From Paeniglutamicibacter terrestris (GTDB lineage Bacteria > Actinomycetota > Actinomycetes > Actinomycetales > Micrococcaceae), in NCBI RefSeq assembly GCF_012271785.1, contig NZ_JAAWVT010000001.1, forward strand, positions 868,001-932,000: 64,000 nucleotides of DNA. Reading direction: 5' to 3'. This document shows positions 1 to 64,000 of the stretch, piece by piece. The first letter of the stretch is position 1. Each line of letters opens with the position of its first letter. The position numbers and the translations under genes were made by a program. The notes below the pieces were generated by a model that saw nothing but the letters and a program-made list of their open reading frames with translations, made no database searches and was not told the DNA's origin.

Positions 1-1
1 C

Positions 2-754
2 GAGTTGCTCGTACCAGTGCGGGTGGATCCGGTGAATGGCTACCGCTTTTATGACACGGAACAAATTTCCGCTGCACAGGTGATCCGTAATTTCCGCTTA
101 ATGGATATGCCCGTGGAGGTGATTCGAGGCGTCCTCTCGGCTCCGAGTCCCCACGACCGCGATCTTCTGATCGCGGGGCATCTGGCTCGGATGGAAGCCC
201 AACTCGAAGCGACCCGCTCCGCGGTGGTCTCCCTGCGTGGCATGCTTTATCCCTCACTCGCTCCCGTTGAAGTTATCCGGCGGAGTCTTGAACCTCAGTT
301 TGTGGTCATCATTCGCGAAACCATTAATCTCGCGGATCTCGGAGCCTGGTACACCGGTGCCATGGACGAGTTGGATGCGCTGGTGGCAACCGCGAAGGTC
401 TCCCCCGCCGGACCACGCGGAGGTATCTGGGACACCGAGCTTTTCCTCAACGAGCACGGCGGTGCAGCACTCTTCATACCGACTCATGCCCCTGTGCCGA
501 GACTTCCCGGGCGAGCTCACTCCGAGCTCTTGCCCGCGGTTGAGCTTGCCGTGGCCACACATCGGGGAACCGATGACACGATCATGCAGGTTTATGGGGA
601 ACTCGGACGCTACGTCACGCGTCAGGGCATCAGCCTTGCGGGGCCCATCCGCGAAACGTATCTCGAGGGTCGACCTGGTGGCTCGCAGGAGAGCGTCACC
701 GAAATTGGCTGGCCAATCAGCACTACCTCTTCACCGCCGGCGGAGCGTATTTGA
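2..754 (+). CDS. MerR-family transcriptional regulator (5' truncated by window edge)
   Basis: The reading frame is open from base 2, so the gene begins upstream of the window; roughly the first 25 residues of the DNA-binding helix-turn-helix are missing. What remains starts inside the winged-helix part, with the typical MerR segment VDPVNGYRFYD, followed by the second helix pair and a dimerisation coiled coil (HLARMEAQLEATRSAVVSL). The last 150 residues look like a divergent GyrI-like or ligand-binding domain. Family role: it binds a promoter with long spacer and activates on ligand binding; the ligand cannot be read from sequence. The NTF2-like gene follows after 33 bases on the same strand and may be co-transcribed. 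Confidence 0.85.
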   Translation, partial: ELLVPVRVDPVNGYRFYDTEQISAAQVIRNFRLMDMPVEVIRGVLSAPSPHDRDLLIAGHLARMEAQLEATRSAVVSLRGMLYPSLAPVEVIRRSLEPQFVVIIRETINLADLGAWYTGAMDELDALVATAKVSPAGPRGGIWDTELFLNEHGGAALFIPTHAPVPRLPGRAHSELLPAVELAVATHRGTDDTIMQVYGELGRYVTRQGISLAGPIRETYLEGRPGGSQESVTEIGWPISTTSSPPAERI

Positions 755-787
755 CCCTCCCCTTAGGGGAAGGGCGAGGGTTGGATC

Positions 788-1123
788 ATGATCAATGAAA
801 ACTTTTTCCCGGCAGTAGCAAGCTACTTCGATCTCATGGAAGGCAGCGATAAGACCGAAGTCCTCTCGGTGTTCGATCCCAACGCCGTGGTGATTGACGA
901 TGGCCACGGCTACACCGGACACCGTGAGATCCTCGACTGGCTCACCGGCCCCGCTAGCGAATTCACCATCACTAAAACGTTGATCTCAAGTAGCCGGAGT
1001 GCGCAGGGCGCCATCGCCAACATACGCGTGGATGGCAACTTTCCCGGCAGCCCGGTGGATCTACGCCATGAATTCACTCAGGGCAGCACCGGACTGATCG
1101 GCTCGCTGACGATCTCCGTCTGA
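788..1123 (+). CDS. NTF2-like (SnoaL-like) domain protein
   Basis: This 111-residue single-domain protein has the pattern of the nuclear transport factor 2 / SnoaL superfamily: an N-terminal helix (FFPAVASYFDLMEGSD), the V-FDPNAVVIDDGHGYTGHREI segment typical of these cone-shaped folds, and alternating beta strands to the end. Members are small ligand-binding proteins or isomerase-like enzymes; no catalytic residues can be assigned here. It starts with ATG after GGTTGG spacing and follows the MerR gene closely, so it may be the regulator's target or partner. It converges on the LysR gene with only two bases between stop codons. Confidence 0.7.
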   Translation: MINENFFPAVASYFDLMEGSDKTEVLSVFDPNAVVIDDGHGYTGHREILDWLTGPASEFTITKTLISSSRSAQGAIANIRVDGNFPGSPVDLRHEFTQGSTGLIGSLTISV

Positions 1124-1125
1124 GA

Positions 1126-2064
1126 TCAGGCAGTTTCATGTGGGGCAGGCGGTTCCTCGTCTTCGGGGCTGAGCGAATTGATGAAGATCGTGCGCAGCAA
1201 CTCCGCCGCGGGGTTGGCGGAAGATTCCTCCCACGCCAAGTACATGTCCGAATGGTTCAGGTTTGATAGTCCGTTGGCCCCGGCGATTTCCTCGAAAACC
1301 ACGCCGCGCGGGGTAAATTCCATGGCCGTCGCCGGTACCAGCGTGACACCCAAGCCGGCTGCCACCAGGGCCAAGAGCGCAGGGATCTGACTCGCGATTT
1401 GGGCGATGTTTGGGCGGGCACCAACCGAGTCGAAAAGCCGAAGCACCAGATCATAGAAGTAGCGAGCCTCCCCCGTCGAGTACATCATCAACGGAAGACC
1501 GACCAGTTCCTTGATGAACACGCCCTTGCCCGTGGCCAGGTCGTGGCCCTCCGGAAGTGCCACGACCAAGCGGTCCTTCTTGATCAGCTGCGTCACCACA
1601 CCGGGGCGCGTAACGATCGGGCGCAGGATGCCAATGTCGATGGCCCCCTTGCTCAGCGCATCTAGCTGTTCCACCGAAACTGCCTCGCGCAATACCAGGG
1701 TGACGTGTGGCAGGTGTTTGGAGGCCTGGCTTAGGAGATCCGGCAGCACTGCCTGCCCCGCCACAGCGGTGTAGCCGATGACCACGGTTCCGGCATCTCC
1801 GGTGGCGACCCGTGAGACTTCCAGGCTGGTCTTGGAGCTCAGGTCCAGGATGCGCCGGGCATTGGGCAGTAACACCCGGCCTGCGGCGGTGAGCTCCACC
1901 CGCCGGGAGTTGCGGATGAAGAGCTGGGCTTGGAGCTCGCGCTCAAGGAGTTGAATCTGCCGACTCAGCGGCGGCTGGGTCATGTTCAGCCGGTCCGCTG
2001 CCGCGCCGAAGTGCAATTCCTCGGCCACCGCGACGAATGACTCGAGCTGGATCAACGAAAACAT
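1126..2064 (-). CDS. LysR-family transcriptional regulator
   Basis: A 312-residue LysR regulator. Residues 1-60 carry the winged helix-turn-helix (FVAVAEELHFGAAADRLNMT, then QPPLSRQIQLLERELQ), and residues 85-295 form the substrate-binding co-inducer domain (VVIGYTAVAGQAVLPDLL). The ATG at 2064 is preferred over an upstream in-frame ATG at 2094, because AAGGAG stands eight bases before it and LysR proteins rarely have a ten-residue extension. The gene is divergent from gudD with about 100 bases between them, the classical arrangement for a LysR protein controlling the neighbouring catabolic operon. The inducer is therefore probably a sugar acid (inference). Confidence 0.9.
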   Translation of the reverse strand: MFSLIQLESFVAVAEELHFGAAADRLNMTQPPLSRQIQLLERELQAQLFIRNSRRVELTAAGRVLLPNARRILDLSSKTSLEVSRVATGDAGTVVIGYTAVAGQAVLPDLLSQASKHLPHVTLVLREAVSVEQLDALSKGAIDIGILRPIVTRPGVVTQLIKKDRLVVALPEGHDLATGKGVFIKELVGLPLMMYSTGEARYFYDLVLRLFDSVGARPNIAQIASQIPALLALVAAGLGVTLVPATAMEFTPRGVVFEEIAGANGLSNLNHSDMYLAWEESSANPAAELLRTIFINSLSPEDEEPPAPHETA

Positions 2065-2079
2065 CGATTCACTCCTTGA

Positions 2080-2123
2080 ATGATTGGTTGTCATTTTTAG
2101 CTTGGACAGGCATCAATGCAAGC
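2080..2123. promoter_or_regulatory. Candidate LysR operator in the LysR/gudD divergent promoter
   Basis: Between the two divergent genes lie two symmetric elements. Bases 2080-2094 read ATGA-N7-TCAT, which contains the LysR consensus T-N11-A. Bases 2110-2119 are a perfect GCATCAATGC palindrome nested in GCTTG-N14-CAAGC (2100-2123). Together they could be the activation and recognition half-sites of the LysR protein. This is a pattern match only. Confidence 0.4.
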
Positions 2124-2168
2124 TCCTAGGGTGAGTCTAACCACCGCCCACCGATACGGAGCACCAAC

Positions 2169-3497
2169 ATGTCGACTTCTGGACCAGACGTCACGATCTC
2201 CACCCTCACACCCCGCGCAACAGCAACGCACCGCGCCATCATCACTGAGGTCACCGTGACCCCGGTGGCCTTTGCCGATCCCCCGTTACTGAATTCCGTC
2301 GGCGTGCACGAGCCCTTCGCGCTGCGAGCCATCGTGGTCGTACGCACCGCGGACGGCGTTTACGGTCTGGGCGAAACCTATGGGGATGAAGCCCATGTAA
2401 CACGCTTGAACCGAGCCGCTGCTCTGCTCATCGGCGCGGATGCGTTCAATATCAATCAGATTTCCGCACTGGTCGCCGAATCTCTGCTCGAGGATCAGGG
2501 GCTCGGTGGCCACGGCACTGGCGGAATGGTCACCACCACCTCCCTTCAGGATCGAGTTCTCTCGGCTTTCGACGTGGCAGCCCTCGACATTCAGGGCAAG
2601 ATTCTAGGCGTTCCCGTCAGCACGCTCTTGGGTGGTGCGGTGCGCGATGAGGTCGCCTTCAGTGGCTACCTCTTTTACAAGTGGGCGGGGCATCCGGGCC
2701 AGAGCCCGGATGCCTGGGGCGGGGCCGTGGACCCGGCAGGAATCGTGGCCCAGGCCCGCAAGATGGTCAACGACTACGGATTCACCGCGCTCAAGCTCAA
2801 GGGCGGTGTCTTCGAACCGGAGATCGAAGCCGCCACGATCGAGGCTCTACGCGAAGCCTTCCCCGAAATGCCGCTGCGCATTGATCCCAATGGCGTCTGG
2901 ACAGTGCAGACGGCCATCAAGGTCGGGAAGCGGCTGGAACCGGTGTTGGAATATCTCGAAGACCCCTGCCTATCCATTGCTGACAATGCAGCGGTACGCG
3001 CCGCAGTCAATCTGCCGATTGCTACCAATATGTGTGTGGTCTCCTTCAACGACGTGCCGCCGGCCATCGCCGCGGGCGCCGTGGACATCGTCCTTTCGGA
3101 TCACCACTTCTGGGGTGGTCTACGGCGCTCGCAAGGACTAGCGAGCATCGCCGAGACCTTCAAACTTGGTTTGTCCATGCATTCGAATTCGCACCTTGGC
3201 ATCAGCTTCGCCGCGATGATTCAGCTTGCGGCCGCCACCAAGAACATCGACTATGCCTGCGACACCCATTGGCCCTGGAAGCTGGCCAGCGATGATGTCA
3301 TCGTCCCGGGAGTTCTGGAAATCAAGGATGGCTCGGTCAAGGTCCCCACCAAACCGGGGCTTGGTGTGGAACTCGACGAGGAAGCGCTGGAGCGGATGCA
3401 TCAGCAATATCTGAAGTGCGGGCTGACCAAACGCGATGACACCACCTACATGCAAAGCATCCAGCCGGATTTCCAGCTCACCACCCCGCGCTGGTGA
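2169..3497 (+). CDS. gudD: Glucarate dehydratase family enzyme (enolase superfamily)
   Basis: A 442-residue cytoplasmic enzyme that dehydrates D-glucarate (or L-idarate) to 5-keto-4-deoxyglucarate. The family active site is visible in order: Lys209 and Lys211 in ALKLKGG, metal ligands Asp239 (RIDPNG), Glu264 (EYLEDP) and Asn287 (IATNMCV), the Asp311-His pair in LSDHHFWGG, and a His in MHSNSHLG near 338-342. Spacing matches the E. coli enzyme, whose Lys207/Asp235/Glu260/Asn289/Asp313/His339 are the known catalytic residues. GGAG stands nine bases before the ATG. It is divergent from a LysR regulator and overlaps the following dehydrogenase gene by four bases, so the two form an operon. Confidence 0.88.
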   Translation: MSTSGPDVTISTLTPRATATHRAIITEVTVTPVAFADPPLLNSVGVHEPFALRAIVVVRTADGVYGLGETYGDEAHVTRLNRAAALLIGADAFNINQISALVAESLLEDQGLGGHGTGGMVTTTSLQDRVLSAFDVAALDIQGKILGVPVSTLLGGAVRDEVAFSGYLFYKWAGHPGQSPDAWGGAVDPAGIVAQARKMVNDYGFTALKLKGGVFEPEIEAATIEALREAFPEMPLRIDPNGVWTVQTAIKVGKRLEPVLEYLEDPCLSIADNAAVRAAVNLPIATNMCVVSFNDVPPAIAAGAVDIVLSDHHFWGGLRRSQGLASIAETFKLGLSMHSNSHLGISFAAMIQLAAATKNIDYACDTHWPWKLASDDVIVPGVLEIKDGSVKVPTKPGLGVELDEEALERMHQQYLKCGLTKRDDTTYMQSIQPDFQLTTPRW

Positions 3498-4495
3498 GTA
3501 CCATGCGCATCGTTGTCACCGACCCCATCATTTCTAGGTTCGCCGATCTCTTGCAGGAGACCACTCCCGGTAACGACTGGGAATTTGTCGCCGACCTTTC
3601 GCCCGAGGAGCAGTCGGCGGCGATATCCCGGGCCGAAGTGCTGGTGTGTGCCAAACTGAGCCCCGAGGATGCGGCATCCTGCCCCGCGAGGTTGGTCCAC
3701 ATCACCGGTTCCGGTGCCGACCGGGTAGCCGTGGCAAAGCTGCCCGCCGATACGATCGTGACGCGGACTTCGCATCACGAACGCTCGATAGCCGAGCACA
3801 TCCTGATGGTGGTGTTGGCTCACCAGCGCCGGTTGTTGTCCGTGACCGATCAGATGCGCGCAGGCATTTGGCGTTCGGTGGCTACCGAACCAAGTACGGC
3901 CATGCACCGTACGTTGGATGAACTCACGATCGGGTTTGTGGGCCTTGGCGGGATCGGGACCGAGGCGGTGCGCTTGTGCACTTCGCTGGACATGAAGGCC
4001 GTTGCCGTGCGCCGAAATCCCGGAAAAACGGCTACTGCCGACACCAATCTCGAATGGGTCAAGACCATGGAGTACCTGCCAGAACTGCTGGCGGTCAGCG
4101 ACGTGGTGGTGCTGTGCCTGCCGCTCACCGAGGAAACCAAAGGGTTGATGGGAACCAAGCAATTTCAGCTCATGCGCAGCGACGCCCTGCTAGTCAATGT
4201 TTCCCGCGGGGCGATCATTGATGAGCAGGCACTGTATTCGGCGCTTCAGGAAGGGACCATTGGTGGGGCCGCCCTGGACGTTTGGTGGGATGCCCCCAAC
4301 GGGACCGATGCACCCGAATCGGTGGCGCGCTTCGCCCCACTCTCCAATGTCATCGCCACCCCACACTATTCCGGCCACGCCCTCCAGACCTTCGTGCGTC
4401 GCGCGACAGAAATCGCGCAGAACATCAACGCCTTCAACGAGGGACGCCCACCAAGCAACACCTTCGACCGCGCCCAGAGTGTGGCACCCTTCTAA
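3494..4495 (+). CDS. D-isomer specific 2-hydroxyacid dehydrogenase
   Basis: An NAD-dependent 2-hydroxyacid dehydrogenase of 333 residues (330 if the ATG at 3503 is used; the GTG at 3494 overlaps the gudD stop). The nucleotide-binding motif is FVGLGGIGTEAVRL near residue 140. The conserved NVSRGAIIDEQAL segment carries the catalytic Arg region, and TPHYSGHAL near 300 carries the catalytic His. Members reduce or oxidise small 2-oxo acids such as glyoxylate, hydroxypyruvate or phosphoglycerate analogues. Operon position behind glucarate dehydratase suggests a substrate made during sugar-acid breakdown (inference); the family alone does not fix it. Confidence 0.85.
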   Translation: MSTMRIVVTDPIISRFADLLQETTPGNDWEFVADLSPEEQSAAISRAEVLVCAKLSPEDAASCPARLVHITGSGADRVAVAKLPADTIVTRTSHHERSIAEHILMVVLAHQRRLLSVTDQMRAGIWRSVATEPSTAMHRTLDELTIGFVGLGGIGTEAVRLCTSLDMKAVAVRRNPGKTATADTNLEWVKTMEYLPELLAVSDVVVLCLPLTEETKGLMGTKQFQLMRSDALLVNVSRGAIIDEQALYSALQEGTIGGAALDVWWDAPNGTDAPESVARFAPLSNVIATPHYSGHALQTFVRRATEIAQNINAFNEGRPPSNTFDRAQSVAPF

Positions 4496-4624
4496 TCGCT
4501 TGCGCTCGCGTAAAGTCACCGGCGGCAAGGCAGGAAGTCTGTCTGAAGCAGGGAGCTCCCCCGGCACACTGCAGGAAGTGACCCAGGGCTGGCGGGCACC
4601 ACCCTGTGCGATTGGCTGACTTTT

Positions 4625-4655
4625 GCTACGTGGTGGTTTAAGCTCGCCACGTAGC
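4625..4655. promoter_or_regulatory. Inverted repeat before the small-protein/GT2 operon
   Basis: GCTACGTGG (4625-4633) is matched by CCACGTAGC (4647-4655), a perfect nine-base inverted repeat with a 13-base loop, 25 bases before the next start codon. There is no following T-run, so an operator for the downstream operon is as likely as a terminator for the dehydrogenase gene. Confidence 0.4.
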
Positions 4656-4680
4656 GAAACCATCGGGGAAGGGACCTTCA

Positions 4681-5133
4681 ATGAGCCAGAATCGTGAAAA
4701 TCCAAGTTCCGGGCATCTGCCGCCACCGAACACGTCGAAGGAAACCATCGATGCATTGGGAAAACTCTCCGAAGCCCTCGAAGTCGTGGAAGATGCCCGT
4801 GGAAGTCTGTATCGGTTTCATCGTCTGACAGGCAGGGCAGACCTGGCACTGGGCGAAGCCGTGGACATGTTCAAGGAAGCAGGATACGAAGATATCGCCC
4901 GCAAATTGCAGGACACCATGGTGGGGCGCAATGTCTTGGAAGGACGATGGACCTTCCAGGTCATGGAGGAATACGACGATGGGTACTACAAAGATTTCAA
5001 GACTCTGGAAGAAGAGATTCGCCAACAGCTCGTCGAGGGTCGTCGTCACCTTTTTGAGGCGCAAATGAAGGAAGATCGCCGAACTCACGGGCAACGCCAT
5101 CACGAGGCCAGTCCAACGGAGGAACCATTGTGA
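4681..5133 (+). CDS. Conserved hypothetical soluble protein
   Basis: A 150-residue, helix-rich, acidic protein with no signal peptide, membrane segment or motif that I recognise. The middle (SEALEVVEDARGSLYRFHRL, then DMFKEAGYEDIARKLQD) looks like paired amphipathic helices, and the tail is charged and probably disordered. GGGGAAGGG precedes the ATG. It overlaps the next gene (membrane protein) by four bases in GTGA, and that gene overlaps the glycosyltransferase, so all three are translationally coupled. A role with the membrane protein in the cell envelope is plausible, but nothing in the sequence proves it. Confidence 0.65.
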   Translation: MSQNRENPSSGHLPPPNTSKETIDALGKLSEALEVVEDARGSLYRFHRLTGRADLALGEAVDMFKEAGYEDIARKLQDTMVGRNVLEGRWTFQVMEEYDDGYYKDFKTLEEEIRQQLVEGRRHLFEAQMKEDRRTHGQRHHEASPTEEPL

Positions 5134-5753
5134 GTAGGTTACCCGCTGCCATTAACCCGAGGGTTTGTCTGCTGCTCGTCAAGGAACCGGCAAGCGCGTA
5201 CGAGCAAATCTTCGTTCCACACCTCGGAGATGCCTTGAGGTTGGTTGCCCTGTTGGCCATTCCCGCGGCGTGGATCGTTTCGGGTCCGCTCTCGGCACTG
5301 ACGATGCTGCTGGTGTCCGGCGGGACGTGGGCATTGCGCTACTACTCCCGGACTCGGAGTGAGGATCTCGCGGGCCAGATCGTGTTGCTTCTCGGTGGGG
5401 CGTTCAGCGTGCTGGGCACCTACAAGGTAGTCGAATGGTTGGATCTGTTAGTCCACTTGCTGATGCTCGCGGTCTTGACCAAGACGCTCGCCAACATGCT
5501 GGTCCATCATGCGATGTTGCCGGATGCCTCAACCCGGCGCCAGGCAGCAGGAATTCTGGTGGCCTTGACGGGATTGGGAGTCCTGCTCGCCGTGCTTTGG
5601 GAAATCGGCGAATGGGCTGGCCACACCTTCATCAACCCGGACGTCGGAGTCGGTTATGAAGACACGCTCGGGGATTTGGTCGCTGGCACCTTGGGGTCGC
5701 TAATCGCCGCATTCTGGTTCCACGGCTCGTCCCGTTGCAGCAGGGCATCATGA
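5130..5753 (+). CDS. YjdF/DUF2238-like integral membrane protein
   Basis: A 207-residue protein with about five hydrophobic segments (near residues 35-70, 82-98, 105-125, 142-160 and 180-200), so an inner-membrane protein. The motif WEIGEWAGH followed by YEDTLGDLVAGTLGSLIAA is the pattern of DUF2238/YjdF-like proteins, where W-E-E/I and D-T-x-x-D-L recur. Their function is unknown. The GTG start lies inside the stop of the preceding gene (GTGA), and the stop overlaps the ATG of the glycosyltransferase (ATGA), showing strict operon coupling. Confidence 0.7.
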   Translation: MSRLPAAINPRVCLLLVKEPASAYEQIFVPHLGDALRLVALLAIPAAWIVSGPLSALTMLLVSGGTWALRYYSRTRSEDLAGQIVLLLGGAFSVLGTYKVVEWLDLLVHLLMLAVLTKTLANMLVHHAMLPDASTRRQAAGILVALTGLGVLLAVLWEIGEWAGHTFINPDVGVGYEDTLGDLVAGTLGSLIAAFWFHGSSRCSRAS

Positions 5754-6493
5754 GTACACTCAGCGTGGTGGTCCCAGTACTCAACGATGCTCAGCATCTG
5801 CGAGTACTCCTCGACCTGCTGGCCCGGCAATCAAAGACACCGGACGAAATCATCGTCGTCGACAACGGATCAACCGACGATTCCGTGTTCTGGGCCCAGG
5901 CCGCGGGCGCAAGAGTGATCCACCAACCGCTACCCGGAATCATGGCGGCTGCCGCTGCAGGCTACGAGGCGGCGACGGGCGATCTCATCATCCGTTGCGA
6001 CGCCGATACGCGGCCGCCAAGCGACTGGCTGCGCCGGATCGACGAACATTTCACGCGTAGCGGCGAACTGGATGCGTTGACAGGTCCCGGTCGTTTCTAT
6101 GATCTGCCTAGCCTCATCAGTGTAATGGCCTCGTTCTTCTATGCTTCGGCATATTTCCTGGGTATCGGCGGAGCCGTCGCCCGTGTGCCGCTCTGGGGGT
6201 CCAATATGGCGTTCCGCCGCGAAATCTGGCCGGCGGTGAGCGAGCAACTGGATTTGGGGAACCTGAATCTTCATGATGACTTGGAGTTCACCTGCAAACT
6301 CGAACCCGGCGCGATCACAAGATTCGATAGGAAGCTGCGGGTTGGAGCCGCCGGACGGATTTTCTCCAGAAAGGGCGGTCTCCGTGATTCCGTTGGCGTG
6401 GCGCTGCGGACCTTGGAACTCAACGGCGCTGCGGCAGGGGTGTGGCGACGCTGGCACCAGAAGCTTGGTTCCGGGCGACTTGAGACGCGGTGA
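5750..6493 (+). CDS. Glycosyltransferase family 2
   Basis: A 247-residue GT-A fold glycosyltransferase. The nucleotide-sugar site begins VVVPVLNDAQHLRVLLDLL, followed by VDNGSTDDS, and the metal-binding DxD motif is RCDADTRPPSDW. Acceptor-side residues are in GSNMAFRREIW and LHDDLEFTCKL. No transmembrane helix is present, so it probably acts at the inner face of the membrane. The ATG at 5750 overlaps the stop of the membrane-protein gene and is preferred over a TTG five codons upstream. The likely role is transfer of a sugar to a lipid or cell-wall glycan acceptor; the acceptor is not evident. Confidence 0.85.
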   Translation: MSTLSVVVPVLNDAQHLRVLLDLLARQSKTPDEIIVVDNGSTDDSVFWAQAAGARVIHQPLPGIMAAAAAGYEAATGDLIIRCDADTRPPSDWLRRIDEHFTRSGELDALTGPGRFYDLPSLISVMASFFYASAYFLGIGGAVARVPLWGSNMAFRREIWPAVSEQLDLGNLNLHDDLEFTCKLEPGAITRFDRKLRVGAAGRIFSRKGGLRDSVGVALRTLELNGAAAGVWRRWHQKLGSGRLETR

Positions 6494-6710
6494 AGGATTC
6501 CTGCTTGTGCTCCGCGGACGGGTCCCGGAGCATTTAATCCAAGGGTCGGACAGCTGACGGCGGCCATTCGAATCCGCGAATCGGTGAATGCCGCCAAATC
6601 GTATGGCACCAGCGTCCGGGAAAGGTACACATGCAGCAGGCGTGCGCGTTCACCCGATACTGGGCCAGTAGCTATGGACGATGCCGTGGCCCCCATGTTG
6701 GACTGTCCCC

Positions 6711-7313
6711 ATGACTAACTACAACATTGGTTACATCGTCGGTTCCCTGTCCACCGGATCCATCAACCGCACCCTCTCCCAGGCGTTGATCAAGCTGGCT
6801 CCGGACAACCTTCAATTCACCGAGATCTCTATCAAGGATCTCCCGTTGTACAACTACGATTTTGACGCCAGCTACCCTCCGGAGGGCACGGCATTCAAGA
6901 CGGCCGTCGAGGCTTCGGACGGTTTGTTGATCATCTCCCCCGAATACAACCGCTCCATCCCTGGCGCCCTGAAAAACGCCATCGACTGGGGATCGCGCCC
7001 CTGGGGCACCAATTCATTCGCCCGCAAGCCAACCGGCATCATTGGCGCATCCCCCGGGGCCATCGGCACCGCGGTCATGCAGTCCTCCATGCGCAGCGTA
7101 CTCAGCTTCTTGGACGCCCCGCAGCTGAACTCTCCCGAGGGTTACATCGCCTTCAAGCCCGAGATCTTTGACGCCGAAGGCAATGTATCAGACAGCGGGA
7201 CGGCAGACTTCCTCGGTCACTACATGAGCGAATTCGGCGCCTTCGTCGCCCGCGTCCTGGACGCCAACGCCGAGGGCCACATCGGCGATGCGGAGCCGGT
7301 TCAGGCGCCATAA
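6711..7313 (+). CDS. NADPH-dependent FMN reductase
   Basis: A 200-residue flavodoxin-fold reductase of the NADPH-dependent FMN reductase family (ChrR/NQO-like). The FMN phosphate loop is GSLSTGSINRTLSQAL at the N terminus, and the family signature SPEYNRSIPGALKNAIDW lies near residue 75-92, followed by KPTGIIGASPGAIG. It reduces quinones, azo dyes, chromate or free flavin in the cytoplasm. The ATG at 6711 is chosen because the protein family begins right at this strand; the ten codons upstream (TTG start) do not resemble the family. It is followed by a GC-rich hairpin at 7331-7363. Confidence 0.85.
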   Translation: MTNYNIGYIVGSLSTGSINRTLSQALIKLAPDNLQFTEISIKDLPLYNYDFDASYPPEGTAFKTAVEASDGLLIISPEYNRSIPGALKNAIDWGSRPWGTNSFARKPTGIIGASPGAIGTAVMQSSMRSVLSFLDAPQLNSPEGYIAFKPEIFDAEGNVSDSGTADFLGHYMSEFGAFVARVLDANAEGHIGDAEPVQAP

Positions 7314-7330
7314 CAGCAGTAATCATCTCA

Positions 7331-7363
7331 AGGTGGGGGGTGCGATTCATCAATCCCCCACCT
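7331..7363 (+). terminator. Stem-loop after the FMN reductase gene
   Basis: AGGTGGGGG (7331-7339) pairs perfectly with CCCCCACCT (7355-7363) over a 15-base loop, 17 bases after the stop codon. TGTATTT follows. It is a likely transcription terminator. Confidence 0.65.
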
Positions 7364-7730
7364 CTGTATTTCCGCGATGAGTCCCCGTGAGAATTCGCGG
7401 CCCCGCCCCGGCGCGCACTACGTCGATAGATTCTCGCTCCAAAGAGGTCCTGAAAGAATATTTCTACTTTCTGAAGTTGGAATAGGGCAAGAATCAGCAA
7501 GCACATTTCGACGGTTTCCTTCTAAGCTAGCGGTACGTTCCCCGCAGCAAAGAGAATCGAACGTTGATCCCCGGGTCAGTGTCGGATTTATCGCGATGTC
7601 CATTGGAGCGTGCTGTCTGGGGACCCGGAAGAGACCCGGTTCCACCGGAGCCGCACGACATACTTCGACGAACTGTTCCAGATGCGTAAGCGTTGAATGA
7701 CCGCCCGCCCTTGCGAGAAAGCCAGAACCG
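7364..7730. other. Intergenic stretch, possible gene remnant
   Basis: About 370 bases separate the terminator from the MFS gene. No full-length gene is visible. A short plus-strand frame ending with TGA at 7694-7696 reads like real protein (GDPEETRFHRSRTTYFDELF) but is open for only about 40 codons and has no good start. It may be the 3' end of a decayed gene or leader sequence. Confidence 0.3.
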
Positions 7731-9095
7731 TTGACACTGCCTTCACCACCAGCTGATCCCACCGGCAACGCTGTGCCAAGCAAAACTCCTCTCATCCATC
7801 GGGCCTGGCTCGTGGCCGCGGTGACGGTGCTTGCCCTCGTGGCGGCGGCTGCCTTCCGTTCCACCACCGGCGCGTTTTTTGAACCGCTGGAAACCGAATT
7901 CGGCTGGACCCGCTCGCAGCTTTCCACCGCGGTGACCATCAACTTGGTGGTCTACGGCTTGGTAGCCCCCTTTGCCGCGACCCTGCTGGAACGCTTCTCC
8001 GCTCGTTTTGTTGCGGCAACGGCGTTGGTCCTCGTCTCGGCGGGAGCCGGCCTGGCCATCTTCATTACCCAGATCTGGCAGTTATGGCTGTTGTGGGGCG
8101 GGCTGGTGGGTATTGGAACCGGCGCCATTGCTCTAGTCTTTGGTGCTGTGGTGGCGAACCGCTGGTTCGTTCATCGACGTGGTCTGGTGATGGGAATCTT
8201 CTCCGCGGCCAATGCCTGCGGACAATTGATCTTCCTTCCCACCATCGTCCAGCTCAGTGGTCACCACGGATGGCGTATCGCCTCGTTGCTGGTGGCCGGG
8301 TTTGCGCTTTTGATCGTCCCGCTGTTGTTCTGGCCCTTTGCCAATAGTCCCGCCGAGGCCAAGACCACCGCTTATGGGGCGACCAAAGAAACCGTAACGC
8401 AGCAACCCACGACAAAACCGCGGCCCTCCAGCGGCGCCATGGCCGAGACTGTGGGCGTATTGCGTCACGCCATGAGGTTTCGGGCCTTCTGGATTTTGGC
8501 GTTCACGTTCTGGATCTGCGGCTGGTCAACCAACGGCCTGATCCAAACCCATTTCATTCCCGCGTCTCACGACCACGGTATGCCGGCCACCACTGCGTCG
8601 GGGCTTCTGGCCTTGATTGGTGTTTTTGACATCATTGGCACGATTGCCTCGGGGTGGCTGACCGACCGGGTTCGTCCGTGGCTGCTGTTGGTCTTTTACT
8701 ACGGGTTACGCGGGATATCGCTGCTGACGGTGCACTCGTTGCTCGGCCCCACGGTGGAGCCGGTGTTGTGGATTTTCATTCTGTTTTATGGCTTGGATTG
8801 GGTGGCCACCGTTCCGCCCACGGTGGTTCTCTGCCGCGAATACTTCGGTCCGGTGCGAGCATCGGTGGTCTTTGGCTGGGTCTTCGCGTTCCACATGGTC
8901 GGTGCCGGAGTTGGCGCGCTGACGGCGGGAATCGGTCGAGACATTTCGGGCAGCTACCTGATTGCGTGGATCACCGCCGCGGTTCTCTGCTTCCTCGCCG
9001 CGGGAAGCCTGTTCTTCATGCCCGGATCGCGCAAGGCGGTTGAGGCAGCACCGGAGATTATCCCCGATGAGCTGGGTTCTTCGCGCGTGGAGTGA
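7731..9095 (+). CDS. MFS transporter (monocarboxylate/oxalate-formate antiporter-like)
   Basis: A 454-residue permease with 12 predicted membrane helices in two six-helix halves, split by a charged, Thr/Pro-rich cytoplasmic loop at about residues 205-240. The first half contains GWTRSQLSTAVTINLVVYGL and the loop 2-3 region LLERFSARFV. The WTRSQLS segment is typical of the oxalate/formate antiporter and monocarboxylate group. FGWVFAFHMVGAGVGALTAG marks the second half. It probably carries an organic acid. No ATG exists near the N terminus; the TTG at 7731 with GAGAAAG upstream is the best start, and a GTG at 7773 is the alternative. Confidence 0.85.
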   Translation: MTLPSPPADPTGNAVPSKTPLIHRAWLVAAVTVLALVAAAAFRSTTGAFFEPLETEFGWTRSQLSTAVTINLVVYGLVAPFAATLLERFSARFVAATALVLVSAGAGLAIFITQIWQLWLLWGGLVGIGTGAIALVFGAVVANRWFVHRRGLVMGIFSAANACGQLIFLPTIVQLSGHHGWRIASLLVAGFALLIVPLLFWPFANSPAEAKTTAYGATKETVTQQPTTKPRPSSGAMAETVGVLRHAMRFRAFWILAFTFWICGWSTNGLIQTHFIPASHDHGMPATTASGLLALIGVFDIIGTIASGWLTDRVRPWLLLVFYYGLRGISLLTVHSLLGPTVEPVLWIFILFYGLDWVATVPPTVVLCREYFGPVRASVVFGWVFAFHMVGAGVGALTAGIGRDISGSYLIAWITAAVLCFLAAGSLFFMPGSRKAVEAAPEIIPDELGSSRVE

Positions 9096-9102
9096 CGGTG
9101 CG

Positions 9103-9136
9103 GAACGAGGCTGGCCCGCACGGGCCGGCCTCGTTC
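9103..9136. terminator. Bidirectional terminator between convergent genes
   Basis: GAACGAGGCTGGCCCG (9103-9118) pairs with CGGGCCGGCCTCGTTC (9121-9136), a 16-base stem with one G-T wobble and a tight loop. It lies between the stop of the MFS gene and the convergent stop of the oxidoreductase gene, and can serve both strands. Confidence 0.85.
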
Positions 9137-9145
9137 TAAGTGCCG

Positions 9146-10180
9146 TTAGTGTTGCAGTGCGGCTCGGACCGCGGGCAGCACCTCGGTAGCCAGCAACTCG
9201 ATCGAGCGCAGCGTTTGTGTCTGCGACAAACCTCCCAGGCCTACCTGGGCAAGGAAACGGGTGTGGCCGAGGATTTCGTGCTCCCAGAGAATCTTCTCCA
9301 CGATTTCCCCCGGGCTTCCGGCGAACAAGGCACCACGCGCTGAGGCCCACGCGTCGAAGGCCTCACGGTCCAGCCGGCCGGCACGCGGCATGTTCTGCCC
9401 GATATAGGAGCTGTAATGCGGGAAGAACGTGTTCTTTGCTCCCTGGGAGGTTTCCTCGACATAGAAGTGCGAGGTCACCCCGATCTGCCCCGGTTCCCGG
9501 CCGGCCGCCGCAGCGGAGCGACGATAGAGTTCGGCCAGCGGCGCGAAGCGCGGCGGGTCCCCGAGGATGGCCAGATAGAGCGGCATTCCTAATTTTCCGG
9601 CGCGCACCGCGGATGCTGGTGTTCCGCCGACGGCAGCCCAGATTGGCAGTGATTCCTGCACCGGGCGTGGGAAGACCCCTGCCTCATGCAGTGGCGCGCG
9701 GGTGGTGCCGCTGAATGTGACGGGATTTTCGTCGCGGATCTTCAGCAACAGCTCAAGTCGGTCATCGAAGTACTCATCGTACCGCTGCAGATCCTGACCG
9801 AAGAGTGGGAAGGACTCCAGGTAGGCGCCGCGTCCCGCGGTGATTTCGGCTCGGCCCCCACTGATCAGATCCAGCGTTGCGAAGTCCTCGAAGACGCGGA
9901 CCGGGTCGGCACTCGAGAGCACCGTGACCGTGCTGGTCAGCCGGATGTTCGTCGTCTGTGCGGCAGCGGCTGCAAGAACCACCGGTGGTGAGGACACCGC
10001 GAAGTCCTCGCGGTGATGCTCCCCCACGCCAAAAACATCCAGGCCGGCCTCGTCGGCAACTCTGGCCCATTCGAGAATGTCGCGCATACGCGTTGCGGCG
10101 TCCATCGGTTGACCCTCAGCGTTGCGGGTCAGCTCGCCGAAGGTGAAGATGCCGATCTCGAACGGATTGTCGGCACTCAT
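9146..10180 (-). CDS. LLM-class flavin-dependent oxidoreductase (luciferase-like monooxygenase)
   Basis: A 344-residue TIM-barrel flavoprotein of the bacterial-luciferase-like family. It begins MSADNPFEIGIFTFGEL and shows the family segments DVFGVGEHHREDF (residues around 50), TSTVTVLSSADPVRVFEDFA and SGGRAEITAGRGAY, where FMN binds. Members use reduced flavin and oxygen to oxidise small organic compounds. The open frame runs on upstream for 130 codons, but that part is antisense-like, and the ATG at 10180 overlaps the stop of the esterase gene (ATGA), so the start is firm. It forms a two-gene operon with the esterase. Confidence 0.9.
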   Translation of the reverse strand: MSADNPFEIGIFTFGELTRNAEGQPMDAATRMRDILEWARVADEAGLDVFGVGEHHREDFAVSSPPVVLAAAAAQTTNIRLTSTVTVLSSADPVRVFEDFATLDLISGGRAEITAGRGAYLESFPLFGQDLQRYDEYFDDRLELLLKIRDENPVTFSGTTRAPLHEAGVFPRPVQESLPIWAAVGGTPASAVRAGKLGMPLYLAILGDPPRFAPLAELYRRSAAAAGREPGQIGVTSHFYVEETSQGAKNTFFPHYSSYIGQNMPRAGRLDREAFDAWASARGALFAGSPGEIVEKILWEHEILGHTRFLAQVGLGGLSQTQTLRSIELLATEVLPAVRAALQH

Positions 10181-10827
10181 GCGCCGGCCGACACCTCGGC
10201 GCCGAGCTGAGCGGTGATGAAGTCGCGCACGTCGTCGAGTTCTGCGGCGTTGATGCCGTGGGCCAGGCCCGGGTATACCTTCTTGATCAGCGTGGCGTGG
10301 GTCGGCAAAAATTCGGTGGTGCGGGTGATCGCAACCGGAGCGATGACCCGGTCTACCGCGCCACGACCCCAGAATACCGCTGGAAGGTTTTCGCGCAGGG
10401 ATTCGTCGCCCGGCTGGCTTGCGCCGAGAACAAATCCGCCGAGGATCACCGGAGCAATCACTCGCTCGGGGCGGGTGCGCAGCAATTGGCTGGCCATGAG
10501 TCCGCCCTGGGAGAAACCGATCGGAACGATACGGGTGGACGGGTCGACATTTTCCTCGATCCAGGCCCAAATGGCCGCCGTAGCTTCCTCGACCGGGGCC
10601 GCATCCGGGGCGCCCGGCGTGGTGATCTCAAACCAAGCTGCCCCGCCGTTGCCAAGCTCAAGTGGAGCCCGAAGCGACGCCCAAGGAAGGTCAAGTCCGA
10701 GTGCCGGCGCTAGGCCGCTGAGGTCCTGTTCGTTCGAACCGAAGCCGTGCAGGAAGATGACGACCTCGGAGGTAGCCTCACTGGTGGTCCAGCCGGTCGA
10801 GCGCACGTCGCGCAGAGTGGGGATCAT
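10177..10827 (-). CDS. Alpha/beta-hydrolase, phospholipase/carboxylesterase family
   Basis: A 216-residue serine hydrolase of the phospholipase/carboxylesterase (acyl-protein thioesterase-like) family. It carries the oxyanion region IFLHGFGSNEQDL, the nucleophile elbow GFSQGG, an acidic residue in RGAVDRVIAP and the catalytic His in YPGLAHGI. There is no signal peptide, so it acts in the cytoplasm. The ATG at 10827 is preferred to a start 22 codons upstream, whose residues are basic and unlike the family; AAAGGAA lies 12 bases before it. It is translationally coupled to the flavin oxidoreductase gene. Confidence 0.85.
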   Translation of the reverse strand: MIPTLRDVRSTGWTTSEATSEVVIFLHGFGSNEQDLSGLAPALGLDLPWASLRAPLELGNGGAAWFEITTPGAPDAAPVEEATAAIWAWIEENVDPSTRIVPIGFSQGGLMASQLLRTRPERVIAPVILGGFVLGASQPGDESLRENLPAVFWGRGAVDRVIAPVAITRTTEFLPTHATLIKKVYPGLAHGINAAELDDVRDFITAQLGAEVSAGA

Positions 10828-10969
10828 TCGGGGATCGGTTCCTTTGGCATCAGTGGGGTAAGAGCGTTTGTGGCTCTTCCCTCTACGATACACGATTTAG
10901 TTTAAGCTTCAAGCGTTATCGATGGGTTGGCACTCACTCGCCACGAGACTTTACTGCCGGTAGCAGGGT

Positions 10970-11225
10970 TCCGCACTTGGCAACATGCCGACCGATTGTG
11001 GCAATGGTTGTCGCGACTTGCAACCATACTTCAACTATCTGGCTTCGACCGTGGCCTTGCATATTGAACCCTTTGGCGCCTACACCACAAAGTTCAAGGC
11101 CTTGGGCGAGGTCGCCGAAGGATCAATCGTTGCGGTCCCGAATGACCTGGTAAACGCGGACGCGCGTTGGTTCTGTTGGAGGAACAAAAAATCATCACGC
11201 TCAAGAACCCGAGGAATCACAGTCC
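10970..11225 (+). pseudogene. metQ: metQ remnant (methionine ABC transporter substrate-binding protein)
   Basis: Only an internal piece remains. The translation LQPYFNYLASTVALHIEPFG followed by YTTKFKALGEVAEG and VAVPNDLVNADAR matches the MetQ/NlpA family core, in which a polar pair binds the methionine backbone and the phrase AIPND is conserved. The signal peptide, lipobox and the C-terminal half are absent. The frame shifts near 11160, where the sequence continues in another frame as VLLEEQKIITLKNP. It directly precedes the metN remnant, matching the Q-N order of some actinobacterial met operons. It cannot make a functional binding protein. Confidence 0.75.
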
Positions 11226-12136
11226 AATAAGAAGGACGTCACCGATACCCGGCAGACACGCGGAAGCGTTGACTTCGAGTCCATCAGCAAGGTCCATTCG
11301 GTCAAGAAGCGTTCCAGTGGCGCCCCGGTCCATGCGCTTGCGGACAGATCACTGGGGTTGCCGGCTGGCCAAATCATCGGAGCGATCGGGCGCCGACAAA
11401 TCCACACTGCTTCACACCGTCGACCTCCTGGAGCGCCCCACCTCAGGGCGCATCCTGCTAGACGGAGAGTACATCACGCAGGTACAGGGAAGTGAGCGGA
11501 GGGATGCCCGCTGCCGCATCGGCATGGTGTTCCAGCATTTCTCCCTCATGTCATCCAAGACCGTGTGGGAGAACGTGCTTCTGTCGTGGCGCCTGGCCGT
11601 CGTTGATGATGCCATCACCGACCAGCGGTTGCGGAATTGTTGGAACTCGTAGGTTTGGAGCATCGGGCATTGGCCTACCCGGCGCAGCCCTCCGGTGGGC
11701 AAAAGCAGCGTGTGGGTATTGCCCGCGCGCTGGTCCAGGAACCGGAAACCCTACGCTCCGACGAGGCCACAAGCGCCTTGGACCCGGAGACCATACGCTC
11801 CATCCTGGATTTGATGCGCGCCATCAACCGTGAACGCAGAGTCACCATCTTGCTGATCACCCATAAGACGGGCATGATCCAGGAGATCTGCGATCAAGTT
11901 GCCGTGATCGACGGTGGAAAAGTTGTTGAGCACGGTCCAGTGTGGTTGGTCTTCAGTAATCCCGAGCACACCACAACGGTGAGCCTATCGGAGTCCTTTA
12001 GGCGGAGCTCGCCATGAGAGATCGCGCGGCGCCTCGCCACCGTCCGGCCCTCTGCTGATCATCAGAGTAGAGATACCGAGCAGGGCGAACATCTGATCCT
12101 TCGTTTTGAGGCTCTCCGACTTTCGACGTGGTGACC
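11226..12136 (+). pseudogene. metN: metN remnant, ATPase part (methionine ABC transporter)
   Basis: This segment encodes most of a MetN ABC ATPase but in at least three frames. The N terminus (VDFESISKVHSVKK and VHALADRSLGLPAGQIIGAIG) runs in one frame, then shifts around 11385 just at the Walker A motif, whose remnant is RSGADKSTLL. The Q-loop (GMVFQHFSLMSSKTVWENVL) follows in the second frame. It shifts again near 11640 into [20 protein letters not shown] (signature), [10 protein letters not shown] (Walker B, D changed to E/S-like context [10 protein letters not shown]) and [10 protein letters not shown] (H-loop). The part before 12137 leads into the insertion sequence. Product is non-functional. 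Confidence 0.85.
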
Positions 12137-13461
12137 GGGTGTTCAGCACGGCCGGAGGCGTGCCGTGTATAACAATATCCTCCATCGGTAATTCTCGTGA
12201 TTGACGTAGCCGCGGCCAATTCTTTTCATGTTCTTGGCAGTGAGGTTGGCAGCCTCGCTGCGGGCGTTGGTGAGCCGAGTCAGGCAGAAGGTTTCCAGTT
12301 CCGTTTTCCAAGCCGTGAGTGTCCGGAAAAGTGACTTGGCTTCGTGCATGCTGGTGGCCTTCACGGAGGCTTGGAGCTTTTCCCAAGCCGTAGCGAACGA
12401 GTCCCGGTCACGAGTTTTTAGAAGGTCTCGGACGTGTTCCTTGATGGCATAGACGACCCCGAGCTCTGCATCCGATGCCAGAACATCTCGGAGTCGATCG
12501 GTCTGCTTGTTGGAGAGTTTCTCGATGTTGCAGGCCAGCAGCTTCCGGTACCTGTAGGCCGGGTCGATCATCTTCCCGCGGCGGTCATTGAGGTCATGTG
12601 AACGGCGTCGGCGTACCGCGTTGATCATCTGGTTCGCTCTTTGGATGATGTGGAAATGGTCAACAGAAATCCGCACCTCAGGCAAAGAATCACGGATGGC
12701 CTTCCGAAATTCTGCGGACATATCCATGGCCACGTACTCGATATTCCGCTTCCACGACGCCGGACGTTGAGCCATCCAGGTAGTCACTGCCTTGCCACGG
12801 CGCCCGTCCACCACATCAAGGATCGTTCCGGTGCTCAGGTCCGTGAATACAATTGACCACGGCTCGACCCGCATCATCTTGCCCGTGGTTCCCAGCACGA
12901 AACGCACCCTACGGAAACGGTGTTCATCCACGCCCAGCTGGCGCACGAGACGCTGGTCTACGTCTAGGACGATTTGTTCGGTGACTAGGAGCTTGCGCAT
13001 GACGGTCGGTCAGGAAACGCGGTGGGCTCTGGCGATGCCGGTGATAGCGCGTAGCTCGTGGATGGCCGCTTCAACGATTTCACCCACCAGCCGGGTGGTC
13101 AGTCTGGACCGCAACGGAATCTGGTCGGTGACCTGCACGAAGGTCCGCTTGGGACAGGCATCCTCCAGACAGACCAGCCGGCGTTTCTTCACCATCACTT
13201 CCAGGCCCTGGCCACCACAGGCTATGTCCTTGACCCGGTGCACGGGTCTGGCCTGGATCCGGCGGGAGAATACTCCGCATTCAGGGCATGGCGCTTCAGG
13301 GTTGAGGGGCTCAACCAGCACCGAGCGGGAATCACCAGTTCCTTCAACGCTCAGCACCACATGGTCATCAAGATTAAACAGAGTCGACGCAGCATCAACT
13401 GCCCCCGTATTGTTAAACACGGCTCGTAGTCCTTGGTTTTATGAATGTCTAGACAACACCC
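12137..13461 (-). mobile_element. ISL3-family insertion sequence (degenerate)
   Basis: The transposase gene fills the element. Possible end repeats are GGGTGTT (12137-12143) and its complement AACACCC (13455-13461); beyond seven bases the ends differ, and the flanking eight-base sequences do not match, so no target duplication is left. Because the transposase also carries a nonsense mutation, the copy looks old and immobile. The exact ends are uncertain. Confidence 0.55.
12143..13420 (-). pseudogene. ISL3-family transposase, interrupted by an in-frame TGA
   Basis: The N-terminal part (13420 down to 13010) contains a zinc-finger-like set CPECGVFSRR plus later cysteines (CLEDACPKR), as in ISL3 transposases, and ends RAHRVS-stop. 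Three codons later the same frame resumes with MRKLL and gives the catalytic part: LGVDEHRFRR, VVDGRRGKAV, VAMDMSAEFRKAI, ISVDHFHIIQRANQMI and ARSEAANLTAKNMKRIGRG, the acidic residues of the DDE domain. The TGA at 13012-13010 stands where family members usually have Trp after HRVS, so a single TGG to TGA change fits. A GTG serves as start. A full transposase needs readthrough. Confidence 0.85.
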
Positions 13462-13736
13462 ATAATTCCGTAGGGCTGCGAGCCTTACTCATTTGATGAC
13501 ACCACGCTCAAAGTCCGAGAGCCCGTTTTGATGGAACGCGCGCCGTTGACGTTTCCAAGATTGGTGAGAAGTTGCGGTCGGTCTCCGGTGAACCGTTGCG
13601 TCTGGTGGCTTCAAATATCACCCCAGTCCAGGTGCATCCGCAGGGCCACCTGGTCCTCGCTTTGCCGAACGGAGAGGACAGCTCCGCGGTTCGTTTGCTG
13701 GCCGCGAACCTCGCCGATACCGCCGAGGTAATCTAG
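13462..13736 (+). pseudogene. metN: Probable metN 3' end (C-terminal NIL-like domain) beyond the insertion sequence
   Basis: From 13533 to the TAG at 13734-13736 the frame reads VDVSKIGEKLRSVSGEPLRL and later QGHLVLALPNGEDSSAVRLL, ending NLADTAEVI. The G-H-L-V-L-A-L-P segment followed by a helix and a final V-E-V-I strand is the pattern of the NIL regulatory domain at the C terminus of MetN. It lacks a start and is closed by stops just upstream. Its position, directly after the insertion sequence that follows the metN ATPase remnant, suggests that the element split one gene. Short length keeps the assignment tentative. Confidence 0.5.
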
Positions 13737-14164
13737 AGGGAAACAGCATCTACCGAGATAAAAACGCCCACGGGCATTTCTTTCGGTCATTTCTAGGTGA
13801 CGCTGATCGTTGGGGCCAGGGACGATGATGGCGTGTATGTGGTTGATCGACGGTGCGCCTTTCCGGAAATCAGGTCCGGATCCCCCAGACCGATGAGTCT
13901 TTGGCCGACCCGAGACTACCTGCCTGTCGCTGATCAATCGTCTTGAGATTCCGGAATCGATCATGGCATAGGAGACCTCGTGTGCCGCGACGATCCATGG
14001 TTTCTAACTTCCTCTCAGTCTCCGGCGCGGCGCGCAGGCTAACCGGCGCTTCACTCCGCTTAATGACCTCGACAGCACTTCGAATGATGCCGTCGGGGAC
14101 GCCCGGAGGTTCCCAGCCAGCGGAGTTTATCTCCGCGGGCTAAGCTTGTAGAGCGTACCCAGCC
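13737..14164. other. Intergenic stretch without recognisable gene
   Basis: About 430 bases at the left edge of the defence island. I see no convincing coding frame, RNA gene or repeat other than a weak four-base hairpin at 13766-13775 and the terminator-like hairpin at 14117-14139. It is probably junction sequence. Confidence 0.5.
14117..14139 (-). terminator. Hairpin downstream of the DUF3883 gene
   Basis: GCGGAG (14120-14125) pairs with CTCCGC (14131-14136) over a five-base loop, extended by GCC/GGC beyond a mismatch. It lies about 30 bases after the stop of the minus-strand DUF3883 gene and is probably its terminator, though no T-run follows. Confidence 0.5.
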
Positions 14165-15442
14165 TCAGGCTATCGGAGGGTCAGAAGGAGTCCAGGTGAA
14201 TCCAGTTGCCTTCAGTTCAGTCTCATGCGCTGTCCAATCGAAGATCCGAAGTCTGCCAGAAGAATCGTCAAGGGAACCATCTGGATTGAAGAGGATGTCC
14301 GAAACAATGCCAATGATGCATTGGCCACGGTTGTCACGAGCAAACCTCACCTCGTTCGGCGTTACAAGAACCTTATTACCAGTGGTCTGTGTTGCTTTGG
14401 CTTCGAGGTACAGCGTTGCTGTCCCTTTCGTGGCAACAGCATCGTAGGGATTGCCAATTCTGGTGTCTTGCACCGCCCAGCCGCGATCAATATAGTGCCG
14501 CTCAAGCATCTTCTGGCCGTGATCCTCTGCGAGCTTTCGCTTGACCGGATCGTCAGACCAGCTTTGACCTCTTCCAGGCGTACCCGGCGGAGTCGACTGT
14601 AACTTGCCGGCGTGCAAGGACCAAGCCCGTTCAACGGTCTGCGCATGGGGGGCTTTCAATTCGGTCCCACTGGAGTTAGGAGTCCATCCGAAACCCGGTG
14701 TCAGCGCAAGAAGGTCTTCATGCAACAATGCATGTTGCTCATCAAGAACTGTGTCCCATTCGATGAGGGCGTAGTTTGCTTCGTCTCCACTGTCGTTCCA
14801 ATGCTCCGCTTGGAAAACTCGGCTCCCTACCAAACCCGAGGCGATAATGCCTCGGATACCGACACCTTGTTGAAGAAGAAAGGCCCTGTCTCCGGGGCGA
14901 ATCTTGTGAACAGTATTTCCAGTGGACCACCGGTCTTTCACGCGCAGGCCAGAAGCGGTCGATGCAATCAACTGAGCATGGATTCCCGGCTCCCACGACC
15001 AAGAAGCTGGATTATAAGTCAGCAGAACTGATCGACGGATCAGCTCTTCAGTCGCCTCACGTACGGTTTCCCGTTCCTTTGCTAAGTACTGAACTGGATT
15101 TCGAACCGGCGGCACGGTCGTCCCAACGAGGGCATCTCTGACGCTGTCTCCGAGAGGCAGCACTTCTCCCTTGAGTGCTGTCTTATAACCTGACTTCGAT
15201 TCAGGGACGGCCACCTGTTCCAAGCCAGTAATCCGCGCAACCACTTGAATCACCCCATCGAAAGATAGCGTGGCAAATTCTTCATCGTCAACCACGTTTG
15301 ACCGCAGGTTCCAGATTCCTCGGTTCTGTTCCCATAGTTCTTCATCGGTGCGATTACAGTCCCATCCGACCCAGCTTCTGCCCATTGGGTCCCGGGCAGC
15401 ATCCAATGATGGACGCTCTGTCAGAGTAAAATTGATTGCCAT
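14165..15442 (-). CDS. DUF3883 (NOV-type) nuclease-like protein with EVE/PUA-like N-terminal part
   Basis: A 425-residue protein. The middle (around residues 170-260) has TVHKIRPGDRAFLLQQG and GIIASGLV, the pattern of the EVE/PUA-like modules that precede nuclease domains in restriction proteins and can read modified bases. The C terminus (around 320-410) is DUF3883: GNPYDAVATKG, then LYLEAKATQTTGNKVLVTPN and EVRFARDN. This shows the D-x(n)-E-x-K arrangement of a PD-(D/E)XK-like fold. The ATG at 15442 has AGAAGGAA in front; a 26-codon upstream extension lacks this. It is probably a modification-dependent restriction or DNA-sensing factor of the island; it precedes no other gene closely. Confidence 0.75.
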   Translation of the reverse strand: MAINFTLTERPSLDAARDPMGRSWVGWDCNRTDEELWEQNRGIWNLRSNVVDDEEFATLSFDGVIQVVARITGLEQVAVPESKSGYKTALKGEVLPLGDSVRDALVGTTVPPVRNPVQYLAKERETVREATEELIRRSVLLTYNPASWSWEPGIHAQLIASTASGLRVKDRWSTGNTVHKIRPGDRAFLLQQGVGIRGIIASGLVGSRVFQAEHWNDSGDEANYALIEWDTVLDEQHALLHEDLLALTPGFGWTPNSSGTELKAPHAQTVERAWSLHAGKLQSTPPGTPGRGQSWSDDPVKRKLAEDHGQKMLERHYIDRGWAVQDTRIGNPYDAVATKGTATLYLEAKATQTTGNKVLVTPNEVRFARDNRGQCIIGIVSDILFNPDGSLDDSSGRLRIFDWTAHETELKATGFTWTPSDPPIA

Positions 15443-15587
15443 CTGATTCCTTCTGAATTTGTAACTGTCGAGCAGTACCGCTCCGAGAATGAGCTGCCAA
15501 TGACAAATACCAAATAGCATTGAACGAGCAGAACGTTTGTAACGGGGGCCCAGGGATCCGTCTCACGGAATCCTGGAAGTTCAATGG

Positions 15588-16535
15588 CTACGCCGGCTTG
15601 GCGTGGAGGAACCGTTCGTAGGCGATTTCAAGTAGATCGGCTCTTGGTCGTTCGATTTTCTTCGTCGGCAGCATCATGAGTTTCTGCCCGTGTCTTTCCT
15701 TCAAACCGTATTCAAGCATCGGTCCATCAATCTCTTCCAAGAGATCGGGCCGTATTTGAACCACCATATCTGGACGAATTCCGAGGATGGATGAATCGAA
15801 AGCGGCGTGGTGTATTTTGCACAGGGCCATGCCATTCACCACGGAAGCAATGCCGAGCTCATGCGAGTCCGGAACGATATGGGCTGCGTCCAAGAGCACC
15901 CTATGCGCAAGGTTGCAGACGGCGCATCTGTCTTCGTAAGCCCTCAGAACTGTTGATCTAAATACCGGCTGGTGCAAACGGATCTTTGTCTCACGAGTCA
16001 GGAACCGTTTGACGGTTTCCTGTATGACAGTGCTCGCCCCTGCCTCGCGTGGGAAGAAAGCCTCTTCATCGTGCGGGACGATAACGAATCGCTTGAGCTC
16101 AGGCTCCTCATCGATCAAATACACCGGGCACACAGCTTGGAACAAGGCTGGGTCCATGCCAACACCGATAAACCAGATCAGCGGAAGATCATTCTCCATT
16201 GCGGACTTCAACGCACGGTTTTCAGGCAGGTTGGGGTCGTCTCCTCGCCACATGTAACGGATCAATCCGTCCGACCCCACGGTGTCTTCATACGGTCTCG
16301 ATTGCCCAGGAGTTCGGTAAACAGTTTGGATCGAGAGCGCAGCCTCAAGCTGACGTGGCTTCCGGATTCCTTGCTGGGTTGCTTGCAGGGCAAATGGCTC
16401 ACCCTCGAAGCTGAAATCCCGAATTTCAGCTCGAGTCAGCGGGATTGCTCCGTCATCGGTGCGAAATTTAAGCCATTCAATGGCTTCTTCACGTAATCGC
16501 CTATCGCGTTCAACGGTCCAAAGACGTCCAGCCAT
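15588..16535 (-). CDS. HNH endonuclease
   Basis: A 315-residue protein. The C-terminal HNH domain (about 205-270) is clear: DRCAVCNLAHRVLLDAAHIV with a C-x-x-C zinc pair, then VVNGMALCKIHHAAFDSSIL, giving His, Asn and His in the expected order. The N-terminal 190 residues (SFEGEPFALQATQQGIRKP, then QTVYRTPGQSRPYEDTVGSD) resemble the sensor half of HNH restriction proteins that precede the nuclease in McrA-like, modification-dependent enzymes. The ATG at 16535 has GGGAGG nine bases ahead. It lies between the six-gene operon and the DUF3883 gene on the same strand and likely supplies DNA cleavage. Confidence 0.82.
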   Translation of the reverse strand: MAGRLWTVERDRRLREEAIEWLKFRTDDGAIPLTRAEIRDFSFEGEPFALQATQQGIRKPRQLEAALSIQTVYRTPGQSRPYEDTVGSDGLIRYMWRGDDPNLPENRALKSAMENDLPLIWFIGVGMDPALFQAVCPVYLIDEEPELKRFVIVPHDEEAFFPREAGASTVIQETVKRFLTRETKIRLHQPVFRSTVLRAYEDRCAVCNLAHRVLLDAAHIVPDSHELGIASVVNGMALCKIHHAAFDSSILGIRPDMVVQIRPDLLEEIDGPMLEYGLKERHGQKLMMLPTKKIERPRADLLEIAYERFLHAKPA

Positions 16536-16797
16536 TATTTGCAACCTCCCAAGCCGTTTATCATCGACAGCAAATAGCCTTTCACGTTTTCCTTGATGTC
16601 TCGACTGTGACTCGGATTTGTTTTTTTGATTGCCCTGCTAGTTCCGAGCCCTCCAATCGGCTCCGTTACACCATTTCAGGATTCGCGTATGAGTACCGTG
16701 GTCGTTTCGGGAATTGACTAGTGCCATCCGCTTTGTGAACCTCTGGCCTACAATCCCAGCCAGATGGAAAGCAGCAGTACACGGCGAACAAAGTACT

Positions 16798-19700
16798 CTA
16801 AATTTGTCCCTTCAGCGCCGGAGCAAGCCCGCTGACCGCAGCATCCAGGACAGGAAGTGCCCGACGCCCGAATTCCACAAAATCGCTCTCATAAACCCGA
16901 TAGCCTGGAGCCTTCGCAAGCGCTGCTTCCTGTGCCTCATGCTGTTTCGGCATAGGAGTCTCCCTCTCTCGGAACCACAATGGGTGGCCGATGAGTACGC
17001 CTACCTTTTCGGAGTCGAGTAGGAGCATGGGTGCTGAATCCGGACCTACGAGTTCAACTCGAATGTCCTCGTGAATCCCCTTCGCGATGGCGCGGATTTC
17101 TGAGTCCCTACTGAACCAACGCTGAAGGTTCAATTCGAGTCCCGAGGACAAGTCCAACATGTCCAGCGCCAGCCGCCAGTCCAAGACTCCGTGTAAGCGC
17201 TGATTGTCCCAAGATCGGAGGCAATCCGGGCAAGAAGTTGAGCAGCCCTGGTGCTCGGCATCCTCAAATTCTGCCTGAAGGTTCTTTCGTGTTTCCCTCA
17301 GTAGATTTCCGAAGACGTCCGGCTTGGCAATCTGTGCCGCATAGCCGGCTCCGTTATCGAGAGTGTCGGCAAGGAAAACACGCGCAGATGCCACCGACCC
17401 CACCATTCTGTGTTGAAGTCCCGCTTGCATTTCCTGTGGATCGATATCCAGGGCATGTTTGGCCGCGGTTCGCAAGACTTCCGCCATTGACCACAGGCCA
17501 GCCTCACCTGCAGGCACCACGTGCGGCGCCGTTGGCATAAAGCCACCATTTGTAGCCAATCTGACGAAATCCACCGTCAGTGCGTCCGTAGTTCTAATCT
17601 CGCCAATCGCGCTCTTTCCGAGTTCAAGTCCCGTGGGCATTCCCCTCCACCCTCCGCGATAGAGTGCAGAATTAACCGCTACCACTGACTCGTCTTCGTC
17701 GGTTTTGACCAGATCGAAAAACCGTCCACGATTATCGTTGTACTGAAGGAGCTTTCCCTGTTCATAAAGCCTCAGCTCAACACTTTCAACGTGTTCACCC
17801 TCAGGCTCAGAACCCGTGGAAACGAAAGTCGGCAAGCTCTTGGACTGCGAACGCGACTGATCAATCCGGTACGGACGAGGCACGTATGTAGTACGGAATC
17901 CCAGAGGCTCGTAGAGCGTGAAGAGATCCATGCTCGTCCGACAACTCGGACAAACTTCCACCTCTGATTTGTCGATGAGTGTTGTGGAACACTGAGGACA
18001 GCTGGAAACTTGGTGCCCTTTCCCGAGTGGGTCACTGGGAACAATCTTTCCGCCCCGACGATCGTAGTTAACGAACCCGGCTGCGACGTGGACCATCCGG
18101 TCGCGGACGACTTCGGCACCGGGTGCATAGTTAGTAATGGCCATACTTAAAGGCCGGTCTGACACGATCTTACTTTCGAGAGACTTTGCCGTGGGGAACT
18201 TATCCCCGTATAGGTTTCGGACCCGCGTCGGGAACCCAAACATTGGCAGCAAGCCGCCTAGTGCTAACGATTTACTGAGTTCGGGTTCCGTAATATCTGG
18301 CTGCGCAATGATCCTGTCGATTTCGTTGACAACCTCACCACGTACCCACTGAATAACAGAATCCACGTCGGCCGCAGAGAGCCGCGTATGCGTAGACAAT
18401 CGATGCACAATCCCGCTGACCTGGTTGTTTGACGCAAGCCACGCAGCGATTTGAGATCTACGGGCAGACCATCCTTCCACTGTCCCGAAAGTACCGTGAA
18501 GACTGTCGGGTCCCCACTCAGGACGTGCAACAAGGGAATCAAACGCCCTCTTGAGTGCCTCTGCAGCGACAACCCTCTGGAGAATCCGGATTCGCCCAAG
18601 ATCTAAGAAGGGCTGAGGCGGCATATCTCCTGTCATGCGGTAGGCGTGGTTGAAGTAATACTCATCGTGCGCCGAGTCCCTACAGGACGTAATGGCGAAG
18701 GAGAACGCCTGGCCCGCGCGACCTGCTCGACCCACACGTTGCTGGTAGTTGAATCGTTGCGGTGGCATATTGGCCATGAGCGTTGCATTCAGCGAGCCGA
18801 TGTCGACACCGACTTCCATCGTCGTCGTCACGCTGAGGACATCAAGTTCACAGGTCAGCCGGTTCTCTTTGGGCGCCGGCAATTGGACGCCCTTGAACCA
18901 GCGTTGACGACGTCGCTGCTCGGCGGCTGGCTTCGTCTGTGCGGTCAATTCAGCAACGGCAATGCGGCGAACTTCCTGCTCGGCGAGCCACCCATAGTAG
19001 TCACGGGCATCTGCAGAAATGGGCTTGCGTACGAGAGTCGACGATTCGCATCCCTTGTTCGCACAAACACCTGCCGACCCGTGTAGGTGCTGGAATCCAC
19101 ACTTGACGCAAACCCACGCTTCACCGCCTGCCATGGCAAACCGGACCTTGCTCGTTCCACCATGGAGTTGCAGTACCCAACCATCGGAGACACCGGTGTC
19201 ACGCAGGATTGAATAGACCCACGTTTCAAGTGCGTCCAGGTCCACCGAATGCACGGTAGCTACCTTGGTCAGATACGACTTGATGACAGTAGGGGCTTTG
19301 GCTTCCGGCTTGTCTCCCGACCAAGAACCCTGGTATCTCTTCTCCAGCCCGAGCATGCGGACACAACTCGCTAGGATCTGCGAGCCCACTTCGGAAGGTA
19401 GCGGTCCAACATTTCCGATGGGGATATCGACTGGGAACCAAGCCAAGTGTGTCGATTCAACGTCACGTCGACCCGAGTCAAATACTTGGCGAGCAAGTTC
19501 ATCATCCAGCATCTTACGGAATCGGTCTTGGGCCTGCGCCGACGATGCAGCGTCGGCTTGTATCCACAGGTCTTTCTCGGGCGGAGCGAAGAACGTGTAC
19601 CAGGGTTCACCTGAAACATGTTGCGCCGCCATTGAGCTACCGGCTGGACTCAGCCCAAGCGCAATCATCTGGTTCTCGACTCGAGCCCGCAGGTCTCCCC

Positions 19701-22158
19701 AGCCGATACCATCCGCGGATTCTGACCGAGCCTTTTCGATCATGGCTTCTTGATCCGGTGTCGCATTCCCCATGTTGTGGAGCATCACGGCCATCAAGAG
19801 CATCGGGTTCGTGCCAACGATATGCTTTGCTTGGGCTTGTTCCTGCGCCGCGAGGGAAGCGGGGTCGGCCGAAAAACGCGTCAACAGATCAATGATGTTC
19901 AACTGAGCGGCTTCCTTAAGCCCCCGTCGCAGCATTTGGACCAAAATATCGCCATACTGGCGCGTTGCCAGTGAAGCTGCCGTGCGAGCTGCCGAATCCC
20001 TGTTATCCGTGAAGACAATTGTTCGGTAGTCTTCCGGCCGAGATCCCAGAGTACGAGGCAATTGGCGAAGATAGATTGACGTCGCCTGGGCCGGTGAAGT
20101 GGCGTGGCCTTGAAGAGGGGAATTTACCTGACCTTGCTTGAATTCCTCAGTTTGTCGGTTTGACTGGCCGCAGTGAGGACACTTAGAGGGGATAGCCGGA
20201 GCGTCACCTGACGTGGTTCCCCCTGAGACTTGTACGACCCAGCCATTGACCCCATCCATTGCTCCGACTTCCAACAAGCCAGACTTTTGCATTCTTGCGG
20301 GCGTCCAAGAAACCGTGAACCCCTGCGTCTGCCAGGTCTTGCCGGCGCCTACCGGTTGTTCGTCAGTCGCCGGCCAGAACCATCGATAGTTCTTACGTTC
20401 TCGCCTGGTGGCCAGCCCCGGAGCATCGCCGAGAACACCCGTGGGTGTTGCGCTCAGAGACTCAGTGTGGTGCGGCAACGCCAGCACGTATCCGGCAACA
20501 CTCGCATCACCACACTCGCTGCACAGGATGAGTTCCAAGACGCGCGAGCCGCAATCGTCGCAAACAGACAATGGCTGACCGAAGATCTTCCCCACCCGCC
20601 GTTGTTCGTCCTGGCGTTCAGTCGCTACACCTATGCATCCGTTGTTGGTGCATGCCCACAGGCCCGATAAAACACGGGCGAAAATGTGTCCTCGCAACGG
20701 TACCGAGGTGTCGGCACCGTTGCTAATCGCGTCGAAGACAGCCGTTAGCCCCTCGAGACCGGGATCGTCTTGTTCGAATAGGCGCTCAGCAACCGTCGTC
20801 AGATACTGAGCACGGTATCGTTCATCCGCAGGAGAATAGCAAGCACGCGCTACGGATTCCGACAGTTCCGAAGAACGGGATGCCAGAGTACCAAGTTTGG
20901 CGGACGCCAGAATTTGATCGCGGTTCAGTGCCGGACGGTCAGCGAGCTCCTTCGGTCGGCCAGCCGTAACAGCGAACGTAGAGCCATCGACACCGAAGAA
21001 CTCTTCAAGGAATTCAAGACCAGCTTCATTTGCGTCCAACGAGGCCGATGCGGCGACGATGCGCAGCTGAGGACTGTTCGGCTCTAAGCCCAGCCTGTCG
21101 AGCAACCGCCGCAACAGCAACGCGACCTCGCTGCCGGAGGCTCCACGATACGAGTGGAGTTCGTCGACTGCGAGCGTAAAGACGTGTTCTGGAGAAGATT
21201 CCAGCCACGCTTTGGTTTGCTCGAAGATGGGGTTCTCGAACTTTCTCATCAAGATGGCATTAATCATCGAGAAGTTTGAGACAAGGACGTCGGGAGGGTC
21301 TTGAACCATGTCCCAGCGTGTGACCATTTCATTACTAGTTGGATCCGTAAACAAGGCCAGGTCCGATTCTTTGACCTCAGCTGAATCCCGGAGGCTTGCA
21401 AACTCCTGTTCAAGCTCCTGGATTTCCTGGCAGACCGCCGAGACCATCGATTTGTCCTTGGCCGCGGGCAAGCGATTGGCACCAAGCGTCGCCCCGGTGT
21501 ATCGACCAAACCACAGGCGCGCTTGAGGTCGGTCGGAGGCGATTCGACGGAACGCGAGCCTCAAGCGAGTCAGCTGGTCCTCGACCAGGGCGTTAGTCGG
21601 ATAAAGGATCATCGCTCGAACCGCAGCCGGGCGGGATTCGCCCGCCCGCATTCGCTGGTACTTCGCGGAGTTTCCATGCCACCAGCATTCAACTGGTCCG
21701 GGCTTCGACCAAGCTTCGGACTCTTCAACCAGCCTGAGTAGGATCGGTAGCAACAGAGCTTCGGTCTTTCCTGAGCCGGTGCCTGAAGTTACGACGATAT
21801 TGTGTTTGCCGGCCTCACCCTTGCCTCGGTTAACGAGGATCGATTCGGCTTGGTGACGTCGCAAAGCCAGCCTTTGTCCGTCGACAACGTAGTCCCGGAA
21901 GAATGCCGAACCGACAATGCTTGCTACTTCTTCGGAGTAGCCTGCCTGGGTTGCCACGTCCATGAAGTCATCTGCCGCTGGATAAGGAAGCACGGGTTCC
22001 ACGAGTGGCTCCCGAAAAATCTGTCCTTCTTTTCCGACAAGGTCTTCACGATCTGCCGTGAGGCCTGGGGACCGGAGCCGATAATTCGTATTGAAGTACC
22101 GGAGGAAAGCCTCCCGCAGATCATTTGAAACGCTGATGGGGTGCGGCTTAGAAGTCAT
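16798..22158 (-). CDS. DUF1998 DEAD/DEAH-box helicase, DruE/DpdJ-like
   Basis: A 1786-residue SF2 helicase. Domain order: Q-like RRHQAES (101), Walker [10 protein letters not shown] (125), motif Ia [12 protein letters not shown], motif II DELH (332-335), motif III AASAS instead of SAT, several zinc-ribbon cysteine pairs (CDDCG, CSECG, CPHCG, CVKCG, CPQC, CPSC). Then come helicase motif [16 protein letters not shown], motif [14 protein letters not shown], and a DUF1998 C-terminal cluster [19 protein letters not shown]. Size and architecture match DruE of Druantia and DpdJ of dpd clusters. Its ATG overlaps the stop of the 1033-aa gene (ATGA), the arrangement of the DruH-DruE pair in Druantia type III. 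Predicted role: ATP-driven DNA translocation in antiphage defence. Confidence 0.85.
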
Positions 22159-25100
22159 GACGTCAGCTTTCGGCTCAGGATGGATACGGTTTCGGGGCTC
22201 AAACCCTCATAGGTCATCGAATGGAAATGGGGTTCGGCAGTGGGCAGTTGTCCAGCTGCAGTTACTGCTACTCGACCGTAGAGCCCGGGCAGCTCCGCCC
22301 CCAACGGGACTCTGAGGTTCTTGGTCAACGGGTCATAGGCAATCAGGAGGCGACCAAGAATGTTCGCCGCTAGGTGCTTACCAAGCTCGGCCCATACGCG
22401 GGCACCCGTCCCGGATTCAATATCTTCAACCGTTCGAAGGTAGTATCCAGCACCGTGAACCCGGGGCAAACGATATAGGCCCGGTAAGCCCGCAATTTCA
22501 ATTTCTGCCCAGGTCGCATTTCCTACGTTGAAATACTCGTAGGTTGCAGCCATTGGGAATGGAGCCCGAGGCAGCTCCGCGACGATCTGGGAAAGCGGAG
22601 GCAGTGCCGCGGCCAGCTTGTGAGCCGCATGAGGCGTGATGACCTCGGAATCGACGTGGGCTTTCGCCACAATTGGCATGGTTTCTGGTCCGATTCCTTC
22701 GATGAAAGAGAAACTGCGGGTTTCAGCGTCCGTAACGCGAAATTTTCCTCCGACATCTACTACTGATTCTCGAAGTTCTTCTTTCTCAGATTCGGTCCAG
22801 GGGCCGGCCAACAGCCAGTCACCGTTGTCCAGACCCGCGATACCTTGGTATACCGATTCCCATGCCACCACATCGAGATTCCCATCGCGCTCCACTTCCA
22901 AGAATGCAATGGATTCGAGTGACATCAGCAATTGACGTTCAAAAAGTGCCGAATCTTCAAGCTGACGGGCCAATACTGAAAAGTCCCGTCTCGTACCGCA
23001 TCCCAAATAAATCAAGGCGTCTAGGAATGCGCTGAGGTCCGGACCTGTGGCTTTTACGACCGGCTGCGGAAGCGCCGCGCGTTGCGGGGAAACGGCAACT
23101 TGAAGTTCGTGTTTCTGGGCGTTCTTGATTCTGGTTGGTTGCCGCTTACTCATTCCGCATCCACGGCACTCCCCATACATCCACGCGGTTTTAGGGTACT
23201 TTCCGTCAAAGCTGGGGAATACGAATACATGTGCGCCGGTAATGATGCAAGAATTTTCGGCAGGACCGGGGAGCCGAAGCTTTTTTCGGGACTGTGCAAC
23301 TCTGTTGGGACCAGACCACTGAACTCGGATAGGAATCGGGGCGCTATTCGAATCGTCGTCGAAGGGCTCGACATCAACTGTTGTCCCCGCAATCCAACCA
23401 ATTGCGATGTCGCTGTGTTCAATGCTTTTCAACGGCCACAGGGGTTCACCGACCGCATGAGCAAGTGCTCGTGGTTCCGCTATCGTGTTCGGTTCACCCT
23501 CGTCGGCACCTCGCAACTTGATCGACAAGTTTTGCAGCGTTGATAGCTTGCGTCGCAACGACAGCGTGAAGTCCGTTTGGCCATTCCGCAAGTCATCCAC
23601 GCGGAGTTCCACTGGCGGTTGAAGGTCGCTTTGAACCAACACCTCGGTGGCGCGTAGCGAGTCAGGGTTGCGATCGACGCGGAAAAGATCAACTTTCGAG
23701 TTGTCGTCCGTCGTAATCACGAGGGTTAACGGCGCGTAGGCGCTCCAACGACGCGTCCTACCGGGCAGGCGCAACCCCCCTTGAAGCGACATTTGAGTTG
23801 TCATTCGAGGTTGGAATGCCGAGAGTTCGGGGCTGATTAATAGCTCATCTGCCGGCGACCGAAGGAACGTCACGTCCACATAAGCAATCCAACCCGGTGG
23901 GATCCCGTCCTTGAATCCGCCAACAATCTTGGAGAATCCCGGTTGTGCTGCATCATCGAGAATACGTTCCACACTCGATGCCAAAGCATGGGTGTCCTTG
24001 ACCAAGATTCGAGTCTCTGTTCCGGCCAGCGCTCGGTCCACTTCAACATATGACGCGGTCATGGAGTCATGTGCAAAAATCGCAACGTTTCTGGGTACAC
24101 GCCGGAGCACCTGTTTATCCGACGTCGTAATCCTGATTTCCGCGCCAACCATTGATTGGGGATCAACCTCGTGGTCCCCGAAACTCACTCCAAACGTGTT
24201 GTTCCCCGCCGGACGAAAACTTACTTCAAGTTGAGACCCATCTTCGGCTTCAACAGTTCCCGAGCCTCCATTTTGGATACCTTGCATGACAACGAGCCCG
24301 AACTTAGATATCGATGTCAGGAACTTACGTTCCGAACGCCATGTCAACAGGCAACGGGTACCTCTATTGCTTGTGCGACCCCCACTAGCCCGCCCTACTG
24401 GGCCATCCCATGCGGAGAACTCTGCCAACGCCAGTTCAGTCACACGGTCTTGGTTTCCCGAGACTGCCCATATCTTACGAAGCGCTTGATTGGCGCTACC
24501 TCCTGACGCATGAAGCCAGATATCAAGAGACGCATGCATTTCAGCATGGGAAACGGCAGCACCGGACACGAATCCTTGCTCGTCGAAGAACTTCTCAAGG
24601 TTTCGACGTTCAGTGTCTCGAATCAGCGCCTGTGAGATCGGTAGGCCAACGTATCGGTGCATTAACGCATAGGCACTTGGGAGTCCCCGGTCTCCAACGT
24701 TATCTTCAAGCCATACGCTCAGTGCCTCCCAGTAGGCTTCGCTCGATTCCATGAATGAGATTCGCAGCCTAGGACCCTCGCCAGCTGGGATTCGGAGGAT
24801 TCTTTCCAGCTGGGTGTAGTAACTCCCGGCATGTTGCTCTCCCTTGGCGCTAAGGGCGCCCATGCTCTCGGCTGCAATGGACAGCAACATCAGCAGAGCA
24901 ATATTGGGAGGCGCCAAAACTTCACGTTTGGCCTTTACCGCCGCCCGACGACCAAAAACCCACCGTTTGGTCATCATGTCGAATTCGGCAAAACTTGCCC
25001 GATGACTTTCTCTCCAACATAACTTCGATCTGACGGCTGCGGCCAAGGACTCCACAGCCTCAGCATTTGGTTGCAGACCGAGTGCCTCACAGGCACTCGC

Positions 25101-25256
25101 GAAACCCCGATCATCGTGGTCCAAATAAACAAGTTGGCCGGCCCGGTCCGCGTTGAAAAATGCCGCGCTCAGCGCTTCATTCCATTCCGAATAGCTGGCT
25201 GCCACACCACTAGTCAGAACACCCCCAGTCATCAGACCGAAGCCGGTTTCCCCCAT
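22155..25256 (-). CDS. Large protein of unknown function, DruH-like by position
   Basis: A 1033-residue soluble protein without a recognisable enzymatic motif. Visible features are a helical N-terminal third, a beta-rich middle third ([32 protein letters not shown]), one zinc-knuckle-like CRGCG near residue 715, and a C-terminal winged-helix-like stretch ([20 protein letters not shown]). AAGGGGGAA lies eight bases before the ATG; a TTG two codons upstream is the alternative. It overlaps the 1786-aa helicase gene by four bases and is 47 bases after the UvrD gene. Size, lack of motifs and coupling to a DruE-like helicase fit DruH of Druantia type III, but I could not verify homology. Confidence 0.6.
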
Positions 25257-25303
25257 TTTCAATTCCCCCTTGAATCGTTTTTCAATTATTTGGCCAGGCT
25301 ACG

Positions 25304-27580
25304 TCAACTGGCCGACACTTTGCCGGAAGCCGCGGGCAACAACCCTGAGGGGTTCCCGCTCCAGCTAACCACCAGTTCGTCACGTGCTCGAGTGGCTGCC
25401 ACATATAGCAAAGAACGCTCACGAAGCAGTGCGTCATTCTTCTCGGCTTCGGCCAGACCATCGGTCGCCAATGACAATGGAACCGCGCCCTCATTAACTC
25501 CGAAGAGTATGACCTTGAAGAATTCCATTCCCTTTGCGCGGTGCATCGTCATGTATAACGGTTTGGTGCCGTCTCCGGGGTGGTCCACATCCCTGACTTC
25601 GACCTTGCGTTCGGCCATCCCGGATTGGAGTTTCTGCAACTGGTACTTGGTGCGCGCGATAATACCGATCATGTTCCCCTGCACATCTTGGTCCAACCAC
25701 TTCGTGATGTGTTTCTGGACGTCGTCCAGTTCATCTGCAAGAGATGCGGCGCCGGCTTCAGACGGGTTCGGACCGCTGCGTGCCGAGTGATAGCCGTTGA
25801 CTTCTTCCGGTGTACCTTCGAAGTCTTCGATTTCGGCGCCCTTGAGGAGGCGGACAGCATAGGCAAGATTCTGGGCGGTGGTGCGGTAATTCAGTGACAG
25901 GCGGCGTGATCGCCCCACGATGGCAATTCCGTACCTGGACAGTGGAACTTTTTGTCCATAAATGCGCTGATGCGAATCTTCCGCAATGAACAAGTCGTTT
26001 TGTCCTGGGGCGGCCAGAGCTCGCAAGAACAGCCAATGGGCCGCGTGCAGATCTTGTGCCTCATCAATGAGCACGTGGTCGGCGATTGCAGGCTTTCCGG
26101 CATCGGTGCGGTGACGCAGCAGCACAGCGGAAACGGCAGCCAACTCGGGGAACGAGATGTTTCCTGCTACGCGTTGTTCCTGCCGGAATGCCTCGAAAAT
26201 CTTCCAGACACCAAGCCGCTTGGGACGCGTCAAGGCAGTGCCGCGGCCCACCCGTGGCACCTTGACGTAGGCATCCCGTGAGGCAACGAAATTCGCCAAG
26301 ACCACGGATATGTATTCTTGTTCCAGGAATGTGGGGTTGGCCAGTTCCGGGTCCAGTCCATGGTCCGTGCTTTCCAGCGCGTCCTTCCACTGTTGTGCAG
26401 TCACTCCGCTGGGTCGGAAGTTGGAAGATGCGTGCGCTTCCCCAAAGACTTCCTTCAGCGCTGCTTTACGTTCATCCGGTGTCGCAGAGTTAAAGACCTG
26501 CGAGACCAAGGAGTCAACACCGCAGGTGAATGTCCCCTGAGTTCCAGCTGTCTGTGCCAGCTGAAGGTTCGAATCGAGCTTGCGCAGGCTCTGGTTAAGA
26601 GAGGTAGCCAAAGTGCGGGTGAAGGTCGTAACAATGATTCGAGCTGCCGGGTTGCGCTCAGCCAGAGTCTTGGCTCGGTGTAGGATCACCACGGTTTTTC
26701 CCGTTCCCGCTCCACCGGAGAGCCTGAACGGACCGTTCCAGGAACCGTCGGCATAGCGGCGTTGCTCGGGGTGAAGGAAGGTGCGCCAGGCATCGGCACT
26801 GCCACCTTCGATGACATCGCGCAGAGCGTCCGGTGTGTCTCCAATAAATGCAAACTGCAGTTTCGCGGCGTCCTTACCGAAGCCGTCGGCGATCACGTCA
26901 TCTTCGTGCTTGTCCTGCTCCAGTTCCTCTGGAAGTGTCCGCTGGTCGATCAGGCCCAGGTCTTCTTTGCTCTCATCCAAGCTCTTGCCCGAAGCCAAGT
27001 CGAGGATCAGCAGCCCTTGCCAATCCGGCGCCTTGTCGGTGACCTTGTGGAAGGCTTGTGCCGTTGGAGCCAAGAGCGCCTTACGAGCAATGATCGGGTC
27101 AAGGCCAGCGGACTCGATCAGGAAATCGAGCTTGTACCCGTGTTCCGCCAGTCCGTTAGTCCAGGTAAGTTCGGTGCGTGGAACGCTCGGTTCGGCAAAG
27201 GGTTCCTTTGCGATCCCCTGCGACTCGACTCGCTCTTCCTCGTTCTCCGGCATCGTTTGTTCGATGATTTCCGGAATACCGAAGACGGGGTTCATCTGCA
27301 GCACACTGCGCTGTGCAATGTCTATGGCCTTGTCGTGTGGCCACGTTCCGTAATAGACGTAAGTCGGGGCCGAAGCGGTGTTCAACTTGAACAAAACGGC
27401 ACGCCACATGTCATTAACACGGCCGGTGCGCACTCGAGGGTCCGAGACGTTCTTAAGTGGCTCGATGTTTAGCCCGTGGGTTGTATCGTCAGACTGAAGC
27501 TTCTCAAGGAAGTTCATGACCAACGATTTCACCGAGTTGTCGAGCTTGTCCTTAGTTTTTGCGAAGACTATTCCAGGCAT
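25304..27580 (-). CDS. UvrD/Rep-type SF1 helicase with N-terminal RelE/ParE-like domain
   Basis: A 758-residue fusion. Residues 1-90 read like a RelE/ParE-fold toxin domain: a helix (DKLDNSVKSLVMNFLEKL), then RTGRVNDMWRAVLFKL and YVYYGTWPHDKAI, the arrangement of strand, strand, YxxxxHxxA. After a linker, the SF1A helicase has Walker A LSGGAGTGKTVV (289-296), motif II VLIDEAQDLH (506-509), motif III EDSHQRIYG, motif IV LSLNYRTT, motif V MHRAKGMEF and motif VI LLYVAATRARDEL. Such fusions occur in defence loci; the toxin-like part may bind nucleic acid or other subunits. Two bases separate it from the upstream 2213-aa gene, so it belongs to the operon. Confidence 0.85.
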   Translation of the reverse strand: MPGIVFAKTKDKLDNSVKSLVMNFLEKLQSDDTTHGLNIEPLKNVSDPRVRTGRVNDMWRAVLFKLNTASAPTYVYYGTWPHDKAIDIAQRSVLQMNPVFGIPEIIEQTMPENEEERVESQGIAKEPFAEPSVPRTELTWTNGLAEHGYKLDFLIESAGLDPIIARKALLAPTAQAFHKVTDKAPDWQGLLILDLASGKSLDESKEDLGLIDQRTLPEELEQDKHEDDVIADGFGKDAAKLQFAFIGDTPDALRDVIEGGSADAWRTFLHPEQRRYADGSWNGPFRLSGGAGTGKTVVILHRAKTLAERNPAARIIVTTFTRTLATSLNQSLRKLDSNLQLAQTAGTQGTFTCGVDSLVSQVFNSATPDERKAALKEVFGEAHASSNFRPSGVTAQQWKDALESTDHGLDPELANPTFLEQEYISVVLANFVASRDAYVKVPRVGRGTALTRPKRLGVWKIFEAFRQEQRVAGNISFPELAAVSAVLLRHRTDAGKPAIADHVLIDEAQDLHAAHWLFLRALAAPGQNDLFIAEDSHQRIYGQKVPLSRYGIAIVGRSRRLSLNYRTTAQNLAYAVRLLKGAEIEDFEGTPEEVNGYHSARSGPNPSEAGAASLADELDDVQKHITKWLDQDVQGNMIGIIARTKYQLQKLQSGMAERKVEVRDVDHPGDGTKPLYMTMHRAKGMEFFKVILFGVNEGAVPLSLATDGLAEAEKNDALLRERSLLYVAATRARDELVVSWSGNPSGLLPAASGKVSAS

Positions 27581-27582
27581 TG

Positions 27583-30500
27583 CTATCGTCCTTTCCCATT
27601 CACCATGTCAAGAATTTGTTGTGCCTTTGGTCCCACTATGGTCCATCCCGCCGACACTAGATCGCCGTGATCTTCGTCGCCGTCATAGGCCACGGCCATT
27701 TTCGATTCTGGCCAGGCCAAGAGCATTGGATACCCGTCGCCGATCTCGATCCCCATGACAGGCATGGGGTCCAGCCCTGCCGCGGCAAGCTCCAGCATCA
27801 GGTCACGTTCATCATCCAGGGCATCGACCAGCAGAGCTTTCCAGCCGGCCGGGAGCAGAATGTCTGTCTCACTGCCTGGATCGTTTTTTTTGGTTCCGAG
27901 AGTTCGCAAGATGGCAGCAACGTCCGGACCAATGATGGTCCACCCCTCGGCTTCCAGGGATTCGCGTGCATCGGAATCGTCATCCAGAAGCACACCAATC
28001 TTTCGATCCAGCCATGCCAGCGACAAAACATACCCAGATACTGATTCCAGGCCGAGGTCCGGTGGAGTGTCGACCCCGGCGTTCGCCAGCGCAACGAGCA
28101 GCACGCGTTCGTCCTCCAGGGCTTCCTCCAACAGTCCCTCCCACCCTGATGGAAGATCCACGTGTCCCTTGCGGGTTGATGCTTCGTCGATCGAGCTCTC
28201 CGCGATCTCCAACCCAACGGTGGAAATCGACAGACCGATGGTTTTGAAGGCCATGAGGTTGGACAGACGGAGCCACTCGCGCCACGACTCATCGAAGCTG
28301 TCGCGTTCCACGGTCTCGGTTCGGTCATCAAGGCTCAATCCCACCGAGAAGGTTGATGGCGACTGGCCCGGTGCCGCACAAGCGAATGCCACACTGCCCA
28401 GTTGCCTGGTCCAGAAGACGGCGGCACCGGCCGGAAGGGTTGGAGAACCACCTCGAGCCAGCTCCTGCGCCAAGTGCGGTACGGCGTCCGGATCGGTGTT
28501 CCCTCCGGCTGTCGTGCGCAGCATGAACGGTACGAGCTCGGAGAACTTCCCCCATGCGTATGAATCCGGCTCATGGATCCAGTGCCACAGTTGAGTCATC
28601 GCGTCGCGCCCGAGCAATGCCATGAGGGAAGCTGAGGGTGAAAACTTCGCCTGGAGCTTCATGTTCAGCTGGGCATTTGCCCAGGCTGGCGGCGCGCTGA
28701 CCGAATCCGGGGAGCTGAATGCTTCAACGTCCTGCCACGTCACTGCCCACGGAATGACTCCGTGCGCACGCAGAATGTCGCGCTTGCGGGCATCGTCGGC
28801 CAGCCGGTTGTGCTCCGGCGAGGCATGGAATTGGTATCCGTCCGTGTAGATCGCTAGGTCCGGGATGTTCGGGTCCGGTGCCTTGAGCAAGAAATCGGGC
28901 CGGGTACCGTGCAGGTCCACCTGCGGGAGCAGCTGCCAAGTAAAGGGCTGGCCGGGGATGCGGAAGTTGATGGTGTCAGCCCCGGCCCCCGGGATGATCT
29001 TGTGGAACGCACCGGAGTCCTTGAGCCGCTTCACGAACGCCTGACGGAACCGCTGCTCCAAAAGCGACTCAATGTTGGTGATGTGGACAGGTGCATCCTC
29101 CGTGACCGTCCAATCCACAGCGTAGGAAGGCAGCGTGCCACCTTCAACAGCTTGTTTGCCTGCACGCAGGATCCTGCCCAGCAGGCGCTCCGCCGTGGCC
29201 CGGGCAATCCTGTCGACGTTCCAGGGATCGGCGAACGGTAGCAGGCAGTTGTGACATGCCAGCCTTTCCTCGTGCTGGCAAGAGCAATTGGCCACTGTTT
29301 GCCAGGCCGCTTCGAGAAGTTCCCAGACGCGGTACGGGTCGCCAAAGCGCGCCAAATATCCGGTGCCGCCGGGCACCTTGTCGTGTAGCAATAGGGCGAG
29401 CCGGCCGCCGTCGAACGACGGGTCACTAATGCGGATGACGTCAAGATGGTCCGGCGCACCGCCGATCACTTTTTGAAGGCCGAGAAGGATCGAAGCCTGC
29501 AGGCTCGGGACAGAGAAGTCATCTCCCAACGTGGCATCCAGCGGCAGGTGCAGCACCACTCCCTGGGTCCCCAGTGTCCTGGCCAGGGCAACTTCTTGGA
29601 CACTTTCCTGCTCGGCCTTGCGGTACTTGCACCAGAAACGGTGTTCGGTGGGTTTGTTTTCCTTGGCTGATTGATCCAGCTGCCCGCAGTGAGAGCAAAG
29701 CCTGAACAAGGGAGCCTTGATTTCCTCACCGGCAATGGTCCGGGTGCCACCGGACGCCACCGACTTGCCCGCATTGATCCAGCGGATATCGACACGGTTG
29801 AGGTATTCGGCACCAAAATCGTAGCCTTCGAGGAACCAGGTCCGCTGAATGTGTTGTGGGTCGATGTCCGCTGCGGCCAGGATGTTGAAGCGTTCGCGGA
29901 TACGGTTTTCCCGGCGGTCGCCAATGGCAGCCTCATCGCGCCTGACCTCGGCGGAGACCTTCTTCATGACCACCACGTCCAGGACCTGGCTCATGTCCGC
30001 AATCCCTGCGCTGCCGCAGCGCAGGCAAGTGGAAGCGGATGCGCTGGTTGCCACGTCGGTTTTGGCCCAGCCACAATTTGGGCACAGCTGCCACTTCTCG
30101 ATGTGGCTGTTCTGCGGACCCAGGTCCACCGCGTCGATCAAGACTTCCATGCCTTGGGCATAGAAGGTGGCGCCGGGCGCCAGCTCGGACAGGGCAATGG
30201 ACGCCCCGCGGCTGTAGCTTAGCGAATCGGTCTGGAATTCATTGGTGTCAGCGTCCTTCCAGGAGAGGCCGACGTCCAGGGTGACGGTGTCATCCAGCAG
30301 GGTGTAGTTGGGCAAGATGCCGTAGGCCTCGAGAACGGAAATCCAGTAGCCTCCGCGCAGTTCCTTGAGCTGTCCTCCGATCATGCCCAGCGTCGCCTTG
30401 GCGGTGCGCAATGCCTGGAGATCGTCGCGTTCGTCGTCTCCCAGTTGCTGGGTCCGGGCAATTGCTGCCTCTAGTTCAGGCAGTGCCGCCTCGATCTGCT

Positions 30501-33500
30501 TACGGCGTTCCACCAACTCAGCGACGTCCGCGACCCACAGTCCCGAGGCCCGGATCAGGTGGCGTGAAAGCCCGCTAGGTTCCCCGTCGGTTCGTTCCGT
30601 GGCCCACCCGGTGAGTAGGTCCAGGCTTTCCTGGGCGAGGTGCCCGGAGAATTGGGTGAAGAACTCCGCAAGGTACACGCTCGAATTTTCGGTAGCGTCC
30701 TCGATCAGGTCCCCGATGAAAGTGCCAGGATCAACCTTGCCGAGTGCCTGGATGGCATCTTTGGGGTGCGGGCGGTCGCTGCGCCGAGCAAACCGGTCCA
30801 CGAGGTGTGCCACGTATTGTCGCTGTAGGATCTCCTCGGCATCAAGGAACGTCGCAGGCGGGCGGACTTCCCCATTGATGACCGAAAGCGGATCGTGCAG
30901 CTTCGGCAGGTGCTCGCCGCGCCCGCGAACAAATGCCAAGACCAGCGAATTACCGGTCAGACGACCGGCACGGCCGACACGCTGCAGATAGGAAGAAACT
31001 GACGTCGGTAGGGAGGCAAGCATGACGCAGGAAAGGTCACCGATATCGATACCCATCTCCAAGGTGGGGGTGGCCACCAGGACGTTGGGAGCGTCCGGAT
31101 TCTCGGCGCCATCACGGAACTCTCGCTCGTACTGCAGCCGCTTCGTGTCATCCAATAGGGAGGTGTGTTCCCGGGCAACAACGCGTTTGCTGTCCGTCGA
31201 GGCATAGAGGTCGCGGTAGTAGTTGCGAACCTCGCCGTTCTTGCGTGCCAGAGTCCCGGAGCAGCGAACGAGAAGGCAGGGTGCACCATCAAGTTGGTCG
31301 ATGACCGCAGCGCTGCCGGGCGTGATCGCCTTGCAGGTGTTGCATGCCAGCAGGTGCTTTCCCGTGGCGAGGGCGGCAGTGCCGGGTGAGCTCAATACGA
31401 TCTTCTCCGGGTCCAACCAGTAAGCGGCGGCACCCGAATCCGTAGTCGAGCTGCCGAGCACGCCGTCTTCCGCCAGGGCCAGGATCAAGGCCTTGGCCAT
31501 GTAGCCGCTGTCGGCGCGGCTGGCGTGCAGGCACCGTTCGGTCCAGCGTGCGTACCAGCTGGCGGATGAGGTTACCGGGTCCAGGTTTTCGGTCGCTGCT
31601 TCGGCCTTACCCATGCGTGGGAAAGCCGGGGCGGGCCGTCCGGACGGGAAAGCGGGCATGCCCTCGTGTTTAGGGCGGCCTCCCCAGATCTGAAAGCGTT
31701 TTCCATCGGTGGCGATGTACCTGGCCAGCCACCGGTGCGCGATTCCTCCGCGGATGCGGATACGCTCCAGTGTGCCGCGGACCCAATGGATGAGCTCCGC
31801 GTCGGTGGGTGGCGTGTAGTCGAGTGCAACCTGGTGGGCGGTGGATTCATAAGCACGACGGGCGAGTGCGGTGATGCGTGCAGCACTCCCGGCGTCTGTT
31901 TCCACGACCACGCTGCCGGTCAGTTCCAGAGTGCGTCCGGTGCGTGATTGCAGGCCGAATTCCAGTGATGCGTCGAAGAGCAATCTCTTCTTGGCTGCGC
32001 GGCGGGCAGGTAGCTGCGCAGCCGGCTTGGCCTGGGGATCCCAGAAAGGACGGAAGAGATCGCGGTCCACAAACTCAGGCGCAATGATTTGGTAGCGATC
32101 AGTTGGTGTCACCGCACTGGAAATTGCGCTGTCTACGAGTTCTGCCAGCGTCGCAGGTCCGTCGCCCAGGGCTCGGCGCAGAGCGGTGCGCAAAGTCATG
32201 GTGTGGGAACGGGACTGGACGAATCCAGCGCGGTGGGCAGCGTCCTGGACGCTGTCTGTGAAGACCAGCGCCTTCTTCTCACCGTCTGCCAGTGCTTCGG
32301 CCCCAAAGAGATTGGAAATAGTGACCGAAAGCATGGTCGCCACGGCGCTACCGATGAACGCAATGCCGTCCTTATTCAAACAAGACGGACATGTGTCTTG
32401 CATCGACAAATCGTCGGCGTCTGGCCCGTCGAGCATAAGCACGGGCATGATCCGGCCCTCACTGAGATCAGGATTATCCTCTGCAGGTGTCTCTTTCAAG
32501 AGGGTGCGGTTGACGGTATGTAGCCAACGCAGTCCCTGAACAGCTTCCGAGCCTTCCTTGCCGTATTCGATCATGTCCGCCTCGTTGGCGGCTGAGATCA
32601 GGGCCCGGAACCTGCCATTGTTGGACAGACGAGCGGTTCGGATCTTGGCGTCATCCAGATCCAGATCGGTTCCGGTGGGTGCCAGCAGTACCGCCCATCC
32701 GTTTCGGCCGCAGTGGCGACAGTACAGGGCTGGGAAGAATCTATCTTCGGACTGGTCCACACCGTCATCCGACCAACGGAAGCGTGGTGCCGGGTCCACT
32801 GCCGCATCGACGCGCGACATTTCTCGGATCCACAGATGGGTTTCCACGGTTGGGGCTATGCGCCCCTCCTCGGTCCGCACGTGGCTGATATGGGCCAGGA
32901 CGTGGGAGATAAATTCCTGGGCATCTTCGGGGCGTGTCCCCTGCGCCAGCGCGCGAGAGGGGAAGACCTTCTCTGCCAGATCTGGGAGACTGATGGCTTG
33001 GCTCGCATGCTCAAGAAGCGCCAAGATCAGTGGGTGCTGGCGCAGCCCATCGAGCAGGTTGGTTGGTTCCGTCGCGAATAGATGCCCGACGATGGTAGGC
33101 AGCGCCGAGTGCAGATCCCCGGTGGCTTCGATGAGCTCAGCAATTTCGTGAACGCGTTCGAGAAGGTTTTGGTTGATCTCACGCAGGGTTCGTGGTGACG
33201 CCGATACGTTTGCCAGCGAACTCCACGTAGCGACATCCATCCTGGATTCAGTAATCACAGCCGCGTCGTCGAACGTTTCACCAAACACGGTTTCGGCGAA
33301 ACGAAGCATTGCCTCAGGATCGCCCTTGCTACCAAGAGTGGCCGAAGTTGCCACGGGAGTAATCATTCCCAGCGGGCGTTGGAGATCGGATTCCGTCAAG
33401 CAGCGATGGCCATCGAGATTCTGTGGCCAGTGGCTCTTGAGCGTGATTCCGAGTCGGCGCAGCAGCATCGCAACATCGGTGCCTTGGGCGCCGTCGTATG

Positions 33501-34224
33501 TGTGGAATTCGTCCAGGACCACGTATTGAAGGCTCGTAGCGGATTTTTGCCAAATAGGTGCGTCCTGGTGGCGCAACAAGAGCATGTCCAGCATCTTGTA
33601 GTTGGTCAGCAGGATGTCAGGCGGATCCTCACGGAACACATCACGGTCGTTGATCAGCCCGTCCGCGGACACCCTGGTCCGTGTTGAATCCATTTGGCCG
33701 GTGTAGATGCCTGCAGTAATACCCGAGAGCTCTGGGTGAGTCGTCAACAGCGCTGCCAGACGGTTTGCTTGGTCATTCGCCAGCGCATTCATGGGGTACA
33801 GAATCAGCGCTTTGGTTCCCGTGACGCCGTCTTTCTTGGCACGCAAGACATGGTCAAGGATCGGGTACAGGAATGCTTCGGTCTTTCCCGAGCCGGTCCC
33901 GGTGGTGACCAAAGTCGGCTGCGGACGGCGAGCGCCTGCCTCCGAGCTCTTACTGCTTAGCCGTTCGAAGGCCCGCGCTTGATGTCCATAGGGATCATAT
34001 CCCTGGTACCAATCAAGGCAATCGCGCCATCCAACTTGAGCCGGCTCGAACGGCAGACGCAACCGAATATAGGGTCCCTTGAATAAGCCGTCCTCGGGAT
34101 GTCCCAGGAAGCCCTTGATCGCAGACTGGGCTGTGCCGTCCGTCAACGCAAACGTGGTTGCCAGATAGTCTGACAGTCCACGGCGCAGATCCGCAGCCTG
34201 GAAGGTGGGCAGAAGTTCGGTCAC
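27583..34224 (-). CDS. Giant DUF1998 SF2 helicase with Vsr-like nuclease domain and duplicated C-terminal module
   Basis: A 2213-residue multidomain protein. The helicase has Walker [11 protein letters not shown] (108-116), DEFH (238-241), TPVATSATLGS, motif V ATPTLEMGIDIGDLSC and motif [14 protein letters not shown]. Zinc ribbons (CPNCG, CLRCG) precede the DUF1998 region (LLHDKVPGGTGYL, CSCQHEERLACHNCLLPF). Residues 1735-1835 resemble a Vsr/DUF559-type PD-(D/E)XK nuclease: GTRPDFLL, DLAIYTDGYQFH, DDARKRDIL and TWQDV. The last 190 residues hold two copies of an 84-residue module (2023-2106, 2123-2205). The start overlaps the methyltransferase stop (ATGA). It resembles MrfA/DrmA-B-type DUF1998 helicases; predicted to translocate on and cut foreign DNA. 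Confidence 0.82.
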   Translation of the reverse strand: MTELLPTFQAADLRRGLSDYLATTFALTDGTAQSAIKGFLGHPEDGLFKGPYIRLRLPFEPAQVGWRDCLDWYQGYDPYGHQARAFERLSSKSSEAGARRPQPTLVTTGTGSGKTEAFLYPILDHVLRAKKDGVTGTKALILYPMNALANDQANRLAALLTTHPELSGITAGIYTGQMDSTRTRVSADGLINDRDVFREDPPDILLTNYKMLDMLLLRHQDAPIWQKSATSLQYVVLDEFHTYDGAQGTDVAMLLRRLGITLKSHWPQNLDGHRCLTESDLQRPLGMITPVATSATLGSKGDPEAMLRFAETVFGETFDDAAVITESRMDVATWSSLANVSASPRTLREINQNLLERVHEIAELIEATGDLHSALPTIVGHLFATEPTNLLDGLRQHPLILALLEHASQAISLPDLAEKVFPSRALAQGTRPEDAQEFISHVLAHISHVRTEEGRIAPTVETHLWIREMSRVDAAVDPAPRFRWSDDGVDQSEDRFFPALYCRHCGRNGWAVLLAPTGTDLDLDDAKIRTARLSNNGRFRALISAANEADMIEYGKEGSEAVQGLRWLHTVNRTLLKETPAEDNPDLSEGRIMPVLMLDGPDADDLSMQDTCPSCLNKDGIAFIGSAVATMLSVTISNLFGAEALADGEKKALVFTDSVQDAAHRAGFVQSRSHTMTLRTALRRALGDGPATLAELVDSAISSAVTPTDRYQIIAPEFVDRDLFRPFWDPQAKPAAQLPARRAAKKRLLFDASLEFGLQSRTGRTLELTGSVVVETDAGSAARITALARRAYESTAHQVALDYTPPTDAELIHWVRGTLERIRIRGGIAHRWLARYIATDGKRFQIWGGRPKHEGMPAFPSGRPAPAFPRMGKAEAATENLDPVTSSASWYARWTERCLHASRADSGYMAKALILALAEDGVLGSSTTDSGAAAYWLDPEKIVLSSPGTAALATGKHLLACNTCKAITPGSAAVIDQLDGAPCLLVRCSGTLARKNGEVRNYYRDLYASTDSKRVVAREHTSLLDDTKRLQYEREFRDGAENPDAPNVLVATPTLEMGIDIGDLSCVMLASLPTSVSSYLQRVGRAGRLTGNSLVLAFVRGRGEHLPKLHDPLSVINGEVRPPATFLDAEEILQRQYVAHLVDRFARRSDRPHPKDAIQALGKVDPGTFIGDLIEDATENSSVYLAEFFTQFSGHLAQESLDLLTGWATERTDGEPSGLSRHLIRASGLWVADVAELVERRKQIEAALPELEAAIARTQQLGDDERDDLQALRTAKATLGMIGGQLKELRGGYWISVLEAYGILPNYTLLDDTVTLDVGLSWKDADTNEFQTDSLSYSRGASIALSELAPGATFYAQGMEVLIDAVDLGPQNSHIEKWQLCPNCGWAKTDVATSASASTCLRCGSAGIADMSQVLDVVVMKKVSAEVRRDEAAIGDRRENRIRERFNILAAADIDPQHIQRTWFLEGYDFGAEYLNRVDIRWINAGKSVASGGTRTIAGEEIKAPLFRLCSHCGQLDQSAKENKPTEHRFWCKYRKAEQESVQEVALARTLGTQGVVLHLPLDATLGDDFSVPSLQASILLGLQKVIGGAPDHLDVIRISDPSFDGGRLALLLHDKVPGGTGYLARFGDPYRVWELLEAAWQTVANCSCQHEERLACHNCLLPFADPWNVDRIARATAERLLGRILRAGKQAVEGGTLPSYAVDWTVTEDAPVHITNIESLLEQRFRQAFVKRLKDSGAFHKIIPGAGADTINFRIPGQPFTWQLLPQVDLHGTRPDFLLKAPDPNIPDLAIYTDGYQFHASPEHNRLADDARKRDILRAHGVIPWAVTWQDVEAFSSPDSVSAPPAWANAQLNMKLQAKFSPSASLMALLGRDAMTQLWHWIHEPDSYAWGKFSELVPFMLRTTAGGNTDPDAVPHLAQELARGGSPTLPAGAAVFWTRQLGSVAFACAAPGQSPSTFSVGLSLDDRTETVERDSFDESWREWLRLSNLMAFKTIGLSISTVGLEIAESSIDEASTRKGHVDLPSGWEGLLEEALEDERVLLVALANAGVDTPPDLGLESVSGYVLSLAWLDRKIGVLLDDDSDARESLEAEGWTIIGPDVAAILRTLGTKKNDPGSETDILLPAGWKALLVDALDDERDLMLELAAAGLDPMPVMGIEIGDGYPMLLAWPESKMAVAYDGDEDHGDLVSAGWTIVGPKAQQILDMVNGKGR
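27610..28158 (-). repeat. Tandem in-gene duplication encoding two copies of an 84-residue module
   Basis: Within the 2213-aa protein the segments at 28158-27907 and 27858-27610 encode similar modules. Both contain G-W-x-x-L-L, A-L-x-D-E-R, L-A-x-A-G-x-D-x-x-P, G-Y-x-x-x-L-A-W, K-x-x-V and a closing GWTI-I/V-GP. They are joined by a 16-residue linker. The DNA copies have diverged clearly, so the duplication is not recent. Confidence 0.75.
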
Positions 34225-37200
34225 TTCACGAGCTCCTCGATCTGCTTCTCTGCAAGTAGCTGTTCGAAGTGCGCATAGGCCGTTCGCATGTCTTCTTCCC
34301 GATCAAAACCTCGGAATGGGAACTCAAAGACGTATTCGACGCCGCTATGCGGGTGGGCCCAGCTACGTTCTTCGACGCTAAGACTCTCTCCGCGCTGTCG
34401 ATAAAGCTTGTTGATCTCGCCCGGCACTTTGCGCCCGTTGGCGTCGTAGAGATCATTTTGTTCATACCCACGCAACACTGGGAACTGGGTGCGATAAATC
34501 GTGCAGAGCTCGTCGACTGTCAATTCGAGCGTTATCGCCGCCAGAGCGTCAAGTTCAACTTGCAGATGACGACGTTGCGCAGCTACACGAACAGCCATTT
34601 CCGGCCGCCAAGGCTTGTCCATGGAACCGTTCCAGATATGCGCATAAGCGTCCGTCAAACAAATAAGAGCGGCGGTTCTGCTAACGATCTGTTGCTGAAG
34701 CAAACCTCCGAGCTTAATAGGCAGACCATCCACAACTGAGCCGTAGAAGTGACCCAATGAACCAGCTTTCGCCAAGAAGTCCACCACTATCGATCCCAAA
34801 AGCCCGGCACATTCCAGCATAGTTGCACTGTTATCAAAGACAGTCCCATATCCTGAAATGACACCATTTACGTGAGCGGTGCCAGGCGGCACTATGCTCG
34901 GATAGAACGTACGAACATTTGAAGTTGCTGCCATAAGACGCCAACTAATTCGGAAGTGGTCCCGAGCCGACCTTTTTTCCCCCTCGAACTCCCAGGTCGT
35001 ATAGTCACGATCGTAGTTCACGCTGCCATCACGCACCGGCTGGTAGCTGGTACGCGGAATGAAATCCTCGGGGAGCGCTTCCAAGTCAACCTCGATGTAG
35101 TCCTGGTTGCTTTTCATCGTCGGATTCGGCTCTTTATAAAACGGGTTCGCTACGGTGAAGTGTGGACCCTGAAGGATCACGTCGTCCCACGAGTTATTAA
35201 TCTTGGACCCGACTTCGAAGTATCCCTTCTTACGGTCAATTGATTCGTCCCACCCCCGGGAGTATTGAAGGCCCAGCTCGCGCACGCGTGGTGCCTTGCT
35301 GAGCTTCTCCAGTACGTTCATGCTGGCCCGATTGACCGGATAGACCATGCGTGCCTGCAATGGCGATGTCCCCGGCTCGTCGAGGATGTCGGCCCATACC
35401 TTCAGGACGTCAAGGTCGACGTTGACGATTCGTTCGGGATGCGGGCGGGTATCCCACTTACCCTCAGCTGTCTTCAGGCCTGGGACTTCAGTTCCGCCCT
35501 CATGGGCCAACGACCGCGCGACCGTATCCGGGTGATACAGCGATGCTGCCATCTGAAAATGCGGATTCTCCCGACTCGCTCCATAAACATGGACACCGTA
35601 ATAAACACTGTCGTGGACCTCAAAAAGTAGCATTGCATTGCGGAACTGCCAGTGACGGCGCAGCCTGCGATATGTTGCGGCCCGCAGATTATGGGCCTTC
35701 TTCTCCGTAAAGTGCGATTCCGGATGGATCAGTGCAACCACGCCATCCGGTGAAGCGCTCATCCATGTTCTCGCCATGAATGACCGATACAGGTCGGGCT
35801 GCAATCCTGACAATACGGGATACTGCGAGGCCGCGCCCAGGAATTCGGCGAGGACAGGTGTGGGCACGGCGGCATCGATATAGTCTCGTTTGGCACCTGG
35901 CAGCGCGAGAGTCTCTTCGCGCTTCTTTCGGATGACGGCCTGGGTTGGCTTCTCCACCAGCTGCCACCAGGCATCGTGCTCAGCCAGCAGTGCGGCTTCA
36001 TCAGAACGCGGACGAACCCACGGCGGATTACCGACCTGCAGATCAAAGCCACCGCGGCCAAACACCGAAGCGAACTCTAATTCCCAGTGGAAGAACCCCT
36101 GTTCTTCGGCAATTCGATCGCACACAACAAGCCATGGGAAGGACTCGACGAGTTCTTCCGAGTCCTTCATACCGGCCAGCGGGAAATCGTAGACTTCAAA
36201 CATTGCCAAGTCGTTCCATCCAGCTGCAGAAAGTACGCTCGTCTGCCCCGCACTCTGACCAAACTTGCGTGGTCCCTTGGCCGACTCCGCGATCGGTTTA
36301 CCTAGGATGGCTTCGAGCGCATCGATCCATTCGTCCATGCAGGGTGGTTCAACGACGCTTTCTGTCAGCGGCCAGAACCACAGTGCATTCCATGCATTCA
36401 TGACCCGTTTGAGCCGCTGATAGGCGCCGTTCGGATCGCTCAACGCAGACTCGATCTCGGCACGCGTGACAGTTGTTGATTCCTCAGCGCGCTCGTGTGG
36501 CCAGTAGTCCACGAATCGTTTCGCCTGCGATTCAGCTATCTGAAGTCGACGAAGCGCGACTTTCCACAGCACCTCAACACGCTCAGACAGCGACTTTAGC
36601 CGCTCGATCTGCGGCTTCTTCAGCGCCACGCGTGTGCTCTTGGCCCACGTTTTGAGAGCTTTCTGCTCCTCAGCAGCGAGATCCTTGACCTCTTTGGCAT
36701 CGGACGCAGCGCCCCACCCCTCACCCGGTAGCAAGAAGTGGTGAATCCGTCCGTCGACAGAAGAATCTACAGAATCGTTTTCAAGCGCTTCAACAAGCCC
36801 CTTGAGCGGATTAGCTTGAGGTTCATCGGTGAGGTGGCTTTTTGACCTCACCGCGTCCACCGAATAAGTCGCCCGGCGGGCACCAATGAGTGAATTGCCA
36901 CGGCGAAGTCGAAGTCCAAACCACGGCGCCTGCAGGTCTTTCGCCATGGTGTCGAGCCACAGCGAGACTTCTGCAAGTTCAACCGCCGTCGAGTTGAGGT
37001 CGACACCGTGCACTTGGTGCAAGGCGATCTGCGCCTTGACCTTTTGAAGTTCCTGTGGGTATTCGTCGGCAGGGATCTTGACATCTATCTCATCCTGCTT
37101 GCGCTTCAGGTATTCCCCGGCAAGCTGACGCACCGCTTCGATCGCGAACGCGCCGGATCCAAGTGCAGGCTCACAAACGGTGAGCTTCAGAATATCATCA

Positions 37201-38849
37201 GCCGACGTCGGCGTTCCATTTTGGTCCAAGAGTTCCTCAATGGCCTGGGACACGACGAACGTCGTAAGGACCTCGGGAGTGTAGTAGGACGCGGACTGCT
37301 GACGTTCGCGGCCAGCGAGGCGGAAAACGAACGAGCCCTTCGGGTGCACGACGGTTTCAAGCTCACCGGTACGTTCATTTCGTTCCTTGATGAAATGCTT
37401 GGACTCGATCGATTCGGACCGATCGGTGGGGACCACCCATGACCCCTTAGAAGCATCACCATCCTTGGCGACCTCATGCAGGTCAGCTTCGGCGATGAAG
37501 CCCGTGTAGGACATCAGTCCCTCGTACACGGCGCCCAGCTGGTTGATACCCAGCTCCGCGTAGGAGATGAAGCCACGGTCTTTGCCCCGTGATTCCTTGC
37601 TCAGCAGCAGGTACTGCAGCACGCTCTGAAGTTCCGAGTTGCTGAGCTTGGTCTCATTGATCAGCGATGTGGCCTTTGGGTCGAAGAGGTCGGCCTTTAG
37701 CGCATCGAATCTCAGTCCTTCATTGGCAGATGTATCTGTTCCCTCATCCAGACCGGCAACGGGGTCGTGTCCGCTATCCACGAGCTCAAACAGACCGTTC
37801 AGGGACTCGAAAATGTGCGTTCCGCGCAGCGAACTGTCCTCATGGATCTCAACCAGCGTCAGTTCTCGCAGTCGGTCAAGGCCATAGCCCTCGTTGTATT
37901 CGCCGGCTCCCACCGGCAGCACTCCAAGCTCGGGCGAAGCCTCCGCGTAGAGCAGGAACAGGATGCGGTAGAGGAAGCGCAGCGACTGGCGCGCTAGCAT
38001 TTGACCGTCGATTGCTTCGAGCTGGGTATCTGTTAGGGCACGTCGGGCGAGGACATCGTTGGCGATGATTTCAATGGAGCGGCGAATGCCTTCGCGCAGG
38101 TCCTTTGACACACCCACCGTGTGCTTCACGGAGCTCTCGAGAATTTCATCCCACCAGATGGTCCCGTCAGGGGAGGGCATTAGCGCGTCTCGGCCGAGGG
38201 CTGCCAGGAAGCGGTCAATCTCTTGGCCCTTCTTCCCGTCGTTGCGGTCCGCCACCAACAACACATCGGCTGCAAGGTACCGTCCTTCTGCCCAGCGTTC
38301 TTGTTCGGTGAGCACCAGCCACTTCCCGGCCATGGCAACGATGTACTTTGGCGGCGTGTCGGCGAGGTAGAGCTCGGAGATGAGCTTTGCAGTCGTCCGT
38401 TCGGTATCTTCCTTGCCGTCGGCGACGACACGTCCGAGCGGCTTGCTAGCGCCCAGGAAGTCCTCGATCGAATCCGCAGGCGCGGATTCAAGGAGCAGGA
38501 TCTCTCCCCCGGCCCCGTTCCAAACAAACGGAACCACGGTCTCCGTGCCGCTGCGCTGTGCGGTGATTGCCGAGACGACGCCGTTGAATCCGAGCGCGGT
38601 CCGCAGCAGTTTGTATGCGTCATGGGCACCTGTTGGATCCTCGGCCAGCTCGGCCAGGCGGACCTGCAGCTCTCCCCGGTGCTGGGAGAACCTGGTCAAT
38701 GCCGTCTCATGACCGGCCTTGCCACCTTCATCCCATATTTTACGGCGCTTGAGCACCTCGCCCTGGAAGGATTCCTTCGTGGAGTCGGTGGTGAAATAAT
38801 GTTCGCTGATCCAGTCTTCACCGACGATGATCGAGTCAAAGGACGGCAT
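34221..38849 (-). CDS. Class I N6-adenine DNA methyltransferase (DrmMI/PglX-like, Eco57I-type fold)
   Basis: A 1542-residue protein. The methyltransferase core starts with the family phrase SASYYTPEVLTTFVV (about 520-534), has SAM motif I CEPALGSGAF (559-568), HGVDLNSTAVELAEVSLWLD (614-633) and the catalytic motif IV QVGNPPW (938-944), which indicates N6-adenine methylation. About 500 N-terminal residues and a long C-terminal part probably form scaffold and target-recognition domains. I find no PD-(D/E)XK motif in the N-terminal part, unlike type IIG enzymes, so it should only methylate. One base separates it from the SNF2 gene and four bases overlap the DUF1998 helicase gene. In DISARM and BREX such enzymes mark self DNA. 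Confidence 0.85.
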   Translation of the reverse strand: MPSFDSIIVGEDWISEHYFTTDSTKESFQGEVLKRRKIWDEGGKAGHETALTRFSQHRGELQVRLAELAEDPTGAHDAYKLLRTALGFNGVVSAITAQRSGTETVVPFVWNGAGGEILLLESAPADSIEDFLGASKPLGRVVADGKEDTERTTAKLISELYLADTPPKYIVAMAGKWLVLTEQERWAEGRYLAADVLLVADRNDGKKGQEIDRFLAALGRDALMPSPDGTIWWDEILESSVKHTVGVSKDLREGIRRSIEIIANDVLARRALTDTQLEAIDGQMLARQSLRFLYRILFLLYAEASPELGVLPVGAGEYNEGYGLDRLRELTLVEIHEDSSLRGTHIFESLNGLFELVDSGHDPVAGLDEGTDTSANEGLRFDALKADLFDPKATSLINETKLSNSELQSVLQYLLLSKESRGKDRGFISYAELGINQLGAVYEGLMSYTGFIAEADLHEVAKDGDASKGSWVVPTDRSESIESKHFIKERNERTGELETVVHPKGSFVFRLAGRERQQSASYYTPEVLTTFVVSQAIEELLDQNGTPTSADDILKLTVCEPALGSGAFAIEAVRQLAGEYLKRKQDEIDVKIPADEYPQELQKVKAQIALHQVHGVDLNSTAVELAEVSLWLDTMAKDLQAPWFGLRLRRGNSLIGARRATYSVDAVRSKSHLTDEPQANPLKGLVEALENDSVDSSVDGRIHHFLLPGEGWGAASDAKEVKDLAAEEQKALKTWAKSTRVALKKPQIERLKSLSERVEVLWKVALRRLQIAESQAKRFVDYWPHERAEESTTVTRAEIESALSDPNGAYQRLKRVMNAWNALWFWPLTESVVEPPCMDEWIDALEAILGKPIAESAKGPRKFGQSAGQTSVLSAAGWNDLAMFEVYDFPLAGMKDSEELVESFPWLVVCDRIAEEQGFFHWELEFASVFGRGGFDLQVGNPPWVRPRSDEAALLAEHDAWWQLVEKPTQAVIRKKREETLALPGAKRDYIDAAVPTPVLAEFLGAASQYPVLSGLQPDLYRSFMARTWMSASPDGVVALIHPESHFTEKKAHNLRAATYRRLRRHWQFRNAMLLFEVHDSVYYGVHVYGASRENPHFQMAASLYHPDTVARSLAHEGGTEVPGLKTAEGKWDTRPHPERIVNVDLDVLKVWADILDEPGTSPLQARMVYPVNRASMNVLEKLSKAPRVRELGLQYSRGWDESIDRKKGYFEVGSKINNSWDDVILQGPHFTVANPFYKEPNPTMKSNQDYIEVDLEALPEDFIPRTSYQPVRDGSVNYDRDYTTWEFEGEKRSARDHFRISWRLMAATSNVRTFYPSIVPPGTAHVNGVISGYGTVFDNSATMLECAGLLGSIVVDFLAKAGSLGHFYGSVVDGLPIKLGGLLQQQIVSRTAALICLTDAYAHIWNGSMDKPWRPEMAVRVAAQRRHLQVELDALAAITLELTVDELCTIYRTQFPVLRGYEQNDLYDANGRKVPGEINKLYRQRGESLSVEERSWAHPHSGVEYVFEFPFRGFDREEDMRTAYAHFEQLLAEKQIEELVK

Positions 38850-38850
38850 A

Positions 38851-41709
38851 TTAGTTGGTTCCTTCCGAAAGGCCAGCGGCCGGAGTGTTGCGAGGGACGA
38901 TCACCAGCAGCGGGCGTATCAGCCGCTGCGCGGGCACGAGTGACTCCACGATCTTCTGTTCATCGGACACCCGCTTTCGTTGGGTTTTAACCGAGTTGGT
39001 CTGCGCCAGGTCCAGGGATAGCTGTTCCCAACCTTGTGCACGTTGGCGCCAGGTGTCGAGACGTGCATTAGCCGCTTCTTCAGCCGCCGCAAACGTCAGC
39101 TCCATGGCTTGGGCACTGCTGTCCACTGCCAGCGGGATCAGTGCTTGCAGACCATTGAGGTCGGCGACGGGGCCGGGGTTGGCGGCCCTGGCGCTAAGGC
39201 CGATCTCGGCCAGATGCGCTCCCAAGTCCGGAAGCGGCGTCGGGATCCGGAAGTCCGGATTGGCCGGGTTCGGGAAGTCCACTGTGTAGAAGGCCTTGGA
39301 AATCACCTGGCCGCGCTTGTTCATCAGCGTCCCCATGAGCAGTACTTGTGGGGCATCAACTTCACCACGCACGATGAGAACCTGGCTGCGGGATATTTCC
39401 GCCAGGGCCCGATCGCTGGCCCAGTCCAGGACCGGGTGCAATGGACCCAGGAAGTGGGCTTCGGGCCACATGCTGTCCTGGGATTCCCGCGCACGGTCTA
39501 GCTCCCGCTGACCGGCGTCAATCGATGTGGCGAGCTTGAGCGTCTCCGTGACGTTGCGTTCACCAAGGTAGTCCTGCGGTAGGTGACCGAGCCGGTGTTG
39601 GAGGTCCCGCGGAGGCGTCAACTCCGCGATGCTGTGGGCCTTGTGGACCTGCCATCCGATCTTCTTGGCCGGATCGGCGAAGGCCTGGGTGAGTGCCTCG
39701 TCGAGGAAGTCTAGGTCCGATTTGTAGAGGCCAAGGGGCGTCGCGACGGGGACCCCGACGGCGGTCAGCTCCGTTGCTTCCGTTTCCACGTCGAATTCGT
39801 TGAACCAGGCGTCCAAGCCTTCGACCTCGTCTGGTTCGTGGACGACTTCCTCGAATTTCTTCTGGCCAAGCAATACCTCACGGATGGCATCTTCTTCCTG
39901 GGACACTGAATGCTTGCCCATGAGCGAAGCGACGTCCTGAAGTACGGAATGAGCTTCGTTCTCACGTTCCATGAGCCTGGCGATGACCTTGAGGTCACCG
40001 GAGAATTGTGAGTCGTTTGGATCCAGCAGGAGCGTGGTGATCTGCGGGCTGTGCTTCTGCCCGTAACGGTCAATACGACCGTTACGCTGCTCGATGCGGA
40101 TCAGGCTCCACGGGATATCGAAGTGAATGAGGTGGTGGCACTGGGAATGCAGGTTCACACCTTCTGAAGCAACGTCGCCGGTCACCAAGACACGCAACTC
40201 GGAGTTACCGCGCTTGAATTTATCGACGATGTCTTGTTGCTCGACATCACTAAGACCACCATGCAACATCTCGATGTTCTCGGCCTTGAGCCCGAGTGCC
40301 TTTGGGAGACTCTCTTTGAGCCATTTGAGGGTGGCCACACGCTCGGCGAAGACAACCGCGCGCATCGGTGACGACTTCTTCACCCCGATGCTCTTCAAGT
40401 AAGCAACGAGCTCGTTGTACTTCGCTGATTCGCCAGTGTTCGAGGCTTCGGCAAGACGCTGCAGCCCTTTGAGGGCTTCGACCTCTCGGGCCTCCGAGGC
40501 TAGGTTCCCATCCAGCTTCTTCAGTCGTTCCTTGACGGTTTCCGCTAGCGCGGCAGGGCTGGAGAGGAAGGCCTTGGCCAATGTCCAGCCGAAGAGTCCA
40601 GGGGTGTTTCCAGAATAGGGCGATGCACCGTGCTCGGGGTAGAGCCAGGTTGCCGAGAGCTCCTGTGCAACGGAGTTTTCCGGTCCGGAGGCAGGGATCA
40701 GGCGATTGTCGGGTTCGCTCCGCTCTGCCCAGTCGGCACCAACTTCCTGCGCAACTTCGGGGCTGTGCCTGTGGCGGCGAATGATCAGACGTTCAACGTC
40801 CTTGGCCTCGAAGGAACCATCCGGGCGGACCACCGTGGGATCAAGCAAACGCAGGAGCTCTGCGAACGAATCGTTCTTGCCGTTGTGCGGAGTGGCAGAT
40901 GCAAGGATGAGAGCTTCCGTGTTGGGAGCCAAGAGACGAGCAAGCTCGTTATTTTGCACACCCACGTTGGTGACGTTATGGGCTTCGTCGATGACGACCG
41001 CGTCCCAACGCAATTTGCTCAAGTGCGCGCGGTATCGGGCGCTCTTGAGGGTGTCGATCGAGATGATTGCACGCTTGTAGTAGGTGAACGGGTTGCGTGT
41101 TGCCGGCAGCTTTTGCCGCACCTTTTGGATGCCTGCAGAATCCAGCCGTACAAACGGAAGCGCGAAGCGGCACCACATCTCATGCTGCATCTGCTCCAGC
41201 ACGTGGCGGGGCGTGACAATCAAGATTCGCTCGCCGCGTCCGCGCTTGACCAATTCGCTGAGGATCATCCCGATCTCCAGCGTCTTGCCCAGGCCCACTG
41301 CGTCCGCGATCAGGATGCGAGGACGGATGTTTTTTGGATCCAGCGCCTTCTGTACTGCCAGGTGCTGGTACCTGAGCTGGTTGGCGAGCATGCCGGTGGA
41401 TACTGTCAGGTGCTCATCAAATTGCGGGGTCGGTGTCTTGCGCAGCGTGGTCTCCAAAAAGAGCCGCGCCTTGCGGTACCCGGGGCTGTCGTCGGCCACA
41501 ACAGTGGACATGCGTGGGTCAACGACATGAATCGTGTCGAGGGCCGAATAGAAAGCTGCGGTCGTATCGCGGACCAGCTCCGTCAGGCCTTGAACCCTCA
41601 CCAGGGTTCCGTCCACCGAAGGTTCGGTCGCTGTTACCAGCCATTCTTCATCCCGAACCCGGACTACGGATCCTGGTGCAATATTCAACCCGACCGCGCT
41701 TGCTGGCAT
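38851..41709 (-). CDS. SNF2-family helicase/translocase (DrmD-like)
   Basis: A 952-residue SWI2/SNF2-type ATPase, first gene of the operon. Motifs in order: NQLRYQHLAV (Q-like), Walker A IADAVGLGKTLE (136-143), VVIDEAHNV (DEAH 241-244), ILASATPHNGK (about 271-278), AVVFAERVATLKWLKE, VTGDVASEGVNL, and motif VI EQRNGRIDRYGQ (541-551). The N-terminal 60 residues form a small beta module (GSVVRVRDEEWLVTATEP), as in RapA/DrmD-type proteins. Placement directly before an adenine methyltransferase copies the drmD-drmMI pair of class 1 DISARM. ATG follows GGGGGAACC. It likely translocates on double-stranded DNA without unwinding. Confidence 0.87.
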   Translation of the reverse strand: MPASAVGLNIAPGSVVRVRDEEWLVTATEPSVDGTLVRVQGLTELVRDTTAAFYSALDTIHVVDPRMSTVVADDSPGYRKARLFLETTLRKTPTPQFDEHLTVSTGMLANQLRYQHLAVQKALDPKNIRPRILIADAVGLGKTLEIGMILSELVKRGRGERILIVTPRHVLEQMQHEMWCRFALPFVRLDSAGIQKVRQKLPATRNPFTYYKRAIISIDTLKSARYRAHLSKLRWDAVVIDEAHNVTNVGVQNNELARLLAPNTEALILASATPHNGKNDSFAELLRLLDPTVVRPDGSFEAKDVERLIIRRHRHSPEVAQEVGADWAERSEPDNRLIPASGPENSVAQELSATWLYPEHGASPYSGNTPGLFGWTLAKAFLSSPAALAETVKERLKKLDGNLASEAREVEALKGLQRLAEASNTGESAKYNELVAYLKSIGVKKSSPMRAVVFAERVATLKWLKESLPKALGLKAENIEMLHGGLSDVEQQDIVDKFKRGNSELRVLVTGDVASEGVNLHSQCHHLIHFDIPWSLIRIEQRNGRIDRYGQKHSPQITTLLLDPNDSQFSGDLKVIARLMERENEAHSVLQDVASLMGKHSVSQEEDAIREVLLGQKKFEEVVHEPDEVEGLDAWFNEFDVETEATELTAVGVPVATPLGLYKSDLDFLDEALTQAFADPAKKIGWQVHKAHSIAELTPPRDLQHRLGHLPQDYLGERNVTETLKLATSIDAGQRELDRARESQDSMWPEAHFLGPLHPVLDWASDRALAEISRSQVLIVRGEVDAPQVLLMGTLMNKRGQVISKAFYTVDFPNPANPDFRIPTPLPDLGAHLAEIGLSARAANPGPVADLNGLQALIPLAVDSSAQAMELTFAAAEEAANARLDTWRQRAQGWEQLSLDLAQTNSVKTQRKRVSDEQKIVESLVPAQRLIRPLLVIVPRNTPAAGLSEGTN

Positions 41710-42007
41710 GGTTCCCCCATAAATATCTAGCCGATGTACAGAGGCGAAATCTCATGCAATTCCAGCATCGCCCCCCTTATAGATACTAGGCCAGGGGCTG
41801 GTTGAACCTTCGACCATTGACTGCATGCCGCGCTAAATGAATCGCGCTATGAGTGAAATTCACTCCAGCCGTATAAGATCACCAGTTCGCCCGTTTCCGT
41901 TTGCCCAACTTTGAACCATAAATGCGCCGTAGATACCAGGGCATTCGTTGCAGGAGTGTTCTTCCATCGCGGTGGGGGAATGAGAAGCCGGAGGAGCGGA
42001 ACCGCAT
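41710..42007. other. Intergenic region upstream of the six-gene operon
   Basis: The 298 bases between the second giant helicase gene and the SNF2 gene hold the presumed promoter of the operon. Apart from the palindrome at 41851-41865 and a neighbouring pair of short direct repeats (CGCGCTA near 41829 and 41843), I see no gene. No regulator gene of the WYL/BrxR type is adjacent. Confidence 0.5.
41851..41865. promoter_or_regulatory. Palindromic operator candidate upstream of the operon
   Basis: GAGTGAA-A-TTCACTC is a perfect odd palindrome with seven-base arms, 142 bases upstream of the SNF2 start codon. Two CGCGCTA direct repeats lie immediately to its left. It could bind a dimeric repressor; no candidate regulator is encoded next to it. 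Confidence 0.4.
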
Positions 42008-45000
42008 TTACTGCACCAGTTGGTAGAAGCCGTTAGTGAGTCGAATAGATTTCCGCTGTCGTGCGACGTCGAGTCCTTTATCTACCCAAGTTGCACTCCA
42101 GCTTGTTGGCAGACGTCTGCCACCAAACTCAAGCGCCGTCGCTCTAAACAGATCATCCCTAGCCATTGGGCCATTGACAGTTAAAATCGCCTCCATTGCA
42201 TTCGCGATTTCCGTGGGGCTGATCTGGACCAATGACATGTCAGGCCACAAAACCGTACCTGTCCGGTATCCCCGCCACCGGCCAAAGTCGATGCTTTTGG
42301 GCCACACAAAACCTTCTGAATCGCGTTTGTATTTGGTACGGTCCAGAAGTCGAACGATCGCTAGCTCGCGCGCCATTGAAACCTTGGACAGACCGAATGC
42401 CCGGTTGGCGAGTGTGCCGAGCCGGCTGGAATTGATTGGCCATTCAGCATCGACGATCTCACCGAGCAGCGCACAGGCACGGCCCGCGACTTTTCTACTC
42501 GAAAGCTCATCAAGTTCTGCTCGACTACCAGCAATTCTTGGTCGCCATGGTTCGAATGCGCTCACGGCGGCATCTTTTCGCTCGTGCATCTGCTCCTGCA
42601 CGTTCAGGACGGCATCCGGTCTGGATTCAATACCCTTTGAAGGCCCTCCGCCGGCGAGAAGATCTTCGGAGAAGAGCGGCTCCATTCCGGCGGGAATCCG
42701 TCTCTGTTCCCTAGTCAAAGGATGCTGACGGTTCACGTCCACGTCGTCTAGGACTTCGACGCGCTTCTCGACTGGAGACGGCTCGACGGAGACGCCCTCT
42801 TCCGACCGCCTCTGTTGAACTTCTTTGCGCCCAACCTCGCGCAATGCGGTAGCTACCTTGGAACGAACCCGGTTGGACACAGCGTTGGCGTTGCTGTGCC
42901 AGTCCGGCATCCATATGCGCATGGTAGCGGGCCAGCCTAGAACACCCTCCAGGACCTGTTGAGGAAGTCCGTCCCTGTCTCCGACGGTTTTTCGTTCCGC
43001 CCAGTCTTCTCCGTCCAGCAGGATCGCAACGAGCGGCTTGTCCGGTCGTTCAGGTGAAGAAACTACGAGATCAATCTTGAAATTCGATAATCCCACTGAC
43101 GTCTTAACGAAGAATCCTCGCGCCCGCAATTGCTCCGCAATTTGCTCCCGATGTCGGTCGACCCGGTGGGCGCTCTGTGTATTGCTCGACAATATCTTGG
43201 TTCCCTTTTGCGCCACGTCGAGATAGTCACGCAATCTCTTGATACCCACCGATTCGGAGTTCTCGGCACGCAACTGTTCCGGGGCAAAACTCGAAAACAC
43301 GATCACTTCCTTGCGGGCCCTGGTTACCGCAACATTGAGTCGCCGTTCTCCACCCGCGTGGTTCAACGGCCCAAAGTTCAGGGGCAGGATCCCTTTTTCA
43401 TCGGGGCTGAAAGCTGTCGAGAAGAAGATGGTGTCGCGTTCGTCGCCCTGCACATTTTCAAGATTCTTGACGAACAGCCCGTTATCACCCTCGAGCGCCG
43501 CTTCCAGTCGGCTATTTTCATCGTCCCGGAGCATGCCTTCAATGAGGTCACGCTGCTGGGCGTTGAAGGTGATGACGCCCAAGGACGGCACATCGTTCCG
43601 AGACTTTGCAAACCGCAGCTTAACGGCGTTCACGATGGCACGCGCTTCGACGGGGTTGGTGCGCTTGAGCTTGGCGTCGATGCCGGAATCATTGCTCCGG
43701 TAGAAGCGTCCGTCCACCTTGACCAAGCTAATACCGTATCCGGCTTCCTGCTCTTCGCCCCCATCAACGCGTGGTGCCGGAAACGTTGTCAGTCGGTTTT
43801 CATAGAAGTGTTGGTTACTGAACGCAATGAGCGATTCAGACTGGCTTCGATAGTGACCCGACAACCAAAGCCTGGGGATTCCGGACTGCTCACATTCGCG
43901 CAGGATTGATTCCTCGTCCATGACGACCTCATCAAGTCCCTCATTCTCGTCTTGAAGAGAGGACATCGCGACGGATGTCGGTGGCATCTGCTGGCTGTCA
44001 CCAACGACCACAACAGCCTTTGCTCGTCCCATGGCTCCCAATGCATCCGCCACACGGATTTGTGAAGCTTCGTCGAAAATGACCAAGTCGAACATTCCAG
44101 CCTCGGCAGGAAAAAACCGGGCAACGGAGTCGGGACTCACCAAAGTACAGGGCATTACGCGAGTGATTACGTCGGGAAAGGTAACCATCAGCTCTCTGGT
44201 GCCCATACCCGCGGGTTTGATCGCCTGCCTCAACAGTTTTGCCCGGCTCTTGTGGTCTGCCGAGGCGATGTTCCTGTTCCGTATGATTGCCTCGGGAATA
44301 GTTCTGCGCAATTGCTGGCGCATTTCCTTGGATCGTTGGTTGAAGGCCTGGACCTTCCGTTCGTGATCCACGGGATTGAACCTTTTCAGTTCGGTCGCAC
44401 CTAGGCGCTCGGCGACCAAGGCATTTGCGAGCCCCTTGTCGAAACCCACTACGGCGTTCTCTAACGGGTAACGCCCGGTGCGCAAGAGATCGGCTGCCTG
44501 TTCGAGCCCCGCGTCATGGATCGGCTTCAGTGCATGTTGGAAGGTATTCCAGGCTCGCAGGTCACGTTCACCACTCCAATCGGTGCGCCGTTCCCAGTCG
44601 GTCTTGAACCAGCTAGTTGCCAACGGACGTCCCGCTGCCCACACATCTACAGCATCCTGCGTGCCCGGGATCTGCTCGAGAAGGTCCTGCCACTTCGCGG
44701 CAAATGCAAGCAAATCATCAGCTGCCCGATGCCGAGCGTTGCTCTTGTCTACGAGTCGATCGACTGGTGCAAGTACTGAGAGCTTCTCAGACTTCTTCAA
44801 CGCCTGCCAGGTTCTTGAGCTCTCCGTGAGGCTCTCAACTCGTCCTTTCAGATCGCCCAAGTGTTGGGCGTCCAAGGGGCTCCAATCGTCGGGTAGTTCC
44901 AATCCGCTGTGTGCGTTGATGTCACGACGCAGGTCTTGGATCTTCCGATGCAACGTCTGTGCCTTGCGCAAGGACACAACAATGGTGGCCTCATCCGTGT

Positions 45001-48000
45001 GCATCCCCCTCCAGGCATTTCCCAACGATTCGATGACCGCGCGCACGTTCTTTTTGCGGCCGATCCCCATGAAACCGCTCTGGACTGCCGTTTCAGCGTC
45101 TGAGACGAGCCTGTCGAGATCAAGGTCAAGGATCTCGTGTGTAAAGATTTCATACATGGGGGAAGACATACCCAGGATTTCTTCGAAGCGCAATAGGTAT
45201 GAATGCGTTTTTTCCTGCCAGTTCGGAATCGAAACTTTGTCCAGTAACCGAATCGGCACTCCGGCGCGCAAGACTTTGGCAATCAACCGGAAGTTCCCCG
45301 GAGTGACACTTAATTCGACGATTTGAACGACATCAGGGTCTGAAACGCTGGAGACGATGTCTTCCAGTGATTTGGAATAGGCTTCGGCAGCCTTGAAAAT
45401 CCCTGAGAGCGAGCTGTCGGGAACGGACGTGCCAAGGAAGCCCCAGGGGTGTCTTACAGCCGGTTTTGCAGGCGCCGCGGTCGTGGCGAGATCGTCTAGC
45501 TGCTGGCGCAGCCGTTGAACACTTTGTGCGCCACGCTGCCGAACGAATTGTTCAGGGATCGGCAACGCCACAACCGTATCGTTGATAGCTAGTTGCTGCG
45601 TCCGCGCGCTGTACAGCGAAAAACCAAGGGAATTCGGTTCGTGGAGTTTCTTGGCATACGTAGCCAGTTCACTCCGAACCTGTTGCAGTTGCTCCGGAAG
45701 CCCCGCGTCGATTCCTGCAGTGCCTTCTCCCTTGTGTTCCAGGGCGACCCTTATTTGTCGTCGTACGTGCGAAATCCTGGCATGCTTGTCGTGAAGATCC
45801 AGCGTGTATTTGTCGAGTCCGGCGGCTTCCAATCTACGCTTGACGACGTCGAGAGCTGCCCGCTTTTCTGCCACGAAGAGAACACTTTTACCTTGCGCCA
45901 TGGCGACGGCAATCATATTGGTGATGGTCTGCGACTTACCGGTTCCTGGAGGGCCCTCCAGAATAAAGGTTTCACCATTCACAGCTCGAGAGATCGCCGT
46001 CAGCTGCGTCGAGTCTGCCGGCAGCGGGCAATTTTCCGCCAGCACATCAAGATCGACGATTTGCTGCTTCAATCGATTGCGCCGATCACCGGCGAAAGGT
46101 CTGGCTTTTCCCTGCATCAGGTGGCTGACCACCGTGTTTCTAGATATCTGCGTCCAGTGTTCGTCGAGGTCCTTCCACATTCTAAATTTCGCAAACTGCA
46201 GATTGGCCAGGTCTACGGTTCGTTCAATCTCAAATTGCACTCCAGCCGCACTCAGTTTTCCACGGAATACGGCAAAAAAGCCCTCGATGTCAAAGCCCTC
46301 GGAGCCTGTTGAGGCTTCCGTCAACTCACGCGTCTCGATGCCAAACTCCAACCGGAGCTTTTCCATGAGACATAGATTCGGTTGCACGGTGCCCGCAGAG
46401 TCAATTTCTATCTTGAATTGCTCATCGCTCGACGTCGACAAGGCAGCCGGAACCAGTATCAATGGCGATACATACGTGCTCGAGCCCAAGATCCATCGCA
46501 AGGTCCCAACCGCCAAGAACAGGCTATTCGCCCCGGCCTCTTGAGCTTCTGATTGGGCAGCCCCCTGAATGCTGCGCAGCTGTCGGACGTACTTTTCTTC
46601 GGCCAGTGGCACTTGTATCCGTCGCGCATTAACCAGTGACTGTCTGCGCCTGGCGTGCGGTTGAGAAACGGTTACACACTTTTCAGCAGTCGAGCCAGAA
46701 TCGAGTTGATCTGACGGAACCAACGCAAATGGTTTGTCGTTCTCCAAGAGTTCAATGAAGTCAGCCAAGGCATCGCCCGGGACAGCCAATGGGAATCTCG
46801 CACGCGGAGCGAAATTGAGGAGTTTGTTTCGAAATGTCAGGTCAAGTAATTGTTTCTTCCATTGCTCCACCCGTGATGCCTGACCGACGCCTCCTACGGC
46901 CCGCGCTGTACCCAATCGCGAAGCCGTCTTGGCAAGTGTGGGCATCTTAATGGGAGCGTTGTTGAAGGCCACGGTGATTTGCGGTTTGCCTAGCAAGTTC
47001 TGTTGCATCGACGTGTAACTGGCTACTCGATTCGCGTTTCGACCATTCGCCACCACCCCTGCCGCGGGGAATATGCCAGCCAGTCGCGCCGCCTGAAGAT
47101 CCAAGACAACCCTGGTGTCTTGGGGTTGCGTCTGCGATCCGGCCGTCGCGATCTCCCAGCGGACCTGAGCGGCACCGTCCATGATTGAGGCTCTGGCACT
47201 CGACGTCATTCCCACTGGATCAATGATTCTCAGGGAGTCGTTGTGCATTTTTGCCAATGCCTCGCTGAAATCGAAACCTGAAGCCAATCGTAAACGACTT
47301 GTGTTTCGGAAATAACCCACAAATACTCGACTGGAATCCAGGAAGAGAGCGGAATTAATTCCAGCGGCCTCAAGAGCGGCGGCCAGAGTGAGGACTATGT
47401 CCATCCGGGTCCCCCGACGTCCAACGAGAACGTCCGTCGGGGTCCCCATGGGGATTCCCTCCGACGGCGTACCACTCCAGGATGGACTTGAATCGATCAA
47501 GCTGATGTCAGTCCGCGCGACCGACTCGTAAATGCACTCCACGATCCGGTCGACTCGTTCGGCAGCGCTTTTTGCATCCACGGCGGAGTAGAAATCGAAA
47601 ATCGATGAATTTGTCTGTTGCGTGAATATGGCATTCGCAGACTCCAACAACTTTTGAATTTCCGGATCCTGCGGCAGAACGAACGCAGCCAGGCTCTCCG
47701 CACCGATAGTGTCGCTCGCCCCTTGCCACCGGGATGGAGCGAGAGTCTGGACCGATTGCCGCGATTCCGCGACCACCAATGATCCATGCCTGAGTTGTAC
47801 AACCAACTGGCCGTCTAAGCTTGGAGCCATATCGTCGAGTTCTCTGGGATCAAATTCGATGGCAAACCCGTCCACCCGAGTTACACCGTATTCCACCTGG
47901 ATAACGCGTTCGAGGGGCTCCGATATCATTCGCCCACCTGCAACGTAGCTGATGCCCAGAGTTGCGGAACCCGACCATTCAAGGCTTCGAATTTCCACGC

Positions 48001-48610
48001 ACTCGACCATGTGCTTCGCGCTAAATTTGTTTTCCGAGCTCCTGAGAGTTTCTGGAGTCAGGACGTTGCTGGCATGAATGTCAATCCGAATTGAGGACGG
48101 ATCTGGCGGCGTACCGAGCCCAGCCACCCCGAGGTCATTTATTCCGGGCGTTCTTTCAAACGACTCATTCGAGGTAATTGCCGACCTGACGGCTTCCTCG
48201 GCGATCAACGTCCGCAGCTCCGACGCCGCATTTTTCAAGTTGAAGCTCAGCAGCAGGTCCCCCAGCTGTTCACAAAGAACATCGACGTCGGAAGCATCCA
48301 TCAAGTTGTAAGAACCATTCCAGCCCCGCAGCATGGCTCCGACAGATTCGATTCTTCTTAGCTGGCCACCGGACACTTCGAAGATCTGACCGTATCCAGG
48401 CACCTCCAGGGAGAAAAGGGCGAGCAGACCGTGAACATCGTATAGCTCTGTCGGTTGACTCGACCATTCTTCGTCAGACAAGAGCGCTTCAGAGAGCTCA
48501 TGCCACTCGGCGGAGTGCCGATCCCCCGTGAGGTACTCGCCGACATGCTCGCTCAGGGCTCCGGCAGCCAAGGCCATTACCGATTCAACTAATGTGGTTT
48601 CTTCCGACAT
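42008..48610 (-). CDS. Giant DUF4011/DUF3320 SF1 helicase-nuclease, degenerate N-terminal domains (paralogue B)
   Basis: About 2200 residues. Order: degenerate HEPN-like region (Arg95 kept, position 100 is Ser instead of His), beta region, degenerate transglutaminase-like region (Arg402 and Arg428 in place of Cys and His), DUF4011 (WKKQLLDLTFRNKLLNF), SF1 helicase with Walker A EGPPGTGKSQTITN, FDEASQIRVADALG, SGHYRSQSESLIAFSN, VQGDERDTI and LNVAVTRARKEV. A Vsr-like nuclease (FKIDLVVSS, AILLDGEDW, TVGDRDGL, IWMPDW) and C-terminal DUF3320 follow. These COG1112 helicases resemble the RNA/DNA helicases of Mokosh-type defence. The ATG at 48610 follows GGGTAGGG; a TTG four codons upstream is possible. 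Confidence 0.83.
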   Translation of the reverse strand: MSEETTLVESVMALAAGALSEHVGEYLTGDRHSAEWHELSEALLSDEEWSSQPTELYDVHGLLALFSLEVPGYGQIFEVSGGQLRRIESVGAMLRGWNGSYNLMDASDVDVLCEQLGDLLLSFNLKNAASELRTLIAEEAVRSAITSNESFERTPGINDLGVAGLGTPPDPSSIRIDIHASNVLTPETLRSSENKFSAKHMVECVEIRSLEWSGSATLGISYVAGGRMISEPLERVIQVEYGVTRVDGFAIEFDPRELDDMAPSLDGQLVVQLRHGSLVVAESRQSVQTLAPSRWQGASDTIGAESLAAFVLPQDPEIQKLLESANAIFTQQTNSSIFDFYSAVDAKSAAERVDRIVECIYESVARTDISLIDSSPSWSGTPSEGIPMGTPTDVLVGRRGTRMDIVLTLAAALEAAGINSALFLDSSRVFVGYFRNTSRLRLASGFDFSEALAKMHNDSLRIIDPVGMTSSARASIMDGAAQVRWEIATAGSQTQPQDTRVVLDLQAARLAGIFPAAGVVANGRNANRVASYTSMQQNLLGKPQITVAFNNAPIKMPTLAKTASRLGTARAVGGVGQASRVEQWKKQLLDLTFRNKLLNFAPRARFPLAVPGDALADFIELLENDKPFALVPSDQLDSGSTAEKCVTVSQPHARRRQSLVNARRIQVPLAEEKYVRQLRSIQGAAQSEAQEAGANSLFLAVGTLRWILGSSTYVSPLILVPAALSTSSDEQFKIEIDSAGTVQPNLCLMEKLRLEFGIETRELTEASTGSEGFDIEGFFAVFRGKLSAAGVQFEIERTVDLANLQFAKFRMWKDLDEHWTQISRNTVVSHLMQGKARPFAGDRRNRLKQQIVDLDVLAENCPLPADSTQLTAISRAVNGETFILEGPPGTGKSQTITNMIAVAMAQGKSVLFVAEKRAALDVVKRRLEAAGLDKYTLDLHDKHARISHVRRQIRVALEHKGEGTAGIDAGLPEQLQQVRSELATYAKKLHEPNSLGFSLYSARTQQLAINDTVVALPIPEQFVRQRGAQSVQRLRQQLDDLATTAAPAKPAVRHPWGFLGTSVPDSSLSGIFKAAEAYSKSLEDIVSSVSDPDVVQIVELSVTPGNFRLIAKVLRAGVPIRLLDKVSIPNWQEKTHSYLLRFEEILGMSSPMYEIFTHEILDLDLDRLVSDAETAVQSGFMGIGRKKNVRAVIESLGNAWRGMHTDEATIVVSLRKAQTLHRKIQDLRRDINAHSGLELPDDWSPLDAQHLGDLKGRVESLTESSRTWQALKKSEKLSVLAPVDRLVDKSNARHRAADDLLAFAAKWQDLLEQIPGTQDAVDVWAAGRPLATSWFKTDWERRTDWSGERDLRAWNTFQHALKPIHDAGLEQAADLLRTGRYPLENAVVGFDKGLANALVAERLGATELKRFNPVDHERKVQAFNQRSKEMRQQLRRTIPEAIIRNRNIASADHKSRAKLLRQAIKPAGMGTRELMVTFPDVITRVMPCTLVSPDSVARFFPAEAGMFDLVIFDEASQIRVADALGAMGRAKAVVVVGDSQQMPPTSVAMSSLQDENEGLDEVVMDEESILRECEQSGIPRLWLSGHYRSQSESLIAFSNQHFYENRLTTFPAPRVDGGEEQEAGYGISLVKVDGRFYRSNDSGIDAKLKRTNPVEARAIVNAVKLRFAKSRNDVPSLGVITFNAQQRDLIEGMLRDDENSRLEAALEGDNGLFVKNLENVQGDERDTIFFSTAFSPDEKGILPLNFGPLNHAGGERRLNVAVTRARKEVIVFSSFAPEQLRAENSESVGIKRLRDYLDVAQKGTKILSSNTQSAHRVDRHREQIAEQLRARGFFVKTSVGLSNFKIDLVVSSPERPDKPLVAILLDGEDWAERKTVGDRDGLPQQVLEGVLGWPATMRIWMPDWHSNANAVSNRVRSKVATALREVGRKEVQQRRSEEGVSVEPSPVEKRVEVLDDVDVNRQHPLTREQRRIPAGMEPLFSEDLLAGGGPSKGIESRPDAVLNVQEQMHERKDAAVSAFEPWRPRIAGSRAELDELSSRKVAGRACALLGEIVDAEWPINSSRLGTLANRAFGLSKVSMARELAIVRLLDRTKYKRDSEGFVWPKSIDFGRWRGYRTGTVLWPDMSLVQISPTEIANAMEAILTVNGPMARDDLFRATALEFGGRRLPTSWSATWVDKGLDVARQRKSIRLTNGFYQLVQ

Positions 48611-48731
48611 TTCCCTACCCAAAACTTCTTATCATGTACCGGCCGGTCTTCGGCTGCAAGCTTCATTGACCGGCGGATTCCAACCAAGGCAGACTTGGCA
48701 AACTCTCCGTTCGAGGGCTTATCCCCGGGCA

Positions 48732-48785
48732 CCCGGCACAAGATTGCCGTCCCCCATTTTTGGAGGACGGCAACCTTGTGCCGGG
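48732..48785 (-). terminator. Long stem-loop between the two giant helicase genes
   Basis: CCCGGCACAAG (48732-48742) pairs with CTTGTGCCGGG (48775-48785), and TTGCCGTCC pairs with GGACGGCAA after a small internal bulge, giving about 20 paired bases with a loop of 13 bases or fewer. It starts about 10 bases after the stop of the upstream giant gene. A transcription terminator or processing site is likely; there is no T-run. Confidence 0.65.
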
Positions 48786-48793
48786 GCTTGAAC

Positions 48794-51700
48794 TCAACCC
48801 GGAAGGATTTGGCCGTTAACCGTCCTCAGGCGGCCCTCCCGAACGGCTAGCTCCAGACCCTGTTGCAGCCACGTGGAAATACCCGTGGTGAAACGCTTGT
48901 AGCCGAAGAAGGCCATCGTTTCCCTCTTGAGGCCCTCGCTATCAAGGCCGGCATTTTTCGCGACCAGCTCACACATCGCATTCGAAACTTCTCGCGGGCT
49001 GACGTCAGTCACGGCCAACCCATTGTCCGCGAAACCGGTCCGGCAACCCATCCACTCGACTTGTTCAATAGACATCGGCCAGACGAATCCATCGGTGTCC
49101 ACAACGTATGTCGAACGGTCCAAGCAAACGACCATTGCTTGTTCACGTGCAGCCAAGACCTTAGAAAGCCCATACGAGCCATTGGCCAATTTCGACAGCC
49201 GCTTCACAGGCAGAGGCCACTCCGCGGCAGCAATTTCGCTCAGCAGCTCCGAAGCTTTCATTCGTGCACGGCGGGTTTCAAGTTCGTCGAGTTCGTCAAG
49301 GGTACCCACATTTCGCTGATTCCATGCGCTGTGGGGACGTACCTTTGCCTCTATGGCCGGAGCCAAGTCCTCGACCTCCACCACCGCGGTATTCGATCTG
49401 AATCCACCCGAGCCCAGCTGAATGGGTTCTTCCAGCAAAGTGTCCGGGTCGGTCACAACGATAGTTCCCGCCGGATCGATATCAATCGATGGTTCAACCG
49501 GTTCGGTGTCGATCCTCTGTGGCGCTGGCTGGTCGACTTCTTCCACGACGCCCGCTTCGGATTCACCACCGGCCCCATGGAGCTGGCTTTCGGCCTCTTC
49601 TTCTTGCTCTCGTTGCAATTCCGCGGCTGTTCGTTCCTTGTCGGCACGCTGGACTTCTTGGGTGACGCGTTCCAGGACCGCAGCACAATCCTGTAGCCAG
49701 GCAGGCAGCCAAATTCTCACCACGGACCGCCAACCCAGAAGGTTGCGCAGGACTTCCTCCGGAAGGCCGTCACGGTCCCCTACCGTCTTACGTTCTGCCC
49801 ACGGCTCGTTGTCCAAAAGAATAGCCACTAGTGGCTCCCCAGGACGCTCCTTGGTCGAGAGCGTAAGGTCGATCTTGAACTCCGAAAGCCCCACGTTAGT
49901 TTCAACGATATGGTCCTGGTCCTGGAGCTGCCCGGCGATCTGGTCCCGATAGCGGTCTTCCGCCAGCGCTCGGCGCGATCCGTCGTTGAGGATCCGTGTA
50001 CCCTGGGCAGCAAGATCAAGATAAGCACGCAAATGCTTGATGCCGATAGACGTCGAGTTCTCGGCTCGCAAGTCTTCGGGGTTGAAACTGGAGAACACGA
50101 TGACCTGGCGCCGGGCCCGCGTCACGGCGACATTAAGTCGCCTTTCGCCGCCGGAGTTGTTGAGCGGACCGAAGTTCAATGGCAGCTTTCCGGCCTCATT
50201 GACACTGAACGCTGTCGAGAACAGAATCACGTCGCGTTCGTCCCCCTGGACATTCTCAAGGTTCTTTACGAACAGGCCCTCTCCGTCAGTGTCCAATGCT
50301 TCCGTTAGCCGGTCATCGGCAAGGTCCCGAATGAGGCCTTCGATGTAGTTTCTTTGTTGGACGTTGAACGTCACGACTCCGATGGAGGGGTTCTCCCCCG
50401 GCGACTTGTCGAATCGACGTTTTACTTCCGCCACGATTGCCTCGGCCTCAATCGGATTGGTCCGCAACAGAGCCCCGGCACCTGAGCGATGGAACTTTCC
50501 GTCTACGCGCACGAGGCTAATGCCATAACCGCTCTTTCCTGCCCCGGATTGGCCATTGCGGGGTGCAGGGAAGGACGAGAGTTTGCCCTCGTAGTATTGC
50601 TGGTTGCTGAAGGCAATCAGTGACTCGTCTTGTGAGCGGTAGTGCCAGGAGAGCCACTGTCTCGGTACGCGGGCCTGGACGCATTCACTGAGGATGGACT
50701 CTTCATCAGCTATTACGGGAACATCGTCGTCCGCGGATTCCGTGTCGAACGCAGTGCCGCCGAACGACGTGGGCGGCATTTGCTTGCTGTCCCCCACCAC
50801 CACCGCGGAATTGGCGCGACCCAGGGTGCCAATCGCATCTGCCACACTTATTTGTGAGGCCTCATCGAAAACCACCACGTCAAACTGTCCCGCACGCGGT
50901 GGGAAGAACCTTGACGCGGAATCCGGGCTCACCAATACGCACGGCATGATGGTAGTGATCAGGTCCCCGTAGTTGGTCATGAGTTGGCGCACCGTTTGGC
51001 CGCCGCTGCGGCGATTGAGCTGCCGCTGCAATTCGCCCATCCGGATGTCTGCCTTGCGCAGCAATGGAGCTCGACGCTCTGAGATTTGGGCCGGTAGTGC
51101 GCTGACCAAGTGGCCGCGAATATCCTTCGATGCAGTCGTGAACCGGGAAATGTTCCGAAGGTGCGCGCTTTCGCTGAAATCATCCAGGGCGCTGGCACCC
51201 AAGCGCTCACGCAATGCTGCCTCTCCAGTTCCCCGCATGAATCCGCGCAAGGCGTCCTCTGCCGGGTATTCCCCCTTCAGGAGGGCCTCACGGGCACCGA
51301 ACAATCCGTGTTCCCGGAGGATCTCCAAGGCCGAAATGAACGCCACCCACCGGTTGAGTCCCCGAAGCGCCACACCGGCGACTTCGCGTTCGGCACGTGT
51401 CGCAGCGAAACGGTCCAGGAAGCCCTGCTCGCCAGCCCAAGTCTGTGTTCCGTTTGCATTGCCGGGAAGCAACGTGTTGAGATCCTCCCAAGCAGTGGCT
51501 ATCGCGGAGAGTTCCTTTGCTACATGTTGTGCGTCCTGCAGCGGTTCCGCGAGAACAGCGCGCAGGACCTCAAGCTGCGTGGTGGTAGCTTCTTTCGATG
51601 CACCGCGGGGAAGCGTTGACGCCAGCTCCGTGAGTTCAGCACGGCGTACAGCAAGGCTTTCAAGGTCGTGGACATTGAATGGGTTCCATGCGGCGTGCAG

Positions 51701-54700
51701 TTCGATTCCTGCGACTTCATTGAGCCCGGCGACGAGCTCAGCACACTTGGCTCTGGCCTCCGACAGACCGCCGACAATGGATACGAGGTTTTTGACGTCC
51801 TCTTCGCTGCCACGCCAGGCATCACCAAAGTGCTCTGCGATTACCTGCAGTCGTCGTTTGTTGCGCCCGAGCCCAAAGAATCCTGAGGATTCCACTTCGG
51901 CGGCGGCATCACGGGCGACGGTGTGGTCGACGAGCAACACGCTTGGATCCACCGTCACAGGAATCCACGCCATGGTCCCGACCAAGTTTGCGGCTCCGGC
52001 TTGCAGGGCATCGAGTCGCCGGTTCCAGCCGTCGCTACATACCTCATCCAAGATGGCCACCGGCATCTGTGCACCGATCAAGTGGGCGGAAAGACGGAGC
52101 TGATGCGGCTCTGTGGCGGATGACAGTAGCTTGCCCGCGGATTCGTTTCCCAGCAGGTACTGGGCATTGGACAGCGTAGAACCAAGGACGACATTTGCCT
52201 GCAGAACGGCGGTCTGGGCATCCATGTCCACCGGCGCATCGATGAATCCCCAGGGATGGTGTTTCTGGGGGTGGGCAAACTCCGCAGTCTCCAGCAATTC
52301 GCTCATGGCATCACGGACTGCGGAAATGACGGCAATATCCGTTTCCGATGCGAAGCGTTCAGTCACGGGTAGCGCAGGAATATCGTCATCAACGACGAGG
52401 ATGCTGTTGTTGGCACTATAGGCGGAGTAACCGGCGGCGTTCTCCTCGTGTACTTGCGAGGCGTAGAAAGCTAGCTTTCGCCTGGCTGCGCGCAGATCGC
52501 TCTTTACCAGTTGCATGCCTTGATCGTCTGCGAAAACGAGATGATCGATGGAATCCTTGATCTGCTTGCGCACCGCGTTTGGTCTTGATCCCTTGTCATG
52601 AAGATCAAGCGCGTAGGCCCCAAGCCCGACGTCGTTGAGACGTTTGCGGACCACTTCCAGGGCCGCCCGCTTTTCGGCAACAAAGAGTACCTTTTTCCCG
52701 GATGACATGGCGTGCGCCAACAAATTGGTAATGGTCTGCGACTTTCCGGTTCCCGGAGGGCCTTCCAACACAAATGTCCGCCCGCGTTCGGCCGATGCCA
52801 CAGCTTCAAGCTGGGAGGCGTCCGCGGCTACCGGCAGACGGGATGCCAGGTCGTCGAGATCCGTAGCTTCATCAAGTTCGTCGCTGCTGACTGGATCGGC
52901 AAACCCGCTCGTTGGCGTCTCCACAAGGTGCTTGACCAGCGGGGCCTTGAGAAAGGTACTCCAGTTTTCGTCAAGGTCCTTCCACATGCGGAACTTCGCA
53001 AATTGAAGGATTGCAAGATCAATCGTCTGTTCCACGTGGAACGGCAAATCCGCAGCCATGATCGCCTGGGTGACCGCGGCGAACGTCTTTTCAAGATCAA
53101 TTCCCGAGGAGTCCAGCTCCGGGTTCTCAAAGGCAGGAATGCTCAGGCTGAATTGTTCACGCAGCTTCTCGGCGAGGCAATAGTTCGGAGTCGAGGTACC
53201 CGATTCATCACGAACCACTCGGAAATGCCCACCTCGGCCGGCCGGCTGCAGGGACACCGGAATCAAGATCAGTGGAGATCTGAGTTCCTTGCCGTCCATA
53301 GACCACGACAGCGTTCCCATGGCCAGGTACATGTTGTTTGCCCCGCTCTGGTCCACGATGGTCTTGGCGTCAGCGGCCATCTTTCGGAGCTTGGTCTTGT
53401 AGGTCGCGGCTGAAACCTGGGTGAAAGCTTGGCCTTTGGAAAGCAGCATTTCCACTCGGCGTTCGATCGGCAGCAAGCCGCCGGTCTTGTAACGTTCCAG
53501 ATCCACCGCGCCGATGGCATCTCCCGGCAACAACTCAATGGCTTTGCCATCGTTGATGAGGTCTTCGCAGCCAGCCACGGCGCTGTCAGGGATCGCGAGA
53601 GGGAAACGGGCGCCAGGAGTAAAGTTCAAAAGCCTGTTGCGCAGCGAGAGGTCCAGCAGCCCGTTTTTCCACTGAACCACCCGAGGCGGAACAACATCAC
53701 CTGTGCCCGTAGGTGCCGCAATCGGGCGTGCCGATTTTTCCTTGAAAAAATCTGCCAGCGTCTGCGAAGCGGCAGGGCGGTATTCCACCACCGTGACATC
53801 GCCGGATTCCCCCAGGCTTCGTACAGGCAGCGGGAAAATACCACTGCGGCGAGCTTGCATGACATCAATGACAAACTCCAGTGCCGCCGCGGCTTCCGTG
53901 CCTTGGGCGTGCTTGCGCTTGGTCCCGTCGGATGCAGCCTCAATGGTTGCTCGCTTCTCGTTGGTCAGGGCAGTGGTTTCAACGATGCGCAGGATATCCG
54001 CATTGACCATATTGAAAAGGGTTCCGGCTGCTTCGCCGTCGAGGCTCGTGCTTGGCAACGGTCGATCTCCAAATCGCCAATAGGCGATAAAGGCGTGTCC
54101 CGGGACAAGCCACAGGGTGGTGTTGATGTCTATCTGCTCCAGAACGGCAGCGAACAGGACCGAAGTATCTAGACATGTTCCGAAACGCTCGTTCAGGACT
54201 TCTTCTGCGGACCTGACATGCTGGCCGCCCAGATGCGCTAGTTCCCAACTTGCAGGAGGGTTGCTATACCTGATTTCGCGGCTGCTGAGAACTTCGAATA
54301 CCGCTTCAACGATCGCATCGACACGCTGTGGGCCAGCTTGATGGCCGTCCAGCGCAGAATCGCCAGTGCGGTCAAGCAGCAAGTCACTGGTGTCGGACAG
54401 AATCTTGGAGATTTGTGGATGTTGGGGCTGCACGAAAGCGGCCAAGAGCTCTGCATCTGCTTGTGTCCCGGCTCCAGACCAATGCGTTCCAGGTAGGAGG
54501 TCTACGGGGGAAGCGGATACCGCAAGTTCTTCATCCCCCTTCCGGACTCGAACAACGAGTTTGCCCCTCCGCCTGGAATCAATCTTGGAGAAGACTTCCG
54601 GGTCCAATTCAAGTTCGAAATCATGAAGCGGCGTCTTACCAGGAATAAGATCCATGCGACGTTCAGCGATGGTAGAAACTGCTGTGCCATCGCTCGTAAG

Positions 54701-55417
54701 CGACGCATCCACCAGGACAGAAATCGGCGCAGCACCCGTGTAGTCAAGTTCAACACGGTCAAGAATTGGGAAGCGCGCTTGCACCGTTGCGTAGTTAATG
54801 GAAGTGCTGTGCGAAACCGTCAGCGCAATGTTACTCGTTTTTCCCTCCATGGACAGGACAATTTCAGAGGGGTCATGTTGACTCGTTGTGGAACTTGCAG
54901 GTGTTGCGATACCAGCAGGCATCGTCGTACCAAGTTCCGGAACCTGAATGGGATCAGTAGGTCCAGCACTTCCTGATTCTCCAGCTTGAAGAGCCGAAGC
55001 TCGTGACTCTTGGATAAGCCCCACGATCGCGGCAGCCGCATCTGCAAGGTCAAGGGACTTCAGAAGTCGAAGGCAAGTATCCAATGCGCGGAACAAATCG
55101 GCAGCATCGAAATCGCCCCCGTGCGCCCACGCATTCCGTAAGTCACGGAGTTCGCCAACTAGACGCTGTTGGGGGCGGGACAAGTCAAACAGGTGGCCAC
55201 GGCTGCCGAACGGTGTTGTAATGATCCGAAGCTGTGCCGCAAGGTCTGTCTTCTTTATGGGGTAGGCCGGTCTGCCGTTGTTCGCATCGTGAGCAGCGAG
55301 CAACCTGGTCCAATCATCGGTTGCGATGCGGCCTTCGAGGTACGTCTCTATGTAGCCGCCCAATGCCTCTGACATGACCTCGACGGCTGATCCGACAAAA
55401 CTCCGACTGGACCTCAA
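48794..55417 (-). CDS. Giant HEPN-transglutaminase-like-DUF4011/DUF3320 SF1 helicase-nuclease (paralogue A)
   Basis: About 2207 residues. An N-terminal Swt1-like HEPN domain shows ELRDLRNAWAHGGDFDAADL with the RX4H motif Arg94-His99. A transglutaminase-like region keeps FGTCLDTSVLFAAVLEQ (Cys415) and VPGHAFIAYW (His441). DUF4011 (QWKNGLLDLSLRNRLLNF) begins near 580. The SF1 helicase has Walker A LEGPPGTGKSQT (886-895), FDEASQISVADA (about 1518), VQGDERDVI and LNVAVTRARRQV. A Vsr-like nuclease (FKIDLTLST, AILLDNEPW, TVGDRDGL) and DUF3320 close it. HEPN domains of this type are usually RNases. The TTG at 55417 with GGGGG eight bases ahead is the chosen start; TTG 55432 or ATG 55375 are alternatives. 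Confidence 0.83.
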   Translation of the reverse strand: MRSSRSFVGSAVEVMSEALGGYIETYLEGRIATDDWTRLLAAHDANNGRPAYPIKKTDLAAQLRIITTPFGSRGHLFDLSRPQQRLVGELRDLRNAWAHGGDFDAADLFRALDTCLRLLKSLDLADAAAAIVGLIQESRASALQAGESGSAGPTDPIQVPELGTTMPAGIATPASSTTSQHDPSEIVLSMEGKTSNIALTVSHSTSINYATVQARFPILDRVELDYTGAAPISVLVDASLTSDGTAVSTIAERRMDLIPGKTPLHDFELELDPEVFSKIDSRRRGKLVVRVRKGDEELAVSASPVDLLPGTHWSGAGTQADAELLAAFVQPQHPQISKILSDTSDLLLDRTGDSALDGHQAGPQRVDAIVEAVFEVLSSREIRYSNPPASWELAHLGGQHVRSAEEVLNERFGTCLDTSVLFAAVLEQIDINTTLWLVPGHAFIAYWRFGDRPLPSTSLDGEAAGTLFNMVNADILRIVETTALTNEKRATIEAASDGTKRKHAQGTEAAAALEFVIDVMQARRSGIFPLPVRSLGESGDVTVVEYRPAASQTLADFFKEKSARPIAAPTGTGDVVPPRVVQWKNGLLDLSLRNRLLNFTPGARFPLAIPDSAVAGCEDLINDGKAIELLPGDAIGAVDLERYKTGGLLPIERRVEMLLSKGQAFTQVSAATYKTKLRKMAADAKTIVDQSGANNMYLAMGTLSWSMDGKELRSPLILIPVSLQPAGRGGHFRVVRDESGTSTPNYCLAEKLREQFSLSIPAFENPELDSSGIDLEKTFAAVTQAIMAADLPFHVEQTIDLAILQFAKFRMWKDLDENWSTFLKAPLVKHLVETPTSGFADPVSSDELDEATDLDDLASRLPVAADASQLEAVASAERGRTFVLEGPPGTGKSQTITNLLAHAMSSGKKVLFVAEKRAALEVVRKRLNDVGLGAYALDLHDKGSRPNAVRKQIKDSIDHLVFADDQGMQLVKSDLRAARRKLAFYASQVHEENAAGYSAYSANNSILVVDDDIPALPVTERFASETDIAVISAVRDAMSELLETAEFAHPQKHHPWGFIDAPVDMDAQTAVLQANVVLGSTLSNAQYLLGNESAGKLLSSATEPHQLRLSAHLIGAQMPVAILDEVCSDGWNRRLDALQAGAANLVGTMAWIPVTVDPSVLLVDHTVARDAAAEVESSGFFGLGRNKRRLQVIAEHFGDAWRGSEEDVKNLVSIVGGLSEARAKCAELVAGLNEVAGIELHAAWNPFNVHDLESLAVRRAELTELASTLPRGASKEATTTQLEVLRAVLAEPLQDAQHVAKELSAIATAWEDLNTLLPGNANGTQTWAGEQGFLDRFAATRAEREVAGVALRGLNRWVAFISALEILREHGLFGAREALLKGEYPAEDALRGFMRGTGEAALRERLGASALDDFSESAHLRNISRFTTASKDIRGHLVSALPAQISERRAPLLRKADIRMGELQRQLNRRSGGQTVRQLMTNYGDLITTIMPCVLVSPDSASRFFPPRAGQFDVVVFDEASQISVADAIGTLGRANSAVVVGDSKQMPPTSFGGTAFDTESADDDVPVIADEESILSECVQARVPRQWLSWHYRSQDESLIAFSNQQYYEGKLSSFPAPRNGQSGAGKSGYGISLVRVDGKFHRSGAGALLRTNPIEAEAIVAEVKRRFDKSPGENPSIGVVTFNVQQRNYIEGLIRDLADDRLTEALDTDGEGLFVKNLENVQGDERDVILFSTAFSVNEAGKLPLNFGPLNNSGGERRLNVAVTRARRQVIVFSSFNPEDLRAENSTSIGIKHLRAYLDLAAQGTRILNDGSRRALAEDRYRDQIAGQLQDQDHIVETNVGLSEFKIDLTLSTKERPGEPLVAILLDNEPWAERKTVGDRDGLPEEVLRNLLGWRSVVRIWLPAWLQDCAAVLERVTQEVQRADKERTAAELQREQEEEAESQLHGAGGESEAGVVEEVDQPAPQRIDTEPVEPSIDIDPAGTIVVTDPDTLLEEPIQLGSGGFRSNTAVVEVEDLAPAIEAKVRPHSAWNQRNVGTLDELDELETRRARMKASELLSEIAAAEWPLPVKRLSKLANGSYGLSKVLAAREQAMVVCLDRSTYVVDTDGFVWPMSIEQVEWMGCRTGFADNGLAVTDVSPREVSNAMCELVAKNAGLDSEGLKRETMAFFGYKRFTTGISTWLQQGLELAVREGRLRTVNGQILPG

Positions 55418-55595
55418 TATTCCATCCCCCAAAAACGTAGCGACCCCACGGCAAGTGAGCCTTAGTAACCTTCTTTGAATCTAATGCACCGGGCCTACAA
55501 CACCTGACAGCAACCGCTATTTCCATGGCAGAACTTTGCCCGCGTACAGGCTGTTGGAAGTCGCCAGGCCCGTACACCCCCAGCTTGAGTACCGT

Positions 55596-57473
55596 CTAGT
55601 TGCTTTGTGTGTTGGTTAGGTGGGCACCTACATAGCCGATGTAGACCTTGCCACTTCCTTGAACATCATCGAAATAGTGCATCCTTGCGCTGCCCATTCC
55701 CGCTCGAGTGAGCCGGAAGTGAGCTTTCATGGCTACGCTCCCCTCGGGAGCAACATTTCTCGGCACTTTGAACATGCGCTCATTTCCCCATCTATCCATG
55801 GTCACCTTTGATTCACTCATCGCGTGTTTATCAGCACCGATCGATGCCCGTCCATCCTGATGGTTCCGCAAATAGTCGTCCACTGTCCCCGTGAAGCTAC
55901 CAGCAAGTTTTAGCCTTGCGTAGCGATCCAACGCCCAGCACACATGAATCAAGTTGAATGCTGCTCGGCCCAGCTGGTCCCGATTGTCCACGTAATCAGC
56001 ATGGTCGTAGCTGCCCGTGAACACCACCGCGGACGCAGGATCGAGATTCTCCAATACTTCGCGACAAGACTCCGGACGTTGCCAATCTTCGTCGACCGGT
56101 GCCAAGTCATTGGCGCTTGCGTGGTCGTCAGCCTCCCGAAGTTTCTCGCGCAGCCAACGAATCTCGGATTGATGTTTCTGGATGTCTTCTTGGTATTCGG
56201 CTTGCTCGAATTCCATGTCGACAAGGACGTCGGCGCGCTGCCTGGCGTCGTCCTCCAACTGCTCAATTTGGACCAGCTGCGTTTCAATCAGCTCGGCTGC
56301 CTCGTCGTTTAGCGCTTCGGAAGCAGATGTCAGCTTGCTTGCGGCATCACGAATCGATTGCTCGTTCAGGTTCTGGATCCCCAAGACGATCCGAACGAGA
56401 TCCAACTGGCTCTGAATATCCGTAAGTGCTGGGTCCGGCTGAGGCGTTGAAGTAGTCGGAGGCTTGTCAACGTTCTCGGTCTTCGGACTGACAACATCCG
56501 GTTCTCTGGTGTGCGGTACCGGGCTCTTGACTACAGACGGTGGCGCTTCGTCGGTAACTGCAGCGGGCAGCGCCACAGACTTGGATTGTTCAATTCCATC
56601 GATGAGTCGACGCGTAGCAGCGCGAGTAAAGGCTCGTCGGGCATGCAGTAGCTCCAAGGGTTCAGCCCGCGTCGCCGCATGCTTTCGAGCTGCCTGGCCC
56701 AAAAACTTGGAAACCTTGGCGGGATGTTGCCGGCCCAACCTATCCGTCTTGAGATAACGGTGGCGTACGGAGTCGACCGGGCTCTCATGGTCGACTCCGG
56801 GAAAGTATGTCCTCAGATTCCACGGGCCAACGCCGTAGTGGCCAACCCGGGATCCGAGCTCCAGGGTTGCTTCCGGTGTCAATGCGATGGTTTGCGCCAG
56901 CCCATACACTTCTCGTGCCCATTTGGGAAGTACATTCACAAACGGATCAAAGAGCGCTTGCTCTTCCTTCCGGCTGCCGGCGACAAACACCAGACCGTGC
57001 CGATCAGAGTCCTCAAGCAACTTCACCAGGTCGCCGACCTTGTCGACATCCCAGACCTTTGGCTCGTCAATGAGTTGAAGTGAGGCGTCGAAGAGGTCGA
57101 GCCTGCGCATCAACGCCTTTGCAATGCGGGGCACGCTTACGAATTGGCCTGAACTGCTTCGGACTGAAATATTGATCCAGCCCTCCGACGACGTGTATAT
57201 CTCTGTCGTGAATCGCCCGGTCTTTGTTTCTTCAATTAGGCGACACAACAAGAGTTCATGATTGCCGTCTTGTAGGAGCTCCACGGAAGCCTTGCTGCTC
57301 CCGCCCCCTACAGGCTTGGGCGAATCGGGCGTCTCAATGCCTTTCGTGCCCAACCAAAGGATGAATTCTTCCCGTACGGCCGGGATGCAGGCTTCCGGCA
57401 CAGAAGCCCGCGAGAAGGATTGGTAATCTTGTGTTCCTGTCACTGAACCCGGACGGTCCGTTGTTGCTGTCAT
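55596..57473 (-). CDS. Coiled-coil protein of unknown function, first gene of the giant-helicase group
   Basis: A 625-residue protein that I do not recognise. The N-terminal 270 residues are globular (ELLLCRLIEETKTGRFTTEI, LVFVAGSRKEEQALFDPFVN, VGHYGVGPWNLRTYFPGVDH). A Pro/Thr-rich linker at about 320-360 is followed by a long coiled coil (about 370-470, including DEAAELIETQLVQIEQLEDD). A C-terminal domain (VVFTGSYDHADYVDNRDQLG to the end) has KVYIGYVGAHLTN as its last strand. ATG at 57473 with GGCGG ahead is preferred over a TTG/ATG start 17 codons upstream. It lies 178 bases before paralogue A on the same strand and may be its partner or sensor (inference). Confidence 0.65.
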   Translation of the reverse strand: MTATTDRPGSVTGTQDYQSFSRASVPEACIPAVREEFILWLGTKGIETPDSPKPVGGGSSKASVELLQDGNHELLLCRLIEETKTGRFTTEIYTSSEGWINISVRSSSGQFVSVPRIAKALMRRLDLFDASLQLIDEPKVWDVDKVGDLVKLLEDSDRHGLVFVAGSRKEEQALFDPFVNVLPKWAREVYGLAQTIALTPEATLELGSRVGHYGVGPWNLRTYFPGVDHESPVDSVRHRYLKTDRLGRQHPAKVSKFLGQAARKHAATRAEPLELLHARRAFTRAATRRLIDGIEQSKSVALPAAVTDEAPPSVVKSPVPHTREPDVVSPKTENVDKPPTTSTPQPDPALTDIQSQLDLVRIVLGIQNLNEQSIRDAASKLTSASEALNDEAAELIETQLVQIEQLEDDARQRADVLVDMEFEQAEYQEDIQKHQSEIRWLREKLREADDHASANDLAPVDEDWQRPESCREVLENLDPASAVVFTGSYDHADYVDNRDQLGRAAFNLIHVCWALDRYARLKLAGSFTGTVDDYLRNHQDGRASIGADKHAMSESKVTMDRWGNERMFKVPRNVAPEGSVAMKAHFRLTRAGMGSARMHYFDDVQGSGKVYIGYVGAHLTNTQSN

Positions 57474-57518
57474 CGTTCCGCCCACCGGATCAATCCCCTT
57501 TGTGTTCTGCATGCACGT

Positions 57519-57544
57519 GATCAAACTTTAGCGTTATGTTGATC
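57519..57544. promoter_or_regulatory. Inverted repeat in the divergent promoter region
   Basis: GATCAA (57519-57524) and TTGATC (57539-57544) form a perfect six-base inverted repeat about 45-70 bases upstream of the coiled-coil gene's start. It could be an operator; the evidence is weak. Confidence 0.25.
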
Positions 57545-57920
57545 TTTTCATGGGTGTGTTGCAGTTGAACCTTATGAGTCCATCGATTTCCAAAACTTCG
57601 TTGAGAAATCGTCCGGCGCCTTAGATTCCGGGTCAAATCCAAGCGCGACGCCTTCTTGCCGTCACCGAAAAGTTTGTTGGATGGGTTTCCACAAGCTTCA
57701 TTTGCGGGAAGTCTGTCTAACTTCTTTTCCGGGCTCGTCACGAAGTCAATATCTTGCCAACAGTGAGGGCCGACTTGCAGAATCGGGGCAACCTGCGCTG
57801 TTGGACGGTTCGCTTCGCCGACTTTTCGGATGAACGGCGTCGTAGCCAAAATTCGATGAACCAGATAATTCCAACTCGAAAACTTTTCAAACTGTAGGCG
57901 GCAATCCATAAAGTGACGAT
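57545..57920. other. Intergenic divergent region
   Basis: About 375 bases between two divergent genes. Open frames exist on the minus strand but have composition unlike the neighbours and no ribosome site, so I see no gene. The base composition is visibly more AT-rich than the flanks of the window. Confidence 0.45.
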
Positions 57921-58409
57921 ATGACTACTTTGGAGAGCATCTCAACACTTGAACACGGCACGCTGATCGATGCACTGGCATGGAATGCATTGCTTGAAGA
58001 CCCGCAGCCGGAGCGACCGTTATTTTGGTACGAGTCAATCAATGGCCAGGCCACCGAATGGCAAGAACTACAAGGAATCAGCCATCTGGCACAGCTCATC
58101 AACGGTTTACCCGAAGATCAGGATTTCATGGTTGTCCAAGATGACGACCCTGAAACCAGATACGCACAATCCATGCGATTGGAAAATGGAAAGTTTACCG
58201 TCGAACTCGCAATGTTTTTGCCAAACGGCGCTTTGAACCTTCGCGTCGGCAAAGGTGTGGCTGCCATAAGCGAACCCAACAGACCAGACGAAGTGGCAAC
58301 GTTATTGCAAGAGCTCAGCCCTGCGGAAGCCGTACAGATTCTCATGAGTTGGGCTTCTGGAAGGGGCCTTCCGGCCGGTTATGCCGGCTCCATCTATTCT
58401 TACGTTTAG
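57921..58409 (+). CDS. Hypothetical acidic protein
   Basis: A 162-residue acidic protein with no recognised motif. It has a helix-strand pattern (HGTLIDALAWNALLEDPQPE, then VVQDDDPETRYAQSMRL and KFTVELAMFLPNGALNLRVG) and a C-terminal helix (SPAEAVQILMSWASGRGL). It could be an immunity-type or small accessory protein. Start ATG at 57921 has only a weak ribosome site. It is followed after 35 bases by another small gene on the same strand. Confidence 0.55.
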   Translation: MTTLESISTLEHGTLIDALAWNALLEDPQPERPLFWYESINGQATEWQELQGISHLAQLINGLPEDQDFMVVQDDDPETRYAQSMRLENGKFTVELAMFLPNGALNLRVGKGVAAISEPNRPDEVATLLQELSPAEAVQILMSWASGRGLPAGYAGSIYSYV

Positions 58410-58444
58410 CAACTACTCCACTCAGCCCGAAGGAGCTAACAGCA

Positions 58445-58975
58445 ATGATGCCGAATCCGAACGCCACGTGGGCAGACGCAAAGAAGGCGTTCAAGTTCCA
58501 AAAGTCCATCGGCAACCTTCGTGGTGGTCGCTACATGGGTTTAACCGAAAAAGAGATCATGGCTAAGCCCAGCAAGGAACTGATTCTCGAACGTAAACCC
58601 GGATTCAAGAACAGCGACAATTACCTTTCAAGGCCTTTATACATCGCATACTCACCGGATGAGAACGGTATCGATCGTGTTCGAGGGCTCATTTCGTGCG
58701 ACAAAGTCGATATCTTCTTCAGCGTGAATGGAAAATGGAATTCTTCCACATGCCAAGCCTTCCCAGCCAAAATCCTCGAAGCAGATGTATGTCGCGTCCC
58801 TGACAGTCGCCGGAGAAACACGGTCAGCAGTCATAAGATGACGGCAATGTTCGGCCAAGATGAACTAGCACAACTCACGCTCGCTGAGCTAAAGGAAAAA
58901 CCAGGGCCCCATGATAAAACGTTGAATTCCGTGCAAAGCGTCGCCAAGCTCTTGGCTACGGTGAAACCGCAATAA
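58445..58975 (+). CDS. Hypothetical basic protein
   Basis: A 176-residue basic protein of unknown function, rich in Lys and Ser. It begins MMPNPNATWADAKKAFKFQK and has the beta-rich middle part RPLYIAYSPDENGIDRVRGL and ISCDKVDIFFSVNGKW. The start at 58445 is supported by GAAGGAG nine bases before the ATG and removes a 32-codon extension that overlaps the preceding gene. It may form an operon with the acidic protein upstream, and an acidic-basic pair could interact, but this is a guess. Confidence 0.6.
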   Translation: MMPNPNATWADAKKAFKFQKSIGNLRGGRYMGLTEKEIMAKPSKELILERKPGFKNSDNYLSRPLYIAYSPDENGIDRVRGLISCDKVDIFFSVNGKWNSSTCQAFPAKILEADVCRVPDSRRRNTVSSHKMTAMFGQDELAQLTLAELKEKPGPHDKTLNSVQSVAKLLATVKPQ

Positions 58976-59229
58976 CCCCAACTGAGCCCGATGCCTGACC
59001 AGTCATCGTTGGCCCCATTCGAACAGTCTGATGTCTGCAACATCGTAGCTGCGTTCGTTTGTACTACGACGCGTTTCATTGTCATAGGTGAGACCAGGAG
59101 TTTACTGTCGATAGAAACGGCGCGAATTGCGATGCTCGAAGCGTGGTAACGAACTTCAATGGAGAGCTTACTTGTGGGTCCCCGGCTCTAGAATGAAAAA
59201 ATCTCGCAAACAACTGAAGGGCGTGTGAA

Positions 59230-60255
59230 GTGCGCGTTTGGGGTATTCACAATGACACGTTGACCACTGAACTGGTCGATGAAAGTTTCGTCAGCATTGG
59301 ATGGGACATGATGGGTGACCTCACCCTGATTTCTGATGGTCGGGAGGGGCTGAAGCGGGCACTTGCAGACAAGGTTTCCGAAGAGGACTACAAAGCGATC
59401 CCGGGATGGGCCGGCGTCCTTCTACGGTTTCGTGATGAGATCCAGCCGGGAGACGTGATCGTCGCCCCGTACAAGCCAAATAGCACCATCAATATTGGCG
59501 TGGTCTCCGGCAACTACGAATACGTCGCCTCCGAACCCACGCATCGGCATCGGCGCCGCGTGAAATGGAAAAAGGTCGGTTTATCGCGAACCGTGTTCAC
59601 TCAACCCGCGCTCTACGAGATCGGGTCGGCGCTCACCATGTTTCGTGTTCGCAACCATGACCATGAATTCCTTGCAGCCCTTTCCACTCGGGCCGAGTCC
59701 GTCGAAGAAGTGACACAGGTCGTCGAAGAAGTCGCCGCAAAGAATGCGGTCTACGAGGAATCCACCGCGGAACCCCGTGCCTCACGCATTGAGAGGCACA
59801 CCCGCGATTTCGTGCTCGAGGCACTTCAGGAAAAGATCTCCCATCGCCAGTTCGAGGAGTTCACCGCCGACCTACTGCGTGCACTCGGATACCAAGCCAG
59901 GGTCACCCAGTATTCCCAGGACGGCGGCGTGGATGTGATCGCCCACCGTGACCCCCTCGGCGTGGAGCCGCCGTTGATCAAGGTGCAGTGCAAACACACC
60001 TCCGGCACGATCGGTGCGCCAGACGTCCAACAGCTTAGCGGCACCCAGGGACCCGGGGACCTCGCCCTCTTCGTCACCCTGGGCGCCTACAGCCGCGAAG
60101 CTCTCGCCCTTGAACGCCAACGACCAGGCATCCGCCTGCTAACCGGTGAAGACATAGTCTCGCTCGTACTCGAACACTACGCGCGCCTTCCAGAACGTTG
60201 GCGTGCGCTCATCCCATTAACCACACTTTGGGTGGTCGCCGATAGCGCGTTCTGA
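59230..60255 (+). CDS. Mrr-type restriction endonuclease
   Basis: A 341-residue protein. The C-terminal Mrr-like PD-(D/E)XK domain (about 190-320) is clear: HRQFEEFTADLLRALGYQAR, then DGGVDVIAHRDPLG and LIKVQCKHTSG (D and Q-x-K catalytic motif), DVQQLSGTQ, and LFVTLGAYSREA. The N-terminal 150 residues (VWGIHNDTLTTELVDESFVS, PGDVIVAPYKPNSTINIGVV) form a reader-like module found before Mrr nuclease domains. Such enzymes usually cut methylated or otherwise modified DNA (type IV restriction). The GTG start follows GAAGGG. It is 59 bases before the OGG-fold gene on the same strand. Confidence 0.87.
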   Translation: MRVWGIHNDTLTTELVDESFVSIGWDMMGDLTLISDGREGLKRALADKVSEEDYKAIPGWAGVLLRFRDEIQPGDVIVAPYKPNSTINIGVVSGNYEYVASEPTHRHRRRVKWKKVGLSRTVFTQPALYEIGSALTMFRVRNHDHEFLAALSTRAESVEEVTQVVEEVAAKNAVYEESTAEPRASRIERHTRDFVLEALQEKISHRQFEEFTADLLRALGYQARVTQYSQDGGVDVIAHRDPLGVEPPLIKVQCKHTSGTIGAPDVQQLSGTQGPGDLALFVTLGAYSREALALERQRPGIRLLTGEDIVSLVLEHYARLPERWRALIPLTTLWVVADSAF

Positions 60256-60314
60256 CAACGACGTCCAGAGCGCTCTCCCCGCAACGCCCCAACGAAACCT
60301 CCAGGAGCTACTAC

Positions 60315-61049
60315 GTGGCCAGAACCCGCAAGACCGCCGGACAGATCGCAGAGCTCCTCTTCGCCAGCGGCCCCCTCCCCACTGAGGAAGCCGTCCGCTC
60401 CCAAGGGTTTAGTTTTTACCCGCGTCATTGGCTCTCGAAATGGGACGGTCCACACATGCCACAGATCCCCCCGATACTCGAAAGCGTAGGGCTGGACGCT
60501 CGCGGACGTAAACGGCTCACCCGTGAAGACCTGTTCATTCTCGGGCAAAGAATCAATACTGCCGCCGACGCCATCGAGTTCTATGTTGCTGTTTGCTCAT
60601 GGGGAGTGGGAAACAAGGCCAGGGATGTATACCGACGTGTCGCCCCCTTAAGGCACCCGGATGCGGGAAAGCGCCTGCTGCGCGGGATCAAGAAACTTCA
60701 GGGGCCAGGCGGATCCGCCATCGCGGGGTATGACGCTTTCAGAAGTACAGATACCGCCTATTTGACAGGGCTCGGGCCTGCATTCTTCACCAAGTTGCTC
60801 TACTTCGCAGCCAGGGAACCCACAACCGACCACAACGGGCATCCCCTGATCCTGGACCAGAGGATCGCCAAGGCCATTGGGTGGCCCGCCAAGACCTGGT
60901 GGAGCACCGCGGAATACGAGGACTACTTGGCCGTGATGGACGAGACCCGTCGCCTATTTGATCCAGTGCCGAGGGCAGATCGTCTTGAATACGCGCTCTT
61001 TTCGTCTGCTGCGCAGAAGCTGATAGGCACGGAAAGCACCACCTTATAG
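60315..61049 (+). CDS. OGG-fold DNA glycosylase-like protein
   Basis: A 244-residue protein matching the actinobacterial 8-oxoguanine-DNA-glycosylase-fold family found in defence loci. It has an N-terminal helical part, the helix-hairpin-helix-like segment YLTGLGPAFFTKLLYFA (about residues 145-161), and then PLILDQRIAKAIGWPAKTWW with the Asp expected after the hairpin. Enzymes of this fold remove damaged or modified bases; the lysine in FFTK could serve as catalytic residue (inference). The GTG start has AGGAG ahead. Coupling to an Mrr nuclease suggests that base excision and cleavage of modified phage DNA go together. Confidence 0.72.
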   Translation: MARTRKTAGQIAELLFASGPLPTEEAVRSQGFSFYPRHWLSKWDGPHMPQIPPILESVGLDARGRKRLTREDLFILGQRINTAADAIEFYVAVCSWGVGNKARDVYRRVAPLRHPDAGKRLLRGIKKLQGPGGSAIAGYDAFRSTDTAYLTGLGPAFFTKLLYFAAREPTTDHNGHPLILDQRIAKAIGWPAKTWWSTAEYEDYLAVMDETRRLFDPVPRADRLEYALFSSAAQKLIGTESTTL

Positions 61050-61185
61050 GCGAGACTTCCAAAGCGTCGTTCGCATTGGGCCCCGAGGACTGGTTCGGTC
61101 AGCCAGGACCTGCGGCCGGGCCAGAGCCGACACAGTCTTCCCCACGAGCAACGCAGGGTGCTACGTCGAAAAAGATAATCAAGAA

Positions 61186-61857
61186 ATGAGTGAGATGGAA
61201 TCAAGACACTGGTTAAGACCAATAAGTAAAAGCGCAGATGCGCATGCGCTGTCACTACCGGTTGAAGCAGCTTTTTGTACCGCCTTCTACCAGCTCACGG
61301 AAATGCGCACCGCATGGCACGATACGCGATCTCACCTGTATAGGGGTACGGGAAGCTTGTTTGAACTTCCGGATGAGGCCGAGGAAGCGATCACAATACT
61401 GAAGAAGAGTGGAACTTATTTCAACGTCTCCGAGACGATTGGAATTGAGGTGCTCTCTGGTGACAACTATTTGATCTTCACTCACATCAATACTTCGAGC
61501 CCCTTCAAACGCTGGACCGAACCTGCGGAATGGGGACGACTCAACAGGTCGCCGACTTTGGGGGAAATCTATGCCGCATTCCAGCCATCCGAGCGAGAAC
61601 GCGGTCATAGTGGGTGGCCCGAAAGCATACAAGCGCCAGATCTGATCATCGGAATCGGCAAATCTCAGTCCGGGCATTTCGATTGGCCCATGCCAACGGA
61701 AAGGGCGATGAACAACTTTTCAAGTAAGGGCGTCCTGCCAGGCCACGCGGATGATGGATTCGAATACCTGAAAGCGGTGGATACTACGTTTGCCCACACT
61801 CACAGCCTGGTTTCGGCTGTACTGAGTCTCAACGAGACCACCGCCAAACACAAATAA
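61186..61857 (+). CDS. Hypothetical protein at the right edge of the island
   Basis: A 223-residue soluble protein without a recognised domain. Segments such as PVEAAFCTAFYQLTEMRTAW, ETIGIEVLSGDNYLIFTHIN and APDLIIGIGKSQSGHFDWPM suggest a mixed alpha/beta fold. Alternative start is ATG 61195. It is the last plus-strand gene before a minus-strand pseudogene, so it marks the right end of the accessory region. Confidence 0.5.
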   Translation: MSEMESRHWLRPISKSADAHALSLPVEAAFCTAFYQLTEMRTAWHDTRSHLYRGTGSLFELPDEAEEAITILKKSGTYFNVSETIGIEVLSGDNYLIFTHINTSSPFKRWTEPAEWGRLNRSPTLGEIYAAFQPSERERGHSGWPESIQAPDLIIGIGKSQSGHFDWPMPTERAMNNFSSKGVLPGHADDGFEYLKAVDTTFAHTHSLVSAVLSLNETTAKHK

Positions 61858-61875
61858 GAACTTCCGCTAGTTCTG

Positions 61876-62690
61876 TCAAAACGGGTAGTCGGTATATCCG
61901 GCCGCTCCCCCGGTGCAGAGGGTGGAGGCATCGGGTTTATTCAGCGGCAGGCCCTCTTGCCAACGGTGCACCAGGTCGTGGTTGGCGATGGCCGGATGGC
62001 CCACCACTACGGCCTCGCCCCAATCCTTGGCGGCAACCGCCACCGAATCGTCCAATGTGGTGATGCTCCGGAAACCGGTGTTCAGCAGGACTGGTCCACC
62101 GAACCTAGAACGCAGATCCTGGACGATTTCCCCCGGCCGGGTCGGCATGCAGGATGCTCAGCGCCGCCAGACCAAGCGGTGCGATCCCGTCGATGAGTGC
62201 CGAGTAAGTGGCGGCAACATCGGCCGGATCAGTTTCCAGTGCACCCTGAACGTTGTGCTGCGGCGAAATGCGCAGGCCCGCCTTCCCGCACCAATGGCTG
62301 CAGCCACGGCGGTGACAACCTCGATGACCAAGTGCGCCCGAATTTCCGGGGACCCACCGTAGGCGTCGGTGCAGGTTTTTGCGTTGGAGGCTAGGAATTC
62401 GTGCAGCAGGTAGCCGTTGGCGCCTTGCGGTTCAACGCCGTCAAAGCCGGCGGCCATCGCATTGCGGAATCCGCTCACGAACTCCTCGACGATGCTCGGC
62501 AGCTCATACGTCCCGAGGGCGTACGGGACGGGGTAGGCGTGCTTGTCAGTGTCGGTCCTGGAAACGCCGTCCACAGCGATGGTCCTCGGTGCCACGATCT
62601 GTCCCTGCCCGGTGGTCTCGGGGAGGGTGACACGGCCAGCATGCATCACCTGCGCGACGATGAGACCTTCCTCGGCGTGCGGGACTAAGG
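61876..62690 (-). pseudogene. Old Yellow Enzyme (alkene reductase, NemA-like) pseudogene
   Basis: Three frames of the minus strand make up one broken NADH:flavin oxidoreductase. The first piece has VPHAEEGLIVAQVMHAGRV and later FDGVEPQGANGYLLHEFLAS and DAYGGSPEIRAHL. The frame shifts near 62280 into GLRISPQHNVQGALETDPAD and IDGIAPLGLAALSILHADPA. It shifts again near 62145 into VLLNTGFRSI, VVVGHPAIANHDL and the C-terminal GAAGYTDYPF. The first 100 or so residues, including the FMN-binding start of the barrel, are absent. With truncation and two frameshifts it is not functional. Confidence 0.9.
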
Positions 62691-62769
62691 AGCACTGTTG
62701 TTCCGAAGGCGGGCATTAGGGAACTCAGAACATATGATGCCCCCGTGCAAAACGAGGGGCCGTCGGCAT

Positions 62770-63801
62770 TTACATCTCGAAATCGCCGACCCTGATCAAA
62801 ACCTTCGAGGACGCGGCCGAATCCAGGGCCATGGCGAAGGCTTTCTCGGCTTCGGCCATCAAGTAGTCATGGCTGATAACCTTCCCCAGGAACGGGTGCT
62901 CAGCCAACAACTCAACGGCTTCATCCAGCTCCGTTTCAAAACGCTGCGAACCAAACACCGTTAACTCGCGCAGACCCAGCTCCGAGAGCGAGATCGACAC
63001 CTTTTCCTTGGGCAAGATCCCCAACTGAACCGCCGTGCCGCCACGACGGGTCGCATCCAACACGGTCTGCAGGCTCGCAGCGGCACCGGCCGCTTCCACG
63101 CTCACGTCATAGCCGAGTGCTTCAGGACCTTCGCCTTGCAGGATGTTGAAGGTCTCGTCAACACCCATGGAACGAGCCACTTCCAGAGCGCGAGGCTGCA
63201 AATCGGCAATTGCCACCGATACCGCACCTCGAATCTTCAAGATTGCCGCTGCCAGCAGGCCGATCGGCCCGGCACCACTGACGAAGCAACGAGCGCCCTC
63301 TATGCGACCTGCAGCTCGGTCGATTCCGTGCAAGGCAATCGCCAGAGGTTCGGCCAGAGCGGCAGTGCGCAGGTCCAAGCCTTCGGGCAATCGGCGCAGC
63401 TGTCGCGACTGGACGTTCAACACCTCAGCCAAGCCACCATGGGTGTGCGGCGTAGTGCTCGCACTTCCCAGGTAGGTGCCCCCTTGGATCAGGTGCATAC
63501 CGGCCGGTTCGGCACCTGGTTCAGGGCAGGGACTTGCCGGGTGGATCGCCACGGCATCCCCGATGCTCCAGCCGGTGACGCCCTCGCCGAGCTCGCGTAC
63601 TTTTCCGACCACTTCATGGCCCAGGACCAACGGTTCCTTAACCTCGAAGGAGCCATTGCTGCCGTGTTGCCAATAGTGAAGGTCGGAGCCGCAGATCCCG
63701 CCATAGGCGATATCCACGGCCACCTCCCCTGGGCCAAGAGGGGATTCCTGCACGTCTTCCACGCGCAGATCTTTGGGTCCGTGCACCACTACTGCCTTCA
63801 C
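62770..63801 (-). CDS. idnD: L-idonate 5-dehydrogenase (zinc-dependent, MDR family)
   Basis: A 343-residue medium-chain dehydrogenase that converts L-idonate to 5-ketogluconate. The catalytic zinc ligands Cys37 (GGICGSD) and His62-Glu63 (LGHEVVG) are present, and the NAD-binding motif is SGAGPIGLL around residue 173. The structural-zinc lobe, usually with four cysteines, is reduced to HPASPCPEPG with one Cys. The phrase GSASTTPHTHGG is typical of actinobacterial IdnD. GTG start with AAGGAG seven bases ahead. The neighbouring kinase gene upstream on the same strand suggests a sugar-acid pathway ending in a keto-deoxygluconate step (inference). Confidence 0.85.
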   Translation of the reverse strand: MKAVVVHGPKDLRVEDVQESPLGPGEVAVDIAYGGICGSDLHYWQHGSNGSFEVKEPLVLGHEVVGKVRELGEGVTGWSIGDAVAIHPASPCPEPGAEPAGMHLIQGGTYLGSASTTPHTHGGLAEVLNVQSRQLRRLPEGLDLRTAALAEPLAIALHGIDRAAGRIEGARCFVSGAGPIGLLAAAILKIRGAVSVAIADLQPRALEVARSMGVDETFNILQGEGPEALGYDVSVEAAGAAASLQTVLDATRRGGTAVQLGILPKEKVSISLSELGLRELTVFGSQRFETELDEAVELLAEHPFLGKVISHDYLMAEAEKAFAMALDSAASSKVLIRVGDFEM

Positions 63802-63858
63802 TACAACTCCTTAGTTGATGTCTATCTAGGCTTGCCCGTTGGCCCTTGCCTGGACTTC

Positions 63859-64000
63859 TTAGCGAGCCACTGGCTCGCTTTGCTCGAGCATCCCGAGCTC
63901 GTGGCGGCGCGGCATACCTTCCCAATCTCCGGGAACCATGCAGGCAAATGCCCCGGTGCGCACCGCCGTTTCCAACCGCTGGTGCGGATCCAGACCGTTG
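63859..64000 (-). CDS. PfkB-family sugar kinase, C-terminal end (gene continues beyond the window)
   Basis: Only the last 46 residues lie in the window: NGLDPHQRLETAVRTGAFAC, then MVPGDWEGMPRRHELGML, stop TAA at 63861-63859. The final helix of PfkB-type kinases has this pattern (A-x-x-T-G-A-x-A-x-x-x-x-G-D). It is probably a 2-keto-3-deoxygluconate kinase, given the adjacent L-idonate dehydrogenase 57 bases downstream in the same direction. The assignment rests on a short piece. Confidence 0.65.
   Translation of the reverse strand, partial: NGLDPHQRLETAVRTGAFACMVPGDWEGMPRRHELGMLEQSEPVAR

Follow-up and report, generated by a model that had tools for sequence, protein, structure and literature searches.

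Comparative analysis of a 64,000-nucleotide stretch of the Paeniglutamicibacter terrestris genome (the window; positions 868001 to 932000 of its contig, in a genome of 4.34 Mb) revealed a six-gene locus that we read as two known defence systems, ARMADA type II and a minimal Druantia, stacked in one apparent transcript and probably cooperating, with a probability of about 0.6. The parts are known; the in-line stacking and the repeated adjacency of ARMADA and DruF in related bacteria look new. The undescribed composite system proposed in an earlier, sequence-only reading of this DNA therefore survives in part: ARMADA II and Druantia have both been described, and ARMADA II has been reported beside Druantia III, whereas neither the in-line arrangement of ARMADA II with DruF(L)–DruE nor the recurrent pairing in Micrococcales was seen in searches of the main texts of open-licence papers.

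The six open reading frames occupy positions 41709 to 16798 on the minus strand, and all are intact, with no internal stops (Table 1). From gene 1 to gene 6 the spacings are +1, -4, +2, +47 and -4 bases, which confirmed the array of overlaps and gaps first recognized from the open reading frames; the 47-base gap between genes 4 and 5 presumes the ATG start of gene 5 at 25256 and becomes 41 bases with a longer TTG start. Pfam matches comprise an SNF2 helicase, an Eco57I/MmeI-type methyltransferase, a DEAD helicase with MZB/DUF1998 and a tail, a UvrD helicase and, in gene 6, a DEAD helicase with MZB; gene 5 has zero Pfam matches. At 25000 to 25600, around the junction of genes 4 and 5, nothing resembling a promoter or terminator came up in a simple consensus scan; this is weak evidence, because the scan was also blank upstream of gene 1 (no sigma-70 consensus) and after gene 6. 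The six genes are apparently co-transcribed as one operon, and the earlier suggestion of two layouts within a single apparent transcript was borne out.

Table 1. Features of the six-gene locus, in coordinates of the window.
Feature	Coordinates	Strand	Supporting observation
Presumed operon promoter region, 298-base gap upstream of ArmA	41710..42007	-	Sequence inspection
Gene 1, ArmA: BrxHII/RapA-like SNF2 helicase, 952 aa	38851..41709	-	35% identity to E. coli ATCC 8739 ArmA; PADLOC DrmD/BrxHII
Gene 2, ArmB: PglX/type IIG-like adenine methyltransferase, 1542 aa	34221..38849	-	35% identity to E. coli ArmB; PADLOC PDLC03611
Gene 3, ArmC: YprA-family helicase, MZB/DUF1998 and predicted Vsr-type PD-(D/E)xK tail, 2213 aa	27583..34224	-	30% identity to E. 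coli ArmC
Gene 4, ArmD: GajB/UvrD helicase, N-terminal region RelE-like according to the published description, 758 aa	25304..27580	-	31% identity to E. coli ArmD
ArmD–DruF junction, 47 bases, AGGGGG ahead of the DruF start	25257..25303	-	Very similar junction in P. antarcticus
Gene 5, DruF with fused C-terminal DruL-like domain, 1033 aa	22155..25256	-	PADLOC DruF2; C-terminal DruL4 match
Gene 6, DruE: Druantia II/IV type YprA helicase, tail apparently nuclease-dead, 1786 aa	16798..22158	-	PADLOC DruE2/DruE4

By homology, genes 1 to 4 are a complete ARMADA type II system, ArmA–ArmB–ArmC–ArmD. ARMADA, the disARM-related Antiviral Defense Array, was presented in a preprint of September 2025, which describes type II as needing all four genes and as defending without cell death, and which tested the strains E. 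coli ATCC 8739 and NCTC 12900 (PMC12458937). The order of a BrxHII-like helicase, a PglX-like methyltransferase, a YprA helicase and a GajB-like helicase in the window matches that of ARMADA type II, and the identities of 30–35% to the ATCC 8739 proteins (Table 1) cover most of each protein, with 837 aligned positions in ArmA (residues 9–812), 1388 in ArmB (residues 156–1475), 1918 in ArmC (residues 4–1834) and 758 in ArmD (residues 21–750). The comparison locus was located by plasmid tblastn and megablast and was taken from NZ_CP022959.1, a derivative of ATCC 8739, the record of the paper being NC_010468.1. In pairwise alignments to ATCC 8739, all eight residues mutated in the published study, each required or contributing in E. 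coli, are identical in the window (ArmA K136/D236, ArmB G605/N971, ArmC K110/D234 and ArmD K266/D454); these positions were published for NCTC 12900 (PMC12458937), and ATCC 8739 has identical letters there. In addition, the NPPW and SAM motifs were found in ArmB, for which the best PADLOC model is the type IIG model PDLC03611 (1619 bits, residues 1–1534).

The C-terminus of ArmC carries the Vsr-type nuclease pattern D, DG, H, D, KR, which is shared with E. coli and invariant in 21 of 21 aligned ArmC sequences, shorter matches and duplicates being omitted, and the tail is predicted to be an active nuclease of this type. It gave a weak match to MTES_1575 (E 0.0015, under the cut-off) and no sequence relatives in the PDB at E 1. 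The RelE label of gene 4 rests on the published description of ArmD; the gene has no Pfam match to RelE, and its alignment to E. coli ArmD does not start before residue 21. Differences from the E. coli system were also observed: ArmC has 2113 residues there and 2213 here, and the window ArmC, judged by eye, seems to carry a duplicated tail repeat; moreover, the window system is actinobacterial, and its apparent operon runs on into DruF–DruE.

Profile models assign genes 5 and 6 as DruF and DruE; a DruL-like domain at the end of DruF would give the pair the composition of Druantia type IV. Gene 5 matched the PADLOC model DruF2 at 646 bits over residues 22–1010 (counted from the longer start) and DruF4 at 117 bits, and gene 6 matched DruE2 at 1504, DruE4 at 1310, DruE1 at 548 and DruE3 at 387 bits. 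The C-terminal 201 residues of gene 5 gave a weak DruL4 match of 31.6 bits (27–32 bits in the window), and in relatives with a split DruF the separate second piece matches DruL4 as well, at 54.6 bits (G494) and 27.8 bits (G706). Since PADLOC describes Druantia IV as composed of DruE, DruF and DruL (PMC8565338), these matches suggested that the pair has the composition of type IV with F and L fused; unlike type IV, it has no separate DruL gene between or beside its members, and it stands behind ARMADA. Druantia type II (DruM, DruF, DruG, DruE) supplies the best single models, DruF2 and DruE2; however, DruF and DruE are adjacent here with no intervening gene, and thus no DruG between them, and the DruM model found no match in the whole genome of the window, nor in those of Paeniglutamicibacter antarcticus and Zafaria. 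This model is a broad cytosine-methyltransferase model, which matched 10 of 14 controls and 12 of the 19 genomes carrying DruF, in 9 of these no more than 4 kb from DruF–DruE; the DruG model matched none of the 19 and no positive control either. A replacement of DruM by ArmB was considered as a candidate and was weakened by two genomes (G550 and G494) that have neither a DruM nor an ArmC match. The catalytic pattern of ArmC was not seen, by eye, in 12 DruE tails, some of them partial sequences, and the DruE tail looks nuclease-dead; the helicases of Druantia I and II are likewise described as carrying predicted inactivated Vsr domains (PMC12458937). DruF has no sequence relatives in the PDB at E 1.

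Conservation of the locus was assessed among 295 genomes of the family Micrococcaceae, in which ArmC was found in 19 (E at most 1e-100) and DruF relatives in 33, at 34 loci when the split gene of G494 is counted as one. Flanks were examined for 29 of the 33 DruF loci besides the window (those of G483, G343, G536 and G498 were left out), and DruE adjoins DruF at 9 of these 30 loci, the window included; at the other 21, all from one genus (g204), roughly 9 kb of downstream sequence contained no match to DruE. Among the nine DruF–DruE loci, ArmABCD lies in line upstream at two (the window and P. antarcticus, hence 2 of the 19 ArmC genomes of the family) and divergently, about 0.3 kb away, at one (G519), remnants of ARMADA adjoin two (Zafaria cholistanensis and G310), and no ARMADA gene was found in the stretches examined at four (G550, G494, G323 and G504). 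P. antarcticus has an intact six-gene block with identities of 97, 67, 88, 88, 69 and 79% for genes 1 to 6, and this recurrence shows that the six-gene order did not arise by chance. The order is thus conserved elsewhere, as the earlier proposal of a composite system had called for, although among the genomes found it is intact in this one second species only. In Zafaria, ArmA–C were not found and ArmD is broken, its first 141 residues being gone and the rest lying in two frames, while DruF and DruE are open, so the pair seems autonomous. In G310, ArmD is open, genes of IS110 and IS3 type lie between ArmD and DruF, and an open reading frame weakly resembles the ArmC tail (best E 0.003). A scan of named genomes with two peptide patterns, which reached four loci only, added two Arthrobacter genomes in which the 10 kb around DruF–DruE are free of ARMADA genes. 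The window groups with P. antarcticus and Zafaria on a single branch, with support of 100/100, both in an ArmD tree of 23 rows and in a DruE tree of 13 rows; G310 and G519 are placed elsewhere. The state of having both modules takes three changes (gains or losses) on each tree, of which well-supported branches force at least two (ArmD) and at least three (DruE).

The two Paeniglutamicibacter loci differ unevenly along their proteins. ArmB agrees at about 93% up to residue 650 and then at only 24–72% per 50 residues, and ArmC drops to 36–62% at residues 300–450, with 88% overall. The abrupt divergence of the ArmB C-terminus, beside 97% identity in ArmA and 88% in ArmC, fits a replaced DNA-specificity region. 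A coupling of specificity between ArmB and ArmC was also considered: a partial Mantel test across 17 ARMADA loci was first positive (r 0.47, p 0.0005), but in a sliding control the ArmC window 1001–1100 was equally good (r 0.42), and without P. antarcticus the signal at 301–400 was gone (0.21 to -0.06) and that at 401–500 was kept (0.46 to 0.37) without being the highest. The test was discarded as support for a specific coupling, and only the pairwise swap-like pattern stands.

The pairing of the two modules was further analyzed in 297 genomes of the order Micrococcales. DruF matches were found in 15 of them, 13 strong and two weak (G843 and G426, whose flanks were not included in the neighbourhood comparison), and ArmC in 29; each of the 13 strong DruF matches is followed by DruE. 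Four genomes contain both ArmC and a strong DruF (the window, G743, G654 and G666), and in all four the modules are neighbours. The layouts vary, with gaps taken from match ends: in line in the window, convergent at about 2.7 kb in G743 and at about 4.9 kb in G654, and in reversed in-line order, DruF–DruE and then ArmABCD within 1 kb, in G666. Against this pattern, ArmC and the weak DruF match of G843 lie 0.69 Mb apart. The probability of at least four common genomes in the order sample is 0.028, and that of at least three in the family sample 0.015, with phylogeny ignored and the two samples overlapping. An ArmC match is absent from nine of the 13 strong-DruF genomes; DruF–DruE often stands without ARMADA, and this speaks against the preferred reading, as do the low count of the in-line order in the family and the seeming autonomy of the pair in Zafaria. 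As a control of equal frequency, BREX PglZ occurs in 15 of 297 genomes, of which one also has ARMADA, on another contig, and none has a strong DruF. The control is too small to carry weight, and clustering in defence islands stays a live rival. In a sample at the phylum level, DruF2-model matches were found in 4 of 296 genomes. Among 72,556 plasmid records, ArmC was found in 30 (E at most 1e-50) and DruF in two (E at most 1e-10), with no record on both lists and no ARMADA gene annotated within 12 kb of DruF on the Alisedimentitalea plasmid; among viral contigs, scanned by sequence pattern, there was no relative of DruF.

Druantia pairs are not the only neighbours of ARMADA II. DrmA of DISARM was found in 6 of the 44 genomes of both samples that have an ArmC match (ArmA, ArmB and ArmD were checked only where flanks were examined), and DrmA–DrmB adjoins the ARMADA operon in three of the six, convergently at about 1.5 kb in G339 and G346 and on the same strand at about 4 kb in G668; in the remaining three, DrmA lies on another contig than ARMADA. 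On a plasmid of Tsukamurella tyrosinosolvens, UvrD–DrmA–DrmB runs across a gap of 35 bases into ArmA–ArmB–ArmC(split)–ArmD. The second YprA-helicase system of E. coli ATCC 8739 is likewise adjacent and co-directional; there it is DruH–DruE, upstream of ArmA across a 223-base gap, whereas here it is DruF–DruE, of another Druantia type, downstream across 47 bases. Three kinds of YprA-helicase module, DruH–DruE, DruF–DruE and DrmA–DrmB, thus adjoin ARMADA II, which cuts both ways, as it fits a tendency of ARMADA II to pair with another YprA module and also plain clustering of defence systems.

The sequence-only reading had taken genes 1 to 4 for a DISARM-like front end lacking DrmC and genes 5 and 6 for a pair like the DruH–DruE of Druantia III, with a DISARM-related array as an alternative. 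The alternative was right, given the relation of ARMADA to DISARM expressed in its name (PMC12458937), and no DrmC was seen among the six genes. The DISARM impression itself is explained by the labels of PADLOC-DB 2023, which scatters genes 1 to 4 over DrmD, type IIG, DruE and GajB: among the matches listed, DrmD is best for gene 1, DrmMI third for gene 2 and DruE3 best for gene 3, and no ARMADA label appears. The models did not assign all six genes to one described system, and the SNF2, methyltransferase and YprA/DUF1998 proteins are related to those of class 1 DISARM. However, DISARM encodes DrmA and DrmB separately, whereas their counterparts here are one chain (helicase and MZB/DUF1998 in gene 3); gene 1 scored 342.6 bits against the 610-bit equivalog cut-off of the NCBI DrmD model; the best model of gene 2 is type IIG; and a search of the window genome with the DrmA model PDLC02575 was negative at E 1e-20. 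Similarly, gene 5 matched DruF models and no DruH model (all 10 families listed, PADLOC), and BLAST at E 0.001 did not align it to E. coli DruH; a search of the whole genome with one DruH model was also negative but, having no positive control, carries no weight. Gene 6 is DruE2/4. A DISARM front end with a Druantia III pair thus has a negligible probability. A stronger rival, unlikely in our view yet a serious contender, holds that two independent systems became chance neighbours in a defence island, where insertion downstream of a promoter already in place produced the co-orientation and the short gap, and the two are not functionally coupled. Several other defence-type genes in the window agree with such an origin, as do the genomes in which DruF–DruE occurs without ARMADA, the decay of ARMADA beside a retained DruF–DruE in Zafaria, and the adjacency of a third system, DrmA–DrmB, to ARMADA. 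It accounts less readily for the proximity of the modules in all four order genomes with ArmC and strong DruF, in convergent, in-line and reversed in-line layouts, to which the family sample adds the divergent pair of G519, and for the contrast with the equally common PglZ, small as that control is.

At the other extreme, the locus might be one integrated system of six components, in which DruF–DruE, with neither a methyltransferase nor a nuclease to itself, would rely on ArmB for self-marking and on the Vsr domain of ArmC for cutting. The absence of a DruM match from the window genome, P. antarcticus and Zafaria, the DruE tail without the catalytic pattern and the very similar ArmD–DruF junction in two species would agree with such dependence, which we nevertheless regard as a long shot: the close DruF–DruE relatives of G550 and G494 also lack DruM and have neither ARMADA genes in the stretches examined nor an ArmC match in the genome, so the lack of DruM is no consequence of ARMADA, and Zafaria keeps DruF–DruE though its ArmA–C were not found. 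A broader version, improbable but somewhat easier to accept, would make ARMADA II a platform on which a further YprA-family helicase module docks, DruH–DruE, DruF(L)–DruE or DrmA–DrmB according to lineage, with ArmA–ArmB and the ArmC nuclease serving both; in the window, a nuclease-dead Druantia would then work through ARMADA from one transcript as a six-part system.

For the preferred reading, two stacked systems that probably cooperate, we propose a working scheme in which anti-phage function, the role of methylation and the cooperation of the modules are all inferred from sequence. ArmB would methylate host DNA and so mark self, and ArmA, as an SNF2 motor, together with ArmC, as a YprA helicase whose Vsr-type nuclease is predicted to be active, would attack unmarked invading DNA, with ArmD, a GajB-like helicase with an N-terminal region described as RelE-like, as an obligatory helper. 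In published descriptions, DrmAB of DISARM reads DNA structure and has a slower ATPase with methylated DNA (PMC9142583), and DruE of Druantia III is a helicase-nuclease that loads on DNA containing single strands, with DruH as a likely sensor (PMC13192584). In the window, DruF with its fused DruL part would likely be a sensor or regulator of infection, and DruE may load on single-stranded parts of replicating phage DNA and open the DNA. As a working nuclease of its own is seemingly absent, DruE might either block replication or hand the DNA to ArmC or host nucleases. The two modules would act at different stages of infection, probably in cooperation, with DruE opening or holding DNA for cutting by ArmC or host nucleases.

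So far, the link between ARMADA and Druantia consists of sequence and one synergy study in E. coli, in which ARMADA II and Druantia III were reported to act synergistically against some phages (PMC12458937). A different Druantia type within the apparent transcript of ARMADA II, along with repeated meetings of the two systems in Micrococcales in more than one orientation, would argue that the pairing of YprA helicases has been selected rather than being a quirk of a single E. coli island. The locus of P. terrestris also offers a compact setting in which gene removals could test for cooperation and for the use of a borrowed nuclease by a Druantia helicase that has no working one.

The ArmB and ArmC proteins of the window and those of locus L037 are about 90% identical along most of their lengths, and this agreement is broken abruptly in the C-terminal part of ArmB and at residues 300–450 of ArmC. 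This sequence divergence suggests that specificity regions have been exchanged.

Upstream of ArmA, two giant helicase-nuclease genes lie in tandem, and their products share 37.6% identity with each other. In Paeniglutamicibacter antarcticus, a counterpart of the ArmA-proximal giant is likewise positioned 5′ of ArmA, with 97% identity across the last 384 residues. A Pfam search with the 642-aa protein encoded beyond the pair returned no matches. At the other end of the operon, an HNH gene follows DruE, as is also the case in Zafaria cholistanensis, where the DNA is 72% identical.

Features in and around the defence-rich stretch (window positions)
Feature	Position	Strand	Matches and remarks
ISL3-type transposase	12143–13000	-	left side of the stretch
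NO VEIN C-terminal-like protein	14165–15520	-	left side of the stretch
HNH protein	15588–16544	-	next after DruE; kin to phosphorothioate-DNA restriction enzymes, scoring 67.8 bits against a cut-off of 180
ArmC	27583–34224	-	
ArmB	34221–38849	-	
Giant protein 1, 2204 aa	42008–48622	-	DUF4011, AAA_11/AAA_12 and MTES_1575 nuclease domains; PADLOC PDC-S37/Hhe
Giant protein 2, 2212 aa	48794–55432	-	as giant protein 1, plus Swt1-like HEPN domain
642-aa protein	55596–57524	-	upstream of giant helicases; weak HEC-07/NsnC matches
Mrr-type restriction protein	59230–60255	+	PDC-S02, 351 bits
OGG-like DNA glycosylase	60315–61049		adjoins Mrr-type gene

In genus g204 of the family sample, 21 loci (L085, L086 and those matching them) encode a DruF-like protein of about 30% identity, with no match to DruE in roughly 9 kb downstream. 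A SNF2 helicase gene is divergent to the DruF-like gene at all 21 compared loci; its best NCBIfam family is SCO1167/SCO6262, at a score under that family's cut-off. Purine-synthesis genes were seen by eye close to several of these loci. DruF possibly has a non-defence or ancestral use.

On the Tsukamurella tyrosinosolvens plasmid NZ_LR134452.1, one strand carries UvrD-DrmA-DrmB-ArmA-ArmB-ArmC(split)-ArmD-UvrD. A DISARM core is stacked here in line with ARMADA type II, and the whole series includes a single SNF2 helicase and a single PglX-like methyltransferase.
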